64,000 bases of DNA, from contig NZ_JAFNJS010000001.1 of assembly GCF_019024325.1 (NCBI RefSeq), forward strand, positions 558,001 through 622,000, written 5' to 3'. Source of the stretch: Falsiroseomonas tokyonensis (GTDB lineage: Bacteria; Pseudomonadota; Alphaproteobacteria; Acetobacterales; Acetobacteraceae). Below are positions 1 to 64,000 of the stretch, in pieces (position 1 is the stretch's first letter; each line of letters starts with the position of its first letter). The notes under the pieces were generated by a model. The model made no database searches, had not been told where the DNA came from, and worked only from the letters and a program-made list of their open reading frames with translations. The translations under genes were made by a program, and so were the position numbers.

Positions 1-1
1 T

Positions 2-778
2 GCCGGCGTGCGCCCGATCCGCGCCATCCCCGGCGTGCCGCTGGCACTCAGCGACCCGCGGGCCGCAAAGATCGACATGGTGATCCTGCGCGAAAGCACG
101 GAGGGCCTGTTCTGGGCGCGCGGCCGCGGGGAGATGATCGAGGACCGCGAGGCGCGTGACACCATGGTGATCACCCGCGCCACCACCGAGCGCCTGGCGC
201 GCTTTTCCTTCCGCCTGGCTGAGCGCCGCGCCGAAAGGCTGCGCCGGCCGCAGAAGGTCACGCTGGTGGACAAGGCCAACGTCTTCCTCAGCATGGCCTT
301 CATGCGCCGCGTTTTTGCGGAGGTCGCGGCGGAATTTCCCGGCGTGCCGCACGCCAACCACTACATCGACGCCATGGCGCTGGACCTGGTGCGACGGCCC
401 TGGGATTTCGACGTGCTGCCAATGGAGAACATGTTCGGCGACATCATCTCCGACCTCGGCGCGGGGCTGATCGGCGGCATGGGCTATGCGCCTTCGGCTG
501 ATATCGGCGACAACCATGCGGTGTTCCAGCCGAGCCACGGCACCGGGCCGGATATCGCCGGCAAGGGCGTGGCGAACCCCACCGCCATGCTGCTCTCGGC
601 CGCGCTGATGCTGGACTGGCTCGGCACGCGCGGCGCCGGCCAGGCCTGGTCCGATGCGGCGACGGAGCTGGAGGCGGCGGTGGATGCCGCCTTCGCGCAG
701 GGGCTGCGCACCGCCGAATTCGGCGGCGTCGGCACGCGCGACGTGGTGCAGGCGGTGGCGGCGCAGATTCCCGGTTGA
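2..778 (+). CDS. isocitrate/isopropylmalate dehydrogenase family protein, 5' end outside window
   Basis: This is the C-terminal part (about 258 residues) of an NAD(P)-dependent beta-hydroxyacid oxidative decarboxylase. The frame is already open at base 2, so the true start lies upstream. Visible family marks are LRESTEG near the start, the catalytic-lysine segment VDKANVF, the tyrosine segment NHYIDAMA, the metal-binding aspartates in ENMFGDIISDLG, and the nucleotide-loop stretch QPSHGTGPDIAGKG followed by NPTAMLLS. Isopropylmalate, isocitrate and tartrate dehydrogenases share these features, and the missing N-terminus and lack of leu-gene neighbours prevent choosing among them. The adjacent selenium-gene fragments give no pathway clue. 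Confidence 0.85.
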   Translation, partial: AGVRPIRAIPGVPLALSDPRAAKIDMVILRESTEGLFWARGRGEMIEDREARDTMVITRATTERLARFSFRLAERRAERLRRPQKVTLVDKANVFLSMAFMRRVFAEVAAEFPGVPHANHYIDAMALDLVRRPWDFDVLPMENMFGDIISDLGAGLIGGMGYAPSADIGDNHAVFQPSHGTGPDIAGKGVANPTAMLLSAALMLDWLGTRGAGQAWSDAATELEAAVDAAFAQGLRTAEFGGVGTRDVVQAVAAQIPG

Positions 779-859
779 ACGCCCCAATCTGAAACGCCCC
801 GCCGCCAGCCGCGTTGGCCCCGCACCCTGCAACGAAGCCGGGTACAAGCGGGAGCCACC

Positions 860-1313
860 ATGCGGAGCGATGCGCCGGTCGAACGTGAACTGCTTCTGCT
901 CGGCGCCGGCCATGCGCATCTCGGTGTGCTGCGGCGCCTGGCGCGCCAGCCGCTGCCCGCCGGCACCCGCGTGACGCTGGTGGCGCGGGAGGCGGAGGCG
1001 CTTTACTCCGGCATGCTCCCCGGCCTCATCGCCGGCCGCTTCACGCCGGGGGAATGCATGATCGACCTGCCCCGCATGGCGCGCGCCGCGGGGGCGCGCT
1101 TCCTGCGGGCGGAGGCACGCGGCCTCGATCTCGCCCGCGGCCAGGTGTGTTGCGAGGGGACCGCCCGTCCGCTGCGCTTCGACCTGCTTTCTGTCAATAG
1201 CGGCGCCGTGCCCGCCCTGGTGCCGGGCGCCGCGGAGCATGCGCTGATCCTGCGGCCCTTCGATCGTTTCCTGGCGGGCTGGCAGGCGCTGCAGGCGCGT
1301 ATCGCGCCGCCGC
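860..1313 (+). pseudogene. SelD-associated FAD/NAD(P) oxidoreductase, 3'-truncated
   Basis: An ATG at 860 opens a frame whose first ~150 residues look like the N-terminal FAD-dependent oxidoreductase module found fused to selenide, water dikinase (SelD) in many proteobacteria: LLLLGAGHAHLGVLRRL (Rossmann start), YSGMLPGLIAGRF, then FDLLSVNSGAVP. Near 1310, where the second Rossmann motif should follow, the plus-strand frame becomes Arg/Pro-rich noise. From there on the opposite strand encodes selA. About 80% of the expected fusion protein, including all of SelD, is missing. Either a deletion joined two convergent genes or the assembly is chimeric at this point. Confidence 0.65.
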
Positions 1314-2474
<1,161 letters not shown>

Positions 2475-2542
2475 CACCGCCAAGACGATTTGCGCGCGAA
2501 GTGGTTCCGCAACCATCGCCGGCCTCGCCGCTTTATCCCCGG

Positions 2543-2926
2543 ATGTCGGACTTCGAACCTGGCGCCCTGGTGGGCGCCGTCGCGGATTGGGTGGCGGCGG
2601 GGCTGGAGCTGTTCGGCGTCGTCGTGCTGCTGCTCGGCGTGCTGTCCACCACCTTCCTGTTCCTGCGCGACGGGCTGGGTGGGCGCTCACGCGGCTGGGC
2701 GGAGGCCTTCACGCCCTATCGTGCGCAGCTCGGCCGGGCGATCCTGCTGGGGCTGGAGCTGCTGGTGGCCGCCGATATCGTGCATACCGTGGCCGCGCCG
2801 CTGACGCTGGAGACGGTGGCGACGCTGGGGCTGATCGTGCTGATCCGCACCGTGCTGAGCCTGTCGCTGGAGGTGGAGATCGAGGGCCGCTGGCCCTGGA
2901 GCCGGCGAGGGACACGGCCGGACTGA
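2543..2926 (+). CDS. DUF1622-like integral membrane protein
   Basis: A 127-residue inner-membrane protein of unknown function, resembling the DUF1622 family. Three hydrophobic helices are visible at about residues 20-40, 65-83 and 88-104, with the family-like run RDGLGG after the first and LIVLIRTVLSLSLEVEIEG at the end. I start it at the ATG preceding SDFEPGALVG rather than at an upstream GTG, because the upstream residues are Pro-rich and overlap the 5' side of selA. It is divergent from selA and convergent with the next gene, with the two stop codons abutting. Confidence 0.75.
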   Translation: MSDFEPGALVGAVADWVAAGLELFGVVVLLLGVLSTTFLFLRDGLGGRSRGWAEAFTPYRAQLGRAILLGLELLVAADIVHTVAAPLTLETVATLGLIVLIRTVLSLSLEVEIEGRWPWSRRGTRPD

Positions 2927-3613
2927 TCACCGGCAGGCCCGCCAGGGCCCCATGTCGAAATGAAAATGGTCGCGATGCGCGGCGTTGTAGTCCGGACCCA
3001 GCACGGCGCGGAACCAGTCGCAGGCGCCATCGCGCAGGGCGCGCAGGAAGGCGGCCTCCGCGCCGCCCGAATCCCAGTGCCGCAGCAGCGTCACCTCTCG
3101 CCCGTCGCGCAGGGTGAAGCCGGCGATGTCGATGGCATTGGCGGTGGCGTGCTGGCTGCGGCGGCCGCTGCTTGCGTGGTTCACGTTGCGGCAGGCCTGG
3201 GTGCCCAAGTGGCGCGTGCTGGCCACCTCGCTGCCCAGGTGCCGGCGCGCTGCCGGCTGCATCACCTGCGTCTCGAACAGCAGCCAGGCGGCGGCGACGC
3301 GGCAGGTGGCGAAGGGTGTCGAGGGCGTCATGCGCGTCGCGGCCGGCACCCGCACGGCATGGCGGATCTCGCAGCCGATGGTGGAGTCCCGGTCCGGGAT
3401 GCGGGAGATCGGGCGGCCAAGGGTTTCCAGCGCCGCGAAGCAGGCCTCCGGCTGCACCGCCAGGCGGCGCAGCTTGACCCCGGTCATCAGATTGGGCGCG
3501 GCGGTCAGGTCCAGCGGCTGGCGCGGGTCCCATTCCGGCGGCAGGTGCCGCAGCCCGAGCCATCCCAGCCCGGCGAGCAGGCCGAGCGCCACCAGCCAGC
3601 GAAAGGCGCGCAC
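2927..3613 (-). CDS. extensin-like C-terminal domain protein
   Basis: A 228-residue envelope protein. A GTG start gives an N-terminal hydrophobic anchor or signal (VALGLLAGLGWLGLRHL). The rest matches the extensin-like C-terminal family, common in alphaproteobacteria and probably M15-like metallopeptidases acting on peptidoglycan. Visible marks are conserved cysteines (EACFAAL, STIGCEIRHA, ATCRVA), the His/Asp pair in QHATANAIDIAGF, and the final DHFHFDMGPW. The last two carry the presumed zinc ligands. It ends exactly where the DUF1622-like gene ends, so the two are convergent. The peptidase role is inferred from the family. Confidence 0.85.
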   Translation of the reverse strand: MRAFRWLVALGLLAGLGWLGLRHLPPEWDPRQPLDLTAAPNLMTGVKLRRLAVQPEACFAALETLGRPISRIPDRDSTIGCEIRHAVRVPAATRMTPSTPFATCRVAAAWLLFETQVMQPAARRHLGSEVASTRHLGTQACRNVNHASSGRRSQHATANAIDIAGFTLRDGREVTLLRHWDSGGAEAAFLRALRDGACDWFRAVLGPDYNAAHRDHFHFDMGPWRACR

Positions 3614-3682
3614 CAGGAATCAGCCGGCTTGGGGGACGGGGTTCATGCGCCGGCATGTGGGCCCCTGGCCATCCGCATCAAG

Positions 3683-4405
3683 TCAGAGGGGCGCGAGCGC
3701 CGCCCGACCCGCGATCTCGAAACGATCCGCCGGCTGCACCAGGCGGGAAAAGGTCATCGCCACGCCTTCCGTAAACGTGGTGCGGCGGATGACCAGGCAG
3801 GGCTGGGTGCGCGGCACGTCCAGCAGCCGGGCCAGTGACGCATCCGGCAGTATGGCGCTGATCGCCTGTTCCATTTCCGTGGCGTGGCCGGTGCGGACCA
3901 GATGGGCGAAGGTGGTGGCCTTCGCAAAATCCTGGTCGAGGTAGCCGGCCGCATAGCCAGGCCGCAGCCAGCGCGCCTCCAGCTGGATCGGCGCCCCGTC
4001 GCCGCGGTGCAGGATGCTGCTATGCGGCACCGCCTGGCCGGCTGGCAGGCCGAGCGCCGCAGCGGCTTCCGCCGGCAGCGGAGCCTCGGCCAGCTTCAGC
4101 ACCCGGCTGGACCATTCCATGCCGCGGGCGGTGATTTCCTCCGCAATATCCTCGATGGTCACCAGGCCGAAGCGCGGCTTGCGGCGGGCGACGAATGTGC
4201 CCACGCCCGCCACCTTGTGCAGCACGCCATCTCGCGCGAGCTCAGCGAAGGCGCGGTTGATGGTGATGCGGGAGACGCCGAGTTCCGGCCCCAGCGCATT
4301 CTCGGAGGGGATGCGCGTCCCCGGCGGCCAGCTGCCGTCGCGGATATGCGCCAGCACATGCGCCTTCACCACGGCGTAGAGCGGCTGGGGCGCGGCCTCC
4401 GGCAT
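3683..4405 (-). CDS. GntR/HutC-family transcriptional regulator (UTRA domain)
   Basis: A 240-residue one-component regulator. An N-terminal winged helix-turn-helix spans about residues 8-75 (PPGTRIPSENALGPELGVSR, then FAELARDGVLHKVAGVGTFV). A UTRA ligand-binding domain follows at about 95-238, ending in PCLVIRRTTFTEG. Histidine-utilisation repressors (HutC) have this architecture, but no hut genes are present. Its ATG overlaps the stop of the upstream oxygenase by one base (TGATG), so the two are translationally coupled. The likely role is to control the oxygenase-regulator pair and the divergent ABC importer through the palindromic sites at 5415-5434. The effector is unknown. Confidence 0.85.
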   Translation of the reverse strand: MPEAAPQPLYAVVKAHVLAHIRDGSWPPGTRIPSENALGPELGVSRITINRAFAELARDGVLHKVAGVGTFVARRKPRFGLVTIEDIAEEITARGMEWSSRVLKLAEAPLPAEAAAALGLPAGQAVPHSSILHRGDGAPIQLEARWLRPGYAAGYLDQDFAKATTFAHLVRTGHATEMEQAISAILPDASLARLLDVPRTQPCLVIRRTTFTEGVAMTFSRLVQPADRFEIAGRAALAPL

Positions 4406-5361
4406 CAGGCGGTCTTGCGATAGGCGAAGGCCTGGGCGAAGCGGCCCAAAATATGCGCGCCGCAGGTGATCGGCTCATAGATCGGCTGGTTTGCACCCAG
4501 CGCCCGCGGATCGATCATCGCGGAGAAATTGGGATCGTAGAAGGTGGCGATGGACATGCGTTCATGGCCGGATCGGTTGAGCACGCGATGCGGCGTGCTG
4601 GCGAAGCGGTCGTTGGACCAGCGGCCCAGCAGGTCGCCCACATTCACCACCAGCGTGCCGGGGATCGGTGGGGCGGGAATCCAGGCGCCGGACTGCCGCT
4701 CCCGCACCTCCAGCCCGCCGCTGTCATCCTGCCAGAGCAGGGTGATGCAGCCGAAGTCGGTGTGCGGGGCGACGCCGAAGCCTTCCGTGTCGTCGGGCGG
4801 CTGCGGCGGGTAGAAGATGGCCTGGGTGCGCTGCAAGGGCAGGGTGTAGTGCTGGGCGAAGAAGTCGGCCGGCAGGTCCAGGCTGACGGCGACGGCGAGC
4901 AGCAGTCGCGCGCCGCAGGCGCCGACCGCGGCGAAATAGGCCTCCATGGCCGGCTGCAAGTCCGGGACGGCCGCCGGCCACTGGTTCGGCCCGCGCAGTT
5001 TTTCGCCCGCCAGCACCACCGGATGGTCCCCCGGCAGGTCGAGGCCGATCGAGAAGAATTCCTTGAGGTCGGGCTTGGTCGCGCCCTCCATCACCGCACC
5101 GCCGGCCCGGTGCCAGCCGCGATGCACCAGGTTGGCGCGCGTAGCGGCCTTCACTGCCTCGGGCAGGTGGAAGAAGCGGCGGGAGGCCTCGACCGCCGCG
5201 GCGATGACCTCCGCCGGCACCCCGTGATTGCGGATATAGAAGAAGCCAGGACCTGTGCAGGCGGCGCGGATGGCTGCCGCAACCCTGTGCAGATCTCCGC
5301 CCTCGGCGCAATCCGCGATGTCGATCACCGGAAGTCCTTGTTGGACGGCGCCGTCGGGCAT
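4405..5361 (-). CDS. isopenicillin N synthase-like 2-oxoglutarate/Fe(II) oxygenase
   Basis: A 318-residue non-haem iron dioxygenase. The start at the ATG before PDGAVQQG puts the conserved LPVIDIAD at residues 10-17. The DIOX_N part contains GFFYIRNHGVP (39-49). The iron-binding facial triad is visible as His200 and Asp202 (APHTDFG) and His258 (STPHRV), with the 2OG-binding R-x-S at Arg268/Ser270. It is transcribed with the GntR regulator and faces away from an amino-acid-type ABC importer. I infer that it oxidises the compound that importer brings in, perhaps an amino-acid derivative. The substrate cannot be read from the sequence. Confidence 0.85.
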   Translation of the reverse strand: MPDGAVQQGLPVIDIADCAEGGDLHRVAAAIRAACTGPGFFYIRNHGVPAEVIAAAVEASRRFFHLPEAVKAATRANLVHRGWHRAGGAVMEGATKPDLKEFFSIGLDLPGDHPVVLAGEKLRGPNQWPAAVPDLQPAMEAYFAAVGACGARLLLAVAVSLDLPADFFAQHYTLPLQRTQAIFYPPQPPDDTEGFGVAPHTDFGCITLLWQDDSGGLEVRERQSGAWIPAPPIPGTLVVNVGDLLGRWSNDRFASTPHRVLNRSGHERMSIATFYDPNFSAMIDPRALGANQPIYEPITCGAHILGRFAQAFAYRKTA

Positions 5362-5414
5362 GATGAAATGATCCGATCGATCCGGGCTTGATTGCCTGGG
5401 CAGGCCAAGCCTAC

Positions 5415-5434
5415 GGTCATGACCTGTCATGTCA
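5415..5434. promoter_or_regulatory. putative operator: two tandem palindromic sites
   Basis: Between the divergent oxygenase and importer genes lies a perfect 10-bp palindrome, GGTCATGACC (5415-5424). It is followed directly by TGTCATGTCA, which shares the GTCATG core. GntR-family repressors typically bind short palindromes with GT...AC ends in such divergent spacers, so these are good candidates for the neighbouring HutC-like regulator. The binding is inferred only. Confidence 0.4.
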
Positions 5435-5516
5435 ACTAGCTTCAAGCGGGGCATGCAGGACAGGGATGCGCCAGTACGGCCTGGGACAACACGCAGGCCG
5501 CCAAGGCCAGGAGAGG

Positions 5517-6353
5517 ATGATGACGAAGCTGCTGATCTCGCGGCGCGCGGTGCTGGCCGCCGCGGCGCTCGCCGCCCCGGCCCTGGCGACGCGCGGCGCC
5601 CGCGCCAACAACCTGGAGAAGGCCCGCGCCGCCGGTGAACTGCTGGTCGCAACGGAGTTGCACTTCGCCCCCTTCGACTTCACCGAGGGCGGCCGCCAGG
5701 TGGGCATGAACAGCGAGCTGTTCGCCGAGGTCGGCAAGGCGCTGAACCTGCGCATCCGCTTCCAGGACCTGCCCTGGCCCGGCGTGCTGCCCGGGCTCGA
5801 GGCCGGCCGCTTCGACCTGGTCGCCGGCCCCGCCACCATCACCCGCGCCCGGATGGAGCGCTACCGCTTCTGCGCCCCCATCGCCGATGCCACCGTGGCC
5901 CTGCTGAAGCGCGCCAGCGATGCCAGCATTACCAAGCCCGAGGATATCAACGGCAAGACGGTGGGCTGTGCCCAGGCCACCGCGCAGCTCACCCAGCTGC
6001 AGAACTTCGTCCGCGACAAGGGGCTGAACGTGCAGATCCGCGAATACCAGTCCTTCAGCGAGACCTATGCGGACCTCGCGGCGGGCCGGATCGTGGCCGT
6101 GGCCAATTCGCTGCCGAACATCGCCTATGTCGCGCAGCAGCGCCGTGTCTTCTCCGTGGTGAACCCGCCCTTCGGCGCCAAGGTCTATTTCGGCTATCTC
6201 GGCCGCAAGGATGCCGAGACGGCGCCGCTGCTGGATGCGATCGATGGCGTGATCGACGCGATGCGCGGCGATGGCCGCCTGGCCGCGCTGCAAACCAAAT
6301 GGTTCGGCCAGGCTTTCGAGGTGCCGGCCCGCGTGGTCGAAGCCAATGCCTGA
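5517..6353 (+). CDS. amino-acid-type ABC transporter substrate-binding protein
   Basis: A 278-residue periplasmic solute-binding protein (SBP_bac_3 family) of a polar amino-acid importer. The start at 5517 is supported by the strong Shine-Dalgarno run AGGAGAGG just upstream. The N-terminus carries a Tat-like signal (SRRAVL followed by an Ala-rich core ending near ARA). The mature part shows FAPFDFTEGGRQVGMNSELF, DLVAGPATITRARMERY and the C-terminal LAALQTKWFG typical of the family. It is followed by two permeases and an ATPase in one operon. The ligand is unknown; the oxygenase and regulator next door suggest a catabolic substrate. Confidence 0.9.
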   Translation: MMTKLLISRRAVLAAAALAAPALATRGARANNLEKARAAGELLVATELHFAPFDFTEGGRQVGMNSELFAEVGKALNLRIRFQDLPWPGVLPGLEAGRFDLVAGPATITRARMERYRFCAPIADATVALLKRASDASITKPEDINGKTVGCAQATAQLTQLQNFVRDKGLNVQIREYQSFSETYADLAAGRIVAVANSLPNIAYVAQQRRVFSVVNPPFGAKVYFGYLGRKDAETAPLLDAIDGVIDAMRGDGRLAALQTKWFGQAFEVPARVVEANA

Positions 6354-6383
6354 GTCCGGCCTGAAAGCGGCCCGTAGTCGCGC

Positions 6384-7028
6384 GTGACCTGGGACTTCCT
6401 GGTCGAGGCCCTGCCCTCGATGACCCAGGCCACGCTGGCAACCATCTGGATCTCCGCAGTGGCGGTCGCCATCGGCTTCGTCGTCGGTGTGCCGCTGGCG
6501 GTGGCCTGCGATGGCGCGCCGGGCTGGGGCCGCCGCGCGGCGCTGGCCTATGTCAGCTTCTTCCGCGGCGTGCCGCTGCTGATCCAGCTGCTGCTGGCCT
6601 ATTACGCCCTGCCCTTCATCGGCATCGACCTGCCGCCGCTGGTCGCCGCCATCGGCACGCTGGGCCTGTGCTGCGCCGCCTATATGGCGGAGATCATCCG
6701 CGGCGGCTTCGCCCTGGTGCCGAAGGGCGGGCTGGAGGCGGCGCGGCTGCTGGGGCTCACGCCCCGCCAGACGCTGCTGCGCATCCGCCTTCCGATCTCG
6801 GCCCAGGCCATGCGCCCGGCCCTGATCAGCGAGGCGATCCTGATCGTGAAGGCCTCCTCCCTGATTTCCGTCGTCGGCATCCTGGAACTGACGCGCAGCG
6901 CCCAGGCGCTGGCGTCCAGCACCTTCGAACCGCTGCCCGCCTATGCGCTCTGCGGCGCCATCTACCTGGTGATCAACCTGGCGCTGACGCTGCTGGCGCG
7001 CGGCCGCGTGGAGGGCCGGGCCGTATGA
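6384..7028 (+). CDS. amino-acid ABC transporter permease (1)
   Basis: A 214-residue inner-membrane permease of the HisM/GlnP type, starting at GTG (6384) 30 bases after the binding-protein stop. Several hydrophobic segments are visible. The cytoplasmic EAA loop that contacts the ATPase is clear: EIIRGGFALVPKGGLEAARL followed by LGLTP. The stop overlaps the next permease's ATG (ATGATG/TGA, 4 bases), indicating coupled translation and a heterodimeric channel. Confidence 0.9.
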   Translation: MTWDFLVEALPSMTQATLATIWISAVAVAIGFVVGVPLAVACDGAPGWGRRAALAYVSFFRGVPLLIQLLLAYYALPFIGIDLPPLVAAIGTLGLCCAAYMAEIIRGGFALVPKGGLEAARLLGLTPRQTLLRIRLPISAQAMRPALISEAILIVKASSLISVVGILELTRSAQALASSTFEPLPAYALCGAIYLVINLALTLLARGRVEGRAV

Positions 7029-7678
7029 TGCAGGCGCTGCTGGACAGCTTCGCCGCCGCCGCGCGCGGCCTGCCGCTGACGCTCGCGATCTGGGGCGCGG
7101 GCGTCGCCACGGGCCTGGCATTGGGCTTCGTCGTGGCGGCGCTGCGCTTCTTCGCCCCCGCCGCCTTGTCCTGGCCGCTGGCCGCGGCGGTGGAGGCGGT
7201 GCGTGGCGTGCCCTTCCTGGTGCAGTGCTTCCTTCTGTATTTCGGCGGGCCCTTCATCGGCATCGACCTGACGCCGATCGTGGCGGGGTGGGTGGCGCTG
7301 TCCGTCTATGGCGCGGCCTATTTCTCCGAGGTGTTCCGCGCCGGCTTCATGGCGGTGCCGCCCGGGCATCTGGAGGCGGCGCGCATGCTGGGAATCCCGA
7401 GAAACCAGGCGGTGCTGCGGATCATGCTGCCGATGATGGCGCTGGCCGTGCTGCCCTCGCTGGCCAATCTCGCCGTCATCCTGATCAAGGAGACCGCCAT
7501 CCTGTCCATCATCACGGTGCCGGAGCTGACCTTCCGGGTGCAGGGCGTCGGCTCCGCCACCTTCGCCTTCGCCGAGACCACGCTGGTGCTGGCGATCGTC
7601 TATTGGGCGCTGGTGGAGGCAACCGCGGTCGCGTCGCGCTTCGCCGAACGCCGCATCGCCCGGGCGCTGGCGGCATGA
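7025..7678 (+). CDS. amino-acid ABC transporter permease (2)
   Basis: A 217-residue second permease of the same importer. The segment YFGGPFIGIDL parallels YALPFIGIDL in the first permease, pointing to an old duplication. The EAA loop reads EVFRAGFMAVPPGHLEAARM. It starts at the ATG overlapping the first permease and ends by overlapping the ATPase start (ATGA). The two permeases should form the transmembrane pair. Substrate specificity cannot be deduced. Confidence 0.9.
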   Translation: MMQALLDSFAAAARGLPLTLAIWGAGVATGLALGFVVAALRFFAPAALSWPLAAAVEAVRGVPFLVQCFLLYFGGPFIGIDLTPIVAGWVALSVYGAAYFSEVFRAGFMAVPPGHLEAARMLGIPRNQAVLRIMLPMMALAVLPSLANLAVILIKETAILSIITVPELTFRVQGVGSATFAFAETTLVLAIVYWALVEATAVASRFAERRIARALAA

Positions 7679-8415
7679 GCACGCCCATCCTTTCGGTCCG
7701 CGCGCTGGAGCGGCGCGTGGGCAATACGGAAATCCTGCGCCGCATCGACCTCGACGTGATGCCGGGCGAGGCGATCGGCGTCATCGGGCCGAGCGGCTCC
7801 GGCAAATCCTCCCTGCTCCGCTGCATCGCCGGGCTGGACGAGGTCTCGGGCGGCGCGGTGATGGTGGAGGGGCGGCAAACAAGGCCCGGCGATGGCGCGG
7901 TCGGCATGGTCTTCCAGCAGTTCAACCTCTGGCCGCATCTGACGGCGCGGGAGAATGTCGCACTGGCGCTGAAGCTGGTGCGCCGGATGCCGGCCGCCGA
8001 TGCGGCGGCGAAGGCGGATGCGGCGCTGGCGCGCGTGGGCCTCGGCGCGCTGGGCGGGCGCAAGCCGGCCGCGCTTTCGGGCGGACAGCAGCAGCGCGTC
8101 GCCATCGCGCGCACGCTGGCGATGGAGCCCCGCGTGCTGCTGTTCGACGAGCCCACCGCGGCGCTGGATCCGGAGCTGACGACGGAGGTGCTGGACGTGA
8201 TCCGCGACCTGGCCGCCGCCGGCACCACCATGCTGGTGGTGAGCCACGAGATGGGCTTTGTCGCGCGGCTGTCGACGCGGGTGGTCTTCCTCGACCACGG
8301 GGTGGTGGTGCAGGCGGCACCGCCGGCGGAGCTGTTCAGCCCGCGCGCCGAACCGCGCGTGCGCAGCTTCCTGCAGACCTATCTCGACCGCGTCGCCTGG
8401 GCGCGGGAGGCGTAG
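7675..8415 (+). CDS. amino-acid ABC transporter ATP-binding protein
   Basis: A 246-residue ATPase energising the importer. All ABC motifs are intact: Walker A GPSGSGKSS (38-46), Q-loop VFQQFNLWPH, signature LSGGQQQR, Walker B VLLFDEPTAALD, and H-loop VVSHEMGF. The C-terminus ends shortly after the usual polar amino-acid subfamily motifs. It is the last gene of the operon; the converging PEP-CTERM gene and its terminator follow. Confidence 0.93.
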   Translation: MSTPILSVRALERRVGNTEILRRIDLDVMPGEAIGVIGPSGSGKSSLLRCIAGLDEVSGGAVMVEGRQTRPGDGAVGMVFQQFNLWPHLTARENVALALKLVRRMPAADAAAKADAALARVGLGALGGRKPAALSGGQQQRVAIARTLAMEPRVLLFDEPTAALDPELTTEVLDVIRDLAAAGTTMLVVSHEMGFVARLSTRVVFLDHGVVVQAAPPAELFSPRAEPRVRSFLQTYLDRVAWAREA

Positions 8416-8420
8416 CGCCA

Positions 8421-8461
8421 GAAAAAGCGAAAGGCGCGCCCGGCCATCGGCCGGACGCGCC
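8421..8461 (-). terminator. intrinsic terminator for the minus-strand PEP-CTERM gene
   Basis: On the minus strand, 41 bases after the PEP-CTERM stop, a 13-bp GC-rich stem with one mismatch and a 3-base loop (8433-8461) is followed by TTTCGCTTTTTC (8421-8432). The orientation of the T-rich tail assigns it to the minus-strand gene. The stem may also serve the converging ABC operon. Confidence 0.65.
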
Positions 8462-8501
8462 CTCACCTTGCCAGCGGAACCCGGTGGGCCCCGCCGATGC
8501 G

Positions 8502-9194
8502 TCAGGCCTTGCGGCGCGCGCGACGCACCAGGCCCATGCCCAGCAGCGCCGTGCCGAACAGCGCCAGGGACGCCGGCTCCGGCACCTTCACGATCTGCGA
8601 GCTGGCCTGCAGGCCAGCCTGGCCGCCGGTGAAGGTCGCGGTGATCACGACCGTCTCCGAGAACAGCTCGTTCGGCAGTTCCACATTCGCGACGATGGCC
8701 GGGGAGGCATTGGTCGGGCCATCGGACCAGGTCTGCGTGGCGATCTGCTCGTCACGGCCGAAGGCCACATTGTCCGCGCTGACATAGTTGGTCAGCGTGA
8801 TGTCCTCGATCAGCTGGCCATTCACCAGGAAGTTGGAGGTGAAGGTGGAGGCCAGGCTGGCGAAGAGACCGCCGGCCAGTTCCGAGGTCAGGCCCGTCTG
8901 GGTGAACTCGATGCGGATGGTATGCGTGCCCGCGAAGTCCTGCGCAGAGACGGTGGTTGTCTGCGCCAGCAGCGAGGGCTCGGCCAGCAGCGGGGCGCCG
9001 GTGGCGGTCGCGCTGACATTGAAGTTCGGCGTCGAGCCACTGGTGGAGAGGGAGCCGCTGGTCGTGCTCTGGGACAGCCCGCCGACGAGGACATTGTCCT
9101 CGAAGACCTGGACGGCGAGCGACGGGGCGGCCTGGGCGGTATTGAGGGCGGCGAGGCCGATGAGGCCGAAGCCGGCGGCGAGGATCTTGTTCAT
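8502..9194 (-). CDS. PEP-CTERM sorting domain protein (exosortase substrate 1)
   Basis: A 230-residue secreted protein. It has an N-terminal signal peptide (MNKILAAGFGLIGLAALNTA, cleavage after AQA), then a Ser/Thr-rich beta-type body without a recognised enzyme domain. The C-terminal sorting signal at about residues 203-230 is VPEPASLALFG, a hydrophobic segment, then RRARRKA. Exosortase recognises the PEP motif and processes the tail. The xrtA gene lies just upstream on the same strand, but this gene has its own sigma-54 promoter and its own terminator. A good AAGGAGA ribosome-binding site precedes the ATG. The mature function is unknown; many such proteins sit in the exopolysaccharide matrix. 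Confidence 0.9.
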   Translation of the reverse strand: MNKILAAGFGLIGLAALNTAQAAPSLAVQVFEDNVLVGGLSQSTTSGSLSTSGSTPNFNVSATATGAPLLAEPSLLAQTTTVSAQDFAGTHTIRIEFTQTGLTSELAGGLFASLASTFTSNFLVNGQLIEDITLTNYVSADNVAFGRDEQIATQTWSDGPTNASPAIVANVELPNELFSETVVITATFTGGQAGLQASSQIVKVPEPASLALFGTALLGMGLVRRARRKA

Positions 9195-9249
9195 GGTGTC
9201 TCCTTGGCATGCGCGAGGGGCGGAAGTGGTGCGCCCTGCCGCCTACCAA

Positions 9250-9264
9250 GCAACCCCCGTGCCA
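9250..9264 (-). promoter_or_regulatory. sigma-54 promoter of PEP-CTERM gene 1
   Basis: Reading the minus strand, the sequence is TGGCAC-GGGGG-TTGC: both halves of the sigma-54 consensus with the obligatory GG-N10-GC spacing. The expected transcription start falls near 9238, leaving a leader of about 45 bases before the ATG at 9194. An AT-rich stretch (9265-9299) lies directly upstream. The window also encodes PrsR, a regulator with the sigma-54 contact motif. Activation by PrsR is inferred. Confidence 0.8.
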
Positions 9265-9316
9265 CCCATTTTCATCAATCATATCAATGTTTTAAATGGC
9301 ACTTCCAGAGTTTCAA

Positions 9317-9335
9317 CCGGCCGTCGTAAGGCCGG
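9317..9335 (-). terminator. hairpin after xrtA (possible terminator)
   Basis: Just beyond the xrtA stop, CCGGCC and GGCCGG pair across a 7-base loop. On the minus strand the stem is followed by TTGAAACTC rather than a full U-tract. It separates the long XrtA operon from the sigma-54 promoter of the PEP-CTERM gene, so a terminator is plausible but weak. Confidence 0.4.
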
Positions 9336-9348
9336 CCGACAGGGCTCC

Positions 9349-10821
9349 TCAGGCGCCGGCGGAAATGGTCGCCGCCCGCGGCACCAAGCCTTCGCGCTGC
9401 GCCGTCAGCAAAGCGCGCATCAGGCCGCGCAGCCGCACCGGATCCGGCCGCGCCGCCGCATCCGGCGCGAGTTCCACCACCAGCAGAACCGGCCGCGCGG
9501 TGCCGCCGCGCAGCGCGGACAGGGCCTGCGCCAGGCGGGCGCGCAGGCCATCGCCGGCGGGCGCGCCGTCGCGCCAGGCAGCAACCGCGACCATCGGCCG
9601 CCCGGCCTCCTGCCGCACCTGCCAGTCCACGCCCGGCTCCCGCAGGGCGAAGGTCAGCGCCTCGTCGTCCGCGATGCCGGCGGCCAGCCGCCGCGCCGCA
9701 GCCACGGCGGACCAATTGGCCGCCGGCGCGAAGGCCAACAGCCGGGCGGAGGCCGTCGCGCCGGCGCAGCGCAGCACCAGCCCCTCCGCCTCGCAGCCCT
9801 CCGGCGCGGCCAGCGCCACCGCCTCCGCCTGCGGCGCCGGCACGCCGGCATCCAGCCGCCCCGCCGCCAGCGGTCCCGCCGCGCCCAGCCCGACCGCCAG
9901 CGCGGCCGCGCCCAGTGCGAGGGCCGGGCGCGCCGGGGCCTGGCGCGGCGGCGCTGAGGCCACCGGCACGCTGGCATCCTGCCGGAAGGGCAGGCCGGCC
10001 AGCACCAGCAGCAGCAGCACGACGGAAAAGAACACCCAGCCATAGATCAGGTGGTCCGCCGCCGCCGCCTCCGCACTTCCCAGGTGATGGCCCAGCAGCA
10101 CGATGCCCAGCGCGCGGATGCCATTGGCCAGGATGGGCACCACAACCGCCAGCAGCAGCACCAGCAGCCGCCGCCCCGGGCTGCGGAACATGACCAGCGC
10201 ATAGAGCGCGCCGAAAGCGATGGTCGCGATCAGGAAGCGCAGCCCGGCGCAGGCCTCGGCCACCAGGAAGGTGCCGGCCGGGATCTCGATGACCAGGCCA
10301 TCGGCGTAGAAGGGAATGCCCAGCAGCCGCAGCCCGGCCAGGATCATCCGCAGCGTCACATCCTGCAGGAAGGGCGTGGCGAACTCGCCGAAGGGCACCA
10401 GGAAGATCAGATAGGCCAGCGGCGCCGCCATGGCCAAGGCGATGCGCCAGCCGAGCACCGCCAGCACCAGCACCCAGGCCAGGCCAACCAGCGCGAATTG
10501 GCGCCCCTCCATGATGCCCAGCCGTTCCGCCACCAGCCAGGCCAGCGCGGCGCCCAGCGCGGGCAGCGCCAGCACCAGGGAAGGCGCCGGCCGCAGCTGC
10601 ACCAGCCGGGCGCGGCGCTGCCAGGCCAGCCAGGCCGCGATCGGCAGCACCAGCCAGCAATGGCCATAGGCGGCGGAGCGGTCCCAGGTCGCGACCGCGG
10701 CCTCGACCTCCGCCCGGAACAGCAGGCCCAGCGCCAGCAGGCCGAGGCCGAGCCCTGCCAGCGGCAGCGCCCAGCCACCGGCCTGGAGGGTGGCGGGGCG
10801 GGCCGGCAGGGTGACGTTCAT
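9349..10821 (-). CDS. xrtA: exosortase A with long C-terminal extension
   Basis: A 490-residue multi-pass membrane transpeptidase that processes PEP-CTERM proteins. About eight hydrophobic helices occupy residues 15-280. The catalytic triad positions are visible: Cys191 in AEACAGLRF, Arg236 in ANGIRAL, and His257 in DHLIYGWVFF. Residues ~290-490 form an extra region containing a further hydrophobic helix and a periplasmic domain (EGCEAEGLVLRC, PAANWSAVAAARRLAAG). This position corresponds to the EpsI-like part fused to many XrtA proteins, although the sequence is divergent. The ATG overlaps the stop of the upstream sugar transferase by 4 bases, making it the last gene of the nine-gene operon. 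Confidence 0.92.
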   Translation of the reverse strand: MNVTLPARPATLQAGGWALPLAGLGLGLLALGLLFRAEVEAAVATWDRSAAYGHCWLVLPIAAWLAWQRRARLVQLRPAPSLVLALPALGAALAWLVAERLGIMEGRQFALVGLAWVLVLAVLGWRIALAMAAPLAYLIFLVPFGEFATPFLQDVTLRMILAGLRLLGIPFYADGLVIEIPAGTFLVAEACAGLRFLIATIAFGALYALVMFRSPGRRLLVLLLAVVVPILANGIRALGIVLLGHHLGSAEAAAADHLIYGWVFFSVVLLLLVLAGLPFRQDASVPVASAPPRQAPARPALALGAAALAVGLGAAGPLAAGRLDAGVPAPQAEAVALAAPEGCEAEGLVLRCAGATASARLLAFAPAANWSAVAAARRLAAGIADDEALTFALREPGVDWQVRQEAGRPMVAVAAWRDGAPAGDGLRARLAQALSALRGGTARPVLLVVELAPDAAARPDPVRLRGLMRALLTAQREGLVPRAATISAGA

Positions 10822-12044
10822 GCCGCCACCCGCACCCGTGGCACTGGCAGCACCGCATCCAGCCGCCGCAGCGTGGCGCGCCAGTCATGCGCTTCCGTCA
10901 CCGCGCTGCGCGCACGCGCGCCGAGGCCGGGATGGCGGCCGGCGAGCACGCCGCGCAGCGCCTCCGCCATCGCTTCGGCATCTTCCGCCACCAGGATGTC
11001 GCGGCCCGGCAGGGCGCGCACGCCCTCGAAGGCCTCGGGGCTGGCGACGACGGGGCGGGCCATGGCCATCGCCTCCAGCACCTTGTTCTGGATGCCGCGG
11101 GCGATGCGCAGCGGCGCGACCGCGCAGGCGGCATGCGCGATCCAGGGCTGGATGCGCGGCACGGCGCCGGCCACATGCACGCCAGGCAGCGCGGCCAGCG
11201 CGCGCACCGCCGGTGCCGGATTGGCACCGACGATATGGAATTCCACGCCCGGCAGGTCGGCCAGCAGCGGCATCACCTGGGTGGCGAACCAGCTGACCGC
11301 CTCGATATTCGGGCGGTAGTCCATGGTGCCGGTGAAGACGATGGGACGGCTGCCGGCGGCATAGGGGCTTTGGGTCGGCTGCGACGGATCGAAGGCGGAG
11401 AGGTCGACGCCGTTGTCCACATGGTCCACCCGCGCCGCCACCTCCGGCGCCATGCCGCGGAACTGCGCGGCCTCGGCGGCGGAGACGAGGAGCGTGCGAT
11501 CGAAGGCCGCGGCGGCGCGGCGTTCGAAGGCGCGCAGCGTCCGCGCCTCCCGCGCCCAGACCTGGCGCATCGGCGGTTTTGCGTCTGCTGCATAGGCGCG
11601 CCATTTTTCGGAATCGACATCGACCATGTCGAGCACGCGGACCGTGCCTTCGCGCTGCGCCTCCGTGCCCATGACGTAGGGCGCCATGGCGGAGGAATAG
11701 ACGAAGATCGCCTGGTGCTGCCGCGTGGCGAGCTGCGCCTGGGTCCAGTCCCACAGCCCCTGTTCATGGAACCAGCCGAGGCTGAGCGGCAGGCCCGGCC
11801 GGCAGCGCAGCAGCGCGCGCACAGCGGCCTGGCGGCGGCTGCCGGTCTCGCGCACTTCCACGCTGGCGCAGCGCGCCTGCAGCACCGGCAGGTGGCGCAG
11901 GTCGGCCGGGTCGTCGACCAGGCAGCCGAGGTCGATGTCCCAGCTCTCCGCCAGCCGGTCCAGCATGTGCCAGGCGCGAATCTTGTCGCCCTTGTCGGGC
12001 GGATAGGGGATGCGGTGGCACAGGAACAGCAGGCGCGGGCGCAT
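10818..12044 (-). CDS. XrtA/PEP-CTERM-associated glycosyltransferase (TIGR03087-like)
   Basis: A 408-residue GT-B type glycosyltransferase that builds the exopolysaccharide on the cytoplasmic face. The N-terminus LLFLCHRIPYPPDKGDKIR is characteristic of the exosortase-associated sugar-transferase family. DMVDVDSEKW and VDNGVDLSAFDP follow, then the C-terminal donor-binding half (VFTGTMDYRPNIEAV, ARGIQNKVLEAMAMARPVVA). Its ATG shares one base with the upstream FemAB stop (TGATG), and its stop overlaps the xrtA start. Donor and acceptor sugars are unknown. Confidence 0.9.
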   Translation of the reverse strand: MRPRLLFLCHRIPYPPDKGDKIRAWHMLDRLAESWDIDLGCLVDDPADLRHLPVLQARCASVEVRETGSRRQAAVRALLRCRPGLPLSLGWFHEQGLWDWTQAQLATRQHQAIFVYSSAMAPYVMGTEAQREGTVRVLDMVDVDSEKWRAYAADAKPPMRQVWAREARTLRAFERRAAAAFDRTLLVSAAEAAQFRGMAPEVAARVDHVDNGVDLSAFDPSQPTQSPYAAGSRPIVFTGTMDYRPNIEAVSWFATQVMPLLADLPGVEFHIVGANPAPAVRALAALPGVHVAGAVPRIQPWIAHAACAVAPLRIARGIQNKVLEAMAMARPVVASPEAFEGVRALPGRDILVAEDAEAMAEALRGVLAGRHPGLGARARSAVTEAHDWRATLRRLDAVLPVPRVRVAA

Positions 12045-13075
12045 CAGCCGAGACCCCGCACGATCTGCGGCCCGATCAGATTCGCCACCTGCAGCGGCAG
12101 CCGCCGCCAGGCCGCGATCATCAGCTTGAACTTCGGGTTGGCCGGATTGTTTTCCGCCAGCCGCGCGCCCTGCCGCAGCTGGTAGCAGTAGTGCAGCGGC
12201 TGCGCCTCAAAACCCCAGTTGCGCTTGAAGTCGAAGGCGCCACTGCCGGCCTTGCTTCGGCCGAAGTCGAAGATCCGCGCGCCACGTTCCGCGCCCGCGC
12301 GGCGCATCACTTCCCAGTAGAGAAAATCGTTGCCCGCGAGGCCGCGCGCCGCCGGCGTGCCGCCACCGTAATAGGGCAGCACCTCGTCGCGGAAGTGGAA
12401 GTTCAGCACGGCGGCAACAGGACGATCCTCGTGCAGCACCGTGGTGACATCATGCGCATCCGGAAAGGCCTCGCCCAGGATGCGAAAATACTTTTCGGAG
12501 AAGACGGGCGTGCCAAGCGCATGGACCATGCGCGCATAGACATGGTGCAGCGTGCGCGTGTCGGTGTTGGAGATGCTGCGCAGGCCGTTGGAGATTCCCT
12601 TGCGCACCATGGCGCGCTGCTTGCGCGGAATCGCCTTCATGTCCGCCTCGGCATCACCGGTGATGGCGCGCCGAAAGGTGTGATGCAGCGCGGGGCGCTC
12701 GTCCCAGCCGGCATCGGCCGCGTCGCGGCGGCGGAATTCCAGGCTGGGCACGCCGGTGCGGCGCATCAGGTCCATGGCGTGGGATTCGAGCGCCGCGGCG
12801 GCTTCCGGCGTCGCCGCCACCGGGCCGCCATAGACGCAGAAGGGCGTCGAGATCAGCGCATCGCCGAAGAGCAGCGTCTTCATCCGCGCCAGCGGCAGCA
12901 CGCCGGTGATGGCGCCATCCTGCTCGGCATAGGCGTAATGCGTGGCGTGGCCGAAGGCGCGCTCGATCACCTGGCGCCAGGGCGCCAGGTGGAAGAAGGT
13001 CGCTTCCGGCATGCGATGGACAAAATCGTCCCAGGCGGCGCTGGCGCCGTCCTGAAGCTCGATGATCCGCACCAT
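12044..13075 (-). CDS. FemAB-family protein of the XrtA system (TIGR03019-like)
   Basis: A 343-residue cytoplasmic protein of the FemAB/GNAT fold. It is thought to transfer an aminoacyl or acyl group to the glycan or a lipid-linked precursor. Visible stretches are ATFFHLAPWRQVIERAFGH near the N-terminus, FSEKYFRILGEAFPDAHDV in the middle, and the signature GNDFLYWEVMRRA...IFDFGRSKAGSG near the end. The start at 13075 places the gene 2 bases after the deacetylase stop. Longer in-frame starts would overlap the deacetylase. Its substrate is not known in any detail. Confidence 0.88.
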   Translation of the reverse strand: MVRIIELQDGASAAWDDFVHRMPEATFFHLAPWRQVIERAFGHATHYAYAEQDGAITGVLPLARMKTLLFGDALISTPFCVYGGPVAATPEAAAALESHAMDLMRRTGVPSLEFRRRDAADAGWDERPALHHTFRRAITGDAEADMKAIPRKQRAMVRKGISNGLRSISNTDTRTLHHVYARMVHALGTPVFSEKYFRILGEAFPDAHDVTTVLHEDRPVAAVLNFHFRDEVLPYYGGGTPAARGLAGNDFLYWEVMRRAGAERGARIFDFGRSKAGSGAFDFKRNWGFEAQPLHYCYQLRQGARLAENNPANPKFKLMIAAWRRLPLQVANLIGPQIVRGLG

Positions 13076-13077
13076 GC

Positions 13078-14004
13078 TCACCCCGCCATCGCGCGCAGCT
13101 TCGCGGGCATCGCGGGCTCGGCGAGCTCCGCCGCGAAGACATCGGACATGCTGCCCCAGGCGAAGTCGCGCAGCAGGCGATCCAGCCGCGCGCCCATGCT
13201 CTGCAACCCGGTATAGTGGCGGAAGCGCGACAGCGGCTTCGCCTGCCAGACGCGCGGCTGTTCCGGATCCAGCTCCCAGGGATGGAAGTAGAAGATGCCG
13301 CGCCTTGCCTCCACCCGGTTCACCCGCAGCAGCCCGGCCTGGAACAGCCGGTAGGGCGCCAGGCGGAACCAGCCGCCGCCTGAACAAGGCAGCGAACGGC
13401 CGAAGGCGCGCACCGTGGTCATCGGCAGTTCCAGCACGCCGTCCGGATGCGGCCGGTGCGGGCCGCGCGGTGCGTCCGGCGCGCCGTACAGGTCGTGCTT
13501 CACCGGGAAGATGGAGGAGGAATAGCCATAGCCCTCCTCCGCCAGCACCGCATGCGCCCAGGGGGTGTGCGGGCCGATCGAGAAGGTCGGCGCGCGATAG
13601 CCGCGCACGGCGACGCCACCGGCATCCTCCAGCAGCAGGCGCGCGCGGCGTATATCGGCCCGGAAGGCCTCGGCGCCGATCAGGTCCACCCGCTCATGCC
13701 CATGGCCGTGGCTGGCGAGCTCGTGGCCCGCATCGACGATGCGGCGCACCAGCTGCGGGTAGCGCTGCGCCACCCAGCCCAGGGTGAAGAAGGTGCCGCG
13801 CACGCCAGCCTCGGCGAAGCGTTCCAGCACCTGTTCCGTATTCGCCTCCACCCGGCAGGACAGATAGTCCCATTCGGCGCGCGGAATCGCTTCCGCGAAG
13901 GCCTGCACCTGGAACCAGTCCTCCACGTCGACGCTCATCGCGTTGCGCAGCCCGTTCTCTCGGAACCGGATGCTGCGCGATGCCGTGTTCAGCGATGCGT
14001 TCAT
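13078..14004 (-). CDS. XrtA-system polysaccharide deacetylase (TIGR03006-like)
   Basis: A 308-residue NodB-fold carbohydrate esterase that probably removes N-acetyl groups from the exopolysaccharide. It shows NAMSVDVEDWFQVQAF (catalytic/metal Asp), GTFFTLGWVAQRYP, the metal-binding histidines of ELASHGHGHERV, RGYRAPTFSIG, and the C-terminal GIFYFHPWELDPEQPR. The ATG at 14004 overlaps the ATPase stop by 4 bases. No signal peptide is evident, as is usual for this subfamily. Confidence 0.92.
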   Translation of the reverse strand: MNASLNTASRSIRFRENGLRNAMSVDVEDWFQVQAFAEAIPRAEWDYLSCRVEANTEQVLERFAEAGVRGTFFTLGWVAQRYPQLVRRIVDAGHELASHGHGHERVDLIGAEAFRADIRRARLLLEDAGGVAVRGYRAPTFSIGPHTPWAHAVLAEEGYGYSSSIFPVKHDLYGAPDAPRGPHRPHPDGVLELPMTTVRAFGRSLPCSGGGWFRLAPYRLFQAGLLRVNRVEARRGIFYFHPWELDPEQPRVWQAKPLSRFRHYTGLQSMGARLDRLLRDFAWGSMSDVFAAELAEPAMPAKLRAMAG

Positions 14005-14969
14005 CGATGCGCCCTCCGCCCGCCGCCGAACAGCTCGGCCATCTGCTGGAACACCCGCTCCCGCCGCGCCGTCAGGCTCTCCAGCGCCTCGACGCGGCCT
14101 TCGATCTCCCGCAGCACCGCGCCGGCCTCGGGCGCCGGCATGCCGAAGACCTGCGCCGCCATGCCTCCGCCCAGATCCTCCTCCAGCTCGATCGCCGTCG
14201 CCTCGACCAGCTGCGTGGTCAGCACCGTCGCGCGTTCCAGCGCGGCGCCGAGCAGCACGCGGGAACATAGGCGGTTGATGCGGCGGGGAATGCCCTCGCT
14301 GTGCTGGTGCACCAGGTCCAGCGCCGCGCCTTCCCAGCGCGGATGATCCAGCCAGCCCACCGCGCGCATGCGGTGTTCGACATAGGCATGGGTCTCCTCG
14401 CGGGACAGCGCGCCCAGGTGGTAGCAGGCCAGCACGCGCTGGCGCAGCTGGTCCAGATCCGGGCTCGCCAGCGTGCGGCGCAGCTGCGGCTGGCCGAGCA
14501 GGATGGTCTGCATCGGCGCCTGGCCGCCCTCCGTCACATTGGAGAGCATGCGCAGTTCCTCCAGCGCCGGCGGCGCCAGGCCCTGCGCCTCGTCGACGAT
14601 CAGCAGGAAGCGCCGTTCCCCGCTGCGCAGCGCCGCGGTGATCCCGCGCAGCACGGCGGCCTTGTTGCCCTCCGGCTCCGCGCCGAAGGCATCGGCCACC
14701 AGCCGCAGCAGGTCGTCGCCCTGCACCTGGGTGGTGCTGACGCGCGCCACGGCGAAGCCGGTGGGGTCGAGCTGGCCGCACAGCCGCTCCACCAGCGTCG
14801 TCTTGCCGGCACCGACCTCGCCGGTGACCACGACGAAGCCTTCCCGCTGCGCGATGCCGTAGAGCAGATGCGCATAGGCGCGCGCATGCACGGAGCTTTC
14901 GTAGAACAGCCTGGCATCCGGCGTCATCTGGAATGGATGCGCCCGGAAGCCGTAGATCTCGCCTAGCAT
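14001..14969 (-). CDS. XrtA-system ExeA-like ATPase (TIGR03015-like)
   Basis: A 322-residue AAA ATPase. Near the start YGFRAHPFQMTPDARLFYES is typical of ExeA/GspA-type ATPases. Walker A is GEVGAGKTT (50-58) and Walker B is FLLIVDEAQ. The middle shows LLGQPQLRRTLA, QLRQRVLACYHLG and the sensor-like GIPRRINRLCSR. The C-terminal 60 residues look coiled-coil (REIEGRVEALESLTARRERV). It probably energises export or assembly at the inner membrane, but its precise task in XrtA loci is unknown. It overlaps the deacetylase start and follows the outer-membrane protein gene. Confidence 0.9.
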   Translation of the reverse strand: MLGEIYGFRAHPFQMTPDARLFYESSVHARAYAHLLYGIAQREGFVVVTGEVGAGKTTLVERLCGQLDPTGFAVARVSTTQVQGDDLLRLVADAFGAEPEGNKAAVLRGITAALRSGERRFLLIVDEAQGLAPPALEELRMLSNVTEGGQAPMQTILLGQPQLRRTLASPDLDQLRQRVLACYHLGALSREETHAYVEHRMRAVGWLDHPRWEGAALDLVHQHSEGIPRRINRLCSRVLLGAALERATVLTTQLVEATAIELEEDLGGGMAAQVFGMPAPEAGAVLREIEGRVEALESLTARRERVFQQMAELFGGGRRAHR

Positions 14970-14978
14970 CGCGGGCTC

Positions 14979-16676
14979 CTAGAAGGTTTGCCGAAGACCG
15001 ATGAGGATGTAGTTCTGCGTGGCGGTCTGGTTGCTGCCGGCGGTCTCGCGCCGGCTGCTGGCCAGCTGCAGGGTCAGCGCCGTGCGCTCCCGCAGCTGGT
15101 GCACGAAGGTCAGGCTGGCGCTCATCGTCGTGCCATCGCCGCCCAGGTCGCTGCTGCTGCGGCCGTATTGCAGGAAGGCGATGGCATCAGTCGCCGGCGT
15201 CAGCGCATGCGACCAGGTGAAGCTGCCGGAGGTGCCGCGCTGTGCGAAGGCGGTGCCGCCCTGCGCCACGGAAACCGGCGTCCGCTCCTCCTGCGTCACG
15301 GTCAGGGCGAAGATGTCGCGCGGCCAGGTCTGCACGATGGCAGCGGAGGCGCTGCGCACGCGTGAAAGGCTGTTCTGCGTGCCGAGGAAGGACCCGCTGA
15401 AGGGTCGCACCACCGGCAGGCCGGTCGAGAGGTCGATCGGATTGCCGAACTGGTCGAGCGAGGTGGTGGACAGCAGGTCCGCCGCATCCAGCGCGGAACT
15501 GCTCAGCTTTTCGCCATAACGCGCCGAGACGCGGGTACGCCCGCCAACGGCGATGCTCGCATCCACCGAAAGCGAATTGAACCCGTCGCGCCGGCCGTAG
15601 CGCACCGTCATCCTGCTGGATTCGGAAAAGTCGAACCGCGCGCCGACGGCCCAGACCGGTTCGCTGATGTCGATTCCCGGCGTGCCGGCGAAGCGCTGCT
15701 GCTCGTAGCCGCCTTCCACCAGCAGGGCGACGCCGCGCAGGATGGCGTAGCGTGCCTCCACCGTGCCGATGCGGCGATAGGCGCCGTCCAGCACGCCGTC
15801 GCCGATATAGGAGGTGGCTTCCAGCCGCCCTTCCATCGCCAGCCGGCCGAAATCCGGGCCGGTGCGCACCACGGCATAGCCCTGATGCGCGGTGAAGGAC
15901 TGCGTCACATCGCCGCGCCGCAGGCCCTGCCCGGCGAGACCCGGCTGCAGCGCCAGCGCGCCATCGCCGCCGGACTGGTCGACCGACTGGAAGGCATAGC
16001 CGATCTGCGCCGTCGCAGTGTCGCCGAAGCGCTGCACGATATAGGGCGAGACCTGGAAGCTGGTGGTCTGCAGGCGGTCGCCCTCTTCCGCCACCGCATT
16101 GGATTCGGGCGCGAAGCCGCCCGTGACGCTCTGCACGGAGGATGCGCCGCGCACGTCGAGATAGACCCGGCCCGGCACCAGGCTGGCCAGCGCCTGGCCG
16201 TTGAAATTGTGGTCGAGCCGGTCCTCGTTGCGGTTCTCCGCATGGAAGCGCGCGCTGGGCGCATAGCTCAGCACGCCCTGCAGCCGCGCCGTATCCGCCG
16301 AGATGGCGACGCCGGGCTCGATGGTGGTGAAGACATCGCCGCTCTTGCGGTTGCTGCTCTGGCGCAGGTTGTCCGTCGCCACCGCCTGCACGGACAGGCT
16401 GGGCCGGATCTCCCAGGCGCGGCTCGGCTCCGCGGGCGCGGACGGCACGCCGGTGATGGGGTAGCCGAACTGGCCGAGCCGGATCGGCGGCGCGACGGAG
16501 GTATCCGCCAGGCCGCCGCGTTCCGCGGTGGCACGCGCTTCCGCCGCGGCGCGGACGGAAGGCAGGGATCCGGGGCCGGTCGCATCGGGCAGCGGCGGGC
16601 TGGCGCCCAGCGCCGGGGTCGCGCCCAACGCCAGCAGCAGCGCCAGCGGGCGCGCGCGCAGGGCTTGCTCAGCCAT
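14979..16676 (-). CDS. XrtA-associated outer-membrane beta-barrel protein (TIGR03016-like)
   Basis: A 565-residue protein with a cleavable signal (ARPLALLLALGATPALGA) followed by a long series of alternating amphipathic strands and a terminal aromatic residue (IGLRQTF), the mark of an outer-membrane barrel. Features include LSVQAVATDNLRQSSNRKSG near the barrel start and RYGRRDGFNSLS further on. This family accompanies exosortase A clusters and is assumed to take part in polysaccharide export across the outer membrane. Its start overlaps the stop of the kinase-like gene by 8 bases. Confidence 0.85.
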   Translation of the reverse strand: MAEQALRARPLALLLALGATPALGASPPLPDATGPGSLPSVRAAAEARATAERGGLADTSVAPPIRLGQFGYPITGVPSAPAEPSRAWEIRPSLSVQAVATDNLRQSSNRKSGDVFTTIEPGVAISADTARLQGVLSYAPSARFHAENRNEDRLDHNFNGQALASLVPGRVYLDVRGASSVQSVTGGFAPESNAVAEEGDRLQTTSFQVSPYIVQRFGDTATAQIGYAFQSVDQSGGDGALALQPGLAGQGLRRGDVTQSFTAHQGYAVVRTGPDFGRLAMEGRLEATSYIGDGVLDGAYRRIGTVEARYAILRGVALLVEGGYEQQRFAGTPGIDISEPVWAVGARFDFSESSRMTVRYGRRDGFNSLSVDASIAVGGRTRVSARYGEKLSSSALDAADLLSTTSLDQFGNPIDLSTGLPVVRPFSGSFLGTQNSLSRVRSASAAIVQTWPRDIFALTVTQEERTPVSVAQGGTAFAQRGTSGSFTWSHALTPATDAIAFLQYGRSSSDLGGDGTTMSASLTFVHQLRERTALTLQLASSRRETAGSNQTATQNYILIGLRQTF

Positions 16677-17574
16677 CGGCGGTGGCCGCGGGATCGCCGA
16701 AGCTGTCGTCGCTGGCGACCCGGCTGCGGTTCAGCATCAGCTGCAGCACCGGGCAGGCCTCCAGCACATCCAGCGCGGCTTCCACCGCATCGCGCGGCGT
16801 CGCCTCGGCCTGCACCACCAGCAGCACCTGGCCGACCATGGCGGCCAGCGCCGGGGCATCGCTGGACGCCAGCGCCGCGGGCGTGTCCAGCACCAGCACA
16901 TGCCGCGGCAGCGCCGCCGCCAGCGTCCGCACCGCGGTGGCCAGGGCGGCGCCGCTGGGCGCTGCCTGGCCCGGCAGGCGCGCGCCATACGGCAGGACCG
17001 AAAGCCCGGCGATGGCCGCGGTGCGCAGCAGCAGCGAGACCGGCTGCGACGGATCCTGCGCCAGGGCCCGCAGGCCCGGCGCCTGCGCCAGGCCCAGCCG
17101 TTCCGTCAGCGCCCCGCTGGTGCCATCCACATCCACCAGCAGCACCGGCCGCTCACCGGCCGCGGCCAGGCTGGCGGCCAGGTTCAGGGCGATGAAGCTC
17201 TTCCCCTCCTCCGGCCGCGCGCTGGTCACCATCACCGCCTGCCGCGCGCCGAGTGCGGGACGCATGGGATCGATCGGCGGGATGGCGCGCAGCACCTGGT
17301 GCTGGATCAGCGTCAGTTCCTCCACCAGGCGCGGGCGGATCTCGGCCTGCGGCTCGAAGGCCAGGCCCGCCTCGCGCAGCGCCTCCAGCCCGATGGCGGG
17401 CGGCGGCGCCGCGGGGGGTGCGGTGAAGCTCTCGGCATTGCGCAGCACCTCGCGCAGCACGGGCTCCTGCGGGGCCAGCGCCTCGGCTGCCAGCGTCTCC
17501 GTGGCGCGCAGCGGCCCCATGGCGGCCACGGCGCGTTCCGCCAGGTGGCTGCGCGGTGCGGTCATCCCGGTCAT
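16669..17574 (-). CDS. XrtA-associated tyrosine-kinase-like ATPase, probably degenerate
   Basis: A 301-residue relative of the BY-kinase/ParA-type partner of Wzz chain-length proteins (TIGR03018-like). The order is a variable N-terminus, then VMVTSARPEEGKSFIALNLA (Walker A, with EEGKS in place of the usual GEGKS/T), VLLVDVDGT (Walker A', lacking the common Asp-Leu/Asp-Arg), and HVLVLDTPAAL (Walker B). The C-terminus has no cluster of tyrosines for autophosphorylation. I infer a regulatory ATPase that may have lost kinase activity. It overlaps the chain-length gene by 4 bases. Confidence 0.82.
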   Translation of the reverse strand: MTGMTAPRSHLAERAVAAMGPLRATETLAAEALAPQEPVLREVLRNAESFTAPPAAPPPAIGLEALREAGLAFEPQAEIRPRLVEELTLIQHQVLRAIPPIDPMRPALGARQAVMVTSARPEEGKSFIALNLAASLAAAGERPVLLVDVDGTSGALTERLGLAQAPGLRALAQDPSQPVSLLLRTAAIAGLSVLPYGARLPGQAAPSGAALATAVRTLAAALPRHVLVLDTPAALASSDAPALAAMVGQVLLVVQAEATPRDAVEAALDVLEACPVLQLMLNRSRVASDDSFGDPAATADG

Positions 17575-19073
17575 GCCAGCAGCATCCTTGCAATGATGCG
17601 GGGCGCATCCGCGAGCACGGCGCCGAAGGCGAGGAACAGCAGCGCGACGCCGCCGGCGAAGCCGATGCCGGACAGCACGGCGCCGCGGCGCGGCGGGGCG
17701 GAGACGGCGCCCAGCACCGGCAGCCCGATGCGGCGCAGATCGGCCAGCGTGTAGAAGCTGCGATCGAACTGCATCAGCAGCAGCACCAGCCCGACCCCGG
17801 CGCCGAGCCCGAGCACCAGCACGCCTGCCGAAAGCAGCAGGCGATTGGGCGAGACGGGCTGCGTCGGCCGCGTCGGCGGGTCCACCACCTCGAGCTGCAC
17901 GCGGTCCGAACTGTCCCGCGCGGCGCCGGCCAGCTGCAGCGATTCACGCCGCGCCAGCAGCTCCTCGTAGTTCCGGCGCAGCACGGTGTAGTCGCGGTCC
18001 AGGTTCTGGAATTGGGCCTGCACCTGGGGCGCGCTGCGCGCGATCTCGTCCAGCCGCTCGACCTCCGCCAGGCCTTCGCGCTCCTGCCGCTCCAGCGAGG
18101 CGATCTGCGATTCCGCATCCACCAGCCGCACGCGCATCAGCTCCAGCGCCGGGTTTTCGCGTGCTGCGGCCGCGGGGGCGCCACCGCCACCACCGCCACC
18201 CGCGCTGCGCGCGGCGGCCACCACGCCCATTGCGGCGCGCACATCCGGATGCTGGTCGGTGTAGCGCAGCCGCAGCTCGGCCAGGGCACGCTGCGCCTCG
18301 GCCAGGCGGGGATTGCCGCCCCCGCCCGTGGCCACGGGCGCCGGCGTCTCACGGGCCGCTTCCAGCTGCTGGCGCGTCAGGTCGCGGCGCCGCCGCGTAT
18401 CCTCCAGCTCGCCCTGCACCTGCGTCAGCCTGGCCCGCGCGGATTCGAGGCGGGAGGACCCGCCGAGCGCCTCGGAGGGCAGGATATCGATAAAGCGGCT
18501 GCGGAATTCCGCGCGCCGCCGTTCCGCCTGGCGCAGCTGCACCTCGTAGGAGGCGATCTGCTGCGAGACGAAGTCGCGCGCATTGTCCATCTGCTGGCGA
18601 TCCGTGATGGTCGCCGCCTCCATGAACAGGTTCAGCGCCGTCGCCACCACGTCATGCGCCAGCCGCGGATCGCGGTCCTGGAACTCGATGGTGAACAGGT
18701 TGCGCGTCTGGGTGCGGATGCGGATGTCGCGCGCCAGGCGGTTCAGCACCTGCTCCCGGCTCGCCTCGTCCTGCACCTGCGCCTCGAGCCGCGTGCGGGC
18801 GATGATCTTCTCCAGGTTGGGGCGCGACAGCAGAGTTCGTTGCAGCGTCTCCACCTGGCTGGCCGGGGAGCTGTCGATGGCGATGCCGCGCAGCAGCAGG
18901 CCGAGGATCGCATCCGCATCGGCATAGACCCGGGTGGTGGAGGCATATTGGTTGGGGATCAGCGCGACCCCTGCCCAGCCGCCGAGGCAGACCACCCAGG
19001 CCAGCGCCAGGGCGCGCCAGCGGTGCCGCGCGCCGGCCGCCAGGGTGCGGCGGAGCAGCCCGTGCAGGTTCAC
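17571..19073 (-). CDS. XrtA-system chain-length determinant protein (Wzz/GNVR type)
   Basis: A 500-residue inner-membrane protein controlling polymer length. The first transmembrane helix is at about residues 22-38, followed by the Wzz domain (PNQYASTTRVYADADAILG). A long periplasmic coiled coil spans about 160-390 (RQAERRRAEFRSRFIDILP and further on). It is interrupted by a Gly-run spacer (AGGGGGGGAP). The GNVR-like region (LDRDYTVLRRNYEELLARRE) leads to the second helix (~407-429). A third hydrophobic stretch near the C-terminus is unusual. The kinase-like partner follows with an ATGA overlap. Confidence 0.9.
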   Translation of the reverse strand: MNLHGLLRRTLAAGARHRWRALALAWVVCLGGWAGVALIPNQYASTTRVYADADAILGLLLRGIAIDSSPASQVETLQRTLLSRPNLEKIIARTRLEAQVQDEASREQVLNRLARDIRIRTQTRNLFTIEFQDRDPRLAHDVVATALNLFMEAATITDRQQMDNARDFVSQQIASYEVQLRQAERRRAEFRSRFIDILPSEALGGSSRLESARARLTQVQGELEDTRRRRDLTRQQLEAARETPAPVATGGGGNPRLAEAQRALAELRLRYTDQHPDVRAAMGVVAAARSAGGGGGGGAPAAAARENPALELMRVRLVDAESQIASLERQEREGLAEVERLDEIARSAPQVQAQFQNLDRDYTVLRRNYEELLARRESLQLAGAARDSSDRVQLEVVDPPTRPTQPVSPNRLLLSAGVLVLGLGAGVGLVLLLMQFDRSFYTLADLRRIGLPVLGAVSAPPRRGAVLSGIGFAGGVALLFLAFGAVLADAPRIIARMLLA

Positions 19074-19075
19074 GG

Positions 19076-19711
19076 TCAGAACCAGCCCTGCGGGATGACC
19101 AGCGTATCGCCCGGCTGCATCGCCACGTCCTGGGAGATGTCGCCGGACCGCAGCAGGTCATCCAGCCGCACCGGGATCACCTCCGGCCCCGCGCCATTGG
19201 GCGGGCGGCGGATGATCTCGGCGCGGTTGCCCGCGGCATAGCGGGTCAGGCCGCGGGCGCCGATCATCACGTCCAGCAGGCTCAGCCCCTCGCGGTAGGG
19301 GATGGCCATCGGCTGCGTCGCTTCGCCGATCACGCGGATCTGGCGGTTGGGCTGGCCGATGAAGGACTGCACCATGACGGTGACATTCGGCTCCCGCACA
19401 TAGGCCTTCAGCGCCGCCTCCAGCGCCCGGGCGAGTTCGGTGGGGGAGCGGCCCGCCGCCTCGATATCCGGCACCAGCGGCAGCGAGATGCGGCCATCCG
19501 GCCGCACCGGCAGCGCCTGTGCGCTGAGTTCCGGCGCGCGATAGACGAAGACGTTCAGCGTATCGCCGGGCCCGATCAGATAGTCGCCGGCCTCGGCCTG
19601 CACGGCCTGCGCGGCCGGTGCGGGCGCCACGTTGGCGGGGTTGGCGCAGCCGGCGAGCCCGAGGGCGAGCGCGGAACAGGCCGTGAGTCCTGCAAGGCGG
19701 AAACTGTTCAT
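19076..19711 (-). CDS. polysaccharide export lipoprotein (Wza-like, TIGR03027-like)
   Basis: A 211-residue outer-membrane export protein and the first gene of the minus-strand XrtA operon. I start it at MNSFRL (19711), giving a signal ending in the lipobox LAGC, so the mature protein is a lipoprotein. The poly_export domain is evident (DYLIGPGDTLNVFVYRAPEL, VRPDGRISLPLVPDI). A SLBB-like part follows (GEATQPMAIPYREGLSLLDV), ending in MQPGDTLVIPQGWF. It lacks the long C-terminus of enterobacterial Wza, so the partner barrel protein at 14979 may complete the outer-membrane path. Confidence 0.92.
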   Translation of the reverse strand: MNSFRLAGLTACSALALGLAGCANPANVAPAPAAQAVQAEAGDYLIGPGDTLNVFVYRAPELSAQALPVRPDGRISLPLVPDIEAAGRSPTELARALEAALKAYVREPNVTVMVQSFIGQPNRQIRVIGEATQPMAIPYREGLSLLDVMIGARGLTRYAAGNRAEIIRRPPNGAGPEVIPVRLDDLLRSGDISQDVAMQPGDTLVIPQGWF

Positions 19712-20040
19712 GCCGATGGCCCCTGGCTGGCTGGAGAAGATCGGGCACATGTGCCGGGGGGACCCGGTCGGGCTGCGCCGCTGGACGGCGGGAGCGATAC
19801 AAAACTGCGCCGACCAATGCCATCTAAAATTTAAATTCCCGTATTTACCTTTGACGTAAATCAGGCGCCAATCCTGAACCGGGCTGGAAAAAATTCCAAA
19901 AAAAAGGTGCGCTGGCTTGCACCGAACGCAAGTTTTGGTCTATTTTGGTTGGATCATCTCATTTACAATATTTTGTGATTATTATTCGGATCGCTAAATG
20001 CTCGCGCTGCCGCATGATGAGCGGTGACGAGGGCAAGAAC
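19712..20040. promoter_or_regulatory. AT-rich divergent promoter region between the two XrtA operons
   Basis: This 329-bp spacer holds no gene and is strikingly AT-rich compared with its surroundings. It contains three perfect dyads: TTTAC-N7-GTAAA (19844-19860), TGGAA-N4-TTCCA (19885-19898) and CTTGC-N7-GCAAG (19916-19932). An imperfect one is TTACAA-N4-TTGTGA. TTGCAC followed 17 bases later by CTATTT could be a plus-strand sigma-70-type promoter. On the minus strand, TTGGCG and GTAAAT stand 17 bases apart. I see no correctly spaced sigma-54 site. Which regulator binds here is unknown. Confidence 0.5.
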
Positions 20041-21354
20041 ATGACGAACTTATTTGGCCACGGGGTGCGCTCCGAACTGCTGGCGCTCTGCCTCGGCGAG
20101 GCCGGCGCCATTTTCCTCTGCGTGCTGGCGCTGCTGGTCGGCGCGGGGCCCTTCGGCACGGCTGAAGGCATCGGTCCGGCCATGCTGCTGGCCGCGCTGA
20201 CCGCCTGCGTCGCCCTGCTGGTGGCGGGGGCGGTCGGGCTCTATCAGCCGAACACGGTCCACGGCCTGCGCTCCACGCTGCTGGCCGGCCTCGCCGGCAC
20301 CACGATCCTGCTGCTGCTGGCCGTGCTGGCGCTGCAGTTCACGCAGGGCGAGGGCATTTCCGCTGTGCAGCGCCATGCGCTGGTCTCGGTGATGCTCGGC
20401 ACCGCGCTGGCCATCCTGCTGACGCGCCTCGGCTTCGCCCTGCTGCGCCCGCCGCTGCGCCGGGTCGTGCTGGTGGGCCAGGGCAAGCCTGGAAGCTACC
20501 AGCCCTTCGAGGTCACGCTCGCCTTGCCGGTGGAGGAGGCGCTGTCCCAGGCGCTGGCCAGCGGCCGGCTGCGCGCCTGGCGCATCTGGGCGGTGATCGC
20601 GCCGGGCTCCACGCCGCTGCCCCCCGCCATGCGGGACAGCTGCGCCGCCGCGGGCCTGCAGGTCTTCACCGATGCGGAATTCAGCGAGCAGGGGCTGAAG
20701 CGCCTGGAGCTGGAAAGCCTACCCGCCGGCTGGCTGGGCAGCGCCAAGGCGGCGCATACGACGCGGATCGAGGCCGCGGCGCGCCGCGGCTTCGACATCG
20801 CGGTGGCCGGCGCGCTGCTGCTGCTGACGCTGCCGCTGCTGCTGCTGACCATGCTGGCCATCAAGATCGACAGCCGCGGGCCGATCTTCTACCGGCAGGA
20901 ACGCATCGGCCTGAACAACCGGCCCTTCATGCTGTTCAAGTTCCGCAGCATGGTGACGGATGCGGAAGCCGGCGGCGTCGCGCGCTGGGCGATCCGCGGC
21001 GACCCGCGCGTGACCCGCATCGGCCGCTTCCTGCGGCTGACGCGCATCGACGAGATCCCGCAGGCCATCAACGTGCTGCGCGGCGACATGTCCGTGGTCG
21101 GCCCGCGGCCGGAGCGCCCGACCTTCGTGGCGCAGCTGGGCGAGATCATCCCGCACTACCACGACCGCGCCATCGTCAAACCGGGCATCACCGGCTGGGC
21201 GCAGGTGAACTACCCCTACGGCGCCTCGGTCGAGGATGCGCGCATGAAGCTGTCCTACGACCTGTATTATGTGCGCCGCCGCAGCCTGCTGCTGGACCTG
21301 CTGATCCTGCTGGCGACGGTGCGCGTCGTGCTGTTCCAGGAAGGCGCGCGCTGA
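20041..21354 (+). CDS. initiating sugar transferase of the XrtA system (TIGR03013-like)
   Basis: A 437-residue undecaprenyl-phosphate sugar phosphotransferase of the WcaJ/EpsB type, which starts each polymer unit. Several N-terminal hydrophobic helices (~10-140) precede a reduced Rossmann-like part. The catalytic C-terminal domain begins at RRGFDIAVAGALLLL and carries RQERIGLNNRPFMLFKFRSM, RITRIDEIPQAINVLRGDMS-type motifs, VGPRPERP and KPGITGWAQVNYPYG. The ATG at 20041 has GAGGG 8 bases upstream; an ATG at 20017 is an alternative. It opens the plus-strand operon. Confidence 0.92.
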   Translation: MTNLFGHGVRSELLALCLGEAGAIFLCVLALLVGAGPFGTAEGIGPAMLLAALTACVALLVAGAVGLYQPNTVHGLRSTLLAGLAGTTILLLLAVLALQFTQGEGISAVQRHALVSVMLGTALAILLTRLGFALLRPPLRRVVLVGQGKPGSYQPFEVTLALPVEEALSQALASGRLRAWRIWAVIAPGSTPLPPAMRDSCAAAGLQVFTDAEFSEQGLKRLELESLPAGWLGSAKAAHTTRIEAAARRGFDIAVAGALLLLTLPLLLLTMLAIKIDSRGPIFYRQERIGLNNRPFMLFKFRSMVTDAEAGGVARWAIRGDPRVTRIGRFLRLTRIDEIPQAINVLRGDMSVVGPRPERPTFVAQLGEIIPHYHDRAIVKPGITGWAQVNYPYGASVEDARMKLSYDLYYVRRRSLLLDLLILLATVRVVLFQEGAR

Positions 21355-21355
21355 C

Positions 21356-23377
21356 ATGGCGTCGCCCTGGCTGCATGCGGCGGCTGCCGTGCTGTGCTGC
21401 GGCTGGGCCGGGCTGATCCTGCTCTGCGGCCGCGGCCGTGGGGGGATCCCGCACGGATTCCCACTCGCGCTGGCCTGCCTGGTCGCCGCGGGCTGGGCGG
21501 CCGCGGTCGCCCTGCAGCCAGGCCTGCCGCTGGATGGCCTGGCCGGCGCGCTGGAGATCCTGCGCAGCGCCACCTGGCTGGGGCTGCTGCTGCTGCTGTC
21601 GCGTCGCTATGGCGGCACGAAGGCCGCGCCGCTGGCGCTGCGCTTCGCCGTCCTCGGCGCCGCCGTCACCCTGCTGGCGCTGGCGGCTTTGTTGCCGGAG
21701 GCGCCGCGCCTGCCGACGCTGGGCTCGCCCGGGCTGATGGCCCGCCTCGGCCTGGCGCTGCTGGTGCTGCTGGTGGCGGAGAACCTGTACCGCAACGCCG
21801 ATCGGGCCCTGCGCTGGCATGTGATCCTGCCCTGCCTCACGCTGGGCGGGCTCTCGGCACTGGATGTGGTGCTGCATGCCGATGCAGCGCTGCACCGATT
21901 CTATGCGCCGGCGCTGCTGGATGCGCGCGCGGTGCTCACCGCCCTGGCCATGCCGCTGCTGGTGCTGGCCGCGCTGCGGGACCGCCGCTGGCGCCGCGCA
22001 CCGGCGGTATCCCGCCAGGTGGTCTTCCATGGCGCGACGCTGGTGATCGCCGGCACCTTCCTCACCGGCGTCGGCGCCGTGGGCGAAGGGCTGCGGCATT
22101 TCGGCGCGGATTGGGGCGGCGCGGCGCAGGTCAGCCTGCTGGCCGGCGCGGTGCTGGCCCTTGCGGTCGCCGCCTCCTCCGCCTCCATGCGCTCCCACCT
22201 CCGGCGCCATGTGGTGGACCATTTCTTCGCCGCGCGCTTCGACTATCGCGCCGAATGGCTGCGCTGCGTCGCCACGCTCTCCGCGCAGCATGCGGAAGCC
22301 GAGCAGCGCGCCATCATCGCGGTGGCGGATCCGGTGGACAGCCCCGCCGGCCTGCTGCTGCTGTCCGATGCGCCGGGCGGGCCGCTGCGCTGGGCGGGAT
22401 CCTGGAACCTGCCCGCCGCGCCGCTGGAACTGCCGCCGGCGCACCCTCTCGTCGCGGCGCTGGATGAGGGCCGGCAGATCGTCACGCAAGTGCCGCCCGA
22501 TCTGGGCTACGAGCTGGGCCCGCTCTGGCTCGCCGTGCCGCTGCGCCACCACCGCGACGGGCTGCTGGGCCTGGTGCTGCTGGCACCGCCCCGCGCGCGC
22601 TTCCGCCTGGATGCCGAAGCCTTCGACCTGCTGCGCGCCGTGGGGCGGGAGGTTGCGATGTTCCTGGCCGAGCGCCGCGCCGCAGAACGGCTGCACGACC
22701 AGCGCGCGCTGGCCGAACATGCGCGGCGCTTCGCCTTCGTGGCGCATGACGTGAAGAACGTGGCCAGCCAGCTCACCATGGTGCTGGCCAATGCCGAGCA
22801 GAACATTTCCGATCCCGAATTCCAGCGCGACATGCTGCTGACCCTCGGCGCCTCGGCGCAACGCATCAGCGCGCTGATCGCCAGGCTGCGGGAGCCGGAG
22901 GCCGCCCAGCCGCCGACACTGCTGGCGCCGATCGAGACGCTGCAGACCATCCTGCACGAGGTGGCGCACCCCGTGGAACTCGTCAGTGATCCGTCCGAGA
23001 CCTTGCGCATCGCCATCCCGCCCCACAATTTCGCCGCTGCGCTGCGCCACCTGCTGGACAATGCGATCGAGGCCTCGCCGCCCGGTGTGCCGGTGCGCCT
23101 CGCGCTGCGCCGGCAGGATGGGCGCATGGTGCTGGACATCACCGATCGCGGCCCCGGCATGACCGCCGAATTCATCCGCGACCGGCTGTTCCGCCCGCTG
23201 GTCTCCGGCCGTGCCGATGGACATGGCATCGGCGCCTGGCAGGCACGCGACCTGCTGCGCGATGCGGGCGGCGACCTGCTGGCGCTGAGCACACCGGGCG
23301 CCGGCACCACCATGCGCCTCACCCTGCCCTGCCAGACCGATAGCCACGCCCCCCGCTTGCAGGAGATCGCGGCATGA
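21356..23377 (+). CDS. prsK: XrtA/PEP-CTERM-system sensor histidine kinase PrsK
   Basis: A 673-residue membrane sensor kinase. The N-terminal ~280 residues form multiple transmembrane helices. A GAF-like domain follows (about 300-440). The phosphoacceptor is His464 in VAHDVKNVASQL, with HDVKN in place of the usual HE(I/L)RN. The ATPase domain shows LLDNAIEASPP (N box), DITDRGPGM (G1) and GHGIGAWQARDLL (G2). The stop overlaps prsR by 4 bases. PrsK/PrsR pairs are known in exosortase loci, where they drive PEP-CTERM genes with sigma-54. The signal sensed is not known. Confidence 0.93.
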   Translation: MASPWLHAAAAVLCCGWAGLILLCGRGRGGIPHGFPLALACLVAAGWAAAVALQPGLPLDGLAGALEILRSATWLGLLLLLSRRYGGTKAAPLALRFAVLGAAVTLLALAALLPEAPRLPTLGSPGLMARLGLALLVLLVAENLYRNADRALRWHVILPCLTLGGLSALDVVLHADAALHRFYAPALLDARAVLTALAMPLLVLAALRDRRWRRAPAVSRQVVFHGATLVIAGTFLTGVGAVGEGLRHFGADWGGAAQVSLLAGAVLALAVAASSASMRSHLRRHVVDHFFAARFDYRAEWLRCVATLSAQHAEAEQRAIIAVADPVDSPAGLLLLSDAPGGPLRWAGSWNLPAAPLELPPAHPLVAALDEGRQIVTQVPPDLGYELGPLWLAVPLRHHRDGLLGLVLLAPPRARFRLDAEAFDLLRAVGREVAMFLAERRAAERLHDQRALAEHARRFAFVAHDVKNVASQLTMVLANAEQNISDPEFQRDMLLTLGASAQRISALIARLREPEAAQPPTLLAPIETLQTILHEVAHPVELVSDPSETLRIAIPPHNFAAALRHLLDNAIEASPPGVPVRLALRRQDGRMVLDITDRGPGMTAEFIRDRLFRPLVSGRADGHGIGAWQARDLLRDAGGDLLALSTPGAGTTMRLTLPCQTDSHAPRLQEIAA

Positions 23378-24774
23378 TCAAGCCGAAGCTGCTGATCGTG
23401 GAGGATGATCCCGGCCTCTGCGCGCAATACCGCTGGGCCTTCCCCGCCTGGCGCGTCGTCATCGCCAATGACCGCCGCCAGGCGGAGGCGATGGCCAGGC
23501 GCGAACAGCCCGCCGCCGTGCTGCTGGACCTCGGCCTGCCACCCGATGCCGAGGGCGTCGCCGAAGGCTTCGCCACCCTCGCCGCGTTGCGCGCCCTGGC
23601 GCCGGGCCTGCCGGTGATCGTGGCCAGCGGCCAGGGGCAGCGGGAGACGATGCTGCGCGCCGTGGGCCTCGGCGCCTACGACTTCTGCGAGAAGCCGGTC
23701 GATCTCGACGTGCTGCGCACCATCCTCGACCGCGCCCTGCATGTGCGCGCGCTGGAGGAGGAGAACCAGCGCCTTGCGGCCTCACCGCGCCCGAGCCCGA
23801 TCGCCGATATCATTACCGCCGACGAGGCCATGCTGAAGCTGTGCCGCAGCATCGAGCGCCTGGCCACCGTCTCCGTCCCCGTCCTGCTGCTGGGCGAGAG
23901 CGGTACCGGCAAGGAAGCCCTGGCCCGCGCCCTGCACACCCAGGGCCCGCGTGCACCAAAGCCCTTCATCGCGCTGAACTGCGCGGCGATCCCGGAGGCG
24001 CTGCTGGAAAGCGAGCTCTTCGGCCATGAGCGCGGCGCCTTCACCGGCGCGGTGCGGCAGGTGACCGGGCAGATCGAGGCGGCCAATGGCGGCACGCTGT
24101 TCCTGGACGAGATCGGCGACCTGCCGATGTCGCTGCAGGCGAAGCTGCTGCGCTTCCTGCAGGACCAGATGATCGAACGGATCGGCGGACGCACCAAGAT
24201 CCGCGTCGATGTGCGCGTCGTCTCCGCCACCAACCAGCCGCTGGAGGAGCTGGCGGAGACGGGCGGCTTCCGGCAGGACCTGCTTTACCGGCTGAATGCG
24301 CTGACGCTGCGCGTGCCGCCGCTGCGCGAACGCGGCGGCGATGCGCTGCTGCTGGCGCGGTGGTTCCTGGCCCGCCATGGGCAGGAAGCGCAGCGCCGCC
24401 TGCGCGGTTTCGACGATGGCGCCCTGGCCGCCATCGCGGCGCATCCCTGGCCCGGCAATGTGCGCGAGCTGGGCAACCGCATACAGCGCGCCGCGCTGAT
24501 GTCGGAAGGTCCGCTGATCTCCGCCGCCGATCTCGAGCTCGCCCCCGGCCTGCCGGATGAGGCACCGACGGCGGAGGATCTCGACCTGCGCGCCGCGCGC
24601 GGCAGGGCGGAGCGGGAGATGATCGGCCGCGCCCTGTCGCGCGGCAATGGCAGCCTCTCGGCCGCCGCACGGCTGCTCGGGATCAGCCGCCCCACGCTCT
24701 ACGACCTGCTTGAGACGCATGGGCTTTCGCCGCGTCGCGCGGAAGCTGCCCCATCCTGCCAGCCCCCTTCGTGA
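23374..24774 (+). CDS. prsR: sigma-54-dependent response regulator PrsR
   Basis: A 466-residue activator. The receiver domain (1-120) has the acidic pocket E10-D11-D12, phosphoacceptor Asp52 (LLDLGLP) and Lys107 (CEKPVD). The AAA+ domain has Walker A GESGTGKE (174-181), the sigma-54 contact loop GAFTGA (221-226) and Walker [11 protein letters not shown] Fis-type helix-turn-helix closes the protein ([20 protein letters not shown]). It overlaps prsK and prsT. The two sigma-54 promoters in this window (9250-9264 and 45457-45471) are its most obvious targets; that link is inferred. Confidence 0.95.
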
Positions 24775-24785
24775 AGGCGACGATC

Positions 24786-27551
24786 ATGGCCCGATACCAT
24801 AGCCTGCCCGCGCTGACCCTGGCCGCACTGATGGCCGCCAGTGTGCCGGCCTTCGCCGATGCGCAGGATCGCGCCCGCGCCGCCGCGGCGCGTGGCGAAT
24901 TGCGCGCGGCCCAGATCGAATGGCGCAATGCGGTGCGCGAACAGCCCGACAGCGGCGCGGTGCGCATGGGCCTGGCGGAGGCCAGCCTGCAGCTCGGCGA
25001 TGCCGAGACGGCGCAGCGCGAGGCGCGTGCCGCGCTGGAACGCGGCCACGATCCCGCAGCCGCCACCGCGCTGCTGCTGCGCAGCTACCTGATCCAGGGC
25101 CGCATGCGCGACCTGCTGGCCGATTTCCCGGAGGTGCAGGCGCCGCCGGACGTGGCGGCCCAGGTGGCCGCCGCGCGCGCCCTGGCGCAGCTCAGCCTGC
25201 GCGACGTCGCCGCCGCGCGCAGCTCCGTGGCATTGGCGGAGCGGCTGGACCCCGGGGCGCTGGAGCCCGGCCTCGCCGCCGTGGCGCTGGCGGTGGCCGA
25301 AGGCGATCGCGCGGCGGCGGAAGCGCGCGTGGACCGGCTGCTGCAGGCGTATCCCGATTCCGACGAGGCCTGGCTGCGCAAGGGATCGCTGCAGATGGAC
25401 CGCGGCGACCGCGCCGGCGCCGTCGCCAGCTTCGGCCGGGTGATCGCACGCGCCCCGGGCGATGTGCCGGCCCGCCTGCGCCGGGCGGATGCGCGGCTGC
25501 GCATGAACGAACCGGCCGCGGCGGCGGAGGATATCGATGCGGTGCTGGCCATCGCGCCGAACAACGTCACCGCCGCCTATCTGCGCGCGATGCAACTCGT
25601 CAGCCAGCGCAGCTGGCAGGCGGCCGATGCGGCGCTGCAGCGCATCTCCGCGCAGCTGTCCAACTTCCCGGACGGCTTCCTGCTGCTGGCGCTGACCAAG
25701 ACCGGGCTGGGCCAGCGGGCGCAGGCGGAAGACGCGGCGCGGCGCCATGTCGCGCGCTGGCCGGATGATCCGCGCGGCGCCAAGCTGCTGGCCGGCATGG
25801 TGATGGCCGATGGCCGCAACCGGGAGGCGGTGGCGGTGCTGACCCGCGCGACGCAGAACCGCCCGCGCGATGCGCAGCTCTACGACCTGCTGGCCCGCGC
25901 GCAGACCGCCATCGGCGCCCGACGCCAGGCCGTGCAGGCGCTGGAGGAGGCGGCGCGGATCGCGCCGGAGGATGCGGCCCTGCTGACCCGGCTGGCCATA
26001 GCACGCATGGCGGCAGGCGATGCGGAGGGCGCGCAGGGCGCGGTGGAACGTTCGCTGGACCTCGGCCCGGCGCAGCCGGGCGCGCGGGAGATGCTGGCCG
26101 CCGCCGCCTTGGCGCGCGGCGACCTCGAGGCCGCGGCGGCGGAGCTGGAGCAGCTGGACGCGGCGGCACGGCAGGGCGAGATGGCCGGGGTGCTGGAAGG
26201 CACGCTGCGCCTGCTGCGCCTGGACCTGGCCGGGGCGCGCGCCGCCTTCGAAGGCGTGCTGGCGCGGAAGGCGGATAGCGCACCGGCGCGGCTCGGCCTG
26301 GCGCGGGTCCTAGTGCTGCAGGATTCGGCGGCGGAGGCGGTGCCGCTGCTCGGCGCCGTGCTGCGCGCGGCCCCCGGCAATGTCGAGGCCATGACGCGCC
26401 TGGCCGCGCTGGCGCAGCGCCAGGGCCCGGTGGCGGAAGCGGCGCAGGCCGCGCTGGCCGCCGCCCAGGCGGCCCATCCCGCCGCCGCGCCGCTGGCCCT
26501 GGCGCGGGCCAATATGCTGCTGCAGCGGCGCGATATCGCCGGCGCCCTGGCGCTGCTGGACACGCCCGCGCTGCGCAACCAGCGCGGCGTGGCGCTGCCG
26601 CTGGCACGGTCCGAACTGCACGCCGCCGCCGGCGCGTTCGCCGCGGCGGAGACCGCGGCGCAGGAGGCGCTGGCAGAGGATCCGGCCTCGGTCCCGGCGC
26701 GCCGCCAACGCGCCGCGCTGCTGCTCCGCGCCGGCGATGCGCGCGGCGCGGAGGCCCTGCTGCGGGAGGGGCTGCGCGCCAGCCCCGGTGATGCGGTGCT
26801 GCAGCAGGCGCTGCTCGGCATGGTGCGGCAGACCAGCGGGGCGGAGGCGGCACAGGCCGAGGCCGCCCGCATGGCGCGCCAGGCGAATGCCGGCCCCGAT
26901 GCCCGCGCCCTGCCCGGCGACGTGCTGATGGGCCTGCAGCGCCACGCGGCGGCGGCGGAAGCCTATGCGGCGGCGCAGGCCGCCGCCCCCAGCAGCACGC
27001 TGGCGCTGCGCCAGGCCGCCGCCCTGCGGGCCGCCGACCGGATGGCGGAGGCCAGCCGCGTGCTGGAAGCCTGGGTCGCGGAGCATCCCGATGACCTGGC
27101 CGCGCAATCCGCGTTGGCGCAGCTGGACCTGATGGCCGGCCGCCATGCGGCGGCCGAGGCGCGGCTGCGGCGCGTGGTCGCGGCGCAGCCGGAGAATGCG
27201 CTGGCGCTGAACAACCTGGCCTGGGTGCTGGGCGAGCAGGGCGAGGCAAGGCTGGCGGAGGCGCGCGGCTTCGCCGAGCGCGCCTACTACCTTTCGGCCA
27301 ATGCCGAATCCGCCGATACGCTCGGCTGGATCCTGGCCCGCAGCGGGGAGCCGCGGCTGGCGGTGACTCTGCTGCGCCAGGCGGTGGCGGCGGGCGGGCA
27401 GCTGGCCGCCGGCTACCACCTGGCCCATGCGCTGCACCAGGCGGGCGATGCGGAAGGCGCACGCCGCGTGCTGGCGCCGGTGCTGGCCTCCGCCACAGCC
27501 TTCCCGGAACGCGCGGCGGCCGAACGCCTGCACGCCATGCTGGCGAATTGA
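24786..27551 (+). CDS. prsT: XrtA-system TPR-repeat protein PrsT
   Basis: A 921-residue secreted tetratricopeptide-repeat protein. The start at 24786 has GAAGG 8 bases upstream and gives a signal peptide (LTLAALMAASVPAFA). A GTG at 24771 overlapping prsR (GTGA) is the alternative. Nearly the whole length is a helical solenoid of ~34-residue TPR units, for example LARAQTAIGARRQAVQALEE and VLGEQGEARLAEARGFAERA. Relatives elsewhere are lipoproteins, but here no lipobox cysteine is present, so it may be soluble in the periplasm. It presumably scaffolds polymer export. Confidence 0.9.
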   Translation: MARYHSLPALTLAALMAASVPAFADAQDRARAAAARGELRAAQIEWRNAVREQPDSGAVRMGLAEASLQLGDAETAQREARAALERGHDPAAATALLLRSYLIQGRMRDLLADFPEVQAPPDVAAQVAAARALAQLSLRDVAAARSSVALAERLDPGALEPGLAAVALAVAEGDRAAAEARVDRLLQAYPDSDEAWLRKGSLQMDRGDRAGAVASFGRVIARAPGDVPARLRRADARLRMNEPAAAAEDIDAVLAIAPNNVTAAYLRAMQLVSQRSWQAADAALQRISAQLSNFPDGFLLLALTKTGLGQRAQAEDAARRHVARWPDDPRGAKLLAGMVMADGRNREAVAVLTRATQNRPRDAQLYDLLARAQTAIGARRQAVQALEEAARIAPEDAALLTRLAIARMAAGDAEGAQGAVERSLDLGPAQPGAREMLAAAALARGDLEAAAAELEQLDAAARQGEMAGVLEGTLRLLRLDLAGARAAFEGVLARKADSAPARLGLARVLVLQDSAAEAVPLLGAVLRAAPGNVEAMTRLAALAQRQGPVAEAAQAALAAAQAAHPAAAPLALARANMLLQRRDIAGALALLDTPALRNQRGVALPLARSELHAAAGAFAAAETAAQEALAEDPASVPARRQRAALLLRAGDARGAEALLREGLRASPGDAVLQQALLGMVRQTSGAEAAQAEAARMARQANAGPDARALPGDVLMGLQRHAAAAEAYAAAQAAAPSSTLALRQAAALRAADRMAEASRVLEAWVAEHPDDLAAQSALAQLDLMAGRHAAAEARLRRVVAAQPENALALNNLAWVLGEQGEARLAEARGFAERAYYLSANAESADTLGWILARSGEPRLAVTLLRQAVAAGGQLAAGYHLAHALHQAGDAEGARRVLAPVLASATAFPERAAAERLHAMLAN

Positions 27552-27560
27552 TGCCGCACG

Positions 27561-28889
27561 ATGCGTGATGCCGTCTTCCTGCTGACCATGGTCGGCCTGC
27601 TGCCGATCGCGGTCTTCCGGCCCTTCGTCGGCGTGCTGCTGTGGTGCTGGATCTCCTTCATGAATCCGCACCGGCTGGTCTATGGCTTCGCCATGGAACA
27701 GCCCTGGGCGGCGGCCGTCTTCGCCGCCACTCTTCTGGGCTGCGTTCTGGCGCAGGAACCGAAGCGGCCGCCGCTGAATGCCATCACCGCGCTGCTGGTG
27801 GCCTTCCTGGTCTGCATCACGCTGACCACGGCGGTGGCGGCGGGGGATCCGGCGCAGGTCTGGCAGAAGTACAGCGCCGTCAGCAAGGTGCTGCTCGGCC
27901 TGCTGCTGACCGGCGCGCTGCTGACCGATCGCTGGCGCATCCACGCGCTGATCTGGGTGATGGTGATCTCGATCGGCCATTTCGGCGTGCGCGGCGGCAT
28001 CTTCTCGCTGGTGACGGGCGGCAATTACCGCGTCTGGGGTCCGCCGCAGACCATGATCCACGACAACAATCACCTGGCGGCCGCCATGCTCGTCGCCACG
28101 CCGCTGATGAACTACCTGCGGCTGCAATCGCGCCACGCCCTGATCCGCTACGGCCTGGCCGCGGCCATGGCGCTGACGCTGCTGGCCGTGATCGCCAGCT
28201 ATTCGCGCGGCGCGCTGCTGGGCCTCGCAGCGGTGACGCTGACGCTGTGGTGGCGCAGCCAGCGCAAGGTGGTCTCGGCCGTGGTGCTCGCCATGGCGCT
28301 GGCCGGCGGCATCACCTTCATGCCGCCGCAATGGATGGACCGGATGGAGACCATCGGCACCTACCAGGAGGACGGCTCCGCCATGGGCCGCATCGAGCTG
28401 TGGAAGATCTCCTGGCAATTGGCGCTGCGCAATCCGCTGACCGGCACCGGCTTCACCGGACCCTATACGCAATCCGTGGTGGATACCGTGCAGCCGGACG
28501 GGCCGGCGCGCGCGGTGCACAGCATCTGGTTCGAGCTGTTGGGCGAGCAGGGCTTCCCGGCGGCCTTCATCTGGCTGGCGCTGATCGTCACCGGCGCCTT
28601 CTATGCGCAGCGCATGGTGCGGATGGCGCGCGGCCGGGCGGAGTTGCGCTGGGCGCATGACCTGGGGCGCATGTCGCAGGTCTCGCTTGTCGCCTATCTG
28701 GTGGCCGGCACCTTCCTGTCGCTGAGCTACTGGGACTTCCTCTGGACTCTGCTGGTGGTGATCGGCGCCGCGCATGTCCTGGTGCGCCGCGCTTTGGCGG
28801 AGGCGCCGCAGCCGGCCACCATCACGGAGGGTACGCGGCCCGCCATCGCGTCACGCGGCTGGCGACCCAGGGGATGGCGGACCGCATGA
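27561..28889 (+). CDS. O-antigen-ligase/polymerase-like protein of the XrtA system (TIGR03097-like)
   Basis: A 442-residue polytopic membrane protein with about ten hydrophobic helices. The N-terminus (LLPIAVFRPFVGVLLWCWIS, then MNPHRL) is typical of the exosortase-A-associated O-glycosylation ligase family. The periplasmic-loop segments GPPQTMIHDNNHLAAAMLV, SYSRGALLGLA, GRIELWKISWQLALRNPLTG and AVHSIWFELLGEQG match the Wzy_C/WaaL core. It may polymerise the repeat units or transfer polymer to PEP-CTERM proteins; the sequence alone does not decide. It lies 9 bases after prsT. Confidence 0.9.
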   Translation: MRDAVFLLTMVGLLPIAVFRPFVGVLLWCWISFMNPHRLVYGFAMEQPWAAAVFAATLLGCVLAQEPKRPPLNAITALLVAFLVCITLTTAVAAGDPAQVWQKYSAVSKVLLGLLLTGALLTDRWRIHALIWVMVISIGHFGVRGGIFSLVTGGNYRVWGPPQTMIHDNNHLAAAMLVATPLMNYLRLQSRHALIRYGLAAAMALTLLAVIASYSRGALLGLAAVTLTLWWRSQRKVVSAVVLAMALAGGITFMPPQWMDRMETIGTYQEDGSAMGRIELWKISWQLALRNPLTGTGFTGPYTQSVVDTVQPDGPARAVHSIWFELLGEQGFPAAFIWLALIVTGAFYAQRMVRMARGRAELRWAHDLGRMSQVSLVAYLVAGTFLSLSYWDFLWTLLVVIGAAHVLVRRALAEAPQPATITEGTRPAIASRGWRPRGWRTA

Positions 28890-28913
28890 AGACGCGCGGC
28901 GAGGAGCCCTGCC

Positions 28914-29231
28914 ATGGATGGCCTGTATTTCCTGTTCACCCTGATCGGCGTCGCCTGGCTCTGCATCTGGTCGGCGCGGCAGAAGCCGGCGCCCGGCGGC
29001 GGCTGGTGGCCCTTCGACATGCGCGAGGAGGCGCAGCCTGATGCAATCGGACCAGACGCTGCTGGAGAGCCCCGCGTCGCGCGCCGTGGCGCCGCGCCAG
29101 AACCAGACCGCGACGCGGCCGGCTGGCGCGCTGCGGCTGCTGACCTTCAGCACCCTCTACCCCAACGCGGCGCAGCCCAATCATGGCGTCTTCGTGGAAA
29201 ACCGCCTGCGCCACCTGGTCGCCAGCGGTGA
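28914..29231 (+). CDS. small single-span membrane protein, C-terminal boundary uncertain
   Basis: The ATG at 28914 has a strong GAGGAG Shine-Dalgarno sequence 7 bases upstream. It encodes a convincing N-terminal membrane helix (GLYFLFTLIGVAWLCIWSA) followed by GGGWWPFDMREEAQP. After about 45 residues the frame runs inside the next glycosyltransferase gene (start 29041) and looks like noise up to its stop at 29231. Either the genuine protein overlaps the glycosyltransferase by 190 bases, or an original stop near 29040 has been lost. I do not recognise the family. The operon position suggests a helper for polymerisation or glycan transfer. Confidence 0.5.
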   Translation: MDGLYFLFTLIGVAWLCIWSARQKPAPGGGWWPFDMREEAQPDAIGPDAAGEPRVARRGAAPEPDRDAAGWRAAAADLQHPLPQRGAAQSWRLRGKPPAPPGRQR

Positions 29232-30327
29232 GGCGACCAGCACCGTGCTGGCGCCGGTGCCCTGGTTTCCCTTCGGCCGGCTGCCCTTCGGCGGCGCGCG
29301 GCTGCAGGGCTGGACGCGCTACGCCGGCATCGCGGCGCGCGAGTCGCGGCACGGCATCACGGTGCACCACCCGCGCTTCGCGGCCCTGCCCGGCATCGGC
29401 ATGCTGACCGGCCCGGCGGCGCTGCATGCCGCGGCGCGTGGCGCGCTGGCGCAGCTGATCGCGGCCGGCCATCGCTTCGATGCGATCGATGCGCACTACG
29501 CCTATCCCGATGGTGTCGCCGCGATCCGGCTCGGCCGTGAATTCGGCCTGCCGGTGGTGATCACGGCGCGTGGCTCCGACATCTCGCAGCTGCCGGACCA
29601 TCGCCTGCCGCGGCGGATGATCCAGCAGGCCATCCAGCGCGCCGCGGCGCTGATTGCCGTCAGCGTCGGGCTGAAGGACGGGCTGGTGAAGCTGGGCGCA
29701 CCGGCGGACAAGGTGACCGTGCTGCGCAACGGCGTGGACCTGGAGGCCTTCCGCCCGGCGGCGGAGGATCGCATGGCGCTGCGCGCCGGGCTCGGCCTGG
29801 GCGAGGGACCGCTGCTGATCTCGGTGGGCCACCTGATCCCGCGCAAGGGGCACGACCTGGTCATCCGCGCTCTGCCGCAGCTGCCCGGCCATGCGCTGAT
29901 GGTGCTGGGCGAGGGGCCGGAACGCGGCGCGCTGCTGGCGCTGGCGCAGCAGCTGGGCGTGGCGGATCGCGTGCACCTGCTGGGCGCGCAGCCGCATGCG
30001 GAACTGCCGCGCTACTACAGCGCCGCCGATGCGCTGGTGCTGGCCTCGGCGCGGGAAGGCTGGGCCAATGTGCTGCTGGAATCCATGGCCTGCGGCACGC
30101 CGGTGGTGGCCAGCCCCGCCTGGGGCAGCCGCGAGGCGGTGCGCAGCCCGGCCGCCGGCCTGGTGATGCCGGAGGCGACGCCGGAGGCGATCGCCGCCAC
30201 CACGCGCCGGCTGCTGGGCCTGCGCATCGATCGCGCGGCGACGCGCGCCTATGCCGAGGGCTTCGGCTGGGAGGAAACCACGGCGGGCCAGCTTTCCGTC
30301 TTTCGAAAGGTGCTGGCATGCGGCTGA
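29041..30327 (+). CDS. glycosyltransferase family 4
   Basis: A 428-residue GT-B glycosyltransferase. The N-terminal half shows LTFSTLYPNAAQPNHGVFVE and HYAYPDGVAAIRLGREFGLP. The C-terminal half shows VLRNGVDLEAFRP, ISVGHLIPRKGHDLVIRAL and the E-x7-E donor region (SAREGWANVLLESMACGTPV). GAGGAG lies about 9 bases before the ATG. The C-terminus overlaps the next gene by 10 bases. It adds a sugar of the repeat unit in the cytoplasm; specificity is unknown. Confidence 0.9.
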   Translation: MQSDQTLLESPASRAVAPRQNQTATRPAGALRLLTFSTLYPNAAQPNHGVFVENRLRHLVASGEATSTVLAPVPWFPFGRLPFGGARLQGWTRYAGIAARESRHGITVHHPRFAALPGIGMLTGPAALHAAARGALAQLIAAGHRFDAIDAHYAYPDGVAAIRLGREFGLPVVITARGSDISQLPDHRLPRRMIQQAIQRAAALIAVSVGLKDGLVKLGAPADKVTVLRNGVDLEAFRPAAEDRMALRAGLGLGEGPLLISVGHLIPRKGHDLVIRALPQLPGHALMVLGEGPERGALLALAQQLGVADRVHLLGAQPHAELPRYYSAADALVLASAREGWANVLLESMACGTPVVASPAWGSREAVRSPAAGLVMPEATPEAIAATTRRLLGLRIDRAATRAYAEGFGWEETTAGQLSVFRKVLACG

Positions 30328-32387
30328 CCCGGAGGAGCCTGGCCGGGCTGGGCCTGGCTGGCCTGGCGCCGCCCGCCGCCCTGGCGCAGGCCGGCGTGGT
30401 GCGCAGCGTGCCGATGCCCTGCCTGGCGCAGTCCGGCGATATCGTCGCCCTGGTGCTGGAGGGCAGTGGCGCCCCGGCCCGGCGTGTGGTGACCTTCGGC
30501 CAGGTTTTCGCACCAGGCGACCTGCCACGTGGCGCTGGCCTTGCCGCGCGACTGGCGGATGGCGGCGCGGTGCCGTTGCAGGCGGATGTGAAGCTGCGGC
30601 ACGCCGATGGCTCCGCCCGCTTCGCGCTGCTGGCGCTGGCCGCGCCCGCCTTGGCCGCCGGCGCGCAGGCCGGCGTGGTGCTGCATCGCGGCCCGGCCGT
30701 CGCCGGCGCGCCCTTCACGCCGGACCTCGCCCGGCGCAGCGCCATCCTGCACGTCGCGGATCAGCGGGTGGATCTGATGGCCGGGCTGCGCCAGGCGCTG
30801 CAACGGCCGACCGAGCTGTGGCAGGCCGGGCCGCAGGCGCTGCAGGCGCGCGTGATGCAGCCGATGGAGATCGGCCGCGTCACCTCGCTGCGCGTGGTGG
30901 CGGACATCACGCTGACGGCGGATGGGGGGATGGCCATCGACCTGTGGCTGCGCAACGACGGCGCCATGCGCCCGGGCGGCGGCGCCCTGGCCTATACCGC
31001 GCGCCTGCTGCTGGATGGGCGGGAGGCGCTGGTGGCCGAGCTGCCGCGCCACCACCACTATACCGGCTGGGGCCGCCTGCTGCGCAGCGGCCCGCCCCCC
31101 GCCTTCGTGCGGCCCGATGCGACCTACCTGGCGGAGGCCGGCGCGGCGCCGCGCTACGACCTGTCCACCGGCGTCGCCGCCACGCTGCTGGAAGCCATGG
31201 GCCGCCGGGTGCGGGAGGCCGAGTGGGCGCCGGCGCTCGGCCCGCGCTTCGTGACGCAGCAGATGGGCCGCACCGGCGGGCGCGCCGATATCGGGCCGAT
31301 GACCATGCCGCAGGCCGCCTGGCTGCAGACCGGCGATCCGCGCGCCGCCGCCTTCGCCATCGGCCAGGCGGAAGCCGCGGGCAGCATCCCCTGGCATTTC
31401 TGGGACAGCGCCGCCGACCGCTGGATGGATACGCGGCGCTGGCCGCAGCTCTGGACCGATGGCCGCGGCGGCGCCCCGCCCGGCGGGCTGGCGCAGCCGA
31501 TCGCGCAGGATACCGGCTGGAACCTGGCGTCCTCCCACCAGCCGGACCTGGCGACGCTGCCCTGGCTGCTGACCGGCCGCCGGGCATTCCTCGACGAGCT
31601 GCAGGCCCAGGCCTGCTGGTGCGTGCTGGGCCAATGGCCGCGCGCCCGCGGCAGGCCCGGCGGGCCGGGGCTGGCGGAGGGCGTGAACGTGGTGCGCAGC
31701 AACCAGGTGCGCGGCGCCGCCTGGTCGCTCCGCCAGCTCGACAACGCCGCCTGGGCCACGCCGGAGTCCGAGCCCAATGCCGATTGGCTGCGGGAGGTTG
31801 CGGCGGCGAATTGGGGCTGGATCCGCCAGCAGCTGCCGCGCTGGACCCGCGCGCAGGGCGAGGCGCATGGCTGGATCCCCGGCGAATACGGCACCCCGGG
31901 CCTGCTGCCGCCCTGGCAGCAGGACTATTTCGCCGCCATCGCCGCCGCCGCCGCACGGCGCGGCAGCGCGGATGCGCGCGCCGTGCTGGACTGGATGACC
32001 AATTTCCTTGCCGGGCGATTCCTGATGGGGCCGCAGGGTTTTGCACCCCATGACGGTGCCGCTTATCTGCTGGCGATGCAGGCGGATGCCGATGCGCGCA
32101 ACCCGCTGAGCAGCTGGCGGCAGATCGGCGATGCGACGCGCGCAGCCTCGCTGTCCAATGGCGATGGCTGGAGCAAGACGGAAGGCGATTATGCACAGCT
32201 CGCGCTGCAGTCGCTCGCCGCGCTGATCGATGTGACGGAGTCGGGCGCGGCGCGCGCCGCCTATGACTGGCTATCCCGCGCTGGCGCCCCCTTCACGGGC
32301 GTCGCGGATTACCGGCGCGACCCGCTGCTGAACATCGTGCCGCGCGGTCAGCCGCGGGTGCCGGGCGCGATGCCGCGCTGCCGGTAG
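30318..32387 (+). CDS. unrecognised Tat-exported protein, paralogue of the 51208 gene
   Basis: A 689-residue protein of a family I cannot name. The N-terminus has a twin-arginine-type signal (LTRRSLAGLGLAGLAPPAAL, cleavage after AQA). An N-terminal beta-rich part (~28-270) includes TFGQVFAPGDLP. A helical C-terminal part (~300-670) is rich in aromatic and acidic motifs: GGRADIG (320-326), IPWHFWDS (357-364), HQPDL (407-411), SNQVRGAAWSLRQ (461-473), GEAHGW (514-519) and PPWQQDYF (531-538). The same motifs recur in the same order in the protein at 51208. The helical-repeat style and clustered Trp/Asp/His residues suggest an alpha/alpha-barrel enzyme acting on polysaccharide. It ends the XrtA plus-strand operon, next to convergent genes. 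Confidence 0.85.
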   Translation: MRLTRRSLAGLGLAGLAPPAALAQAGVVRSVPMPCLAQSGDIVALVLEGSGAPARRVVTFGQVFAPGDLPRGAGLAARLADGGAVPLQADVKLRHADGSARFALLALAAPALAAGAQAGVVLHRGPAVAGAPFTPDLARRSAILHVADQRVDLMAGLRQALQRPTELWQAGPQALQARVMQPMEIGRVTSLRVVADITLTADGGMAIDLWLRNDGAMRPGGGALAYTARLLLDGREALVAELPRHHHYTGWGRLLRSGPPPAFVRPDATYLAEAGAAPRYDLSTGVAATLLEAMGRRVREAEWAPALGPRFVTQQMGRTGGRADIGPMTMPQAAWLQTGDPRAAAFAIGQAEAAGSIPWHFWDSAADRWMDTRRWPQLWTDGRGGAPPGGLAQPIAQDTGWNLASSHQPDLATLPWLLTGRRAFLDELQAQACWCVLGQWPRARGRPGGPGLAEGVNVVRSNQVRGAAWSLRQLDNAAWATPESEPNADWLREVAAANWGWIRQQLPRWTRAQGEAHGWIPGEYGTPGLLPPWQQDYFAAIAAAAARRGSADARAVLDWMTNFLAGRFLMGPQGFAPHDGAAYLLAMQADADARNPLSSWRQIGDATRAASLSNGDGWSKTEGDYAQLALQSLAALIDVTESGAARAAYDWLSRAGAPFTGVADYRRDPLLNIVPRGQPRVPGAMPRCR

Positions 32388-33368
32388 TCAGCGCGCGCGC
32401 AGCGAACCCAGCCGCAGCAGCGCGGCTCCGGCCAGCCGGCCCAGCGGCTGCGGCAGCGCCGCCACGCCATGCTTCACCCGGCGCAGCCCGCCGCGCCGCG
32501 CCGGCGGCAGCAGCGCATAGATAGCGCGCACGGAGGCGAAGTCCTGCCGCGCGAAGGCGGTGTCCAGCGCGGCGGCGCGGCGCGCGGCGATGCTGGCGGT
32601 GATCTCCGCGCGCAGCGGCGCCAGGGACGGCCGCTGCGCCAGCACATGTTCCAGCACCTGCGCATCGCCCAGATTCATCTTCTGCACATCGCCCGAGAAA
32701 TTCGCCCCATGCTTGCGGATGGCGACCAGCGGCCGCCGCGCCACGCCGATCGGCGCGTGCTCGCCGATGCGCAGGATGGTGGCCAGGTCGCCGCTGACCG
32801 GGCGTCCGACGCTCTCGTCCCAGCCGCCGATGCCGCGCAGGAAGCCGGCCTCCGCCACCAGGGCCGAGGGAAAACAGGGCTGGAAGTGCACCAGCCGCGC
32901 CACGATCGGCGCATCGAAGACCGCCAGCTCGGCATCCAGGGCGCGCAGCCCGTCCCACCAGCCCGGCGGCGCATCGGCGAATTTGTCGCCCGGCTGCAGC
33001 TGGCCCTCGCGCAGGATGCGGAAATTGGCGAAGGCGGCGCGCAGCCCCGGCTCCGCCCGCCACAGCGCCTGCATGGTGGCCAGCATCTCCGGCTGCCACA
33101 GGTCGTCGCTGTCGCAGAAGGCCACCAGCTCGCCGCGCGCCAGCGCCAGGCCGGCATTGCGCGCCGCCAGGTCGCCGCCATTGGCGATGCGGTGGTAGAA
33201 GACGCGCGGTGCGTGGCGCGCCACCACCTCCGGGGTCTCGTCGCTGCCGCCGTCATCCACCACGATGACCTCCGCCGCCGGGTTGCTCTGCGCCAGCACG
33301 GCCTGCAGCGTCGCCGCCAGCAGCGCGGCGCGGTTGTAGGTGGGGATGACGACGGAGACGCGGCGCAT
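32388..33368 (-). CDS. glycosyltransferase family 2
   Basis: A 326-residue GT-A glycosyltransferase. The first 110 residues carry the fold: VSVVIPTYNRAALLAATL, VIVVDDGGSDET, ARNAGLALARGE, and the metal-binding CDSDDLW. The C-terminal half is helical and Arg-rich. It is the last of three minus-strand genes (35370 to 32388) and abuts the stop of the previous plus-strand gene with no spacer. The sugar is unknown. Confidence 0.9.
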   Translation of the reverse strand: MRRVSVVIPTYNRAALLAATLQAVLAQSNPAAEVIVVDDGGSDETPEVVARHAPRVFYHRIANGGDLAARNAGLALARGELVAFCDSDDLWQPEMLATMQALWRAEPGLRAAFANFRILREGQLQPGDKFADAPPGWWDGLRALDAELAVFDAPIVARLVHFQPCFPSALVAEAGFLRGIGGWDESVGRPVSGDLATILRIGEHAPIGVARRPLVAIRKHGANFSGDVQKMNLGDAQVLEHVLAQRPSLAPLRAEITASIAARRAAALDTAFARQDFASVRAIYALLPPARRGGLRRVKHGVAALPQPLGRLAGAALLRLGSLRAR

Positions 33369-33370
33369 GC

Positions 33371-34363
33371 TCAGCGGGCCTTGCGGAAGACCAGGTCCGC
33401 CAATTCGAAGTCGCGCCGCGTCAGCGGCACCAACTCGGGCGGCGGCGGGTCGATGTAGAAGTCGCCAGCATAGCGGTTCGCCACTTCGAAGGGCTGGAAG
33501 CCGGCGGCGGCGAACAGCGCCAGGAAGGCCTCCAGCGATCCGCCCAGTTGCACAAGCGCGGCGGGATTCACTTCGACGAGGATTTCCGCATCGTCCCGCA
33601 GCAGCGGCAGCACGTCACGCATGCCCTGCGCCACCAGCCACTCCGCGCCTTCCACATCCATCTTGATCAGCCGCGCCGCGCGAAGCTCCTCCAGCGGCAC
33701 GATCTGGCCGAGCGGCAGGCCGTCCACCAGCGCCTCCCGCGCGCTGCCGAGGCGCGCGGCTTCCGTCGGCACGATGGTGGTGCCGCCCAGGTTGCGTTCG
33801 TCATGCAGGAAGACGGAGACGGTGCCCGGCGCCTCGGTGGCGGCCAGGTTGTAGGTCTGCACATTGGTCACGCCGTTGGTCGCCAGGTTCTGCCGCAGCC
33901 GGGCATGGATCCAGGGCGAGGCCTCGATCGCATGGACCCGCCCCCTGGGCCCCACCAGATGCGCGGCCAGCAGCGCATGGGTTCCGACATTCGCGCCGAT
34001 ATCCACCACCACATCGCCCGGCCGCAGCGCGGCGCGGTAGAGCGCGGTGATGGTCGGTTCCCAGACGCCGAAGAAGTACATTGTGCTGTGCACGCTGTCG
34101 GGAAAGCTGCCGGCGAAGCGGGCGCCGAAGCGCGACTGTGCCTCGATCTCCAGCCGCCGCCAGAGCAGGCGCCGCTCCACCAGGTGGCGCCACAGCCAGG
34201 CCTTGCCGAAGCGGCCTGGCATGCGCTGCAGATAGTGTCGCGTGGCGGCGCAGACGGCGCGCAACGCCGCCGTCTTCAGCCGCGCGCGGCGCGTGTCGCT
34301 GCCCGCGGTTGTGGCATGTGGCGCATCCGGGCCCTGCGACCCGGCGAAAGGGATGGCGTTCAC
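33371..34363 (-). CDS. FkbM-family methyltransferase
   Basis: A 330-residue SAM-dependent methyltransferase, probably methylating a sugar hydroxyl of the polymer. The SAM-binding motif is VVVDIGANVGTHALLAA, followed by HAIEASPWIHARLRQNL and the FkbM-specific LIKMDVEGAEWLVAQGM. The GTG start overlaps the stop of the upstream glycosyltransferase (GTGA), which supports it over longer in-frame starts that would lie inside that gene. Two bases separate it from the next gene. Confidence 0.88.
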   Translation of the reverse strand: MNAIPFAGSQGPDAPHATTAGSDTRRARLKTAALRAVCAATRHYLQRMPGRFGKAWLWRHLVERRLLWRRLEIEAQSRFGARFAGSFPDSVHSTMYFFGVWEPTITALYRAALRPGDVVVDIGANVGTHALLAAHLVGPRGRVHAIEASPWIHARLRQNLATNGVTNVQTYNLAATEAPGTVSVFLHDERNLGGTTIVPTEAARLGSAREALVDGLPLGQIVPLEELRAARLIKMDVEGAEWLVAQGMRDVLPLLRDDAEILVEVNPAALVQLGGSLEAFLALFAAAGFQPFEVANRYAGDFYIDPPPPELVPLTRRDFELADLVFRKAR

Positions 34364-35370
34364 GAGGCGCTCCGCACGGTGAATTGTTCGGCCTGGCTGT
34401 AGCGCTGCAGGTCGCGGCCCTCGGTCCCGCCGAACCAGAGGCGCAGGAAATGCGAGAGGTCGCCGAGCTCCCGCGGATCCACGAGCCAGGCGCGCAGCGC
34501 CGCATGCAGGGCAGCGCCGCGGCGCTCGGCCAGCAGGTTGTTCAGCGCCAGGCCCTTGGTGGCCTTGTAGCGGGCCCAGCGATGTTCGCGGGCGAAGCCG
34601 CGCAGCAGCGGGTCCTGCGCCGCGACGCGGTGCACGCGCAGCGAATCGAAGCGTAGCCGCGCGGCGCTGGAGGTGAGGCTCGGCCGGCCGCGACGCCAGG
34701 CATAGCCCTGCTCCTCCAGGTAATGCAGCGGCGCGAGGACGGAGAGCCGCGCCATCAGGTGGATGTCCTCGCCATAGCTCAGCCCTTCGGCGAAGCCGCC
34801 GGCCTGCTGCAGCACGCTGCGTCGCACCACCATGGCGCCCAAGTGCATCCAGAAATTGGCCAGCAGCAGGCGCGTCAGCGCCGGCCCCGCATGGCGGCGC
34901 AGACCGGGCGCCAGCGGCGTGCCCCAGACGGCGGGCAGGCCCTGCGCAGGCGTGCACTCGCCGTCCGGTTGCAGCAGGCAATGGCCGGCGCCGATCCAGG
35001 CCGCATCGGGATTCGCCGCGGCGACCGCGCCCAGCCTTTGCAGATGCCCCGGCAGCCAGAGGTCATCGGCATCGAGGAAGCCGACCCAGTCGCCGATCGC
35101 AGCCTGCAGACCCAGGTTGCGGGCGCTGGCCGGGCCGCGGTTGCGCGGGCTGCGCAGAACCAGCACGCGCCGATCCTCCGCCGCCAGCTGCTGCAGCACC
35201 TCCCGCGTCGCCTCCGAGCGCGAGGCATCGTCCACGAGCACGAGCTGCACGATGCCAGCGGCCGCGCCCCCTTCCGCCGGGGCCGGCGCCGCGCCGAGCA
35301 CTGAGGCGGTCGCGGCGCGCAGCAGCGTCGGGGGGGTGTCGTAGACCGGGCAGATGAGGCTGATCCGCAC
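34360..35370 (-). CDS. glycosyltransferase family 2
   Basis: A 336-residue GT-A glycosyltransferase and the first gene of a three-gene minus-strand operon. It shows ISLICPVYDTPPTLLRAATA, LVLVDDASRSEATREVL, GPASARNLGLQAAIGDW, FLDADDLWLPGHLQ (metal site) and an acceptor-side segment FAEGLSYGEDIHLMARLS with the catalytic ED pair. Its ATG is preceded by GGAGGGAGG, a strong ribosome-binding site. Coupled by GTGA to the methyltransferase. Confidence 0.9.
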   Translation of the reverse strand: MRISLICPVYDTPPTLLRAATASVLGAAPAPAEGGAAAGIVQLVLVDDASRSEATREVLQQLAAEDRRVLVLRSPRNRGPASARNLGLQAAIGDWVGFLDADDLWLPGHLQRLGAVAAANPDAAWIGAGHCLLQPDGECTPAQGLPAVWGTPLAPGLRRHAGPALTRLLLANFWMHLGAMVVRRSVLQQAGGFAEGLSYGEDIHLMARLSVLAPLHYLEEQGYAWRRGRPSLTSSAARLRFDSLRVHRVAAQDPLLRGFAREHRWARYKATKGLALNNLLAERRGAALHAALRAWLVDPRELGDLSHFLRLWFGGTEGRDLQRYSQAEQFTVRSAS

Positions 35371-35603
35371 CCTTCCTCCCTCCTGGCAGATGATGCGCCG
35401 GGACCATCCTCCAATTTCCCGCCTAAGGCAGCATAAAAATGATCAAATCTACCCCATTAGAATATTACACGCGCAACTCACGCTTAGCGTAATTTAGCGG
35501 ACTAAAATGCATACTATCAAGAACATGCGAACCATTAATTCGAACAGTCTCTTTTGTGTAGGATCGCGCTAAGCATGGGGCATGGAAACAGCACGGTAGT
35601 CCG
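35371..35603. promoter_or_regulatory. AT-rich divergent intergenic region
   Basis: No gene is seen in this 233-bp spacer between divergent genes. It is far richer in A/T than the coding DNA around it. It contains the perfect dyad ACGCT-T-AGCGT and an ATTAC...GTAAT pair with a long spacer. Promoters for both flanking genes must lie here, but no canonical -35/-10 or -24/-12 pair stands out. Confidence 0.4.
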
Positions 35604-36698
35604 GTGGCATTACTTCTCGTGACAGGCGGCTGCGGCTTCATCGGCTCCCACCTCACCGCCGCCCTGCTGGCGCGCGGCGACCGGGTGCGGGTGCTCGACG
35701 ATCTCTCGACCGGATCGCGCGCCAATCTGGCACCCGGAGCCACGCTGGTGGTGGGCAAGGTGGAGGATCCGGAGACGGTGCGCGCGGCGATGGAAGGCGT
35801 GGATGGCTGCTTCCACCTGGCTGCCATCGCCTCCGTCGCACGCTGCACGGAAGCCTGGCTGGAGACGCACCGCGTCAATCTCTCCGCCACCATCGCCGTG
35901 CTGGATGCAGCCCGCGCCGCCTTCGGCCGCGCCGCCATTCCCGTGGCCTATGCCTCCTCCGCCGCCATCTACGGCATGCCGGAGTTCTGCCCGCTGGATG
36001 AGGACGCGCCGGCGCGGCCGCTATCGGCCTATGGCGCGGACAAGCTGGGCTGCGAGCTGCATGCGCGCGTCGCCGGCCAGGTGCATGGCGTGCCGACGAT
36101 CGGGCTGCGCTTCTTCAACGTCTATGGTCCGCGGCAGGATCCGCGCTCGCCCTATTCGGGCGTCATCTCCATCTTCTGCGAAAGGCTGAACCGTGGCCTG
36201 CCGCTGGCGATCCATGGCGATGGCCGGCAGACGCGGGACTTCGTCTTCGTCGCCGATGTGGTGGCCGCGCTGCTCGCCGCGCTGCCGATGGCAGAGACCG
36301 GCGCGCCGGTCTTTAATGTCTGCACCGGCCAGCCCAGCTCGCTGCTCGATCTTTCCGCCGCCATCGGCCGGGCCTGCGGGCAGGAGCCGCGGCTGGAACA
36401 CCAGCCTGCGCGGCTGGGCGATATCCGCCATTCCGTCGGCTCCGTGCTGCGCGCCCGCCAAGCGCTCGGCCTGAAGCCGCCGGTGCCGCTGGAGGAGGGG
36501 CTGGCCGCGGTGATCGGCTGGCTGCGCGCCGGCAGCCCGATGCTGGCGGAGGTCCCGCGCGGCGCCGCGCCGCGACCGCCGCGCCGGCCTCAGCCGAAAA
36601 GCCAGCCGAGGAGCAGCGCCAGGAGGAACCAGGAGGCGACGGAAAGGCAGAGGATGACGGCGATGGACGCACGCCAGGACCAGCGGCCGGGCACCTAG
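35604..36698 (+). CDS. NAD-dependent sugar epimerase/dehydratase
   Basis: An extended short-chain dehydrogenase, probably a UDP-hexose 4-epimerase-type enzyme. The GTG start leads directly into LLLVTGGCGFIGSHL (NAD-binding GxxGxxG). Downstream are VLDDLSTGSRANL, the catalytic Ser/Tyr/Lys set (AYASSAAIYG and YGADKLGCE), LRFFNVYGPRQDP and TRDFVFVADVV. The enzyme homology ends near residue 315. The remaining ~50 Arg/Pro/Gln-rich residues look non-conserved and lie opposite a small minus-strand membrane-protein frame. Likely function: supply of an activated sugar for the polysaccharide. Confidence 0.9.
   Translation: MALLLVTGGCGFIGSHLTAALLARGDRVRVLDDLSTGSRANLAPGATLVVGKVEDPETVRAAMEGVDGCFHLAAIASVARCTEAWLETHRVNLSATIAVLDAARAAFGRAAIPVAYASSAAIYGMPEFCPLDEDAPARPLSAYGADKLGCELHARVAGQVHGVPTIGLRFFNVYGPRQDPRSPYSGVISIFCERLNRGLPLAIHGDGRQTRDFVFVADVVAALLAALPMAETGAPVFNVCTGQPSSLLDLSAAIGRACGQEPRLEHQPARLGDIRHSVGSVLRARQALGLKPPVPLEEGLAAVIGWLRAGSPMLAEVPRGAAPRPPRRPQPKSQPRSSARRNQEATERQRMTAMDARQDQRPGT
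36590..36694 (-). CDS. candidate 34-residue single-span membrane protein
   Basis: Opposite the odd C-terminal tail of the epimerase, the minus strand has a GTG start (36694) with GAGG 8 bases upstream. It encodes a short protein: PGRWSWRASIAVI, then a continuous hydrophobic helix (LCLSVASWFLLALLLGWLFG), then TGA. Its composition is that of a genuine membrane miniprotein rather than a shadow, whereas the plus-strand tail is low-complexity. I do not recognise a family. It is transcribed toward the epimerase 3' end. Confidence 0.45.
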   Translation of the reverse strand: MPGRWSWRASIAVILCLSVASWFLLALLLGWLFG

Positions 36699-36871
36699 GA
36701 AACCTCGGAACCGGGCGCTGCGCCGGCGCAATCCAAGCCTCGCTGACGCACCAAGCCCGTCCTCCCGCACCTGCCGGTTCAGGATGAACGCGGCTTGATC
36801 CGCCCGCAAGCGCCTTCCGGCCAACCGCGCGCGGCGCCTTACCCCGAACCGCGCGCCAGGAGAGTCCGTGC

Positions 36872-38779
36872 ATGTGTGGCCTTGTCGGTCTGTTCCACCC
36901 GCTGGATCCCGCCATCCCGGACGGGGCGGCGTTGCGCCGCATGTCGGACCTGCTGCGCCATCGCGGCCCCGATGGCGAGGGCCAGCATCTGGAGGCGCAT
37001 CTGGGCCTCGGCCATCGCCGGCTGGCCATCGTCGACCTCGCCGGTGGCCACCAGCCGATGGCGACGGAGGATGGCCGCGTGGTGATCTCCTTCAACGGGG
37101 AGATCTACAACCATGCCGCCCTGCGCAGCACACTGCAGGGGCTGGGCCACGTCTTCCGCACGCGGTCGGATACCGAGGCCATCCTGCTCGGCTGGAAGGC
37201 CTGGGGCCTTGCGGTGCTGGACCGGCTGGACGGCATGTTCGCCTTCGCGCTGTGGGACCGCGACCGGGGCGAATTGCTGCTGGCGCGCGACCGGCTGGGC
37301 GAGAAGCCGCTGCATTATGCGCGGCTGCCGGGCGGCGGCTGGGCCTTCGCCTCCGAATTGCAGCCGCTGCTGGCGCTGCCGGGCCTGGCGCGCGCATTGA
37401 ACCCGGCGGCGGTCGAGGACTTCCTGGCGCTCGGCTACGTCCCCGATCCGCACAGCATCCATGCCGGCATCCAGCGCCTGCCGCCGGCGCATGCGCTGCT
37501 GCTGCAGCGCGGCCGGCCGGAACCCGCGGCGCTGTATCGCTACTGGCAGCCGCCGACGCGCGCCGCCGCGGCGCCGGACGATGCGCCGGCCGAACTGGCG
37601 CAGCGGCTGGATGACGCGGTGCGGGCGCGGCTGATGGCCGATGTGCCGCTCGGCGCCTTCCTCTCCGGCGGGCTCGATTCCGGCGCCGTCACCGCGCTCG
37701 CCGCCCGCGCCCATGCCGGCATCGACAGCTTCACCATCGGCTTCGAGGGGCCGGAGGATGAAAGCGCCACCGCCGCCGCCGTCGCCGCGCGCTACGGCAC
37801 GCGCCACCATGCGCAGGCGGCGACCGCCGACTACCTGGCCGCCGCGCGCGGCCAGGCGGCGCTGTTCGGCGAGCCCTTCGGCGACCATTCCTCGGTGCCC
37901 ACGCTGGCCGTCTGCACCCTGGCGCGGCGGCACGTCACCGTGGCCCTGTCCGGCGATGGCGGCGACGAGGTCTTTGCGGGCTATCGCCGCTACCGCTTCC
38001 ACCGCCTGTCGGAAGGCGTGCGGCGGCTGCTGCCCGCCGGGGTGCGGCGCCAGGTCATCGGCCGGCTGGCCGCGGCCTATCCCGTGCTGGCCGGCGCGCC
38101 GCGCTGGCTGCGCGCGCGCAATACGCTGACGGAGCTCAGCCTGGACAGCGCGCTGGGCTATTACCGCACCGTCTGCAAGCTGCAGGATGCGCGGCGCCGT
38201 GCGCTGCTCTCGCCGGCCATGCGCGGCGCGCTGGACGGGCACGATCCCTCCGCCCGCTTCGTGGCGCTGATGGCCGAATGCGATCCGGAGGATGCGCTGC
38301 TGCAGGCGCAATATGCCGATCTGCATACCTACCTGCCCGGCGATATCCTGACCAAGCTGGACCGCACCAGCATGGCCGTGTCGCTGGAGGTGCGGCCGCC
38401 GCTGCTGGCGCATGGGCTGGTGGAATGGGGCATGGCGCTGCCGGCCCATCTGAAGCTGCGCGGCGGCACCGGCAAGCAGGTGCTGCGCCAGGCCATGGCG
38501 CCGCTGCTGCCCGATGCGGTGCTGCACGGCCCGAAGTGCGGCTTCGCCCAGGGCATCGCCGAACAGTTCCGGGCGCGGGCGGAAACGGTGCGGGCGCGCC
38601 TGACCGGAGAGGCGATGCTGGACAGCGGCCTGTTCGACGCCTCGGCGCTGACCCGGCTGGTGGATGAACATGCCAGCGGCGCCGCCGACCATGCGCAGCC
38701 GATCTGGCAGCTGCTGGTGATGGAAGGCTTCCTGCGCGGCACCGCCCAGCCGGCCGAAGCCGAGATGGCGCAGGCCTGA
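36872..38779 (+). CDS. XrtA-system asparagine synthase-like amidotransferase (TIGR03108-like)
   Basis: A 635-residue glutamine-dependent amidotransferase. Cys2 is the glutaminase nucleophile (MCGLVGLF). The glutaminase domain shows LRHRGPDGEG, GHRRLAIVDL and SFNGEIYNH. The synthase half has the ATP-pyrophosphatase loop FLSGGLDSGAV, LSGDGGDEVFAGYRRY and LDRTSMAVSLEVRPPLL. A GGAGAG site precedes the ATG. Within exosortase loci such proteins are thought to amidate a sugar acid of the polymer rather than make free asparagine. It heads a plus-strand run with the flippase and a glycosyltransferase. Confidence 0.92.
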   Translation: MCGLVGLFHPLDPAIPDGAALRRMSDLLRHRGPDGEGQHLEAHLGLGHRRLAIVDLAGGHQPMATEDGRVVISFNGEIYNHAALRSTLQGLGHVFRTRSDTEAILLGWKAWGLAVLDRLDGMFAFALWDRDRGELLLARDRLGEKPLHYARLPGGGWAFASELQPLLALPGLARALNPAAVEDFLALGYVPDPHSIHAGIQRLPPAHALLLQRGRPEPAALYRYWQPPTRAAAAPDDAPAELAQRLDDAVRARLMADVPLGAFLSGGLDSGAVTALAARAHAGIDSFTIGFEGPEDESATAAAVAARYGTRHHAQAATADYLAAARGQAALFGEPFGDHSSVPTLAVCTLARRHVTVALSGDGGDEVFAGYRRYRFHRLSEGVRRLLPAGVRRQVIGRLAAAYPVLAGAPRWLRARNTLTELSLDSALGYYRTVCKLQDARRRALLSPAMRGALDGHDPSARFVALMAECDPEDALLQAQYADLHTYLPGDILTKLDRTSMAVSLEVRPPLLAHGLVEWGMALPAHLKLRGGTGKQVLRQAMAPLLPDAVLHGPKCGFAQGIAEQFRARAETVRARLTGEAMLDSGLFDASALTRLVDEHASGAADHAQPIWQLLVMEGFLRGTAQPAEAEMAQA

Positions 38780-38782
38780 TCG

Positions 38783-40318
38783 ATGGCGCGCGAGACGCAG
38801 CAGGAGGCGCAGGGCAGCATCCTGGCCCGCACCGCCTTCGGCGCCGCCTGGGTGGTGGCCTGGCGGATGGCGACGCGGCTGATGGGCCTGGTCAGCACGC
38901 TGATCCTGGTGCGGCTGCTGGCGCCGGAGGATTTCGGCCTGATCGCCCTCGCCTCCTCCTTCGCCGTGGCGCTGGAGGTCTGCCTGGTGCTGGGCGTGGA
39001 GGACCAGATCGTCCGCGCCAAGGCCCCCGACCGGGCGATGTACGACACCGGCTTCACGCTGAACCTGCTGCGCGGGCTGCTGGTGGGCACGCTGGTCTGG
39101 CTGGCCGCCGGGCCGGCCGCCGGCTTCTTCGGCGATGCGCGGCTGGAACCGGTGCTGCTGGCACTGGCGCTGTCGGCGGCGCTCAGCGGGCTGACCAATA
39201 TCGGCGCGGTGGAGTTCCGGCGGAATCTGCGCTTCGAGCGTGAATTCGCGCTGAACCTCTATCCGCGCCTGCTCGGCATCGTCGTGACGATCGGGCTGGC
39301 CTTCCTGGTGCGCAGCCACTGGGCGCTGGTGGCCGGCATCTTCGTCAACCGCTGCGGCCTGGTGCTGATGAGCTACATCCTGCACCCCTATCGCCCGCGG
39401 CTGACGCTGGTGGCCTGGCGCGGCCTGGCCGGCGTCTCCGCCTGGACCTGGGCGCTCAGCGTCACCAACATGGTGAAGGACCGCTCCGAAAGCCTGGTGA
39501 TCGGCCGTGTGCTGGGCCCGACCTCGGTCGGCCATTACGCCGTGGGGCTGGAAGTCGCGATCCTGCCATCCTCCGAGCTGGTGGATCCGGTCTGCCGCGC
39601 CTGCATGCCCGGCTTCGCCGCCAGCCATCGCAGCGAGGCCGATGCCGGCCAGGCCAATTACCTGCGCATCTGCGCCCTGCTGGCGCTGCTGACCCTGCCG
39701 GCCGGCATCGGGCTTTCGGCGGTGGCGGGGCCCGTCATCGCGCTCGGCTTCGGCCAGGCCTGGCTGGAGGCGGTGCCGGTGGTGGTGATTCTCGGCATCG
39801 CCAGCGTGCTGACGCCCTTCGGCAATGTCAGCAGCGCGATGCTGGTGGCGCATACGCGGCTGTCGACGCTGATCGCCATCGCGCTCGGCGCGGGGGCGAC
39901 GCGGCTCGGGCTGCTGCTGCTGCTGACACCGGGCCACGGGCTGTTCGGCGCCGCGCTCGCGGTGGGAATCGCGGTGCTGGCGGAGCACATGGTGCTGGTG
40001 CAACGCGCCCTTTCGCTGCTGCGGCTCAGCTTCGCACGGCTGCTGCGGCAGCTCTGGCGGCCGGCGCTGGCCACCGCCGCCATGGCGGCGCTGCTCTGGA
40101 CCTCGGGCCTCGGCTGGGCCGGGGCGCCGGATGCCCCCGGGCGCGCGGCGCTGCGGCTGCTGGAAGGCGTGGCGCTGGGCAGCGTGAGCTACCTGGCGTT
40201 GCTCGTCACGCTCTGGCTGCTGTCGGGCCGGCCGACGGGTGCCGAGGCGGATCTGCTGGCGCTGGTGCGGCGCATGCTGGGCCGGCTCGGCCAGCTTCGC
40301 GTGCTGTCCCGCGCATGA
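38783..40318 (+). CDS. polysaccharide flippase (Wzx-like, MATE/MOP superfamily)
   Basis: A 511-residue membrane protein with roughly 12-14 hydrophobic helices. The N-terminus is characteristic of the polysaccharide-transport family: WVVAWRMATRLMGLVSTLIL, RLLAPEDFGLIALA. LGVEDQIVRAKAPDR and VKDRSESLVIGRVLGPTSVG follow. It should move lipid-linked repeat units to the periplasmic face for polymerisation. It begins 3 bases after the amidotransferase and overlaps the next gene by 4 bases. Confidence 0.92.
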   Translation: MARETQQEAQGSILARTAFGAAWVVAWRMATRLMGLVSTLILVRLLAPEDFGLIALASSFAVALEVCLVLGVEDQIVRAKAPDRAMYDTGFTLNLLRGLLVGTLVWLAAGPAAGFFGDARLEPVLLALALSAALSGLTNIGAVEFRRNLRFEREFALNLYPRLLGIVVTIGLAFLVRSHWALVAGIFVNRCGLVLMSYILHPYRPRLTLVAWRGLAGVSAWTWALSVTNMVKDRSESLVIGRVLGPTSVGHYAVGLEVAILPSSELVDPVCRACMPGFAASHRSEADAGQANYLRICALLALLTLPAGIGLSAVAGPVIALGFGQAWLEAVPVVVILGIASVLTPFGNVSSAMLVAHTRLSTLIAIALGAGATRLGLLLLLTPGHGLFGAALAVGIAVLAEHMVLVQRALSLLRLSFARLLRQLWRPALATAAMAALLWTSGLGWAGAPDAPGRAALRLLEGVALGSVSYLALLVTLWLLSGRPTGAEADLLALVRRMLGRLGQLRVLSRA

Positions 40319-41277
40319 ACGCGATGCCGGACCCTGCGGCCGGGCCCGCGCGCTGGTCCGTCGGCGTCTTCGGCCGCAACGAGGCAGCGCGCATCGGCGC
40401 CTGCCTGCGCGCCATCGCGCGCGCGGCGGCGGAGGTGCGGGCGGAGGCGGTGCCGCATGTCACCGTGCTGCTGAACGGCACCACCGACGATTCGCCGGCG
40501 CTGGCCGCCGCGGCGCTGCGCGAAGCGGGGCTGGCCGGCGAAGTGCACCAGGTGCCGCATGCGGACAAGTCGCATGCGCTGAACCTGTTCCTGCATGAGC
40601 TGCGGCCGCCGGCCACGCTGTATTTCTGCATCGACGCCTATGCCGAAATCTGGCCGGATTCGCTCCGCCACCTGGCCCGCCGCCTGGAACGGCAGCCGGA
40701 GGCGCTGGCCGCCGCCGCGGTGCCGAGCAGCGGCCGCAGCGCGGACGCGCTGCGCCAGGGCATGTTGCGCCATTCCGGCCTGCACGGCTCGCTCTTCGCG
40801 CTGCGCGCCACCTTCGTGGAACGGCTGGCGAGCGCCGGGCTGCGGCTGCCCATCGGGCTCTATCGTGGCGACGGGTTGCTCGGCTCCTTCCTGCTGCACG
40901 ACCTCGACGCCGCGAAGGGCGGCTGGGAGGGATGGCGCATCGCGGTGGAGCCGGCGGCCAGCTGGACCACGCCGCGCTGGCAGCCCTGGCGCTGGCAGGA
41001 TCTGCGCCGCCATCTGCACCGGCTGGTGCGGCAGGGCCGCGGGCGGCTGGAATCGGCGGCGCTGCGCCAGGCGATCTACACCGATGGCTTCGCGGGCCTG
41101 CCGAAGGATGCCGATGCCATGCTGCGCGACTGGATCGCCGCCGATCCGCGGGCGCGCCGCCCGAAGCTGTGGCGCGACCCCTTCGCCTGGCTGGCCCTCG
41201 CGCGGCTGCGTCACGCCGCGCCGCCGGCGCCGGATCAGCTGCGGCCGCGCCTGGTGCTGCGGAACGAGGCAGCATGA
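40315..41277 (+). CDS. glycosyltransferase family 2-like protein
   Basis: A 320-residue GT-A type protein with SVGVFGRNEAARIGACLRAI, VTVLLNGTTDDSP, ADKSHALNLF and LYFCIDAYAEI in place of the usual D-x-D. The canonical Asp-rich metal motif is altered (CIDAYAE), which makes catalysis less certain than for the other GT2 genes here. It starts with an ATGA overlap to the flippase. Its 3' end overlaps the converging next gene by about 40 bases. Confidence 0.82.
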   Translation: MNAMPDPAAGPARWSVGVFGRNEAARIGACLRAIARAAAEVRAEAVPHVTVLLNGTTDDSPALAAAALREAGLAGEVHQVPHADKSHALNLFLHELRPPATLYFCIDAYAEIWPDSLRHLARRLERQPEALAAAAVPSSGRSADALRQGMLRHSGLHGSLFALRATFVERLASAGLRLPIGLYRGDGLLGSFLLHDLDAAKGGWEGWRIAVEPAASWTTPRWQPWRWQDLRRHLHRLVRQGRGRLESAALRQAIYTDGFAGLPKDADAMLRDWIAADPRARRPKLWRDPFAWLALARLRHAAPPAPDQLRPRLVLRNEAA

Positions 41278-42308
41278 GGACGCAGCACCTGCCAGGCGCG
41301 CAGCGCCATGCCCGTGGGCGACCAGCGCGGCACCAGCTCCACCCAGAACAGCGGCGCGCTGTGCGGCGCCAGGCTGCGCTTGTAGCGGTCGTCGCCGCCG
41401 AGGAAGTCATACACGCCATCGCCGCGCGAAAGGCTTTCGGCGATGGCCATCGCATGGCAGGCGAGGCCCGGCCGGGCCTGCGGATCCGTGAAGGGCGCGA
41501 AGCCGCTCTGATAGGCGGAGACGCGGCCGCGCAGCCGGAAGTTGTACAGGATGCCGAGCGTCGCGGGGCCGGCGCGCAGTTCCAGCAGATCGATCTCGTC
41601 GCGCGGAAAGCTGCGCGCCACCAGCGCGGCGTGGAAGCGCCGCAGCCAGGGGGTGGCGAAGGCGCCGGGCTTGCCGCGGGCCTGCCAGCTCGCCTCGTGC
41701 AGCGCGATCATCCGGCCCAGCATTGCCTGCGCCTCGGCCTCATCCGCCGCGCGATGCAGCGCCAGCGGGCCCATTCCGGAAAAGTGCCGCAGGGTCCGGC
41801 GGATCTGCTGGCGGGCATTGGCGCTCAGCGAGGCCAGATGGTCGCCGCCGGCCGCGCGGATCGCATCCAGGTCGACGAAGGGCGCCTGGCGTTCCTGGCA
41901 GCGCAGCGCCACGCCCGGTGCTGCGGCCAGCACCGCCGGCGGCACGCCGCCCAGCAGCAGCCGCCGAACATCTGGCGCGGCCGCGGCAGCGCGCAGCAGC
42001 GCGGCGCAAAGGCCGGGTTCTTCCAGCATCAGGGGGCCGTTATGCTCGACGAAGGGCGCATCCCGCGCCGGATCGCCGCTCTCGCCAAGGCAGAGCCGGC
42101 CGCCGCGCCGGTTGCACAGCGCGAGAGCCACCACCTGGCCGCGGCTTTCGGCGCGCAGCAGCAGCGCATCGTCGAAGCGCTCCTCCGCCAGGCAGCCCAC
42201 CCAGCTCCAGCTGCGGAAGAAGGACAGGCTTTCGACCCGCGCCTCCAGGGCGCGCCATTCCTCGCCGAGCTCGATCAGGTCGGGGCGGCGAATGAGGTCG
42301 ATCTTCAT
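41235..42308 (-). CDS. GNAT/FemAB-like acyltransferase (BcsL/CelD type)
   Basis: A 357-residue protein of the acetyltransferase group found in cellulose and exopolysaccharide operons. The start at 42308 gives MKIDLIRRPDLIELGEEW. FFRSWSWVGCLAEERF, LSANARQQIRRTLRHF (a FemAB-like segment), LHEASWQARGKPGAF, and the CoA-region-like SAYQSGF...GLACHAMAIAESL with DFLGGDDRYKRSLA follow. It probably attaches an acyl group to the polymer precursor. It is divergent from the fusion gene at 42356 and convergent with the preceding glycosyltransferase. Confidence 0.82.
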   Translation of the reverse strand: MKIDLIRRPDLIELGEEWRALEARVESLSFFRSWSWVGCLAEERFDDALLLRAESRGQVVALALCNRRGGRLCLGESGDPARDAPFVEHNGPLMLEEPGLCAALLRAAAAAPDVRRLLLGGVPPAVLAAAPGVALRCQERQAPFVDLDAIRAAGGDHLASLSANARQQIRRTLRHFSGMGPLALHRAADEAEAQAMLGRMIALHEASWQARGKPGAFATPWLRRFHAALVARSFPRDEIDLLELRAGPATLGILYNFRLRGRVSAYQSGFAPFTDPQARPGLACHAMAIAESLSRGDGVYDFLGGDDRYKRSLAPHSAPLFWVELVPRWSPTGMALRAWQVLRPHAASFRSTRRGRS

Positions 42309-42355
42309 TGCCGCCATGCAGCGCGAAGCCCGGCCGCCGCGCAAGGGGGGCGGGC

Positions 42356-44593
42356 ATGACCCGCGCGGATGTGCGCAGGCCCGGCCGGGTGCTGCATGTG
42401 CTGAAATACTACCGCCCCGCCTTCACCGGCGAAGGCGTGTTTCTCGAACGCAGCAGCGCCGTGATGCAGGAGCTTGCGCCGGAGCTGGGGCACGACCTGC
42501 TGGTGACGCATACGCCGCGCCCGCCGCAGGACCCGGCGGCCTGCACCACGATCGGCCACGTCATCTACCTCTCGGATCATCCGCTCGGCACGCTGCGGCG
42601 GCAGCTGCGCATGGCGGCCTGGTTCCTGGCGAACCTGCATCGCTATCGCGTGGTGCATGTCCGCACCCATGCCGACTGGTACTTCGTCACCTATCTGCTG
42701 GCCCGGCTGGCGCGGCGGCGGCTGATCCTTTCCGCCACGCTGGATGACAGCCTGCCGGTGCTGATCAACCAGTACCGCCCCAGCCTGCGCCGGCTGGCGG
42801 CGCGCGGCTTCAGGCTGTTCGACGGCTATGTCAGCATCAGCCCCAAGCTGGATGCGGAAACCCGCGGCATCGCCCCCGCCGCGCGCTGCCACCTGATCCC
42901 CTGCGGCGTCAGCATCCCCCTGGCCCCGCCGGATGGCCGCGCCCGGATGCGCCAGAACCTCGGCATCGGGGCGGAGGAGCTGGTGCTGCTCTTCGTCGGC
43001 GGGCTGGGCGCGCGCAAGGATCCGCTGTTCCTGGTGCGTGCCCTGCCGCGCATCCTGGCGGCGCGGCCGGATACGCGGCTGATCCTGGTCGGCCCGGTGC
43101 TGGAGGAGGCGCATCTGGAGGCGATCCGCGGCGTCATCGCGGCCCGGAACCTCGGCGACCGCGTCATCCTGGCCGGCGAGCAGCGCGACCCGCACCCTTA
43201 TTTCCTCGCCGCCGATATCCTGGTCTTCGCCTCCCACCTCGAAGGCTTCGGCACCGTGGTGCCGGAGGCGATGGCGCATGGCCTGCCCGTGGTGGTGCGC
43301 CACCTGCCCGGCGTGAACGACAGTTTCGTACTCCAGGACGAAACCGGCTACCTGTTCGATGACGAGGAGGGCTACGTCGCCGCCGTCACCAGCCTCGCCG
43401 CGGATGCCACGCTGCGCGCGCGGCTGGGCGCGGAAGGGCGCAAGCTGGCGCGCGGCCGCTTCGGCATGCGCGGCGTCGCGGAACGCTACCTGGCCGTCTA
43501 TGGCACGAAGCTGGATCCGGTGGCGCCGGAGGAGACGCGCCTCGGCGCCACCGCCTCCGTGCTCGACCGCCGCTTCCACGCGCCGCTTGCGCCACCGGCT
43601 GATTCTCCGCCGCTGCTGATCACCATGGTGGATGCGGAGGAGGCCTTCGACTGGTCCGGCCCCTTCCGCCGCGATGCGCCGGATGTCGCCTCCATGTCCG
43701 CGCAGGAAAGGGCGCATCGGATCTTCGAGAAGCACGGTGTGGTGCCGCTGTACCTGGTGGACTATCCGGTGGCGACGCAGGAGGCCGGGCGCGCGCCGCT
43801 GCGCGAGCTGCTGGCCGATGGCGCCTGCGAGATCGGCGCGCAGATGCACCCCTGGGTGACCCCGCCCTTCACCGAGGAGGTGAACGAGCGCAACAGCTAT
43901 GCCGGCAACCTGCCGGTGGACCTCGAGCTCGCCAAGGCACGCTGCCTGACCGATGCGCTGGCCGAGGCCTTCGGCGAGGCGCCGCGGATCTATCGCACCG
44001 GCCGCTTCGGCGCCGGGCCGCGCACGGCCGATATCCTGAAGTCGCTTGGCTACCTGGCCGATAGCAGCGTGACGCCGCATTGGCCGGCCGGGGGCGTCAC
44101 CGGCGGCCCTGCCGGCAACTGGGCCTTTTCCGCCAAGCCCTATTGGACCGATCGCGACCGCACGTTGCTGGAGATCCCGGTCTCCGCCGCGCTGGTCGGC
44201 CATCTGGCCGGCACGCGCGCGGAAGGCCTGGCGCCGCAGATTTTCGGCCGAGGCGGGGAACGCCTGCGGCTCGGCGGCGCACTGGCGCGCTTCGGCCTGC
44301 TGGAGCGGATCCGGCTGAGCCCCGAGGGCATGACGCTGGAGGAGGCGAAGCGGCTGACGCGTCATATGCTGGCGCAAGGCCATCGCAGCTTCGTGCTGAC
44401 CTATCACTCGCCGTCGCTGGCACCGGGCAATACACCTTATGTGCGGGATGCGGCGCAGCTGGCGCGCTTCCTCGGCTGGCTGGACGACTACTACGCCTTC
44501 TTCCGGGAGGAGGTCGGCGGCCGCTTCGGCAGCTGGCGGGACCTGCGCGGCGTCGCGCCGGCCGGGCGCGCCACCGCGACGGTCGCCGCGTGA
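42356..44593 (+). CDS. glycosyltransferase family 4 fused to polysaccharide deacetylase (WalW-like)
   Basis: A 745-residue two-domain protein. Residues 1-~395 are a GT4 enzyme (VLHVLKYYRPAFTGEGVFLE, LIPCGVSIPLAPPDGR, FVGGLGARKDPLFLVRAL, FASHLEGFGTVVPEAMAHGL). Residues ~415-745 are a NodB/WalW-like deacetylase: LLITMVDAEEAFDW (metal Asp), IGAQMHPWVTPPF (His), IYRTGRFGAG, and SFVLTYHSPSL near the end. A strong AAGGGGGG site precedes the ATG. The fusion would couple adding a sugar with deacetylating it, presumably in the cytoplasm as no signal peptide is present. Confidence 0.88.
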   Translation: MTRADVRRPGRVLHVLKYYRPAFTGEGVFLERSSAVMQELAPELGHDLLVTHTPRPPQDPAACTTIGHVIYLSDHPLGTLRRQLRMAAWFLANLHRYRVVHVRTHADWYFVTYLLARLARRRLILSATLDDSLPVLINQYRPSLRRLAARGFRLFDGYVSISPKLDAETRGIAPAARCHLIPCGVSIPLAPPDGRARMRQNLGIGAEELVLLFVGGLGARKDPLFLVRALPRILAARPDTRLILVGPVLEEAHLEAIRGVIAARNLGDRVILAGEQRDPHPYFLAADILVFASHLEGFGTVVPEAMAHGLPVVVRHLPGVNDSFVLQDETGYLFDDEEGYVAAVTSLAADATLRARLGAEGRKLARGRFGMRGVAERYLAVYGTKLDPVAPEETRLGATASVLDRRFHAPLAPPADSPPLLITMVDAEEAFDWSGPFRRDAPDVASMSAQERAHRIFEKHGVVPLYLVDYPVATQEAGRAPLRELLADGACEIGAQMHPWVTPPFTEEVNERNSYAGNLPVDLELAKARCLTDALAEAFGEAPRIYRTGRFGAGPRTADILKSLGYLADSSVTPHWPAGGVTGGPAGNWAFSAKPYWTDRDRTLLEIPVSAALVGHLAGTRAEGLAPQIFGRGGERLRLGGALARFGLLERIRLSPEGMTLEEAKRLTRHMLAQGHRSFVLTYHSPSLAPGNTPYVRDAAQLARFLGWLDDYYAFFREEVGGRFGSWRDLRGVAPAGRATATVAA

Positions 44594-45342
44594 CCCTGCT
44601 GCAGAACATCCTGGCGCCGCTGCTGCTGCCGCCGCTCGGGCTGGTGCTGCTGGGGATCCTCGCCGGCCTGGTGGCGGCGCGGCGCGCCGGGCGCGCCTGG
44701 CCGGGGCTGCTGGCGGCGATATCGGGCTGCGGCGTGCTGCTGCTGGCCACGCCGCTGGCCGCCGGGCTGCTGGTGCATTCGCTGCAGCCCGAGATGCCGC
44801 CGGCCGGCTTGCCGCCGGCGGCGATCATCATCCTCGGCGGCGACATGACCGAGGGGCAGCAGGGCGCCGATATCGGGCAGCTGACGCTGGAACGGCTGCG
44901 CGCCGGCGCCGCGCTGCACCGCGCCAACGGCCTGCCGATCCTGGTGACCGGCGGCGTGCTTTCCGCCGGGCGGCCGCCACTGGCTTCCCTGATGGCGCGC
45001 AGCCTGCAGGCCGATTTCGGCGTGACGGCGCGCTGGGTGGAACCGCGCGCGGCCGATACGCGGGAGAATGCGGCCTTCTCCGCCGCGCTGCTGCGCGAGG
45101 CCGGCGTGCCCGCGGCGCTGCTGGTGACGCAGGGCTGGCACATGCCACGCGCGCTCGACGCCTTCGCGCGGCAGGACTTTCCGGTGCAGCCGGCGCCGGT
45201 GCGCATCGCGCGCGCGCCGCGGCTCGGATGGTCCGCGCTGGCCCCGCGCGCAGATCACCTGCTGGAAAGCTGGTTCGCCATCCACGAATGGGCCGGGCGC
45301 GCCTTCTATGCGCTGCGCGACGGCAGGGTGGCACGCCCATGA
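44590..45342 (+). CDS. YdcF/SanA-like (DUF218) membrane protein
   Basis: A 250-residue inner-membrane protein. Two N-terminal hydrophobic helices (~5-25 and 36-58) precede a Rossmann-like DUF218 domain: AAIIILGGDM, LTLERLRAGAALHR, LPILVTGGVLS, EPRAADTRENAAF and LLVTQGWHMPRAL. The GTG start overlaps the preceding fusion gene (GTGA), which supports it. The family is widespread and poorly understood, linked to envelope polysaccharide metabolism. It ends about 115 bases before a sigma-54 promoter. Confidence 0.88.
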   Translation: MTLLQNILAPLLLPPLGLVLLGILAGLVAARRAGRAWPGLLAAISGCGVLLLATPLAAGLLVHSLQPEMPPAGLPPAAIIILGGDMTEGQQGADIGQLTLERLRAGAALHRANGLPILVTGGVLSAGRPPLASLMARSLQADFGVTARWVEPRAADTRENAAFSAALLREAGVPAALLVTQGWHMPRALDAFARQDFPVQPAPVRIARAPRLGWSALAPRADHLLESWFAIHEWAGRAFYALRDGRVARP

Positions 45343-45375
45343 TGACCACCCCCAGGATGCGTGCCAAGGCGGGCC

Positions 45376-45439
45376 GGCTTGTCGACACGATTTACAAGCC
45401 TGCCCCAATTCGGCGGGAATGCCCGACAAGCTTTTGTTC
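45376..45439 (+). promoter_or_regulatory. putative enhancer (activator-binding) repeats
   Basis: A perfect inverted repeat, GGCTTGT-N11-ACAAGCC (45376-45400), lies about 70 bases upstream of the -24 element of the second sigma-54 promoter. A third copy of the half site, GACAAGC, occurs at 45425-45431, with a TTTGT partner right after it. The position fits an upstream activating sequence for an enhancer-binding protein such as PrsR. The first PEP-CTERM promoter lacks an obvious copy, so the assignment is tentative. Confidence 0.4.
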
Positions 45440-45456
45440 TAGAACGAGAAAAATTG

Positions 45457-45471
45457 TGGCAGGCAGCTTGC
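45457..45471 (+). promoter_or_regulatory. sigma-54 promoter of PEP-CTERM gene 2
   Basis: TGGCAG-GCAGC-TTGC has the -24 GG and -12 GC exactly 10 bases apart, and differs from the ideal TGGCAC by one base. The start of transcription should be near 45483, giving a leader of about 108 bases to the ATG at 45591. It closely parallels the promoter at 9250-9264 in front of the other PEP-CTERM gene. Confidence 0.78.
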
Positions 45472-45536
45472 TTATGACGATGGCGGCAAGGCTGGGGCGG
45501 ATGGTCCGCACCGGGGGCCTCGACCAGGCCGTCCCG

Positions 45537-45572
45537 CAGGGGGTCCCCCAGGGGGTCCCACAGGGGCGGCAG
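45537..45572 (+). repeat. three tandem 12-bp units in the PEP-CTERM gene 2 leader
   Basis: CAGGGGGTCCCC, CAGGGGGTCCCA and CAGGGGCGGCAG follow each other without gaps. The first two contain G5TC4-5 palindromic cores and could fold into alternative hairpins in the leader RNA. They lie between the predicted sigma-54 start and the ribosome-binding site. Confidence 0.7.
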
Positions 45573-45590
45573 CAACGGAGCGTATGTGCC

Positions 45591-46376
45591 ATGCGTCTTC
45601 CATCCCTGAAACAGCTTGTCGTCGCCATCACCATGGCGGCGACCGGAACCGCCTCCGCGGGTGTCATTCGTGTCGACGAGGCCGCCTTCCAGGCCGGCGC
45701 CGGCCTGATCACCTTCAGCGAGTTTGCCCTCGGCACCGTCAACCCCGTCTATACCCCCGCCGCCTATGGCGGCGGCGGCGGGTCGCCCGACGTCACCTTC
45801 GACGGCTACTTCACCGGTCAGAGTCCGGGCGCCGGCAATCCGGCCGCCTGCCCGGCCGGTGCGGCCGTCTCCGGCTGCGTTCTCGGCAACCCGACCGGCC
45901 CGCTGAGCCTCGACTCCGCCTCCCCGAACACCTTCATCACGACGGACGGTGCCAATCCGACCTCGCCGGTGCTGTCCGGCACACCGAGGTTTAACGGCTC
46001 CATCGCCATCCTGTTTTCCAGCGCGCAATTCGGCGTGGGTCTCAGCGGCGGCTTCTTCAATGCGGTCGGCGGCACCGCCATCACCGCCTTCGACGCGGCC
46101 GGCAATGTCATCGGCAGCGTGTCGAACACCGGCCTGGGCATCGAATTTCTCGGCCTGGTGACGGATAACGGCCAGGCGGAGATCGCCGGGCTGCTGTTCT
46201 CCCTGGTGGGCGAGGAACCGGCCGGCTTCGCCATCGACAACCTGCGCTTCGGCCAGCGCGGCCAGGTGATCGAACCGACGCCGGTGCCGGAGCCCGCCTC
46301 CATCGCGCTGTTCGGCCTGGGCCTCGCGGGTCTGACCGCGCTGCGGCGCCGCGCGCGTCGCCACCCGGCCGCCTGA
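45591..46376 (+). CDS. PEP-CTERM sorting domain protein (exosortase substrate 2)
   Basis: A 261-residue secreted protein. The ATG at 45591 gives a clean signal peptide (LKQLVVAITMAATGTASA). Earlier in-frame ATGs lie near or before the predicted transcription start and would add a repeat-encoded PQGVPQG leader. The body is Gly/Phe-rich with two cysteines (PAACPAGAAVSGC) and ends in GFAIDNLRFG, a phrase common in PEP-CTERM proteins. The sorting signal at the C-terminus is VPEPASIALFG, a hydrophobic stretch, and RRRARRHPAA. XrtA encoded at 9349 should process it. The function of the mature protein is unknown. Confidence 0.9.
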   Translation: MRLPSLKQLVVAITMAATGTASAGVIRVDEAAFQAGAGLITFSEFALGTVNPVYTPAAYGGGGGSPDVTFDGYFTGQSPGAGNPAACPAGAAVSGCVLGNPTGPLSLDSASPNTFITTDGANPTSPVLSGTPRFNGSIAILFSSAQFGVGLSGGFFNAVGGTAITAFDAAGNVIGSVSNTGLGIEFLGLVTDNGQAEIAGLLFSLVGEEPAGFAIDNLRFGQRGQVIEPTPVPEPASIALFGLGLAGLTALRRRARRHPAA

Positions 46377-46378
46377 GC

Positions 46379-47491
46379 TTGCCCCAGGCCGAGACCTTCG
46401 CCGTGCCGGCCTCCGGCACGGCCCCAACCTGCCCCGCCGGCGCATCGCGCGCCGGCGGAAAGCTGCGCCTGCTGCCGCTGCCGCAGCGCCGCCTGCCCGA
46501 CTGGTGCGACCGCTTCCTGCAGCCGGTCGGCGCAGGCGATATCTTCGCCACGCGGCTCTGGTACGACACGACGCTGGCGCATGCCCTTCCCGCGGGGGCG
46601 GTGCCGCTGCTCGGGCTATGCGAGGCCGAGAGCGCCCTGCTGCCGCTGCTGCGCGGGCGACGCGGCGCGCTGCTCAGCCTCACCACCCCCTATTCGCTCA
46701 CCTGGCGGCCACTGCCCTCGCTGGTCTCCGGCCCCTGTGCGATGCATGCGGCGGGCGCCAGCTTCGGCGCGGCGCTGCGCTTTCGCGCACCGGTGCGGCT
46801 GGAAGCCCTGGCCGAGGATACGCCGGGGCTGGAGGATTGGCTGGCCGGGATCGGCTCCGCCGGCCTTGCCGTCCAGCGCTATCGCCACTTCGGCAATTGG
46901 CACGAGGCGCTGGTGCCTGGCGCCGGCTGGTCCGGCTACCTGGCGGCCCGCCCGCCGGCGCTGCGCAGCACCGTGCGCCGCAAGATGGAGCGCGCCGGCC
47001 GCGACTTCCGCTTCGAGATGCAGACCGCCCCCGGTCCGGCGCTGGACCGCGCCATCGCCGGCTATCTGGAGGTGCATGCGGGCAGCTGGAAGCCGGCCGA
47101 GCCCGCCCCGGGCTTCGACCCCGCGCTGATGCGCGCCGCCGCGGCGCTGGGCGTGCTGCGGCTTGGCCTGCTGCGCGATGCGGCGGGCCAGGCGGTGGCG
47201 GCGCAATACTGGCTGGTCTCCGCCGGGCGCGCCTGGCTGCTGAAGCTCGCGCATCTGCAGGCGAGCCGCGCGGCCTCACCGGGCACCGCGCTGACGGCGA
47301 TGATGATCCGCCACCTGATCGAGGAGGAAGCCGTGCAACACCTGGATTTCGGTCGCGGCGACGATGCCTACAAAGGCCTGTGGGTGGCCGCGCGGCGGCA
47401 GCGCATCGGGCTGGTTCTGGCGCATGCGGGCCATCCGCTCGGGCTGCTTGCGCTGCTGCGGCGGCGGGCGGCGGGATGGCTCGGCCGATGA
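46379..47491 (+). CDS. GNAT/FemAB-like acyltransferase
   Basis: A protein of up to 370 residues in the same broad group as the one at 41235. It shows RHFGNWHEALVPGAGWSGYL, the FemAB-like ALRSTVRRKMERAGRDFRFE, EVHAGSWKPAEPAPGFDP, QYWLVSAGRAWLLKLAHLQ and the closing LDFGRGDDAYKGLWVAARRQ. The N-terminus is uncertain: only TTG (46379) or GTG (46403) is available, and both lie within or before strong hairpins. It could be co-expressed with PEP-CTERM gene 2 or controlled separately. It probably modifies the polysaccharide. Confidence 0.8.
   Translation: MPQAETFAVPASGTAPTCPAGASRAGGKLRLLPLPQRRLPDWCDRFLQPVGAGDIFATRLWYDTTLAHALPAGAVPLLGLCEAESALLPLLRGRRGALLSLTTPYSLTWRPLPSLVSGPCAMHAAGASFGAALRFRAPVRLEALAEDTPGLEDWLAGIGSAGLAVQRYRHFGNWHEALVPGAGWSGYLAARPPALRSTVRRKMERAGRDFRFEMQTAPGPALDRAIAGYLEVHAGSWKPAEPAPGFDPALMRAAAALGVLRLGLLRDAAGQAVAAQYWLVSAGRAWLLKLAHLQASRAASPGTALTAMMIRHLIEEEAVQHLDFGRGDDAYKGLWVAARRQRIGLVLAHAGHPLGLLALLRRRAAGWLGR
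46400..46457 (+). other. two consecutive strong GC hairpins after PEP-CTERM gene 2
   Basis: GCCGTGCCGG and its complement pair across a 3-base loop (46400-46422). A second perfect 9-bp stem, CGCCGGCGC with GCGCCGGCG across a 5-base loop, follows at 46435-46457. There is no T-tract. They begin 23 bases after the PEP-CTERM stop and fall within the first codons of the next gene if its TTG start is right. They may terminate, attenuate or stabilise the upstream message. Confidence 0.55.
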
Positions 47492-48669
47492 GGATTCTCT
47501 ACAGCCACCGCATCCGGTCCCGCGATGGGCAAGGCGTGCATCTGGACGCCATGGTGGCCGCGCTGCGGGCGGCCGGGCATGAGGTGCGCGTGACCGGCCC
47601 CGCGGGCTACGACAAGGCGGCGCTGGGCGGCGAAAGCCGCGGCCTGGCGCGGCTGCGGCGCCTGCTGCCGGCCTGGGCGCAGGCGCTGGCGGAGATCGGC
47701 TATGCGGTGCCCGCCACCTGGCGTCTGCACCGCGCCGCCGCCGCCTTCCGGCCCGATGTGATCTACGAGCGCGCCAATCTGTACCACGTGGCGGGCCGCA
47801 TCGTGGCGCGCACGCACGGCGTGCCGCTGCTGCTGGAGGTGAATGCGCCGCTGGCGGAGGAACGCGCGAAGTTCGGCGGCCTCGGCCTGCCGCGCCTTTC
47901 CGCCTGGATCGAGCGCTTCGCATGGCGCGGCGCGCAGCGCGTGCTGCCGGTGACGGAGGTGCTGGCCGGGCGTGTCGCCGCCGCGGGCGTGCCGGCCGCG
48001 CGCATCACCGTGGTGCCGAACGGCATCGACCTGGCGGAATTCCCCGAAGCCGTGGCGACCCCAGTTCGGGACACGCTGGTGCTGGGTTTCGTCGGCTTCG
48101 TGCGGGACTGGCACGGGCTGGACAAGGCGCTGCACGGCATCGCCGCCTGGCGCGGCGAGCGGGCGCTGTCGCTGGTCGTCGTCGGCGATGGCCCGGCGCG
48201 GCCGGGGCTGGAGCGGCTGGCACGCGACCTCGGCATCGCCGATCGCGTCCACTTCACCGGCCTGGCCGCGCGGGAAGAAATCCCGGCGCTGGTCGCCGGC
48301 TTCGACATCGCGCTGCAGCCCGCCGCAGTTCCCTATGCCTCTCCCTTGAAAGTCTTCGAATACATGGCTGCTGCCCGCGCGATCGTCGCCCCCGACCAGG
48401 CCAATCTGCGGGAGGTGCTGCGCGACGGCGAAACCGCGCTGCTGTTCGATCCGTCGGAAGCCGGCGGCTTCTGGGGCGCGGTCGCGCGGCTGGCGCAGGA
48501 TGACGGGCTGCGCGCGCGGCTCGGCACCGCGGCACGGGCGGAGGTGGTGTCGCGCGACCTGACCTGGGCCGGCAATGCCCGCCGCGTCGTGGCGATCGCG
48601 GAGGCAGAGCGCGCGGCGCTGCGGCCGGATGGCGCGCCAGCGAAGCTGCCGCGGCGGTCGCTGGCATGA
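47488..48669 (+). CDS. glycosyltransferase family 4
   Basis: A 393-residue GT-B enzyme. The ATG at 47488 (MRILYSHRI) overlaps the upstream stop (ATGA); 47476 is an in-frame alternative. It shows RDGQGVHLDAMVAALRAAGH, DVIYERANLYHVAG, LLLEVNAPLAEERAKFGG, TVVPNGIDLAEFPE, VGFVRDWHGLDKALHGIA and SPLKVFEYMAAARAIVAPD. The closest style is that of glycosyltransferases encoded beside FemAB-like genes in exopolysaccharide clusters. Overlaps the next gene by 4 bases. Confidence 0.9.
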   Translation: MRILYSHRIRSRDGQGVHLDAMVAALRAAGHEVRVTGPAGYDKAALGGESRGLARLRRLLPAWAQALAEIGYAVPATWRLHRAAAAFRPDVIYERANLYHVAGRIVARTHGVPLLLEVNAPLAEERAKFGGLGLPRLSAWIERFAWRGAQRVLPVTEVLAGRVAAAGVPAARITVVPNGIDLAEFPEAVATPVRDTLVLGFVGFVRDWHGLDKALHGIAAWRGERALSLVVVGDGPARPGLERLARDLGIADRVHFTGLAAREEIPALVAGFDIALQPAAVPYASPLKVFEYMAAARAIVAPDQANLREVLRDGETALLFDPSEAGGFWGAVARLAQDDGLRARLGTAARAEVVSRDLTWAGNARRVVAIAEAERAALRPDGAPAKLPRRSLA

Positions 48670-49865
48670 GCCCGCCGATGATGCCGGAGGCCGGCATGGC
48701 GGCACGGCTGGCCGATGCCGAACGCGTGCCGCGGCCGGGGCGGATGCAGGGCGCGGAACAGGCCGGCAGGCCGGCGCAACCCCGGCTGGTGATGCATGTC
48801 TTCCCCAGCTTCGCCGTGGGCGGCGCGCAGGTGCGCTATGCCGCGCTGGCCAACCGCTTCCGCGCGCGCTGGCGGCATGTGGTGGTGCCGCTGGATGGCA
48901 ATGGCGCCTGCGCGGCGCGCATCGGCCCGCAGGTGCCCTTCACCCTGCTGGATCCGCCGCGCGCGCGCGGCACGGCGGGGCGGATCTGGCAGATCCAGTC
49001 GCTGCTGCGCCGGCTGCGCCCGGATGTGCTGGTGACCGGCAATTGGGGCAGCATGGATTGGGCGATCGCCCAGCACGCCATCCCCGGCCTGCGCCACCTG
49101 CATATCGAGGACGGCTTCGGGCCGGAGGAAGCCGCGCAGCAGTTCCGCCGCCGCGTGCTGGCACGGCGCTGGGCGCTGCGGCGCAGCACCGTGGTGCTGC
49201 CATCCGTCACGCTGCTGCGCCTGGCGCAGGAAGAATGGCGGCTGCCGCGGGGCCGGCTGCGCTACGTGCCGAACGGCCTGGACCTGAATCGCTTCCGCCC
49301 GGACGGGCCGGTGGCCAGCCCGGCCCCCGGCCCGGCCGAGGTCCCGCTGATCGGCACGGTGGCGGCGCTGCGACCGGAGAAGGCGCTGGACCGGCTGCTG
49401 CGCGCCTGCGCGCTGCTGGCGCGCCGCCGCACCCCCTTCCGGCTGGCGATCCTGGGCGATGGGCCGGACCGGGCGCGTCTGCAGGCGCTGGCGGCGGAAC
49501 TCGGCATCGAAGGCCTGGTGACCTTCGCCGGCCATGTGCCCGACCCTGCCGCCGCCTATCGGTCCTTCGACGTCTTCGCGCTGTCCTCCGATACCGAGCA
49601 GATGCCCTTCTCGGTGCTGGAGGCGATGGGCACGGGCCTGGCGGTGGCCTCCACCGATGTGGGCGATGTCTCCGCCATGCTCGCCGCGCCGAACCTGCCC
49701 TTCGTGACGCCGAAGGACGATGCCGACTTCGCCATCGCCCTGGCGACGCTGCTGGAAGAGCCGGAGCGGCGACGCTCCATCGGCGCCGCCAACCGGTCCC
49801 GCGCCGTGCTGGATTTCAGCGAGGAGGCGATGTTCCAGTCGTACGCCGCGCTGATCGAGGGCTGA
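48666..49865 (+). CDS. glycosyltransferase family 4
   Basis: A 399-residue GT-B enzyme starting with an ATGA overlap. After a ~40-residue non-conserved N-terminus come VMHVFPSFAVGGAQVRYAAL, TGNWGSMDWAIAQ, LHIEDGFGPEE, VPNGLDLNRFRPDGP, GTVAALRPEKALDRLLRACA and SSDTEQMPFSVLEAMGTGLA. The second methionine-rich start region (MSPPMMPEAGM) leaves the exact start open. It is the last gene of this plus-strand run. Confidence 0.9.
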   Translation: MSPPMMPEAGMAARLADAERVPRPGRMQGAEQAGRPAQPRLVMHVFPSFAVGGAQVRYAALANRFRARWRHVVVPLDGNGACAARIGPQVPFTLLDPPRARGTAGRIWQIQSLLRRLRPDVLVTGNWGSMDWAIAQHAIPGLRHLHIEDGFGPEEAAQQFRRRVLARRWALRRSTVVLPSVTLLRLAQEEWRLPRGRLRYVPNGLDLNRFRPDGPVASPAPGPAEVPLIGTVAALRPEKALDRLLRACALLARRRTPFRLAILGDGPDRARLQALAAELGIEGLVTFAGHVPDPAAAYRSFDVFALSSDTEQMPFSVLEAMGTGLAVASTDVGDVSAMLAAPNLPFVTPKDDADFAIALATLLEEPERRRSIGAANRSRAVLDFSEEAMFQSYAALIEG

Positions 49866-49884
49866 TCCGCGGCGCCCAGGGCAC

Positions 49885-49954
49885 GATCCGTCGTCTCGGA
49901 CGGATCGCGCTCTGGAAGTCAGTGTTTCCAAGGCACGAAATCCGAAAACACTGA
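49885..49954. other. two perfect inverted repeats in a convergent intergenic region
   Basis: GATCCGTC-N6-GACGGATC (49885-49906) and TCAGTGTTT-N18-AAACACTGA (49919-49954) lie between the glycosyltransferase run and the converging FkbM gene. Neither is followed by a T-run on either strand, although the DNA after the second is AT-rich. They may act as a bidirectional transcription barrier or be protein-binding sites. Confidence 0.5.
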
Positions 49955-50003
49955 GTTAGTGTCATCGGATAGTGCTTTAGGCGCCACGCATGGGACCGCG
50001 GCT

Positions 50004-50858
50004 TCAGGCCGGCAGCGCGACCAGGTTCTGCGTGACGTAGATCTCGCACCACTTCACGTCGTAGTCGCCGAGCGGCAGCAGATCGCCGTTCAGACACAGG
50101 CGATGGATCGCATAGCCCGGCAGCGCGGCGTAGAGATCGCGCATGGTGACGCGCGTGGCGATATTGGCAGGGATGAATTCGAACTGAATGATGTCGATAC
50201 GCCGGTCCGCGATGGCGCGCGCCGCGCCGCGCAGCACGGACAGGTCGAAGCCTTCGGTATCCACCTTCAGCAGCGCCACGCGCTGGATGCCCTGCTGGTC
50301 CAGGACATCGTCGAGCCGGGCGCAGTCGACGTGGTGGGACACCGTTGCGGCGCTGTAGAAGCCCACCGCCTCGCGGCTCAGGCTCGCCTGGGTGGATCCG
50401 TCGCCGGCGGCGAAGTCGTGCAGCTCCAGGCTGCCGCCATCCTCGTTCAGCGCCAGCTGCAGCGTCTCGATCCCGCTGCCCTGCAGCGCAGCGCAGAGCG
50501 CCTGGTAGGTGCGCGGATGCGGCTCGAAGGCCAGGATGCGGGCCTCGGGCGCCAGCCGTCGCAGATGGGCGGCGTAGTGCCCGGCATTGGCGCCGACATC
50601 GAGCAGCACGCCGCCCTGCAGCCGCGCCGCATGGCGGGCCAGGAAGGCTTCCTCGGCCGCCGTCAGCCCGTGCCGGCCGGCGAAGTTGATGCCGATGCCG
50701 TTGCAGCGCAGCGCCAGGTCATAGAGCGCGCGGCCGAAGCCGGCGGCGGCGGGGCGGTTCAGCAGCCAGACCACCGGCCGCCCCAGCCGGGCCAGAAGCC
50801 TGCGCCGGCGGCTGTCGCGCCAGATCGGCATGCGGATCGTGCTGTGGGTATCCGGCAT
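50004..50858 (-). CDS. FkbM-family methyltransferase
   Basis: A 284-residue SAM-dependent methyltransferase. After a basic N-terminus (WRDSRRRRLLARLGRPVVWL) comes the SAM site GVLLDVGANAGHYAAHL, then ILAFEPHPRTYQALCAAL, and the family motif ALLKVDTEGFDLSVLRGAA followed by IDIIQFEFIPANI. It is alone on the minus strand and its promoter must lie in the region shared with the large gene at 51208. It resembles the first FkbM gene only at the family level. Confidence 0.9.
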   Translation of the reverse strand: MPDTHSTIRMPIWRDSRRRRLLARLGRPVVWLLNRPAAAGFGRALYDLALRCNGIGINFAGRHGLTAAEEAFLARHAARLQGGVLLDVGANAGHYAAHLRRLAPEARILAFEPHPRTYQALCAALQGSGIETLQLALNEDGGSLELHDFAAGDGSTQASLSREAVGFYSAATVSHHVDCARLDDVLDQQGIQRVALLKVDTEGFDLSVLRGAARAIADRRIDIIQFEFIPANIATRVTMRDLYAALPGYAIHRLCLNGDLLPLGDYDVKWCEIYVTQNLVALPA

Positions 50859-51207
50859 TGCGGACTCCTTCGGGGCAGGCGGAGAGGAGGCGCGGGGCGC
50901 TTCCGACGGGCGGCCATGACATCGCCATAAACCCGGTCAAAATGCGGCGAAATCCCCTCCATGTAATAGCGTGTGTTACAACAGGCGGGACCCAAGCAGG
51001 ATCCCGAATACAACCTGCTGATGTAACTGTGACGATTACCTACCGCCACGCCAGACTTCCGGGCGATTGCCCTCGCGCAGGGCGTGGTTTCTTTGCACTC
51101 CAAGGAAGAAAGTTTAACCTTAAGTGTTTTTAACCAAATTTCGCGGAAAAATGATGCAACCTCCGGTGGCAGTGGCGCCGCCCACTTCGGCGCCGGAGGA
51201 GCTTCGA
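50859..51207. promoter_or_regulatory. divergent regulatory region with two matched dyads
   Basis: This gene-free 349-bp spacer, AT-rich toward 51207, carries two inverted repeats of identical design exactly 60 bp apart: TGTAA-N9-TTACA (50962-50980) and TGTAA-N9-TTACC (51022-51040). Between them AGCAGG and CCTGCT form another dyad with a 13-base spacer. The layout suggests cooperative binding of a dimeric regulator to control the large gene, the FkbM gene, or both. Just before the large gene GGAGGAG (51195-51201) forms an ideal ribosome-binding site. Confidence 0.55.
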
Positions 51208-54200
51208 ATGCCTGACACCGCCCACGACCTTGTGTTCCAGAATGCCGGGGCGGGCCGCCTCGGGGACGGTATCGCCACCTTCGGACAGGTCTTCCAGCGC
51301 GGCGAAGTGCCGGCCGGCGCGACCGTCACCGCCCGCGATGGCGCCACCAGCCTCGCCGTCCAGATGGACGTGAAGACCCGCTATGAGGACGGGTCGGTGA
51401 AGATGGCGGTGCTCTCCGTCGCCCGCCCGGCGCTGGCAGCGGGTGAGAGCCTGAGCCTCGTGCTCGGCACCGCCGCGGCCGGTCCGGCGCCCGCCGCGCT
51501 CGACATGGCCCAGGGCCTGGCAGGCCATTCCTTCACGGTGGATGTCGCCATAGATGGCGGCGCCCGGCAGACAGTGGATGTGCTGGCGGCGCTGCGCACC
51601 GCGCTGCAGGACGGCAGCGCCAGCTTCTGGCAGCAGGGCCCGCTCTCCACCCAGGCGCGGGTGGGCATCGACCTGCCCGGCTCCCATCGGATGGTCTTCG
51701 ACGTCACCGTCTTCAAGGGCGGCGGCTTCGCGGTGGAGGCGCAGTTCAACAACGACCAGGCGATGCAGGCCTCGGGCGGTCGCGCCACCGCCAACATCAC
51801 GGTGCGGATGGACGGCAAGATCGCGCTGCAGGAAACGGTGACGCAGAGCCAGTACCAGAATTGGCACGAAAGCTTCGCCAGCAATGCGAAGGATGGCGGC
51901 CAGGGCATCGGGTCCCCGCAGTCCGGCTGGCTGAACATCCAGCACGACATCGCCCATCTGCAGGAAACCGGGGCGGTGGCGAATTACGACCTTGGCATCG
52001 CGGTCGATCCCAAGCTTCTGGCCGGCTATGCCCAGGCCATGCAGGCCCCTGGCTGGGATGACCCGCTGGGCACCCGTGGCGTCGCCACCTACATGCCCGG
52101 CACCGGCGGGCGCGCCGATATCGGCTTCACCACCATGCCGAATACCGTCTGGCTGATGACGCAGGATGCCCGGGCCGCCGCCTATGCGCTGGGCCAGGCG
52201 GAAACCGCCAGCGTCATCCCCTGGCACTTCTGGGACTCCGCCAATGACCGCTGGCTGGACACCAACGCCTATCCCAATCTTTGGCTGGATGGCCGCGGCG
52301 GCGTCGGCCGGCCTGGCGATGCAAGCTCCGGCGGCCTGACCCAGCAGATCGATTCGCTTTCGGGCTGGAGCACCGACGCGGCGCACCAGCCCGACCTGTC
52401 CTACGTGCCTTATCTGATGACCGGCGCGCGCTGGATGCTGGACAACCTGCAGGCGCAGGCGGCCTGGAACATCCTGGGCCAGTGGCCCGCCGTGCGCGGC
52501 GGCGCCGAGGACAATGTGGTGGACAGCAACCAGGTGCGCGGCGCCGCCTGGTCGCTGCGCCAGATCGACAAGGCCGCCGTGGCGAGCCCGGATGGCAGCG
52601 TCGAGAAGGCCTTCTTCCAGGAAGCCTCGGACGCCAACTACGCCTGGCTGGTCTCGATGATCCCGGAATGGACCGCGAAGCAGGGTGAGGCGCATGGCTG
52701 GGTGCCCGGCGCCTATGGCACGGCGGGCGCGCTGCCGCCCTGGCAGCAGGACTACTTCGCCTCCACCGTCATTGCCGCCGCGCGCAACGGCAATGCGGAT
52801 GCGAAGACCTTCCTGGAATGGCAGTCCAACTTCCTCGTCGGCCGCTTCACGGCGGAGGATGAGGGCTTCGAGATGCGCGACGGCGCGGCCTATCTGATCG
52901 CCATCGGCGATGCCGGGACTGGCCGCATCTACAACACCTGGGAGGAGATCGGCGCGCAGACCGAGGCGCGGGGCTGGAGCAATGGCGACAACAGCTGGAA
53001 GCACAGCGAGGGCGACTATGCCCAGCTTGCGCTGGCGACGCTGGCCGGCATCTACGAGATCACCGGATCCGCCGCCGCCAAGGCGGCCTATGAGGCGCTG
53101 ATCGCGGAAAAGGCCCCCTTCGCGACCGATGCCGACTTCGCCCGCAACCCGACCTATGCGATCGAGGCGCCGGGTGCCGACCACGGCCCGGCCACGCCAC
53201 CCGCGCCGCCGCCGCCGGTCGTGCAGCAGCCCGAGGCGCCGCCACCTGTTGTGCCGCCGCCCGTGGTGCAGCCCGCCGAGCCGGAGATGGTGCCGATTGC
53301 CATCGTTCTGGGCGCGGATAACTGGCGCGGCAATCCCATCGCCGTGGTCAAGGTGGATGGGGTCGAAATGTTCCGCGGCGCCGTCTCCGCCCTGAACAGT
53401 GCCGGCGGCCAGCGCTACGAGCTGGGGGAGGTGGAGGCCGGGCGCCAGCACGTCGTCAAGGTCGCCTTCCTGAACGATGCCTGGGGCGGAAGCGCGGATG
53501 CGGACCGCAACCTCTATGTGAAGTCCATCCTGGTGGATGGCGTCTCCACCGGCCGTTTCGAGAGGCTGGAGCGCACGCGCGAAGCGACCTTCACATTGAC
53601 GGCGGAAGAGCTGGTCAGCGCAGAGGATATGCAGGACCTGCTCTCCATCCGCCTTTCCGGCGATGCCTGGAAAGGCCAAGCGCGCTACACGATCGCGGTG
53701 GACGACGTGCAGCATGGCGGCATCCGCACGGTCGGCGCCGAAAGGTCCAAGGGGGAGTCGGAGGTCATCACCCTGTCCGGCGATTTCGCCGACTCGCCGC
53801 ACAAGGTGGCGATTACCTTCCTGAACGATGCCTTCGGCGGCACGGAGGGCAAGGACCGCAACCTTCATATCGAGGGAATCTCGCTGAACGGCGTCGATCT
53901 GGACCAGTCCGCATCCCTGCATCGGAACGGCTCCATCACGTTCGACGTCAGCCCGCCGGCGCCCGGCGTGATCGAGACCATCGGCAGCGGGCCCGATGTG
54001 GTGCGCCTGGCGCTGTCGCAGGATGTGTGGGGGGAGGATGCGCAATTCCTGCTCTTCCTCGATGGGGTCCAGCTTGGCGGGCCGCGCAGTGTCAACGCAT
54101 CCCATGTCGAGGGGGAGCAGGAGATTTACGCCCTGCGTGGCGACTTTGATGCGGGCGATCACGTGCTGGGCGTTCGTTTCATTAACGATGCCTGGGGCGG

Positions 54201-54312
54201 CACCAGCACGACGGACCGCAACCTTCACATCGAGTATCTCTCGATGAACGGCGAGACACTGCATCAAGGCGCCACGCTGCTGATGAACGGGGACGTGTTT
54301 CTGCAGTTCTGA
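51208..54312 (+). CDS. unrecognised large protein with three xylan-binding-CBM-like repeats
   Basis: A 1034-residue protein. The ATG at 51208 has GGAGGAG 6 bases upstream; earlier in-frame starts lack this. Residues 1-~655 are homologous end to end to the protein at 30318: TFGQVFQRGEVP, GGRADIG, IPWHFWDS, HQPDL, NQVRGAAWSLRQ, GEAHGW and PPWQQDYF occur in the same order. A Pro/Val-rich linker (~660-695) follows. Three ~105-residue repeats then show the pattern of calcium-dependent xylan-binding modules (CBM60-like): NDAWGG or NDAFGG, a few residues, then DRNLY or DRNLH. Unlike its paralogue it has no signal peptide, so export, if any, needs another route. A polysaccharide-binding or polysaccharide-cleaving role is inferred. 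Confidence 0.85.
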   Translation: MPDTAHDLVFQNAGAGRLGDGIATFGQVFQRGEVPAGATVTARDGATSLAVQMDVKTRYEDGSVKMAVLSVARPALAAGESLSLVLGTAAAGPAPAALDMAQGLAGHSFTVDVAIDGGARQTVDVLAALRTALQDGSASFWQQGPLSTQARVGIDLPGSHRMVFDVTVFKGGGFAVEAQFNNDQAMQASGGRATANITVRMDGKIALQETVTQSQYQNWHESFASNAKDGGQGIGSPQSGWLNIQHDIAHLQETGAVANYDLGIAVDPKLLAGYAQAMQAPGWDDPLGTRGVATYMPGTGGRADIGFTTMPNTVWLMTQDARAAAYALGQAETASVIPWHFWDSANDRWLDTNAYPNLWLDGRGGVGRPGDASSGGLTQQIDSLSGWSTDAAHQPDLSYVPYLMTGARWMLDNLQAQAAWNILGQWPAVRGGAEDNVVDSNQVRGAAWSLRQIDKAAVASPDGSVEKAFFQEASDANYAWLVSMIPEWTAKQGEAHGWVPGAYGTAGALPPWQQDYFASTVIAAARNGNADAKTFLEWQSNFLVGRFTAEDEGFEMRDGAAYLIAIGDAGTGRIYNTWEEIGAQTEARGWSNGDNSWKHSEGDYAQLALATLAGIYEITGSAAAKAAYEALIAEKAPFATDADFARNPTYAIEAPGADHGPATPPAPPPPVVQQPEAPPPVVPPPVVQPAEPEMVPIAIVLGADNWRGNPIAVVKVDGVEMFRGAVSALNSAGGQRYELGEVEAGRQHVVKVAFLNDAWGGSADADRNLYVKSILVDGVSTGRFERLERTREATFTLTAEELVSAEDMQDLLSIRLSGDAWKGQARYTIAVDDVQHGGIRTVGAERSKGESEVITLSGDFADSPHKVAITFLNDAFGGTEGKDRNLHIEGISLNGVDLDQSASLHRNGSITFDVSPPAPGVIETIGSGPDVVRLALSQDVWGEDAQFLLFLDGVQLGGPRSVNASHVEGEQEIYALRGDFDAGDHVLGVRFINDAWGGTSTTDRNLHIEYLSMNGETLHQGATLLMNGDVFLQF
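53290..54309 (+). repeat. three protein-level repeats (CBM60-like modules) within the 51208 gene
   Basis: The three units cover about 53290-53600, 53630-53945 and 53985-54309. Each begins with a strand containing a DxW-type motif (ADNWRGN, GDAWKGQ, QDVWGED). Each contains FLNDAWGG, FLNDAFGG or FINDAWGG and ends with DRNL followed by an Asn-Gly or Asp-Gly turn. The Asp/Asn residues match the presumed calcium sites. The copies differ considerably, so the triplication is old. Confidence 0.75.
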
Positions 54313-54335
54313 CACAACCCAGACGAGATGGCGGC

Positions 54336-54367
54336 GGTAGCGCACACAATCGGTTTCGTGCGTTACC
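54336..54367 (+). terminator. hairpin downstream of the large CBM-like gene
   Basis: A 10-bp RNA stem with one G-U pair (GGUAGCGCAC with GUGCGUUACC, 12-base loop) lies 24 bases after the stop. It is followed by a moderately T-rich stretch (TGCCGCTGTTCTTTA). It fits a weak intrinsic terminator. Confidence 0.45.
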
Positions 54368-54560
54368 TGCCGCTGTTCTTTACGTGAGTATTTTCCGGTC
54401 CTGCCACGCAGGCGCAAATGCCTGTAGTCCGGTGCAAGCGCGGAGCTGATGGCACGCATCGACCAGCGGAAGCTGGATCCTCGCGTGTCCAACCGCCGGC
54501 GAGACATCCTCCGGCTTGCGAAGATGCGGCGCGTTGCCGCCCCGTCCAAGGACCCAAAGA

Positions 54561-55079
54561 ATGCACGTCACGGCAAAGAATATGCCCGCGGATCACCGCG
54601 GTGCCCCCATCGAGGCCCGGACGCCCGGCTTCCTCGACGAAGATACGAGCGGTGCCGAACCCGCCGCGGCCGCGCCCAGCGGCAACCGCTCCCCCACCCT
54701 GGCGGATGCGAATGTCGGCGGCCGGATCAAGGAACTGCGCCGCGCGGCCGGACGCACGCAGAAGGAGGCCGCCGATATCGTCGGGGTCACCGGCGCGCAA
54801 TTCCACCGCTATGAGACGGGTGCGACGCGGATTGCCACCAGCCGGCTGCTCGGCATCGCCAATGCGCTGGGCGTACGGCCCGAGGCGCTGGTCGGCACCG
54901 CCGCGCCGCGCGCCGAGCCGCTGGCCGAGTTCACCGACGGCGCAACGGACGAGCTGATCGAGCTCGTGCAGGTCTTTTCCACCATCAACGATCCGCGACG
55001 CCGCAGCGCGCTGATGGCTTTCGCTCGCGCCGTGGCCCGCGGCCAGCCGCTGCAATCCCCGGGCAGCGGCAGCGAATAG
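54561..55079 (+). CDS. XRE-family helix-turn-helix regulator
   Basis: A 172-residue DNA-binding protein. The ATG at 54561 has AAGGA 8 bases upstream; 54516 and 54582 are alternatives. After a ~50-residue disordered N-terminus the XRE domain spans about residues 55-115: GGRIKELRRAAGRTQKEAAD, IVGVTGAQFHRYETGATRIA, LLGIANALGVRPEALVG. The C-terminal part (TDELIELVQVFSTINDPRRR) resembles that of rhizobial-type repressors. It lies between the large CBM-like gene and the hybrid kinase and could regulate either, or itself. Confidence 0.85.
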   Translation: MHVTAKNMPADHRGAPIEARTPGFLDEDTSGAEPAAAAPSGNRSPTLADANVGGRIKELRRAAGRTQKEAADIVGVTGAQFHRYETGATRIATSRLLGIANALGVRPEALVGTAAPRAEPLAEFTDGATDELIELVQVFSTINDPRRRSALMAFARAVARGQPLQSPGSGSE

Positions 55080-55127
55080 CCGCCCGCTGCCCGGCGCCGG
55101 CGCCCGCCGCAGGCGCCGGCGCTCGGC

Positions 55128-57881
55128 TCAGCCGCCAGGGCCGGAGGCCGAGACCACCTTGCGGATCAGCTCCGGCAGCGACCGCACACCGAGCTTGGCC
55201 ATGATGGCGGCGCGGTGGTTTTCCACGGTGCGCTGGTTCAGCAGCAGCTCCGCCGCGATGATCTTGCTGGGGGATCCGGCCACCACGCGGTCCAGGATCT
55301 CGCGCTGCCTCGGCGTCAGCCGCCTCAGGCGCCCCGCCATCTCCGCCCGCTCGGTCGCCTCGCTCATCGCATTCGCGATCCGCGCATTCGCGGCGGCGAT
55401 GCTGCGCAGCAGGTCGGCGCGCCCGATCGGCTTCTCGATGAAGTCGATGGCGCCCGCCGTCATCGCCCGCACCGCCATGCGCACATCGCCATGCCCGGTC
55501 ACCATGATGGCGGGCATCCGCTGGGCATGCGGCCGCAGCGCCGCCAGCAGCGCCAGCCCATCCATGCCCGGCATCACCGCATCAACCAGCACGCAACCCT
55601 GCCGGCCCGGCTCATCCGCCTGCAGGAAGGCCTCCGCGCTGGGGAAGCTCTGCACCGACCAGCCATTGCTGACGAGCCATTCGCCGACGTCGCGACGCAG
55701 CATGGCATCGTCGTCCACGATGAAGACATTGCCGCCCGTCTGCGCCTTGGCGGCCTGCGCCGCATCCTCCTGTGCATGCGCCTGCACCGATGCGGCCTCG
55801 GCCTGCGTCGCCGCGGTGCGGGATGGCTGCAGCGCGGGGGCGGGCGGCGGGGCCGGCGGGCGCGCCGGCACCGGCAGCAGCCGCCGCACCCGCGCCAGAA
55901 GCTCATCCGCGCGGATCGGCTTCGGCGCATGCTCCACATCCAGCAGGCCGATCTCCTGCCGCGTGCGCTCGGATGTATCGCCGGTCAGGATGATGGCGGC
56001 CGGCGGCGGCACCAGCACCTGGCGCAGCTGCAGCGTCAGTTCCACGCCGTTGAAGGGGCCGGGCAGGTTGTAATCGGTGATGATCAGCGCGGGCGGCTCA
56101 TCCGCCGCCATGGCGATGGCCTTCGACCCGTCAAGCGCCAGCATCGCCGCATAGCCGGCCTGTTGCAGCAGCATGCGGACCGCATCGCCCACCGTCGGGT
56201 CATCCTCGATCACCAGGATGGACGCCGCCGCCGGCGGCGTGGCCTGCGCCGGCTCCTCCGCCTCGATGCCGCCATGCGCCAGCGGCAGGTCGAGATGGAA
56301 GCAGGACCCCACATTCTCCCGCGACCGCACGCCGATCGGGTGGCCCAGCAGCTTGGCCAGTCGCCGCGCGATGGCCAGGCCCAGGCCGAGCCCCTGGCTG
56401 CGCGCCCGCGCCGTCTTGCCGATCTGGTGGAATTCCTCGAAGACCGCCTGCATCTGCGCCTGCGGGATGCCGATGCCGGTGTCCCAGACCTCCACCCGAA
56501 GGCGGCCGCCGGCGCGGCGGCAGCCCAGCAGGATGCGGCCCTGTCGGGTATATTTCAGCGCATTGGACAGCAGGTTCCGCAGCACCTGGCGCAGCAGCCG
56601 CGCATCGCTGAGCACCACCGCATCGCTCGGCACCATGCGCCAGGCGAGGCCCGCGGCACGGGCACTGTCGCCGAATTCACGCTCGAGGCTTGCAAGCAGC
56701 GCGCCGATCGGCACCGGCGCGATTTCCGCATGCACGCGGCCGACTTCCATGCGGTTGATGTCGAGCAGCGCATCCAGGATGCCCGACATGGCGTCGATGG
56801 TCTCGTCCAGCCGGCCGATCAGGCGCAGCATGCCGGCATCGGTCGCCTTCGCCGCCAGCAGCCCATGCAGCATGCTCATGCTCTGCAGCGGCTGGCGCAG
56901 GTCGTGGCTGGCGGCGGCCAGGAAGCGGGACTTCTCGCGATCCGCCCGCTCGGCCACGGCCTTGGCCAGTTCCAGCCGCCCGGCCAGGCGCGTCTGCTCC
57001 GTCAGATCCTCGATCGACAGCAGCGTGCGCCCCGTGCCTTCGCCCCGTGCCGAGCCCTCCGCTGCCAGGCTTCCGGGCACCCGGCTGGCCGAGACGCGCA
57101 GCAGCCGCGTCTCGCCATCGGCCAGCGGTAATTCGACGATGGATTCCTCGCTGCCGCCTTGCACAGCAGCGGGCGCGGCGAGAAGCGCATCCAGCCGGGG
57201 GGCGCTGCGCAGCGCGGCCTCCAGCCGTTCCGGCGCATGGCCGAAGGCGGAATGGAAGGCGGCATTCGCGCCCAGCACCTGGCGCCGGGAATCGAGCAGC
57301 GCCACCGGCTGCTGGATCGCCTGCAGCATCTCCTGCCCCAAGCTGCGGCGCGTGGCGGCGGCCCAGGCGCTCAGCGCCGGACCGATGGCAAGCCGCGGCA
57401 TCCGCTGGTCGACCTCGGCTTCGGCCACAGCCTCCTCCGCCATCACCCAGCCATCGGCACGCCGCAGCGCGGCCAGCCCGCGCGAGGCGCCGGCCTCGGC
57501 GTCCGCAAGCAGCACGGCGATGGCGCGCGAACCTGCGGCCTCGGCCAGGCTGGCCAGCAGGGCATCGAGCGGCGTCATGGCAGGGTCCGGGACGGCAGCG
57601 ATGCGCAGCCGCCCGTCGCGGATCCGCATTTCGGAACCTTCCGGAATCACCACGACACGGCCGCCCTGCATTCGCATGCCGTCCTCGGCCCGCAATGCGG
57701 GTGGCGCCAGGGCCTCGCCCACTCGCGGCAGCAGGAGCAGCATGACATCCTGCGGCCGCGCCAGCCCGGACAGGATCGCATCCAGCGCCGCCTGGGTGGC
57801 GCCGATGACGGCCACGACCAGCGCGACAACCTCCGGCCGCTCTTCCGCGGCATCGGCACGGCCGAAACCGGCATCAGCCAT
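55128..57881 (-). CDS. hybrid histidine kinase with degenerate CheB-like domain, two receivers and a LuxR-type output
   Basis: A 917-residue protein started at 57881, where AGAGG lies 8 bases upstream. Residues ~19-180 look like a worn-down CheB methylesterase domain (VAVIGATQAAL, AEDGMRMQGGRVVVIPEG, LASLAEAAGSRAIAVLL), but the catalytic Ser, His and Asp are not at their expected motifs. A PAS-like part (~185-300) follows, then HisKA with His326 (ASHDLRQPLQSM). The ATPase domain shows NLLSNALKYT, DTGIGIP and GLGLGLAIARRLA. Receiver 1 has Asp603 (IITDYNLPGP). After a Pro/Ala linker, receiver 2 has Asp767 (VLVDAVMPGMDG), with a FixJ-like HTH at ~854-909 (LTPRQREILDRVVAG, NQRTVENHRAAIMAKLGVRS). 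Sensor, relay and DNA-binding output are thus one polypeptide. No transmembrane segment is seen, so the signal is cytosolic. Confidence 0.88.
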   Translation of the reverse strand: MADAGFGRADAAEERPEVVALVVAVIGATQAALDAILSGLARPQDVMLLLLPRVGEALAPPALRAEDGMRMQGGRVVVIPEGSEMRIRDGRLRIAAVPDPAMTPLDALLASLAEAAGSRAIAVLLADAEAGASRGLAALRRADGWVMAEEAVAEAEVDQRMPRLAIGPALSAWAAATRRSLGQEMLQAIQQPVALLDSRRQVLGANAAFHSAFGHAPERLEAALRSAPRLDALLAAPAAVQGGSEESIVELPLADGETRLLRVSASRVPGSLAAEGSARGEGTGRTLLSIEDLTEQTRLAGRLELAKAVAERADREKSRFLAAASHDLRQPLQSMSMLHGLLAAKATDAGMLRLIGRLDETIDAMSGILDALLDINRMEVGRVHAEIAPVPIGALLASLEREFGDSARAAGLAWRMVPSDAVVLSDARLLRQVLRNLLSNALKYTRQGRILLGCRRAGGRLRVEVWDTGIGIPQAQMQAVFEEFHQIGKTARARSQGLGLGLAIARRLAKLLGHPIGVRSRENVGSCFHLDLPLAHGGIEAEEPAQATPPAAASILVIEDDPTVGDAVRMLLQQAGYAAMLALDGSKAIAMAADEPPALIITDYNLPGPFNGVELTLQLRQVLVPPPAAIILTGDTSERTRQEIGLLDVEHAPKPIRADELLARVRRLLPVPARPPAPPPAPALQPSRTAATQAEAASVQAHAQEDAAQAAKAQTGGNVFIVDDDAMLRRDVGEWLVSNGWSVQSFPSAEAFLQADEPGRQGCVLVDAVMPGMDGLALLAALRPHAQRMPAIMVTGHGDVRMAVRAMTAGAIDFIEKPIGRADLLRSIAAANARIANAMSEATERAEMAGRLRRLTPRQREILDRVVAGSPSKIIAAELLLNQRTVENHRAAIMAKLGVRSLPELIRKVVSASGPGG

Positions 57882-58228
57882 GCACGCCACCTCTTGTTCT
57901 GGGCAATGCGCCATCCCGATCGCATAGCAGCCGTGCAGGATCATTGAACAACGAGTTTCTCACCGCACGCAACTAAGTGAGCAAAAGCCTGTCCCTTATG
58001 GAGTCTTGGTGCGGAAGGGCCGCAATCGCTCAAAGCAGCAGGACTTCATCTGGCGCAATTACTTTCTCCCGGGCACAAGATGCGACCCGTCGGCTTGGAA
58101 GGAAACCGGTGCTGCGTCCCTGCGACCGGTCCCGCCCACCACGCCGGGCGCCTTATCCAAACTTCGATCGCGCAGCACCTGATGTGCCTGGCCGCCCCTC
58201 GCAAGTCTGCGCGGCGCCGGGCCATGCA
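57882..58228. other. intergenic region upstream of the hybrid kinase
   Basis: I see no gene in these 347 bases. The first ~130 bases next to the kinase are relatively AT-rich and should hold its promoter. The rest drops into GC-rich sequence that appears to be the eroded 3' end of the adjacent pseudogene cluster. Confidence 0.4.
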
Positions 58229-59253
58229 TCAATCCGTGGACATCCCGCGACGGCGGCCGGGCCTGCGAGGCGGGCCGCGGCCCCTCCGCGCCGGGCAGCG
58301 CGGCGGCCAGGCCCCGGGGCGCCGGCCAGCCTCCAGCGCGAGGTCCGGCCGCCAGCCAAGAAGGGCCTCCGCCCGGCCCATTTCCGGGCAGCGCCGGCGC
58401 GGGTCATCGACCGGCAGAGGGTGCAATTCAAGGCCGGATCGGGATCCGGTCAGCCGCAGCACCAGCTCCGCGATCTCCCGGATGCTGGGCTCGTTCGGAT
58501 TGCCGAGGTTGATCGGCGCCGCGGGATTCACCGGCATCTCCATCAGCGCCACCAGGCTGCGAATCAGGTCGGAGACATAGCCGAGCGAACGGGTCTGCTC
58601 GCCGCTGCCATGGATCGTCAGCTTCTGCCCGGCCAGCGCCTGGCAGACGAAGTTGGAGACGATGCGGCCGTCATCCGCGCGCATGGGCGGGCCGTAGGTG
58701 TTGAAGCTGCGCACCACTCGCGCATTCACGCGCCCGAGCCGCAGATTGTCGAAGCGGAGTGATTCGGCGGCGCGCTTGCCCTCGTCCAAGCAGGCGCGCG
58801 GCCCGGTGCTGCTGACATGCCGGCGATCGTCCTCCTGCTGCGGATGCTGTTCGGTGTCGCCATGGACCTCGCTGGGCGAGGCCTGCAGGAAGTGCGCATC
58901 ATGCCGCGCGGCGAGCCGCAGCAGCTTATGCGCGCCCAGCACATTGGTCAGCATCGTATGCACGGGATCGGCCTGGTCTGGCTGTGGAGAGGCCGGGCAG
59001 GCGAGGTTGTAGACTTCGTCCAGCGCCGGCGACTCCTCATAGGCTTCGCAGACATCATGCCGGATGAAGCGGAAGCGCGCATGGCCCGCCAGTTCCCGCA
59101 GATTCTCCTGGTGCCCGGTCTGCATAGTGTCGAGGACGGTCACGCGATGGCCCTGCGCCAGCAGCAGCGCCGCGAGATGCGAACCGAGGAAGCCCGCGAC
59201 GCCCGCCACCAGCACATGCTTGGCGCGCGGGGGCGCAGCGCCGCCGCCATCAT
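58229..59253 (-). pseudogene. UDP-glucuronate decarboxylase (UXS)-like gene, decayed
   Basis: An SDR enzyme frame close to UDP-xylose synthase: VLVAGVAGFLGSHLAALLLA, ARFRFIRHDVCEAYE, DEVYNLACPASP, VVRSFNTYGPPMRADDGRIV, PINLGNPNEPSIREIAEL. Damage is visible. The plausible ATGs (59250/59253) are out of frame with the body, apparently one base short at a C5/G5 tract near 59229. The active-site YxxxK reads CLDEGKR, with Leu for the catalytic Tyr. The last ~30 codons shift into Arg/Pro-rich noise. The 875-codon open frame from 58229 to 60856 is therefore not one protein. It is the last gene of a dead operon. Confidence 0.75.
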
Positions 59254-59295
59254 CCTGCCGCCGGCGGCGGCTGTCGCGTTGCGTGCGGATCGCCT

Positions 59296-59462
59296 TCAGC
59301 CCCTCGCTGCCAGCGCGGCACGGGCAGATGCCGGCTGGCGCAGCATCGCCGCCAGTTCTCCAGCCCGCGCAAGGCCGGTATACGCCTGCAGCACGATGCG
59401 CGATGGGCATTGCCGTGATTCCAGTCGGAGACCAGCGAGTGAGTGTAGAAAACGAAGCGCAT
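59296..59462 (-). pseudogene. remnant of a CgeB-like glycosyltransferase (internal deletion)
   Basis: Only the two ends survive. The ATG at 59462 opens RFVFYTHSLVSDWNHGNAH, a typical N-terminus of glycosyltransferases in this operon type. About 20 codons later the frame jumps by one base to IVLQAYTGLARAGELAAML and further Ala-rich residues ending at a TGA (59296-59298), which reads like the C-terminus of such a protein. Some 300 codons are missing. The gene cannot be functional. Confidence 0.6.
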
Positions 59463-59629
59463 GGCTGCTCCACGCGGAAGATCACGAAGCTAACGCTCCT
59501 GCATAAGCGGCCAGCGGGGCCGAGAGTTGCCAGCCCGGCGTGAATCGCAGCGCCCGCTGTCGCGCCTGTGTCGCGCGGGCCCGCCGCATTGCCGGATCTT
59601 GCGCCAATGCATCGATCTCTTCGGCAAAG

Positions 59630-59637
59630 CCCCCCCC
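59630..59637 (+). repeat. C8 homopolymer tract at a frameshift
   Basis: Eight C residues (G8 in the coding sense) sit exactly where the GT4 remnant changes frame before GFAEEIDALAQ. One more base, or two fewer, would restore the frame. Confidence 0.8.
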
Positions 59638-59713
59638 GAGTCATCCGGTGCGGCAAAGCTGGCGGCGCCGTTTCAGATCTCGCGATAGGTGGGGACATCC
59701 GCCAGCACCAGCG

Positions 59714-59723
59714 CCCCCCCCCC
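59714..59723 (+). repeat. C10 homopolymer tract at a frameshift
   Basis: Ten C residues (G10 in the coding sense) sit between the frames encoding LAALAAAQAGG and GALVLADVPTYREI of the same GT4 remnant. Tracts of this length are prone to slippage in replication and to sequencing error. Confidence 0.8.
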
Positions 59724-60100
59724 GCCTGCGCGGCCGCCAGCGCCGCAAGGCCGAAAGGCTCGTAGCGGGACGGCGAGGCGAAGATCGCCGCGCGGCGCAT
59801 CAGCGCCACGACCTGCATGCGGCAGCGGCCCCGGCGCCTGCGCATGGGCGAAATGGAAGGCCTGCCCTTTCGGACCTCGACAGGCCCCGGCGGCCTGCAC
59901 CGGCCAGCCGATGCGCCCGGCCGCCGCATCCAGCAGCGCGCCGCCCTTGCCCTCATCCCACCAGCGCGCCGCCGCGAAGACGAAATCCTGGCGCACAGTT
60001 GATGGAAGCTCGGCGGCGGCCACCGTATTGGGCACGATCCCAATTTCACACGCACTTTCATAGGCCTGGCGCAGCGCCGCCGGCGCCGCCCATGACCACG

Positions 60101-61054
60101 ATGGGGCGCAAATCGGCTGCGACGCGCGGGGCCGAAAGCTTCAGCGTCTCCGCCAGCGCGGGCGGCCCGCCTGCGGAGAGCAGCCGCGCGACAGACTTCG
60201 GCTGGCCGGCGGTATCGACCACGCCATATGGCAGTGCCGCTGGTCGAAGCGCAGGCCTTCCTGCACGCTGACACTGTCCGGAATATCCTGCCAGCCACAC
60301 CGTTAAAGACGCTCCTCCGGCGTCCCTCGCGCAGGAAGGCGCGCGCCTGCTCCGCCTCATCGTGCCGCCAGGTGGCGTAGCCGGCTTCGGCGATCCAGAT
60401 GCGGGCGGCGGGATTGGACTCCGCCAGGATGGCATGGGCGCGCTCGATCAGGGGCGGCCATCCATCCCAGGCGCCGAGCTCGCTGTCCCGGGTGCCGGGA
60501 AAGCCGTGCAGCCCCAGCACATCAATTTCCCCCAGGACGCCACGCTCGCCCATCAGCTGCAGCCAATGCGCATCGAAGGGACATGGCCCGCCGAGCACGG
60601 TGACAAAGCCGCGCTGCCGCGCCCGAGAGGCGGCGGCGCCCACCATCTCGCAGAACAGCGCCCAGTCGTGATCCTCGCGCCAATCCCAGTCGAGCAGGTT
60701 GTTCGGCTCGCTCCACAGCTCCACCGCCCGGAAGTGGCGGCCGTAGCGGGTCAGCGCGTGATCGACGAAATCGGCATGGTCGCGCAGCCGTCGGGGCGGA
60801 CCCGCCGCGGTGCCAGTGCGGGAAAGGGAGGGCGGCGTGTCGTGGAGGCAGGGCACCAGATCGAAACGCGCCGCCAGCTTCGGCAGCAGCCAGTCGTACC
60901 AGGCGGGCCCCTCCGGCTAATGATATTCGGCCCAGGAGACATGCGTGCGCAGATGCGTCGCGCCGGCGGCGGCCATGGCCTCGATCGCCTTCTCGGTGCG
61001 CGCATATTCGACGGGGCGGAACCATTCCGCGAAGCCGAAGGCGGGCGTGGTCAT
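60101..61054 (-). pseudogene. beta-xylosidase-like glycoside hydrolase, interrupted
   Basis: The ATG at 61054 overlaps the stop of the upstream epimerase remnant (ATGA) and begins TTPAFGFAEWFRPVEYARTE, followed by THLRTHVSWAEYH. An in-frame TAG (about 60917-60919) then breaks the frame. Homology resumes at once (PEGPAWYDWLLPKLAARFDL, YGRHFRAVELWSEPNNLLDW with the catalytic-type NE-like Asn, GEIDVLGLHGFPGT, RIWIAEAGYATWRHDEAEQA with the second acid). A frameshift near 60310 leads to the tail DTAGQPKSVARLL. The architecture is that of a clan-A glycosidase. It is inactive as it stands. The boundary with the next remnant is approximate. Confidence 0.7.
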
Positions 61055-61554
61055 GCCACCAGGCCTCGGGCTTCCAAGTGCCGCCGCATGTCCGCATTGC
61101 GGTCCACCACCTTCTGCGCCGCCAACCATTCCGCCAGTTCGCCCAGCGAGTCCTGCAGCACGAAGCGTGACGCGAAGCCCAGCAGGCTGCGAGCGCGGGA
61201 GATATCGGCGAAGCAATCGAAGCGGCCGTCGGCGGTACGACAGCGGCCCTCGCCATAGACGCTCATGGAGGGGGCGACGACGATGCGCTGCGCCGGACGC
61301 TCGATCATCGCCTGCAGCAGCACGGCGGTGCCGACATCGTTGGTGCTGACGTAGCGCTCGATCTCATACATGCTACGGCCGACGCTGACCTCGGCCGCCA
61401 GATGCACCACGCCTTCCACGCCCTCCAGCGCGGAGGCGGCCGCCTGCGGATCGCGCCCATCGCCGCGGCGCAGCCTGGGGCAGCAGCGCGATGGGATGGT
61501 GCCCGGCGCCGGAACACCGGAGCCGCAGGGTGGGAGTTGCAACGCGGCATTCAT
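61051..61554 (-). pseudogene. NAD-dependent epimerase/dehydratase remnant (N-terminal loss, internal deletion)
   Basis: The readable part begins in the middle of a sugar-nucleotide epimerase: ALEGVEGVVHLAAEVSVGRS, MYEIERYVSTNDVGTAVLL, RIVVAPSMSVYGEG. It then jumps straight to a C-terminal piece, ARSLLGFASRFVLQDSLGEL. The NAD-binding N-terminus (~55 codons) and about 150 internal codons, including the catalytic Tyr-Lys, are absent. It overlaps the glycoside-hydrolase remnant by 4 bases, showing that these were once one operon. Confidence 0.7.
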
Positions 61555-61697
61555 CCCCGAGGTGCAAGATGTTCACGCCCCGGCCTCGAAGGGACCTTGG
61601 AAGCCGCCGCTGCAGGGACTATTTCTGCAGGGCTGTTCCATCCTCCCATCGGGTCGCCGGAGCGCCCCGTCAGACGGAATCCGGCCCCGAATTGCGC

Positions 61698-62606
61698 ATG
61701 ACCGAAACGAATAATGCCCGTTACCCTCGCCGAGGGGCGGAACCCAGGCGCCTCAAGGTTGCCGATCGCCTGCTCCGCACCCATGCGGCGGTGCAGGGGT
61801 TGATGGTGGAACTACGCCGCCCGGCCCGCATGGCGCCGCTGAGCGCCACGGCGCCCCTCTGCGGGCCCGGGGAGCTGCGGGTTGCCTCCTACAATATCCA
61901 CAAATGCGTCGGCACCGATCGCCGCTTCGACCCCGCCCGGACCGCGGCGGTGATCGCGGAGCTTGGTGCAGACCTGGTGGCGCTGCAGGAGGCCGATCGC
62001 CGCTTCGGCCGCCGCGTCGGGCTGATGGATGCCGCGGCGCTGGAACGGGAGACAGGGCTGGCACTGCTGCCGGTCTCCGACCTGCCGGATGGCCATGGCT
62101 GGCACGGCAATGCCATTCTCGTGCGCCCAGGCACGCCCGCGCGCTTCCGCCGGCTGGCCCTGCCGGGGGCCGAGCCCCGTGGGGCGCTGGTGGCGGAACT
62201 CGACCTGCCCTGCGGCAGGCTGCGCGTGGTGGCCGCGCATCTGGGCCTGCTGCGCCGCTGCCGCGCCCGCCAGGCCGCCGCCATCCTGGAGGCCCTGGCC
62301 GACCAGCCGGAGGGCCAGGAGCCCATCCCCACCCTGCTGATGGGCGACCTGAACGAATGGCGCCCTGGCGCCAGATCCTCTCTGCGCGCCTTCGAACCCT
62401 TCTTCGGCCCGGTGGCACCGGGCCCCGCCAGCTTCCCCACCCGCCTGCCGGTGCTGGCGCTGGACCGCATCCTGGGCTGGCCGCGCGGGATCGTGACGGA
62501 GGTGGCGGCGCATGACAGCGCGCTGGCCCGCGTCGCCTCGGACCACCTGCCGCTCACCGCCTCCATCCGCCTGGGCGTGGACCAGGCGTTGCACCAGGCG
62601 GCCTGA
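61698..62606 (+). CDS. endonuclease/exonuclease/phosphatase (EEP) family hydrolase
   Basis: A 302-residue protein of the DNase I-like fold. Motifs for metal binding and catalysis are intact: RVASYNIHKCVGTDRRFDP (Asn), LVALQEADRRFG (Glu), VVAAHLGLLRRCR (His), LLMGDLNEW (Asp/Asn) and VASDHLPLTASI (terminal Asp-His). The start is not well supported by a ribosome-binding site; ATG at 61803 is an alternative. Members close to phospholipase D-like genes often act on phospholipids or phosphodiesters. It precedes such a gene by about 100 bases. Confidence 0.85.
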   Translation: MTETNNARYPRRGAEPRRLKVADRLLRTHAAVQGLMVELRRPARMAPLSATAPLCGPGELRVASYNIHKCVGTDRRFDPARTAAVIAELGADLVALQEADRRFGRRVGLMDAAALERETGLALLPVSDLPDGHGWHGNAILVRPGTPARFRRLALPGAEPRGALVAELDLPCGRLRVVAAHLGLLRRCRARQAAAILEALADQPEGQEPIPTLLMGDLNEWRPGARSSLRAFEPFFGPVAPGPASFPTRLPVLALDRILGWPRGIVTEVAAHDSALARVASDHLPLTASIRLGVDQALHQAA

Positions 62607-62703
62607 ACCGGCCAAGGGTTGCAACCGTCAGGCTGCTGCGCGCTTTTCTTGTGGCGCGCGTTCCGGATCGCCAGATCTCGCGCGCTGACGGGAAGGGAGC
62701 GGC

Positions 62704-64000
62704 ATGCGTGAGAGCCCAGCCATGACGCTGGCGGCGCCGGAAGCGAAGGGCGAGGAAGCCCCGCTTGTCTCGGCGCTCGACCAGGCGTTGGCAGAGGTCC
62801 TGGCCCGGATCGGCGGGGCGGAGGCCGGCGCGGCGCTGGTGCCGGAGGGGCTGGATGCCTTCGCCGTGCGCGTGGCCACCGCTCGCACGGCCAGCCGGAG
62901 CCTCGATCTGATCTACTACATGTGGCACGGCGACGTGACCGGCCGCCTGCTGGCGGCGGAGGTGCTGGCCGCGGCGGATCGCGGCGTGCGGGTCCGGCTG
63001 CTGCTGGACGATGCCTATGCGCTGGGGCGGGAACGCGTGCTCTCCGCCCTGGATTCGCACCCGATGATCACGGTGCGGCTGTTCAACGGCACGCGCTGGC
63101 GCATGTTCGGCCGGGCCGGCTTCCTACTGGAAATGCTCTTCGGCGGCTGGCACCTGAACCGGCGCATGCACAACAAGGCCTGGATCGCCGATGGCAAGGT
63201 GGCCATCGCGGGCGGCCGCAACATCGGTGACGAGTATTTCGGCGCCAAGTCGGACGAGTTCAATTTCCGCGACCTCGACCTGGTGCTGGCCGGCGCGGCC
63301 GTCGCCGGCACCAGGCGGGTCTTCGAGCGCTATTGGCACAACCGCCTGGCCCGCCCCGCCGCCGTGGTCTGCCCGCCGGCCGACAATCATCGCGGCCTGC
63401 CCAAGCTGCGCCGCGCCCTGGCCGAGGCGGCGGCGGAGCCGGAGGCGGTGCGCTACCTGGCGCATCTCGGCGATTTCAACGGCGCCGCAGCCCCGCTGGC
63501 GCGCGGCATGGTCGCCATCGCCCCCGCTGCGGTGCAGGTGGTGGCGGACCCGCCGGAGAAGGCGAAGCGCGGCCTGGCTGCCCGCCGCCAGGCGCGCGCC
63601 GCCGGCGGCATTGCGCCCGAGATCGCCGATGCCCTGCGCAAGGCGCAGCGGGAGGCGCTGCTGATCTCGCCCTATTTCGTACCGGGCAAGGCCGGGCTGG
63701 CGCTGCTGCTGGACCTGGTGGCGCGAGGTGTGAAGGTCTCGGTGGTGACCAATTCCCTGGCGGCGACGGATGTGGTGGCCGTGCATGGCGGCTACGCCCA
63801 TTACCGGGAACCGCTGCTGCGCGCCGGCGTGTCCCTGTTCGAGCTGAAGCCGAGCGGCGAGGATGAAAGCACCAGCGCCTTCGGGTCGCGCGGCGCCAGC
63901 CTGCATACCAAGGCCTTCGTGGTGGATGACGGTCCGATCTTCGTCGGCTCCTTCAACCTCGACCCGCGCTCCGCCGCGCTGAACACGGAAATGGGCGCCT
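62704..64000 (+). CDS. phospholipase D/cardiolipin synthase-like protein, 3' end outside window
   Basis: The frame is open from the ATG at 62704, preceded by GGGAAGGGAG, to the window edge: 432 residues of a longer protein. It carries two HKD motifs of the PLD superfamily. The first is MHNKAWIADGKVAIAGGRNI (H-x-K-x4-D), the second LHTKAFVVDDGPIFVGSFNL. Near the start is RSLDLIYYMWHGDVTGRLLA, followed by a helical linker and LLISPYFVPGKAG. No transmembrane helices appear before the first HKD, unlike classical ClsA. Cardiolipin synthesis or another phosphatidyl transfer is likely. Confidence 0.88.
   Translation, partial: MRESPAMTLAAPEAKGEEAPLVSALDQALAEVLARIGGAEAGAALVPEGLDAFAVRVATARTASRSLDLIYYMWHGDVTGRLLAAEVLAAADRGVRVRLLLDDAYALGRERVLSALDSHPMITVRLFNGTRWRMFGRAGFLLEMLFGGWHLNRRMHNKAWIADGKVAIAGGRNIGDEYFGAKSDEFNFRDLDLVLAGAAVAGTRRVFERYWHNRLARPAAVVCPPADNHRGLPKLRRALAEAAAEPEAVRYLAHLGDFNGAAAPLARGMVAIAPAAVQVVADPPEKAKRGLAARRQARAAGGIAPEIADALRKAQREALLISPYFVPGKAGLALLLDLVARGVKVSVVTNSLAATDVVAVHGGYAHYREPLLRAGVSLFELKPSGEDESTSAFGSRGASLHTKAFVVDDGPIFVGSFNLDPRSAALNTEMGA

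Follow-up and report, generated by a model that had tools for sequence, protein, structure and literature searches.

We describe herein a pair of related proteins, P0001 and P0002, encoded in a 64,000-nucleotide stretch of Falsiroseomonas tokyonensis DNA (the window) that also carries XrtA exosortase and exopolysaccharide (EPS) genes. The two probably represent an undescribed glycan-cleaving family with a PL26-like layout, in which P0001 acts in the periplasm and P0002 in the outer matrix on the XrtA polymer, and in which phage relatives act as depolymerases. A more specific reading is put forward tentatively: a new polysaccharide lyase family would be deployed twice (in the periplasm and outside) by some XrtA bacteria to govern how long the exosortase-system EPS is and how it is released; it would have passed between bacteria and phages on more than one occasion (phage groups lie next to the window's own family and to gammaproteobacterial members), and phages would use it as a depolymerase of the same matrix. 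The features concerned are as follows.

9349-10821, - strand: XrtA exosortase (context)
19945-30327, + strand: XrtA-associated run of polyprenyl glycosylphosphotransferase, PrsK, PrsR, PrsT, putative O-glycosylation ligase and glycosyltransferase (context)
30318-32387, + strand: P0001, 689 aa, Tat-like N-terminus, clade A
30318-30386, + strand: Tat-like signal peptide of P0001 (twin-Arg, ALA end), read by eye; the first 60 residues contain a stronger hydrophobic stretch than its own
30438-30689, + strand: N-terminal beta domain of P0001, residues 41-124, PcRGLX-like RIFT barrel
30741-31112, + strand: central beta domain of P0001, residues 142-265, sandwich-like in the AlphaFold model
31119-32318, + strand: helical domain of P0001 (alpha/alpha-type in the model), residues 268-667, presumed catalytic
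31536-31538, + strand: His407 codon of P0001, invariant in 59 of 59 sequences, in a model loop of low confidence
31710-31712, + strand: Arg465 codon of P0001, invariant in 59 of 59
31731-31733, + strand: Arg472 codon of P0001, invariant in 59 of 59
44439-49865, + strand: PEP-CTERM protein, GNAT/FemAB-like protein and two glycosyltransferases, 5' of P0002 (context)
51208-54312, + strand: P0002, 1034 aa, no visible signal peptide, C-terminal tail, clade B
51208-53172, + strand: core of P0002 (residues 1-655), the part homologous to P0001
53308-53550, + strand: CBM60 module 1 of P0002
53641-53913, + strand: CBM60 module 2 of P0002
54016-54273, + strand: CBM60 module 3 of P0002

The initial annotation, made from the letters of the window, had proposed that P0001 and residues 1-655 of P0002 are related through seven motifs, and this was borne out: the motifs occur in identical order, and BLASTP aligned the two over 658 positions with 45% identity (480 bits, E 3e-161). 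No further members were found in the whole 6.16 Mb genome. The three carbohydrate-binding-like modules proposed for the P0002 tail proved to be CBM60 (PF16841; 129.9 bits against a Pfam cut-off of 28.2), the only CBM60 matches in the genome, and a linker that is proline-rich by eye joins them to the core. As also proposed, P0002 has no visible signal peptide and no hydrophobic N-terminal stretch. An alternative in-frame GTG start at 51124 would add 28 aa, a part that does not look like a signal peptide by eye.

P0001 is the final + strand gene of the XrtA-associated run at 19945-32387, and its start overlaps the upstream glycosyltransferase gene by 10 bases; the proposal that it ends the XrtA operon thus stands as to position, its operon status being read from gene order. 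Over their NCBIfam cut-offs in the window are XrtA, the chain-length determinant, the TIGR03016 outer-membrane protein, PrsK, PrsR, PrsT, the putative O-glycosylation ligase, the TIGR03087 glycosyltransferase and the FemAB-family protein TIGR03019; the amidotransferase stays under (730.5 against 816.9 for TIGR03108). Farther on, a PEP-CTERM protein (44439-46376; 29.5 bits, cut-off 20.7) and two glycosyltransferases precede P0002, with a - strand FkbM-type gene in between. Besides the FemAB protein of the XrtA system at 12044-13387, GNAT/FemAB-like proteins (PF13480) are encoded at 41235-42344 and 46379-47491. A 584-aa ORF 3' of P0002 (56173-57927) has no Pfam match at E 1e-4, and homologues of it are found 3' of the clade B genes of L032, L038 and L047 (a near-copy of L032). 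UDP-sugar dehydrogenase genes are present in the genome outside the window, so that the polymer may possibly contain uronate.

P0001 and P0002 had been described as assignable to no family. This holds for the core, which no Pfam or NCBIfam model covers (neither protein has any NCBIfam match), and fails for the N-terminal domain, a PcRGLX-like RIFT barrel. The Pfam model PcRGLX_1st (cut-off 22.1 bits) matches P0002 under cut-off at 20.5 bits and does not match P0001; at E 1 or better it matches 13 of 30 members, and it matches a Thiohalobacter copy above the cut-off (23.9 bits). Neither PF21345 nor PF21346 was found at E up to 10 in P0001 and P0002 or at E up to 1 in the 30 members, and PF21346 matches nothing in the window's own genome. 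With hhalign and a nine-sequence PL26 profile, the RIFT barrel scored 87-95%, and the middle and helical parts gave no signal. AlphaFold models, each built from ten sequences, predict two beta domains and one helical domain for both P0001 (mean pLDDT 71.4, pTM 0.80) and the P0002 core (71.1, 0.78), although several loops, including that of His407, have pLDDT below 50. When these models were compared with the PDB by Foldseek, the PL26 exo-rhamnogalacturonan lyase ranked first for both (probability 1.00). All five matches of P0001 with E below 0.001 were PL26 (best 3e-5), as were ranks 1-7 of the ten matches of the P0002 core under that threshold (best 7.5e-6), the other three being GH38 mannosidases. 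The helical domain anticipated by the initial annotation appears in both models. The whole-chain superposition on PL26 is poor (query-normalised TM only 0.30-0.42, rmsd 13-16 A). A PDB sequence search with P0002 gave a single chance-level match (E 5.1), and one with a 30-member profile gave nothing. Membership in PL26 was considered and dropped because the middle and helical parts showed no hhalign signal against the nine-sequence profile. Judged by profiles and predicted folds, P0001 and P0002 form a separate family with a PL26-like layout.

Conserved Trp, Asp and His residues had been pointed out in a helical domain. Across 59 aligned sequences (32 bacterial and 27 phage), His407, Gly420, Arg465, Trp469 and Arg472 are invariant, so that His and Trp are confirmed and Arg is added; no column is strictly invariant for Asp or for Glu. 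This alignment leaves out nine of 36 viral loci, two as near-copies (L084 and L099) and seven as partial (L090, L096, L105, L107, L111, L117 and L118). In beta-elimination, an Arg neutralises the uronate and a His moves the proton; His and Arg without a fixed acid pair would fit such chemistry as well as a PL26-like fold, and lyase action is somewhat favoured over hydrolysis. The foremost alternative keeps the location and the polymer and makes the family a glycoside hydrolase or transglycosylase with acidic catalysts, or an epimerase. All 59 sequences have either Asp or Glu at position 426, and an acidic catalyst is therefore possible; Asp324 is kept in 53 of 58 and Asp536 in 52 of 58, the alpha/alpha hydrolases GH105, GH88 and GH76 appear below PL26 in the Foldseek lists (E above 0.05), and GH38 mannosidases fall under E 0.001 with the second model. 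Catalytic acids, however, seldom interchange Asp and Glu, and none is strictly fixed here, whereas His407, Arg465 and Arg472 are. We regard this alternative as a real but doubtful one; its hydrolase form sits inside the broad explanation and differs in bond chemistry only.

The phage branch of the family lies beyond what the initial annotation could see from sequence. The best BFVD match is a phage protein (A0A6J5SAL0; E 7.3e-10, 19% identity, target TM 0.68), and one of 50,697 phage records, EBPR siphovirus 1, matches the P0002 core through gp39, which adjoins gp40, annotated as a "glycoyl hydrolase", with terminase and head genes within some 6 kb. A pattern scan of IMG/VR found 36 viral contigs (the viral label being the collection's) that encode relatives of 23-54% identity; L083-L118 and L119 are viral contigs carrying relatives of an XrtA-locus enzyme. 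Those of L083-L090 are 44-54% identical to P0001, the match beginning at residue 171 at the earliest, beyond the RIFT barrel; 99-187 other residues precede it, with a proline-rich linker in the six shown. In L106, L108 and L110, only the helical half is matched, after some 180-190 residues outside the match. Neighbours were sampled with PHROGs at 12 of the 36 loci, one to seven chosen neighbours each. Three loci place the relative beside baseplate or tail-fibre genes (tail fibre in L086 and L087; baseplate and tail fibre, plus a lipase, in L088) and three next to virion or packaging genes of other kinds (L084, L092 and L094, the last also with a partial major-tail-protein match). Another three (L093, L098 and L106, which has an exonuclease gene nearby) have DNA-metabolism neighbours, L100 has a lipase-family neighbour only, and L089 and L112 have no assigned neighbour among those sampled. 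The lipase-family gene phrog_6102 recurs beside the relative in L088 and L100. The phage copies of L088, L094 and L100 themselves match nothing in PHROGs v4 at E 1e-4.

In a 53-row tree, which additionally omits L103, L106, L108, L109, L110 and the bacterial L062, five phage rows (99/100) and L088 fall next to bacterial clade A within a group supported at 100/99, in no resolved order. Another 13 phage rows form the sister of the rows from Chromatiales and Thiohalobacter, in a group with 100/100 support. On this tree, at least three switches between phage and bacterium are required by well-supported branches. These relatives also bear on the idea that the proteins are structural or carbohydrate-binding (matrix adhesins or polymer chaperones) and that their enzyme fold is inactive. 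CBM60 and RTX tails would suit matrix proteins; nevertheless, P0001 has no binding modules, and three charged residues are invariant from bacteria to phages at the identities just given, which makes a purely binding role unlikely.

The family is XrtA/PEP-CTERM associated: it occurs with XrtA and sits in its loci. Among 146 relatives, it was found in 19 genomes and XrtA over cut-off in 32, with both in 18 (Fisher p 1.7e-13, kinship ignored); three of the 19 (G026, G072 and G102) were counted on partial matches only. The lone family-bearing genome without XrtA (G053) consists of some 1240 contigs at 87% completeness. XrtA is present in 15 of the 16 homologue genomes that belong to the window's own bacterial family. 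In a 398-genome sample of the phylum, where the prefilter of the search can miss members, the family occurs in three, namely the window's own genome, G265 and G466 (a weak 58-position match), all of which exceed the XrtA cut-off, compared with 35 in the whole set of 398. In 13 of the 19 genomes and in G265 (14 in all), the family gene and XrtA share a contig and are 5-45 kb apart, and the clade A gene comes after the same glycosyltransferase and/or O-ligase in eight of eight relatives. Around relatives, 23 stretches of 20 kb (several of them from one genome) were compared: 21 have homologues of the window's EPS genes and 14 have XrtA-system genes proper. On the Chromatiales contig L036, the family gene adjoins XrtA-system genes. 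The proposed link to exosortase and EPS loci is upheld as a strong one, XrtA being present in 18 of 19 homologue genomes. Homologues are not always beside such genes: the G076 copies lie outside XrtA loci (both stretches without EPS-gene homologues are from G076), as does a Skermanella plasmid copy, and 14 of the 32 XrtA genomes lack the family. One of 72,556 plasmid records matched the P0002 core. On plasmid pSR-1 of Skermanella rosea (L065, 19839-22445), an RTX-tailed member is annotated as a "calcium-binding protein"; it adjoins ParB-type partition genes among unrelated genes, outside any EPS locus. That the proteins scavenge external pectin-like glycans of plants or algae and merely lie near EPS genes would suit this Skermanella copy and the plant origin of rhamnogalacturonan, the PL26 substrate, but is quite unlikely given the genome-level tie to XrtA, the constant position of the clade A genes and the phage relatives adjoining tail genes in three loci.

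The notion of one exported and one tail-bearing copy extends beyond the window. Clade A (nine rows, support 100/100) is sister to clade B (eight rows, 100/99). Clade A N-termini are Tat-, Sec- or lipoprotein-like by eye, whereas clade B members have no visible N-terminal export signal and carry a C-terminal RTX or CBM60 tail instead. Seven genomes of the window's bacterial family hold both copies (the window's, G002, G007, G017, G019, G035 and G077, with G002 represented in the tree by the near-copy L032), and similar pairs occur in G037 and G076 outside clades A and B. With class labels set by tail length (>120 aa = B; L037 set to A by hand), the whole tree takes five A/B changes, four of them forced by well-supported branches. 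Alignment A1 covers 30 of 37 loci (without the fragments L018, L019, L020 and L029, and without L034, L035 and L037); the 31-row tree drops L047, L059, L060 and L062, and never had the incomplete copies of G021, G026, L033 and L035. Given the five A/B changes and the pairs outside the two clades, the split by address appears from the sequences to be recurrent. N-terminal hydrophobicity overlaps between class A (1.42-2.64) and class B (0.57-1.91), the two highest class B values sitting upstream of the likely start.

Fourteen of 15 tail-bearing proteins, P0002 included, have an RTX or CBM60 match with E of at most 0.001, in 12 of them over cut-off. Among the 14 tail-bearing relatives (L037 apart), RTX is found in nine (L053 just under cut-off), CBM60 in four (L034 under cut-off), and neither in L052. 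No RTX match occurs in P0002 or in the CBM60-tailed L031, L038 and L041, and RTX occurs in nine of the 11 remaining tail-bearing relatives scanned, so that the secretion route of P0002 is read from its relatives. By eye, the P0002 tail ends in Asp and mostly hydrophobic residues, and a PrtD-type type I secretion ATPase (668.8 bits) is encoded elsewhere in the genome. A Thiohalobacter metagenome-assembled genome (L037:2-8663) carries a tandem pair, one copy of which is lipoprotein-like by eye. The other has a signal-like N-terminus, a TSP3 repeat and a choice-of-anchor U domain (60.4 bits, cut-off 32); its C-terminus is hydrophobic with basic residues at the end, by eye a possible sorting signal.

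For catalysis, bond type, substrate, secretion route and phage role, we infer the following scheme. P0001 would cross the inner membrane by Tat and work in the periplasm on nascent EPS of the XrtA cluster, trimming it, removing stalled chains or determining its length. P0002 would most likely be exported via its C-terminus by type I secretion, hold the polymer through its three CBM60 modules, and cut or remodel the outer matrix. The phage relatives, some of them beside tail genes, would depolymerise the same kind of polymer. To our knowledge, little is known of the chemistry of XrtA/PEP-CTERM EPS; if the family does cut the XrtA polymer, it would offer a tool for polymer structure and a handle on the control of length and release, and the phage relatives, if true, would supply more candidates that naturally cut the polymer of a given host. 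The EPS of XrtA/PEP-CTERM bacteria matters in flocs (PMC9850573, in excerpt). The text of PMC1569441 on the PEP-CTERM/EpsH system does not mention a lyase, hydrolase or glycosidase, nor does that of PMC3097231 on EBPR phages mention a hydrolase. Among the matches listed, open-access literature contained no paper on the present, still nameless family and none on PcRGLX, with a single mention of exo-rhamnogalacturonan lyase in one paper and of polysaccharide lyase family 26 in two; a further search gave no title on PL26, and one on CBM60 with EPS gave soil-community work only.

The closest known system is PL26 PcRGLX of Penicillium chrysogenum (PDB 5XQ3, 5XQG, 5XQJ and 5XQO; Pfam PF19501, PF21345 and PF21346, YetA-like). 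Both share the N-terminal RIFT barrel and the order of beta and then helical domains, and PL26 is the first fold match of the two models. Unlike PL26, the present family lacks the second and third PL26 Pfam domains and any sequence kinship in the helical domain, has a shorter chain, and lies in an EPS cluster. CBM60 usually accompanies a xylanase, but in P0002 three matches over the curated cut-off are attached to an EPS-cluster protein. Phage tail depolymerases are usually beta-helix tailspikes; the relatives in L086, L087 and L088 adjoin baseplate or tail-fibre genes.

The family is new, and in its way of working would resemble known EPS depolymerases. ExoK and ExsH of Sinorhizobium meliloti, and PlyA and PlyB of Rhizobium leguminosarum, provide two EPS depolymerases per organism, a likeness of working and presumably not of kin. 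All four are set apart as probably another enzyme family, of GH16 type, that is not in XrtA loci. A GH16 enzyme also belongs to a Sphingomonas EPS gene set (PMC11340318, in excerpt). ExsH leaves the cell via the PrsDE system (PMC1403797, in excerpt), and low-molecular-weight succinoglycan is gone when ExoK and ExsH are both lost (PMC4916376, in excerpt). By analogy with these accounts, our working model is that P0001 would cut in the periplasm and P0002 beyond the cell, comparable to the action of ExoK and ExsH on succinoglycan.
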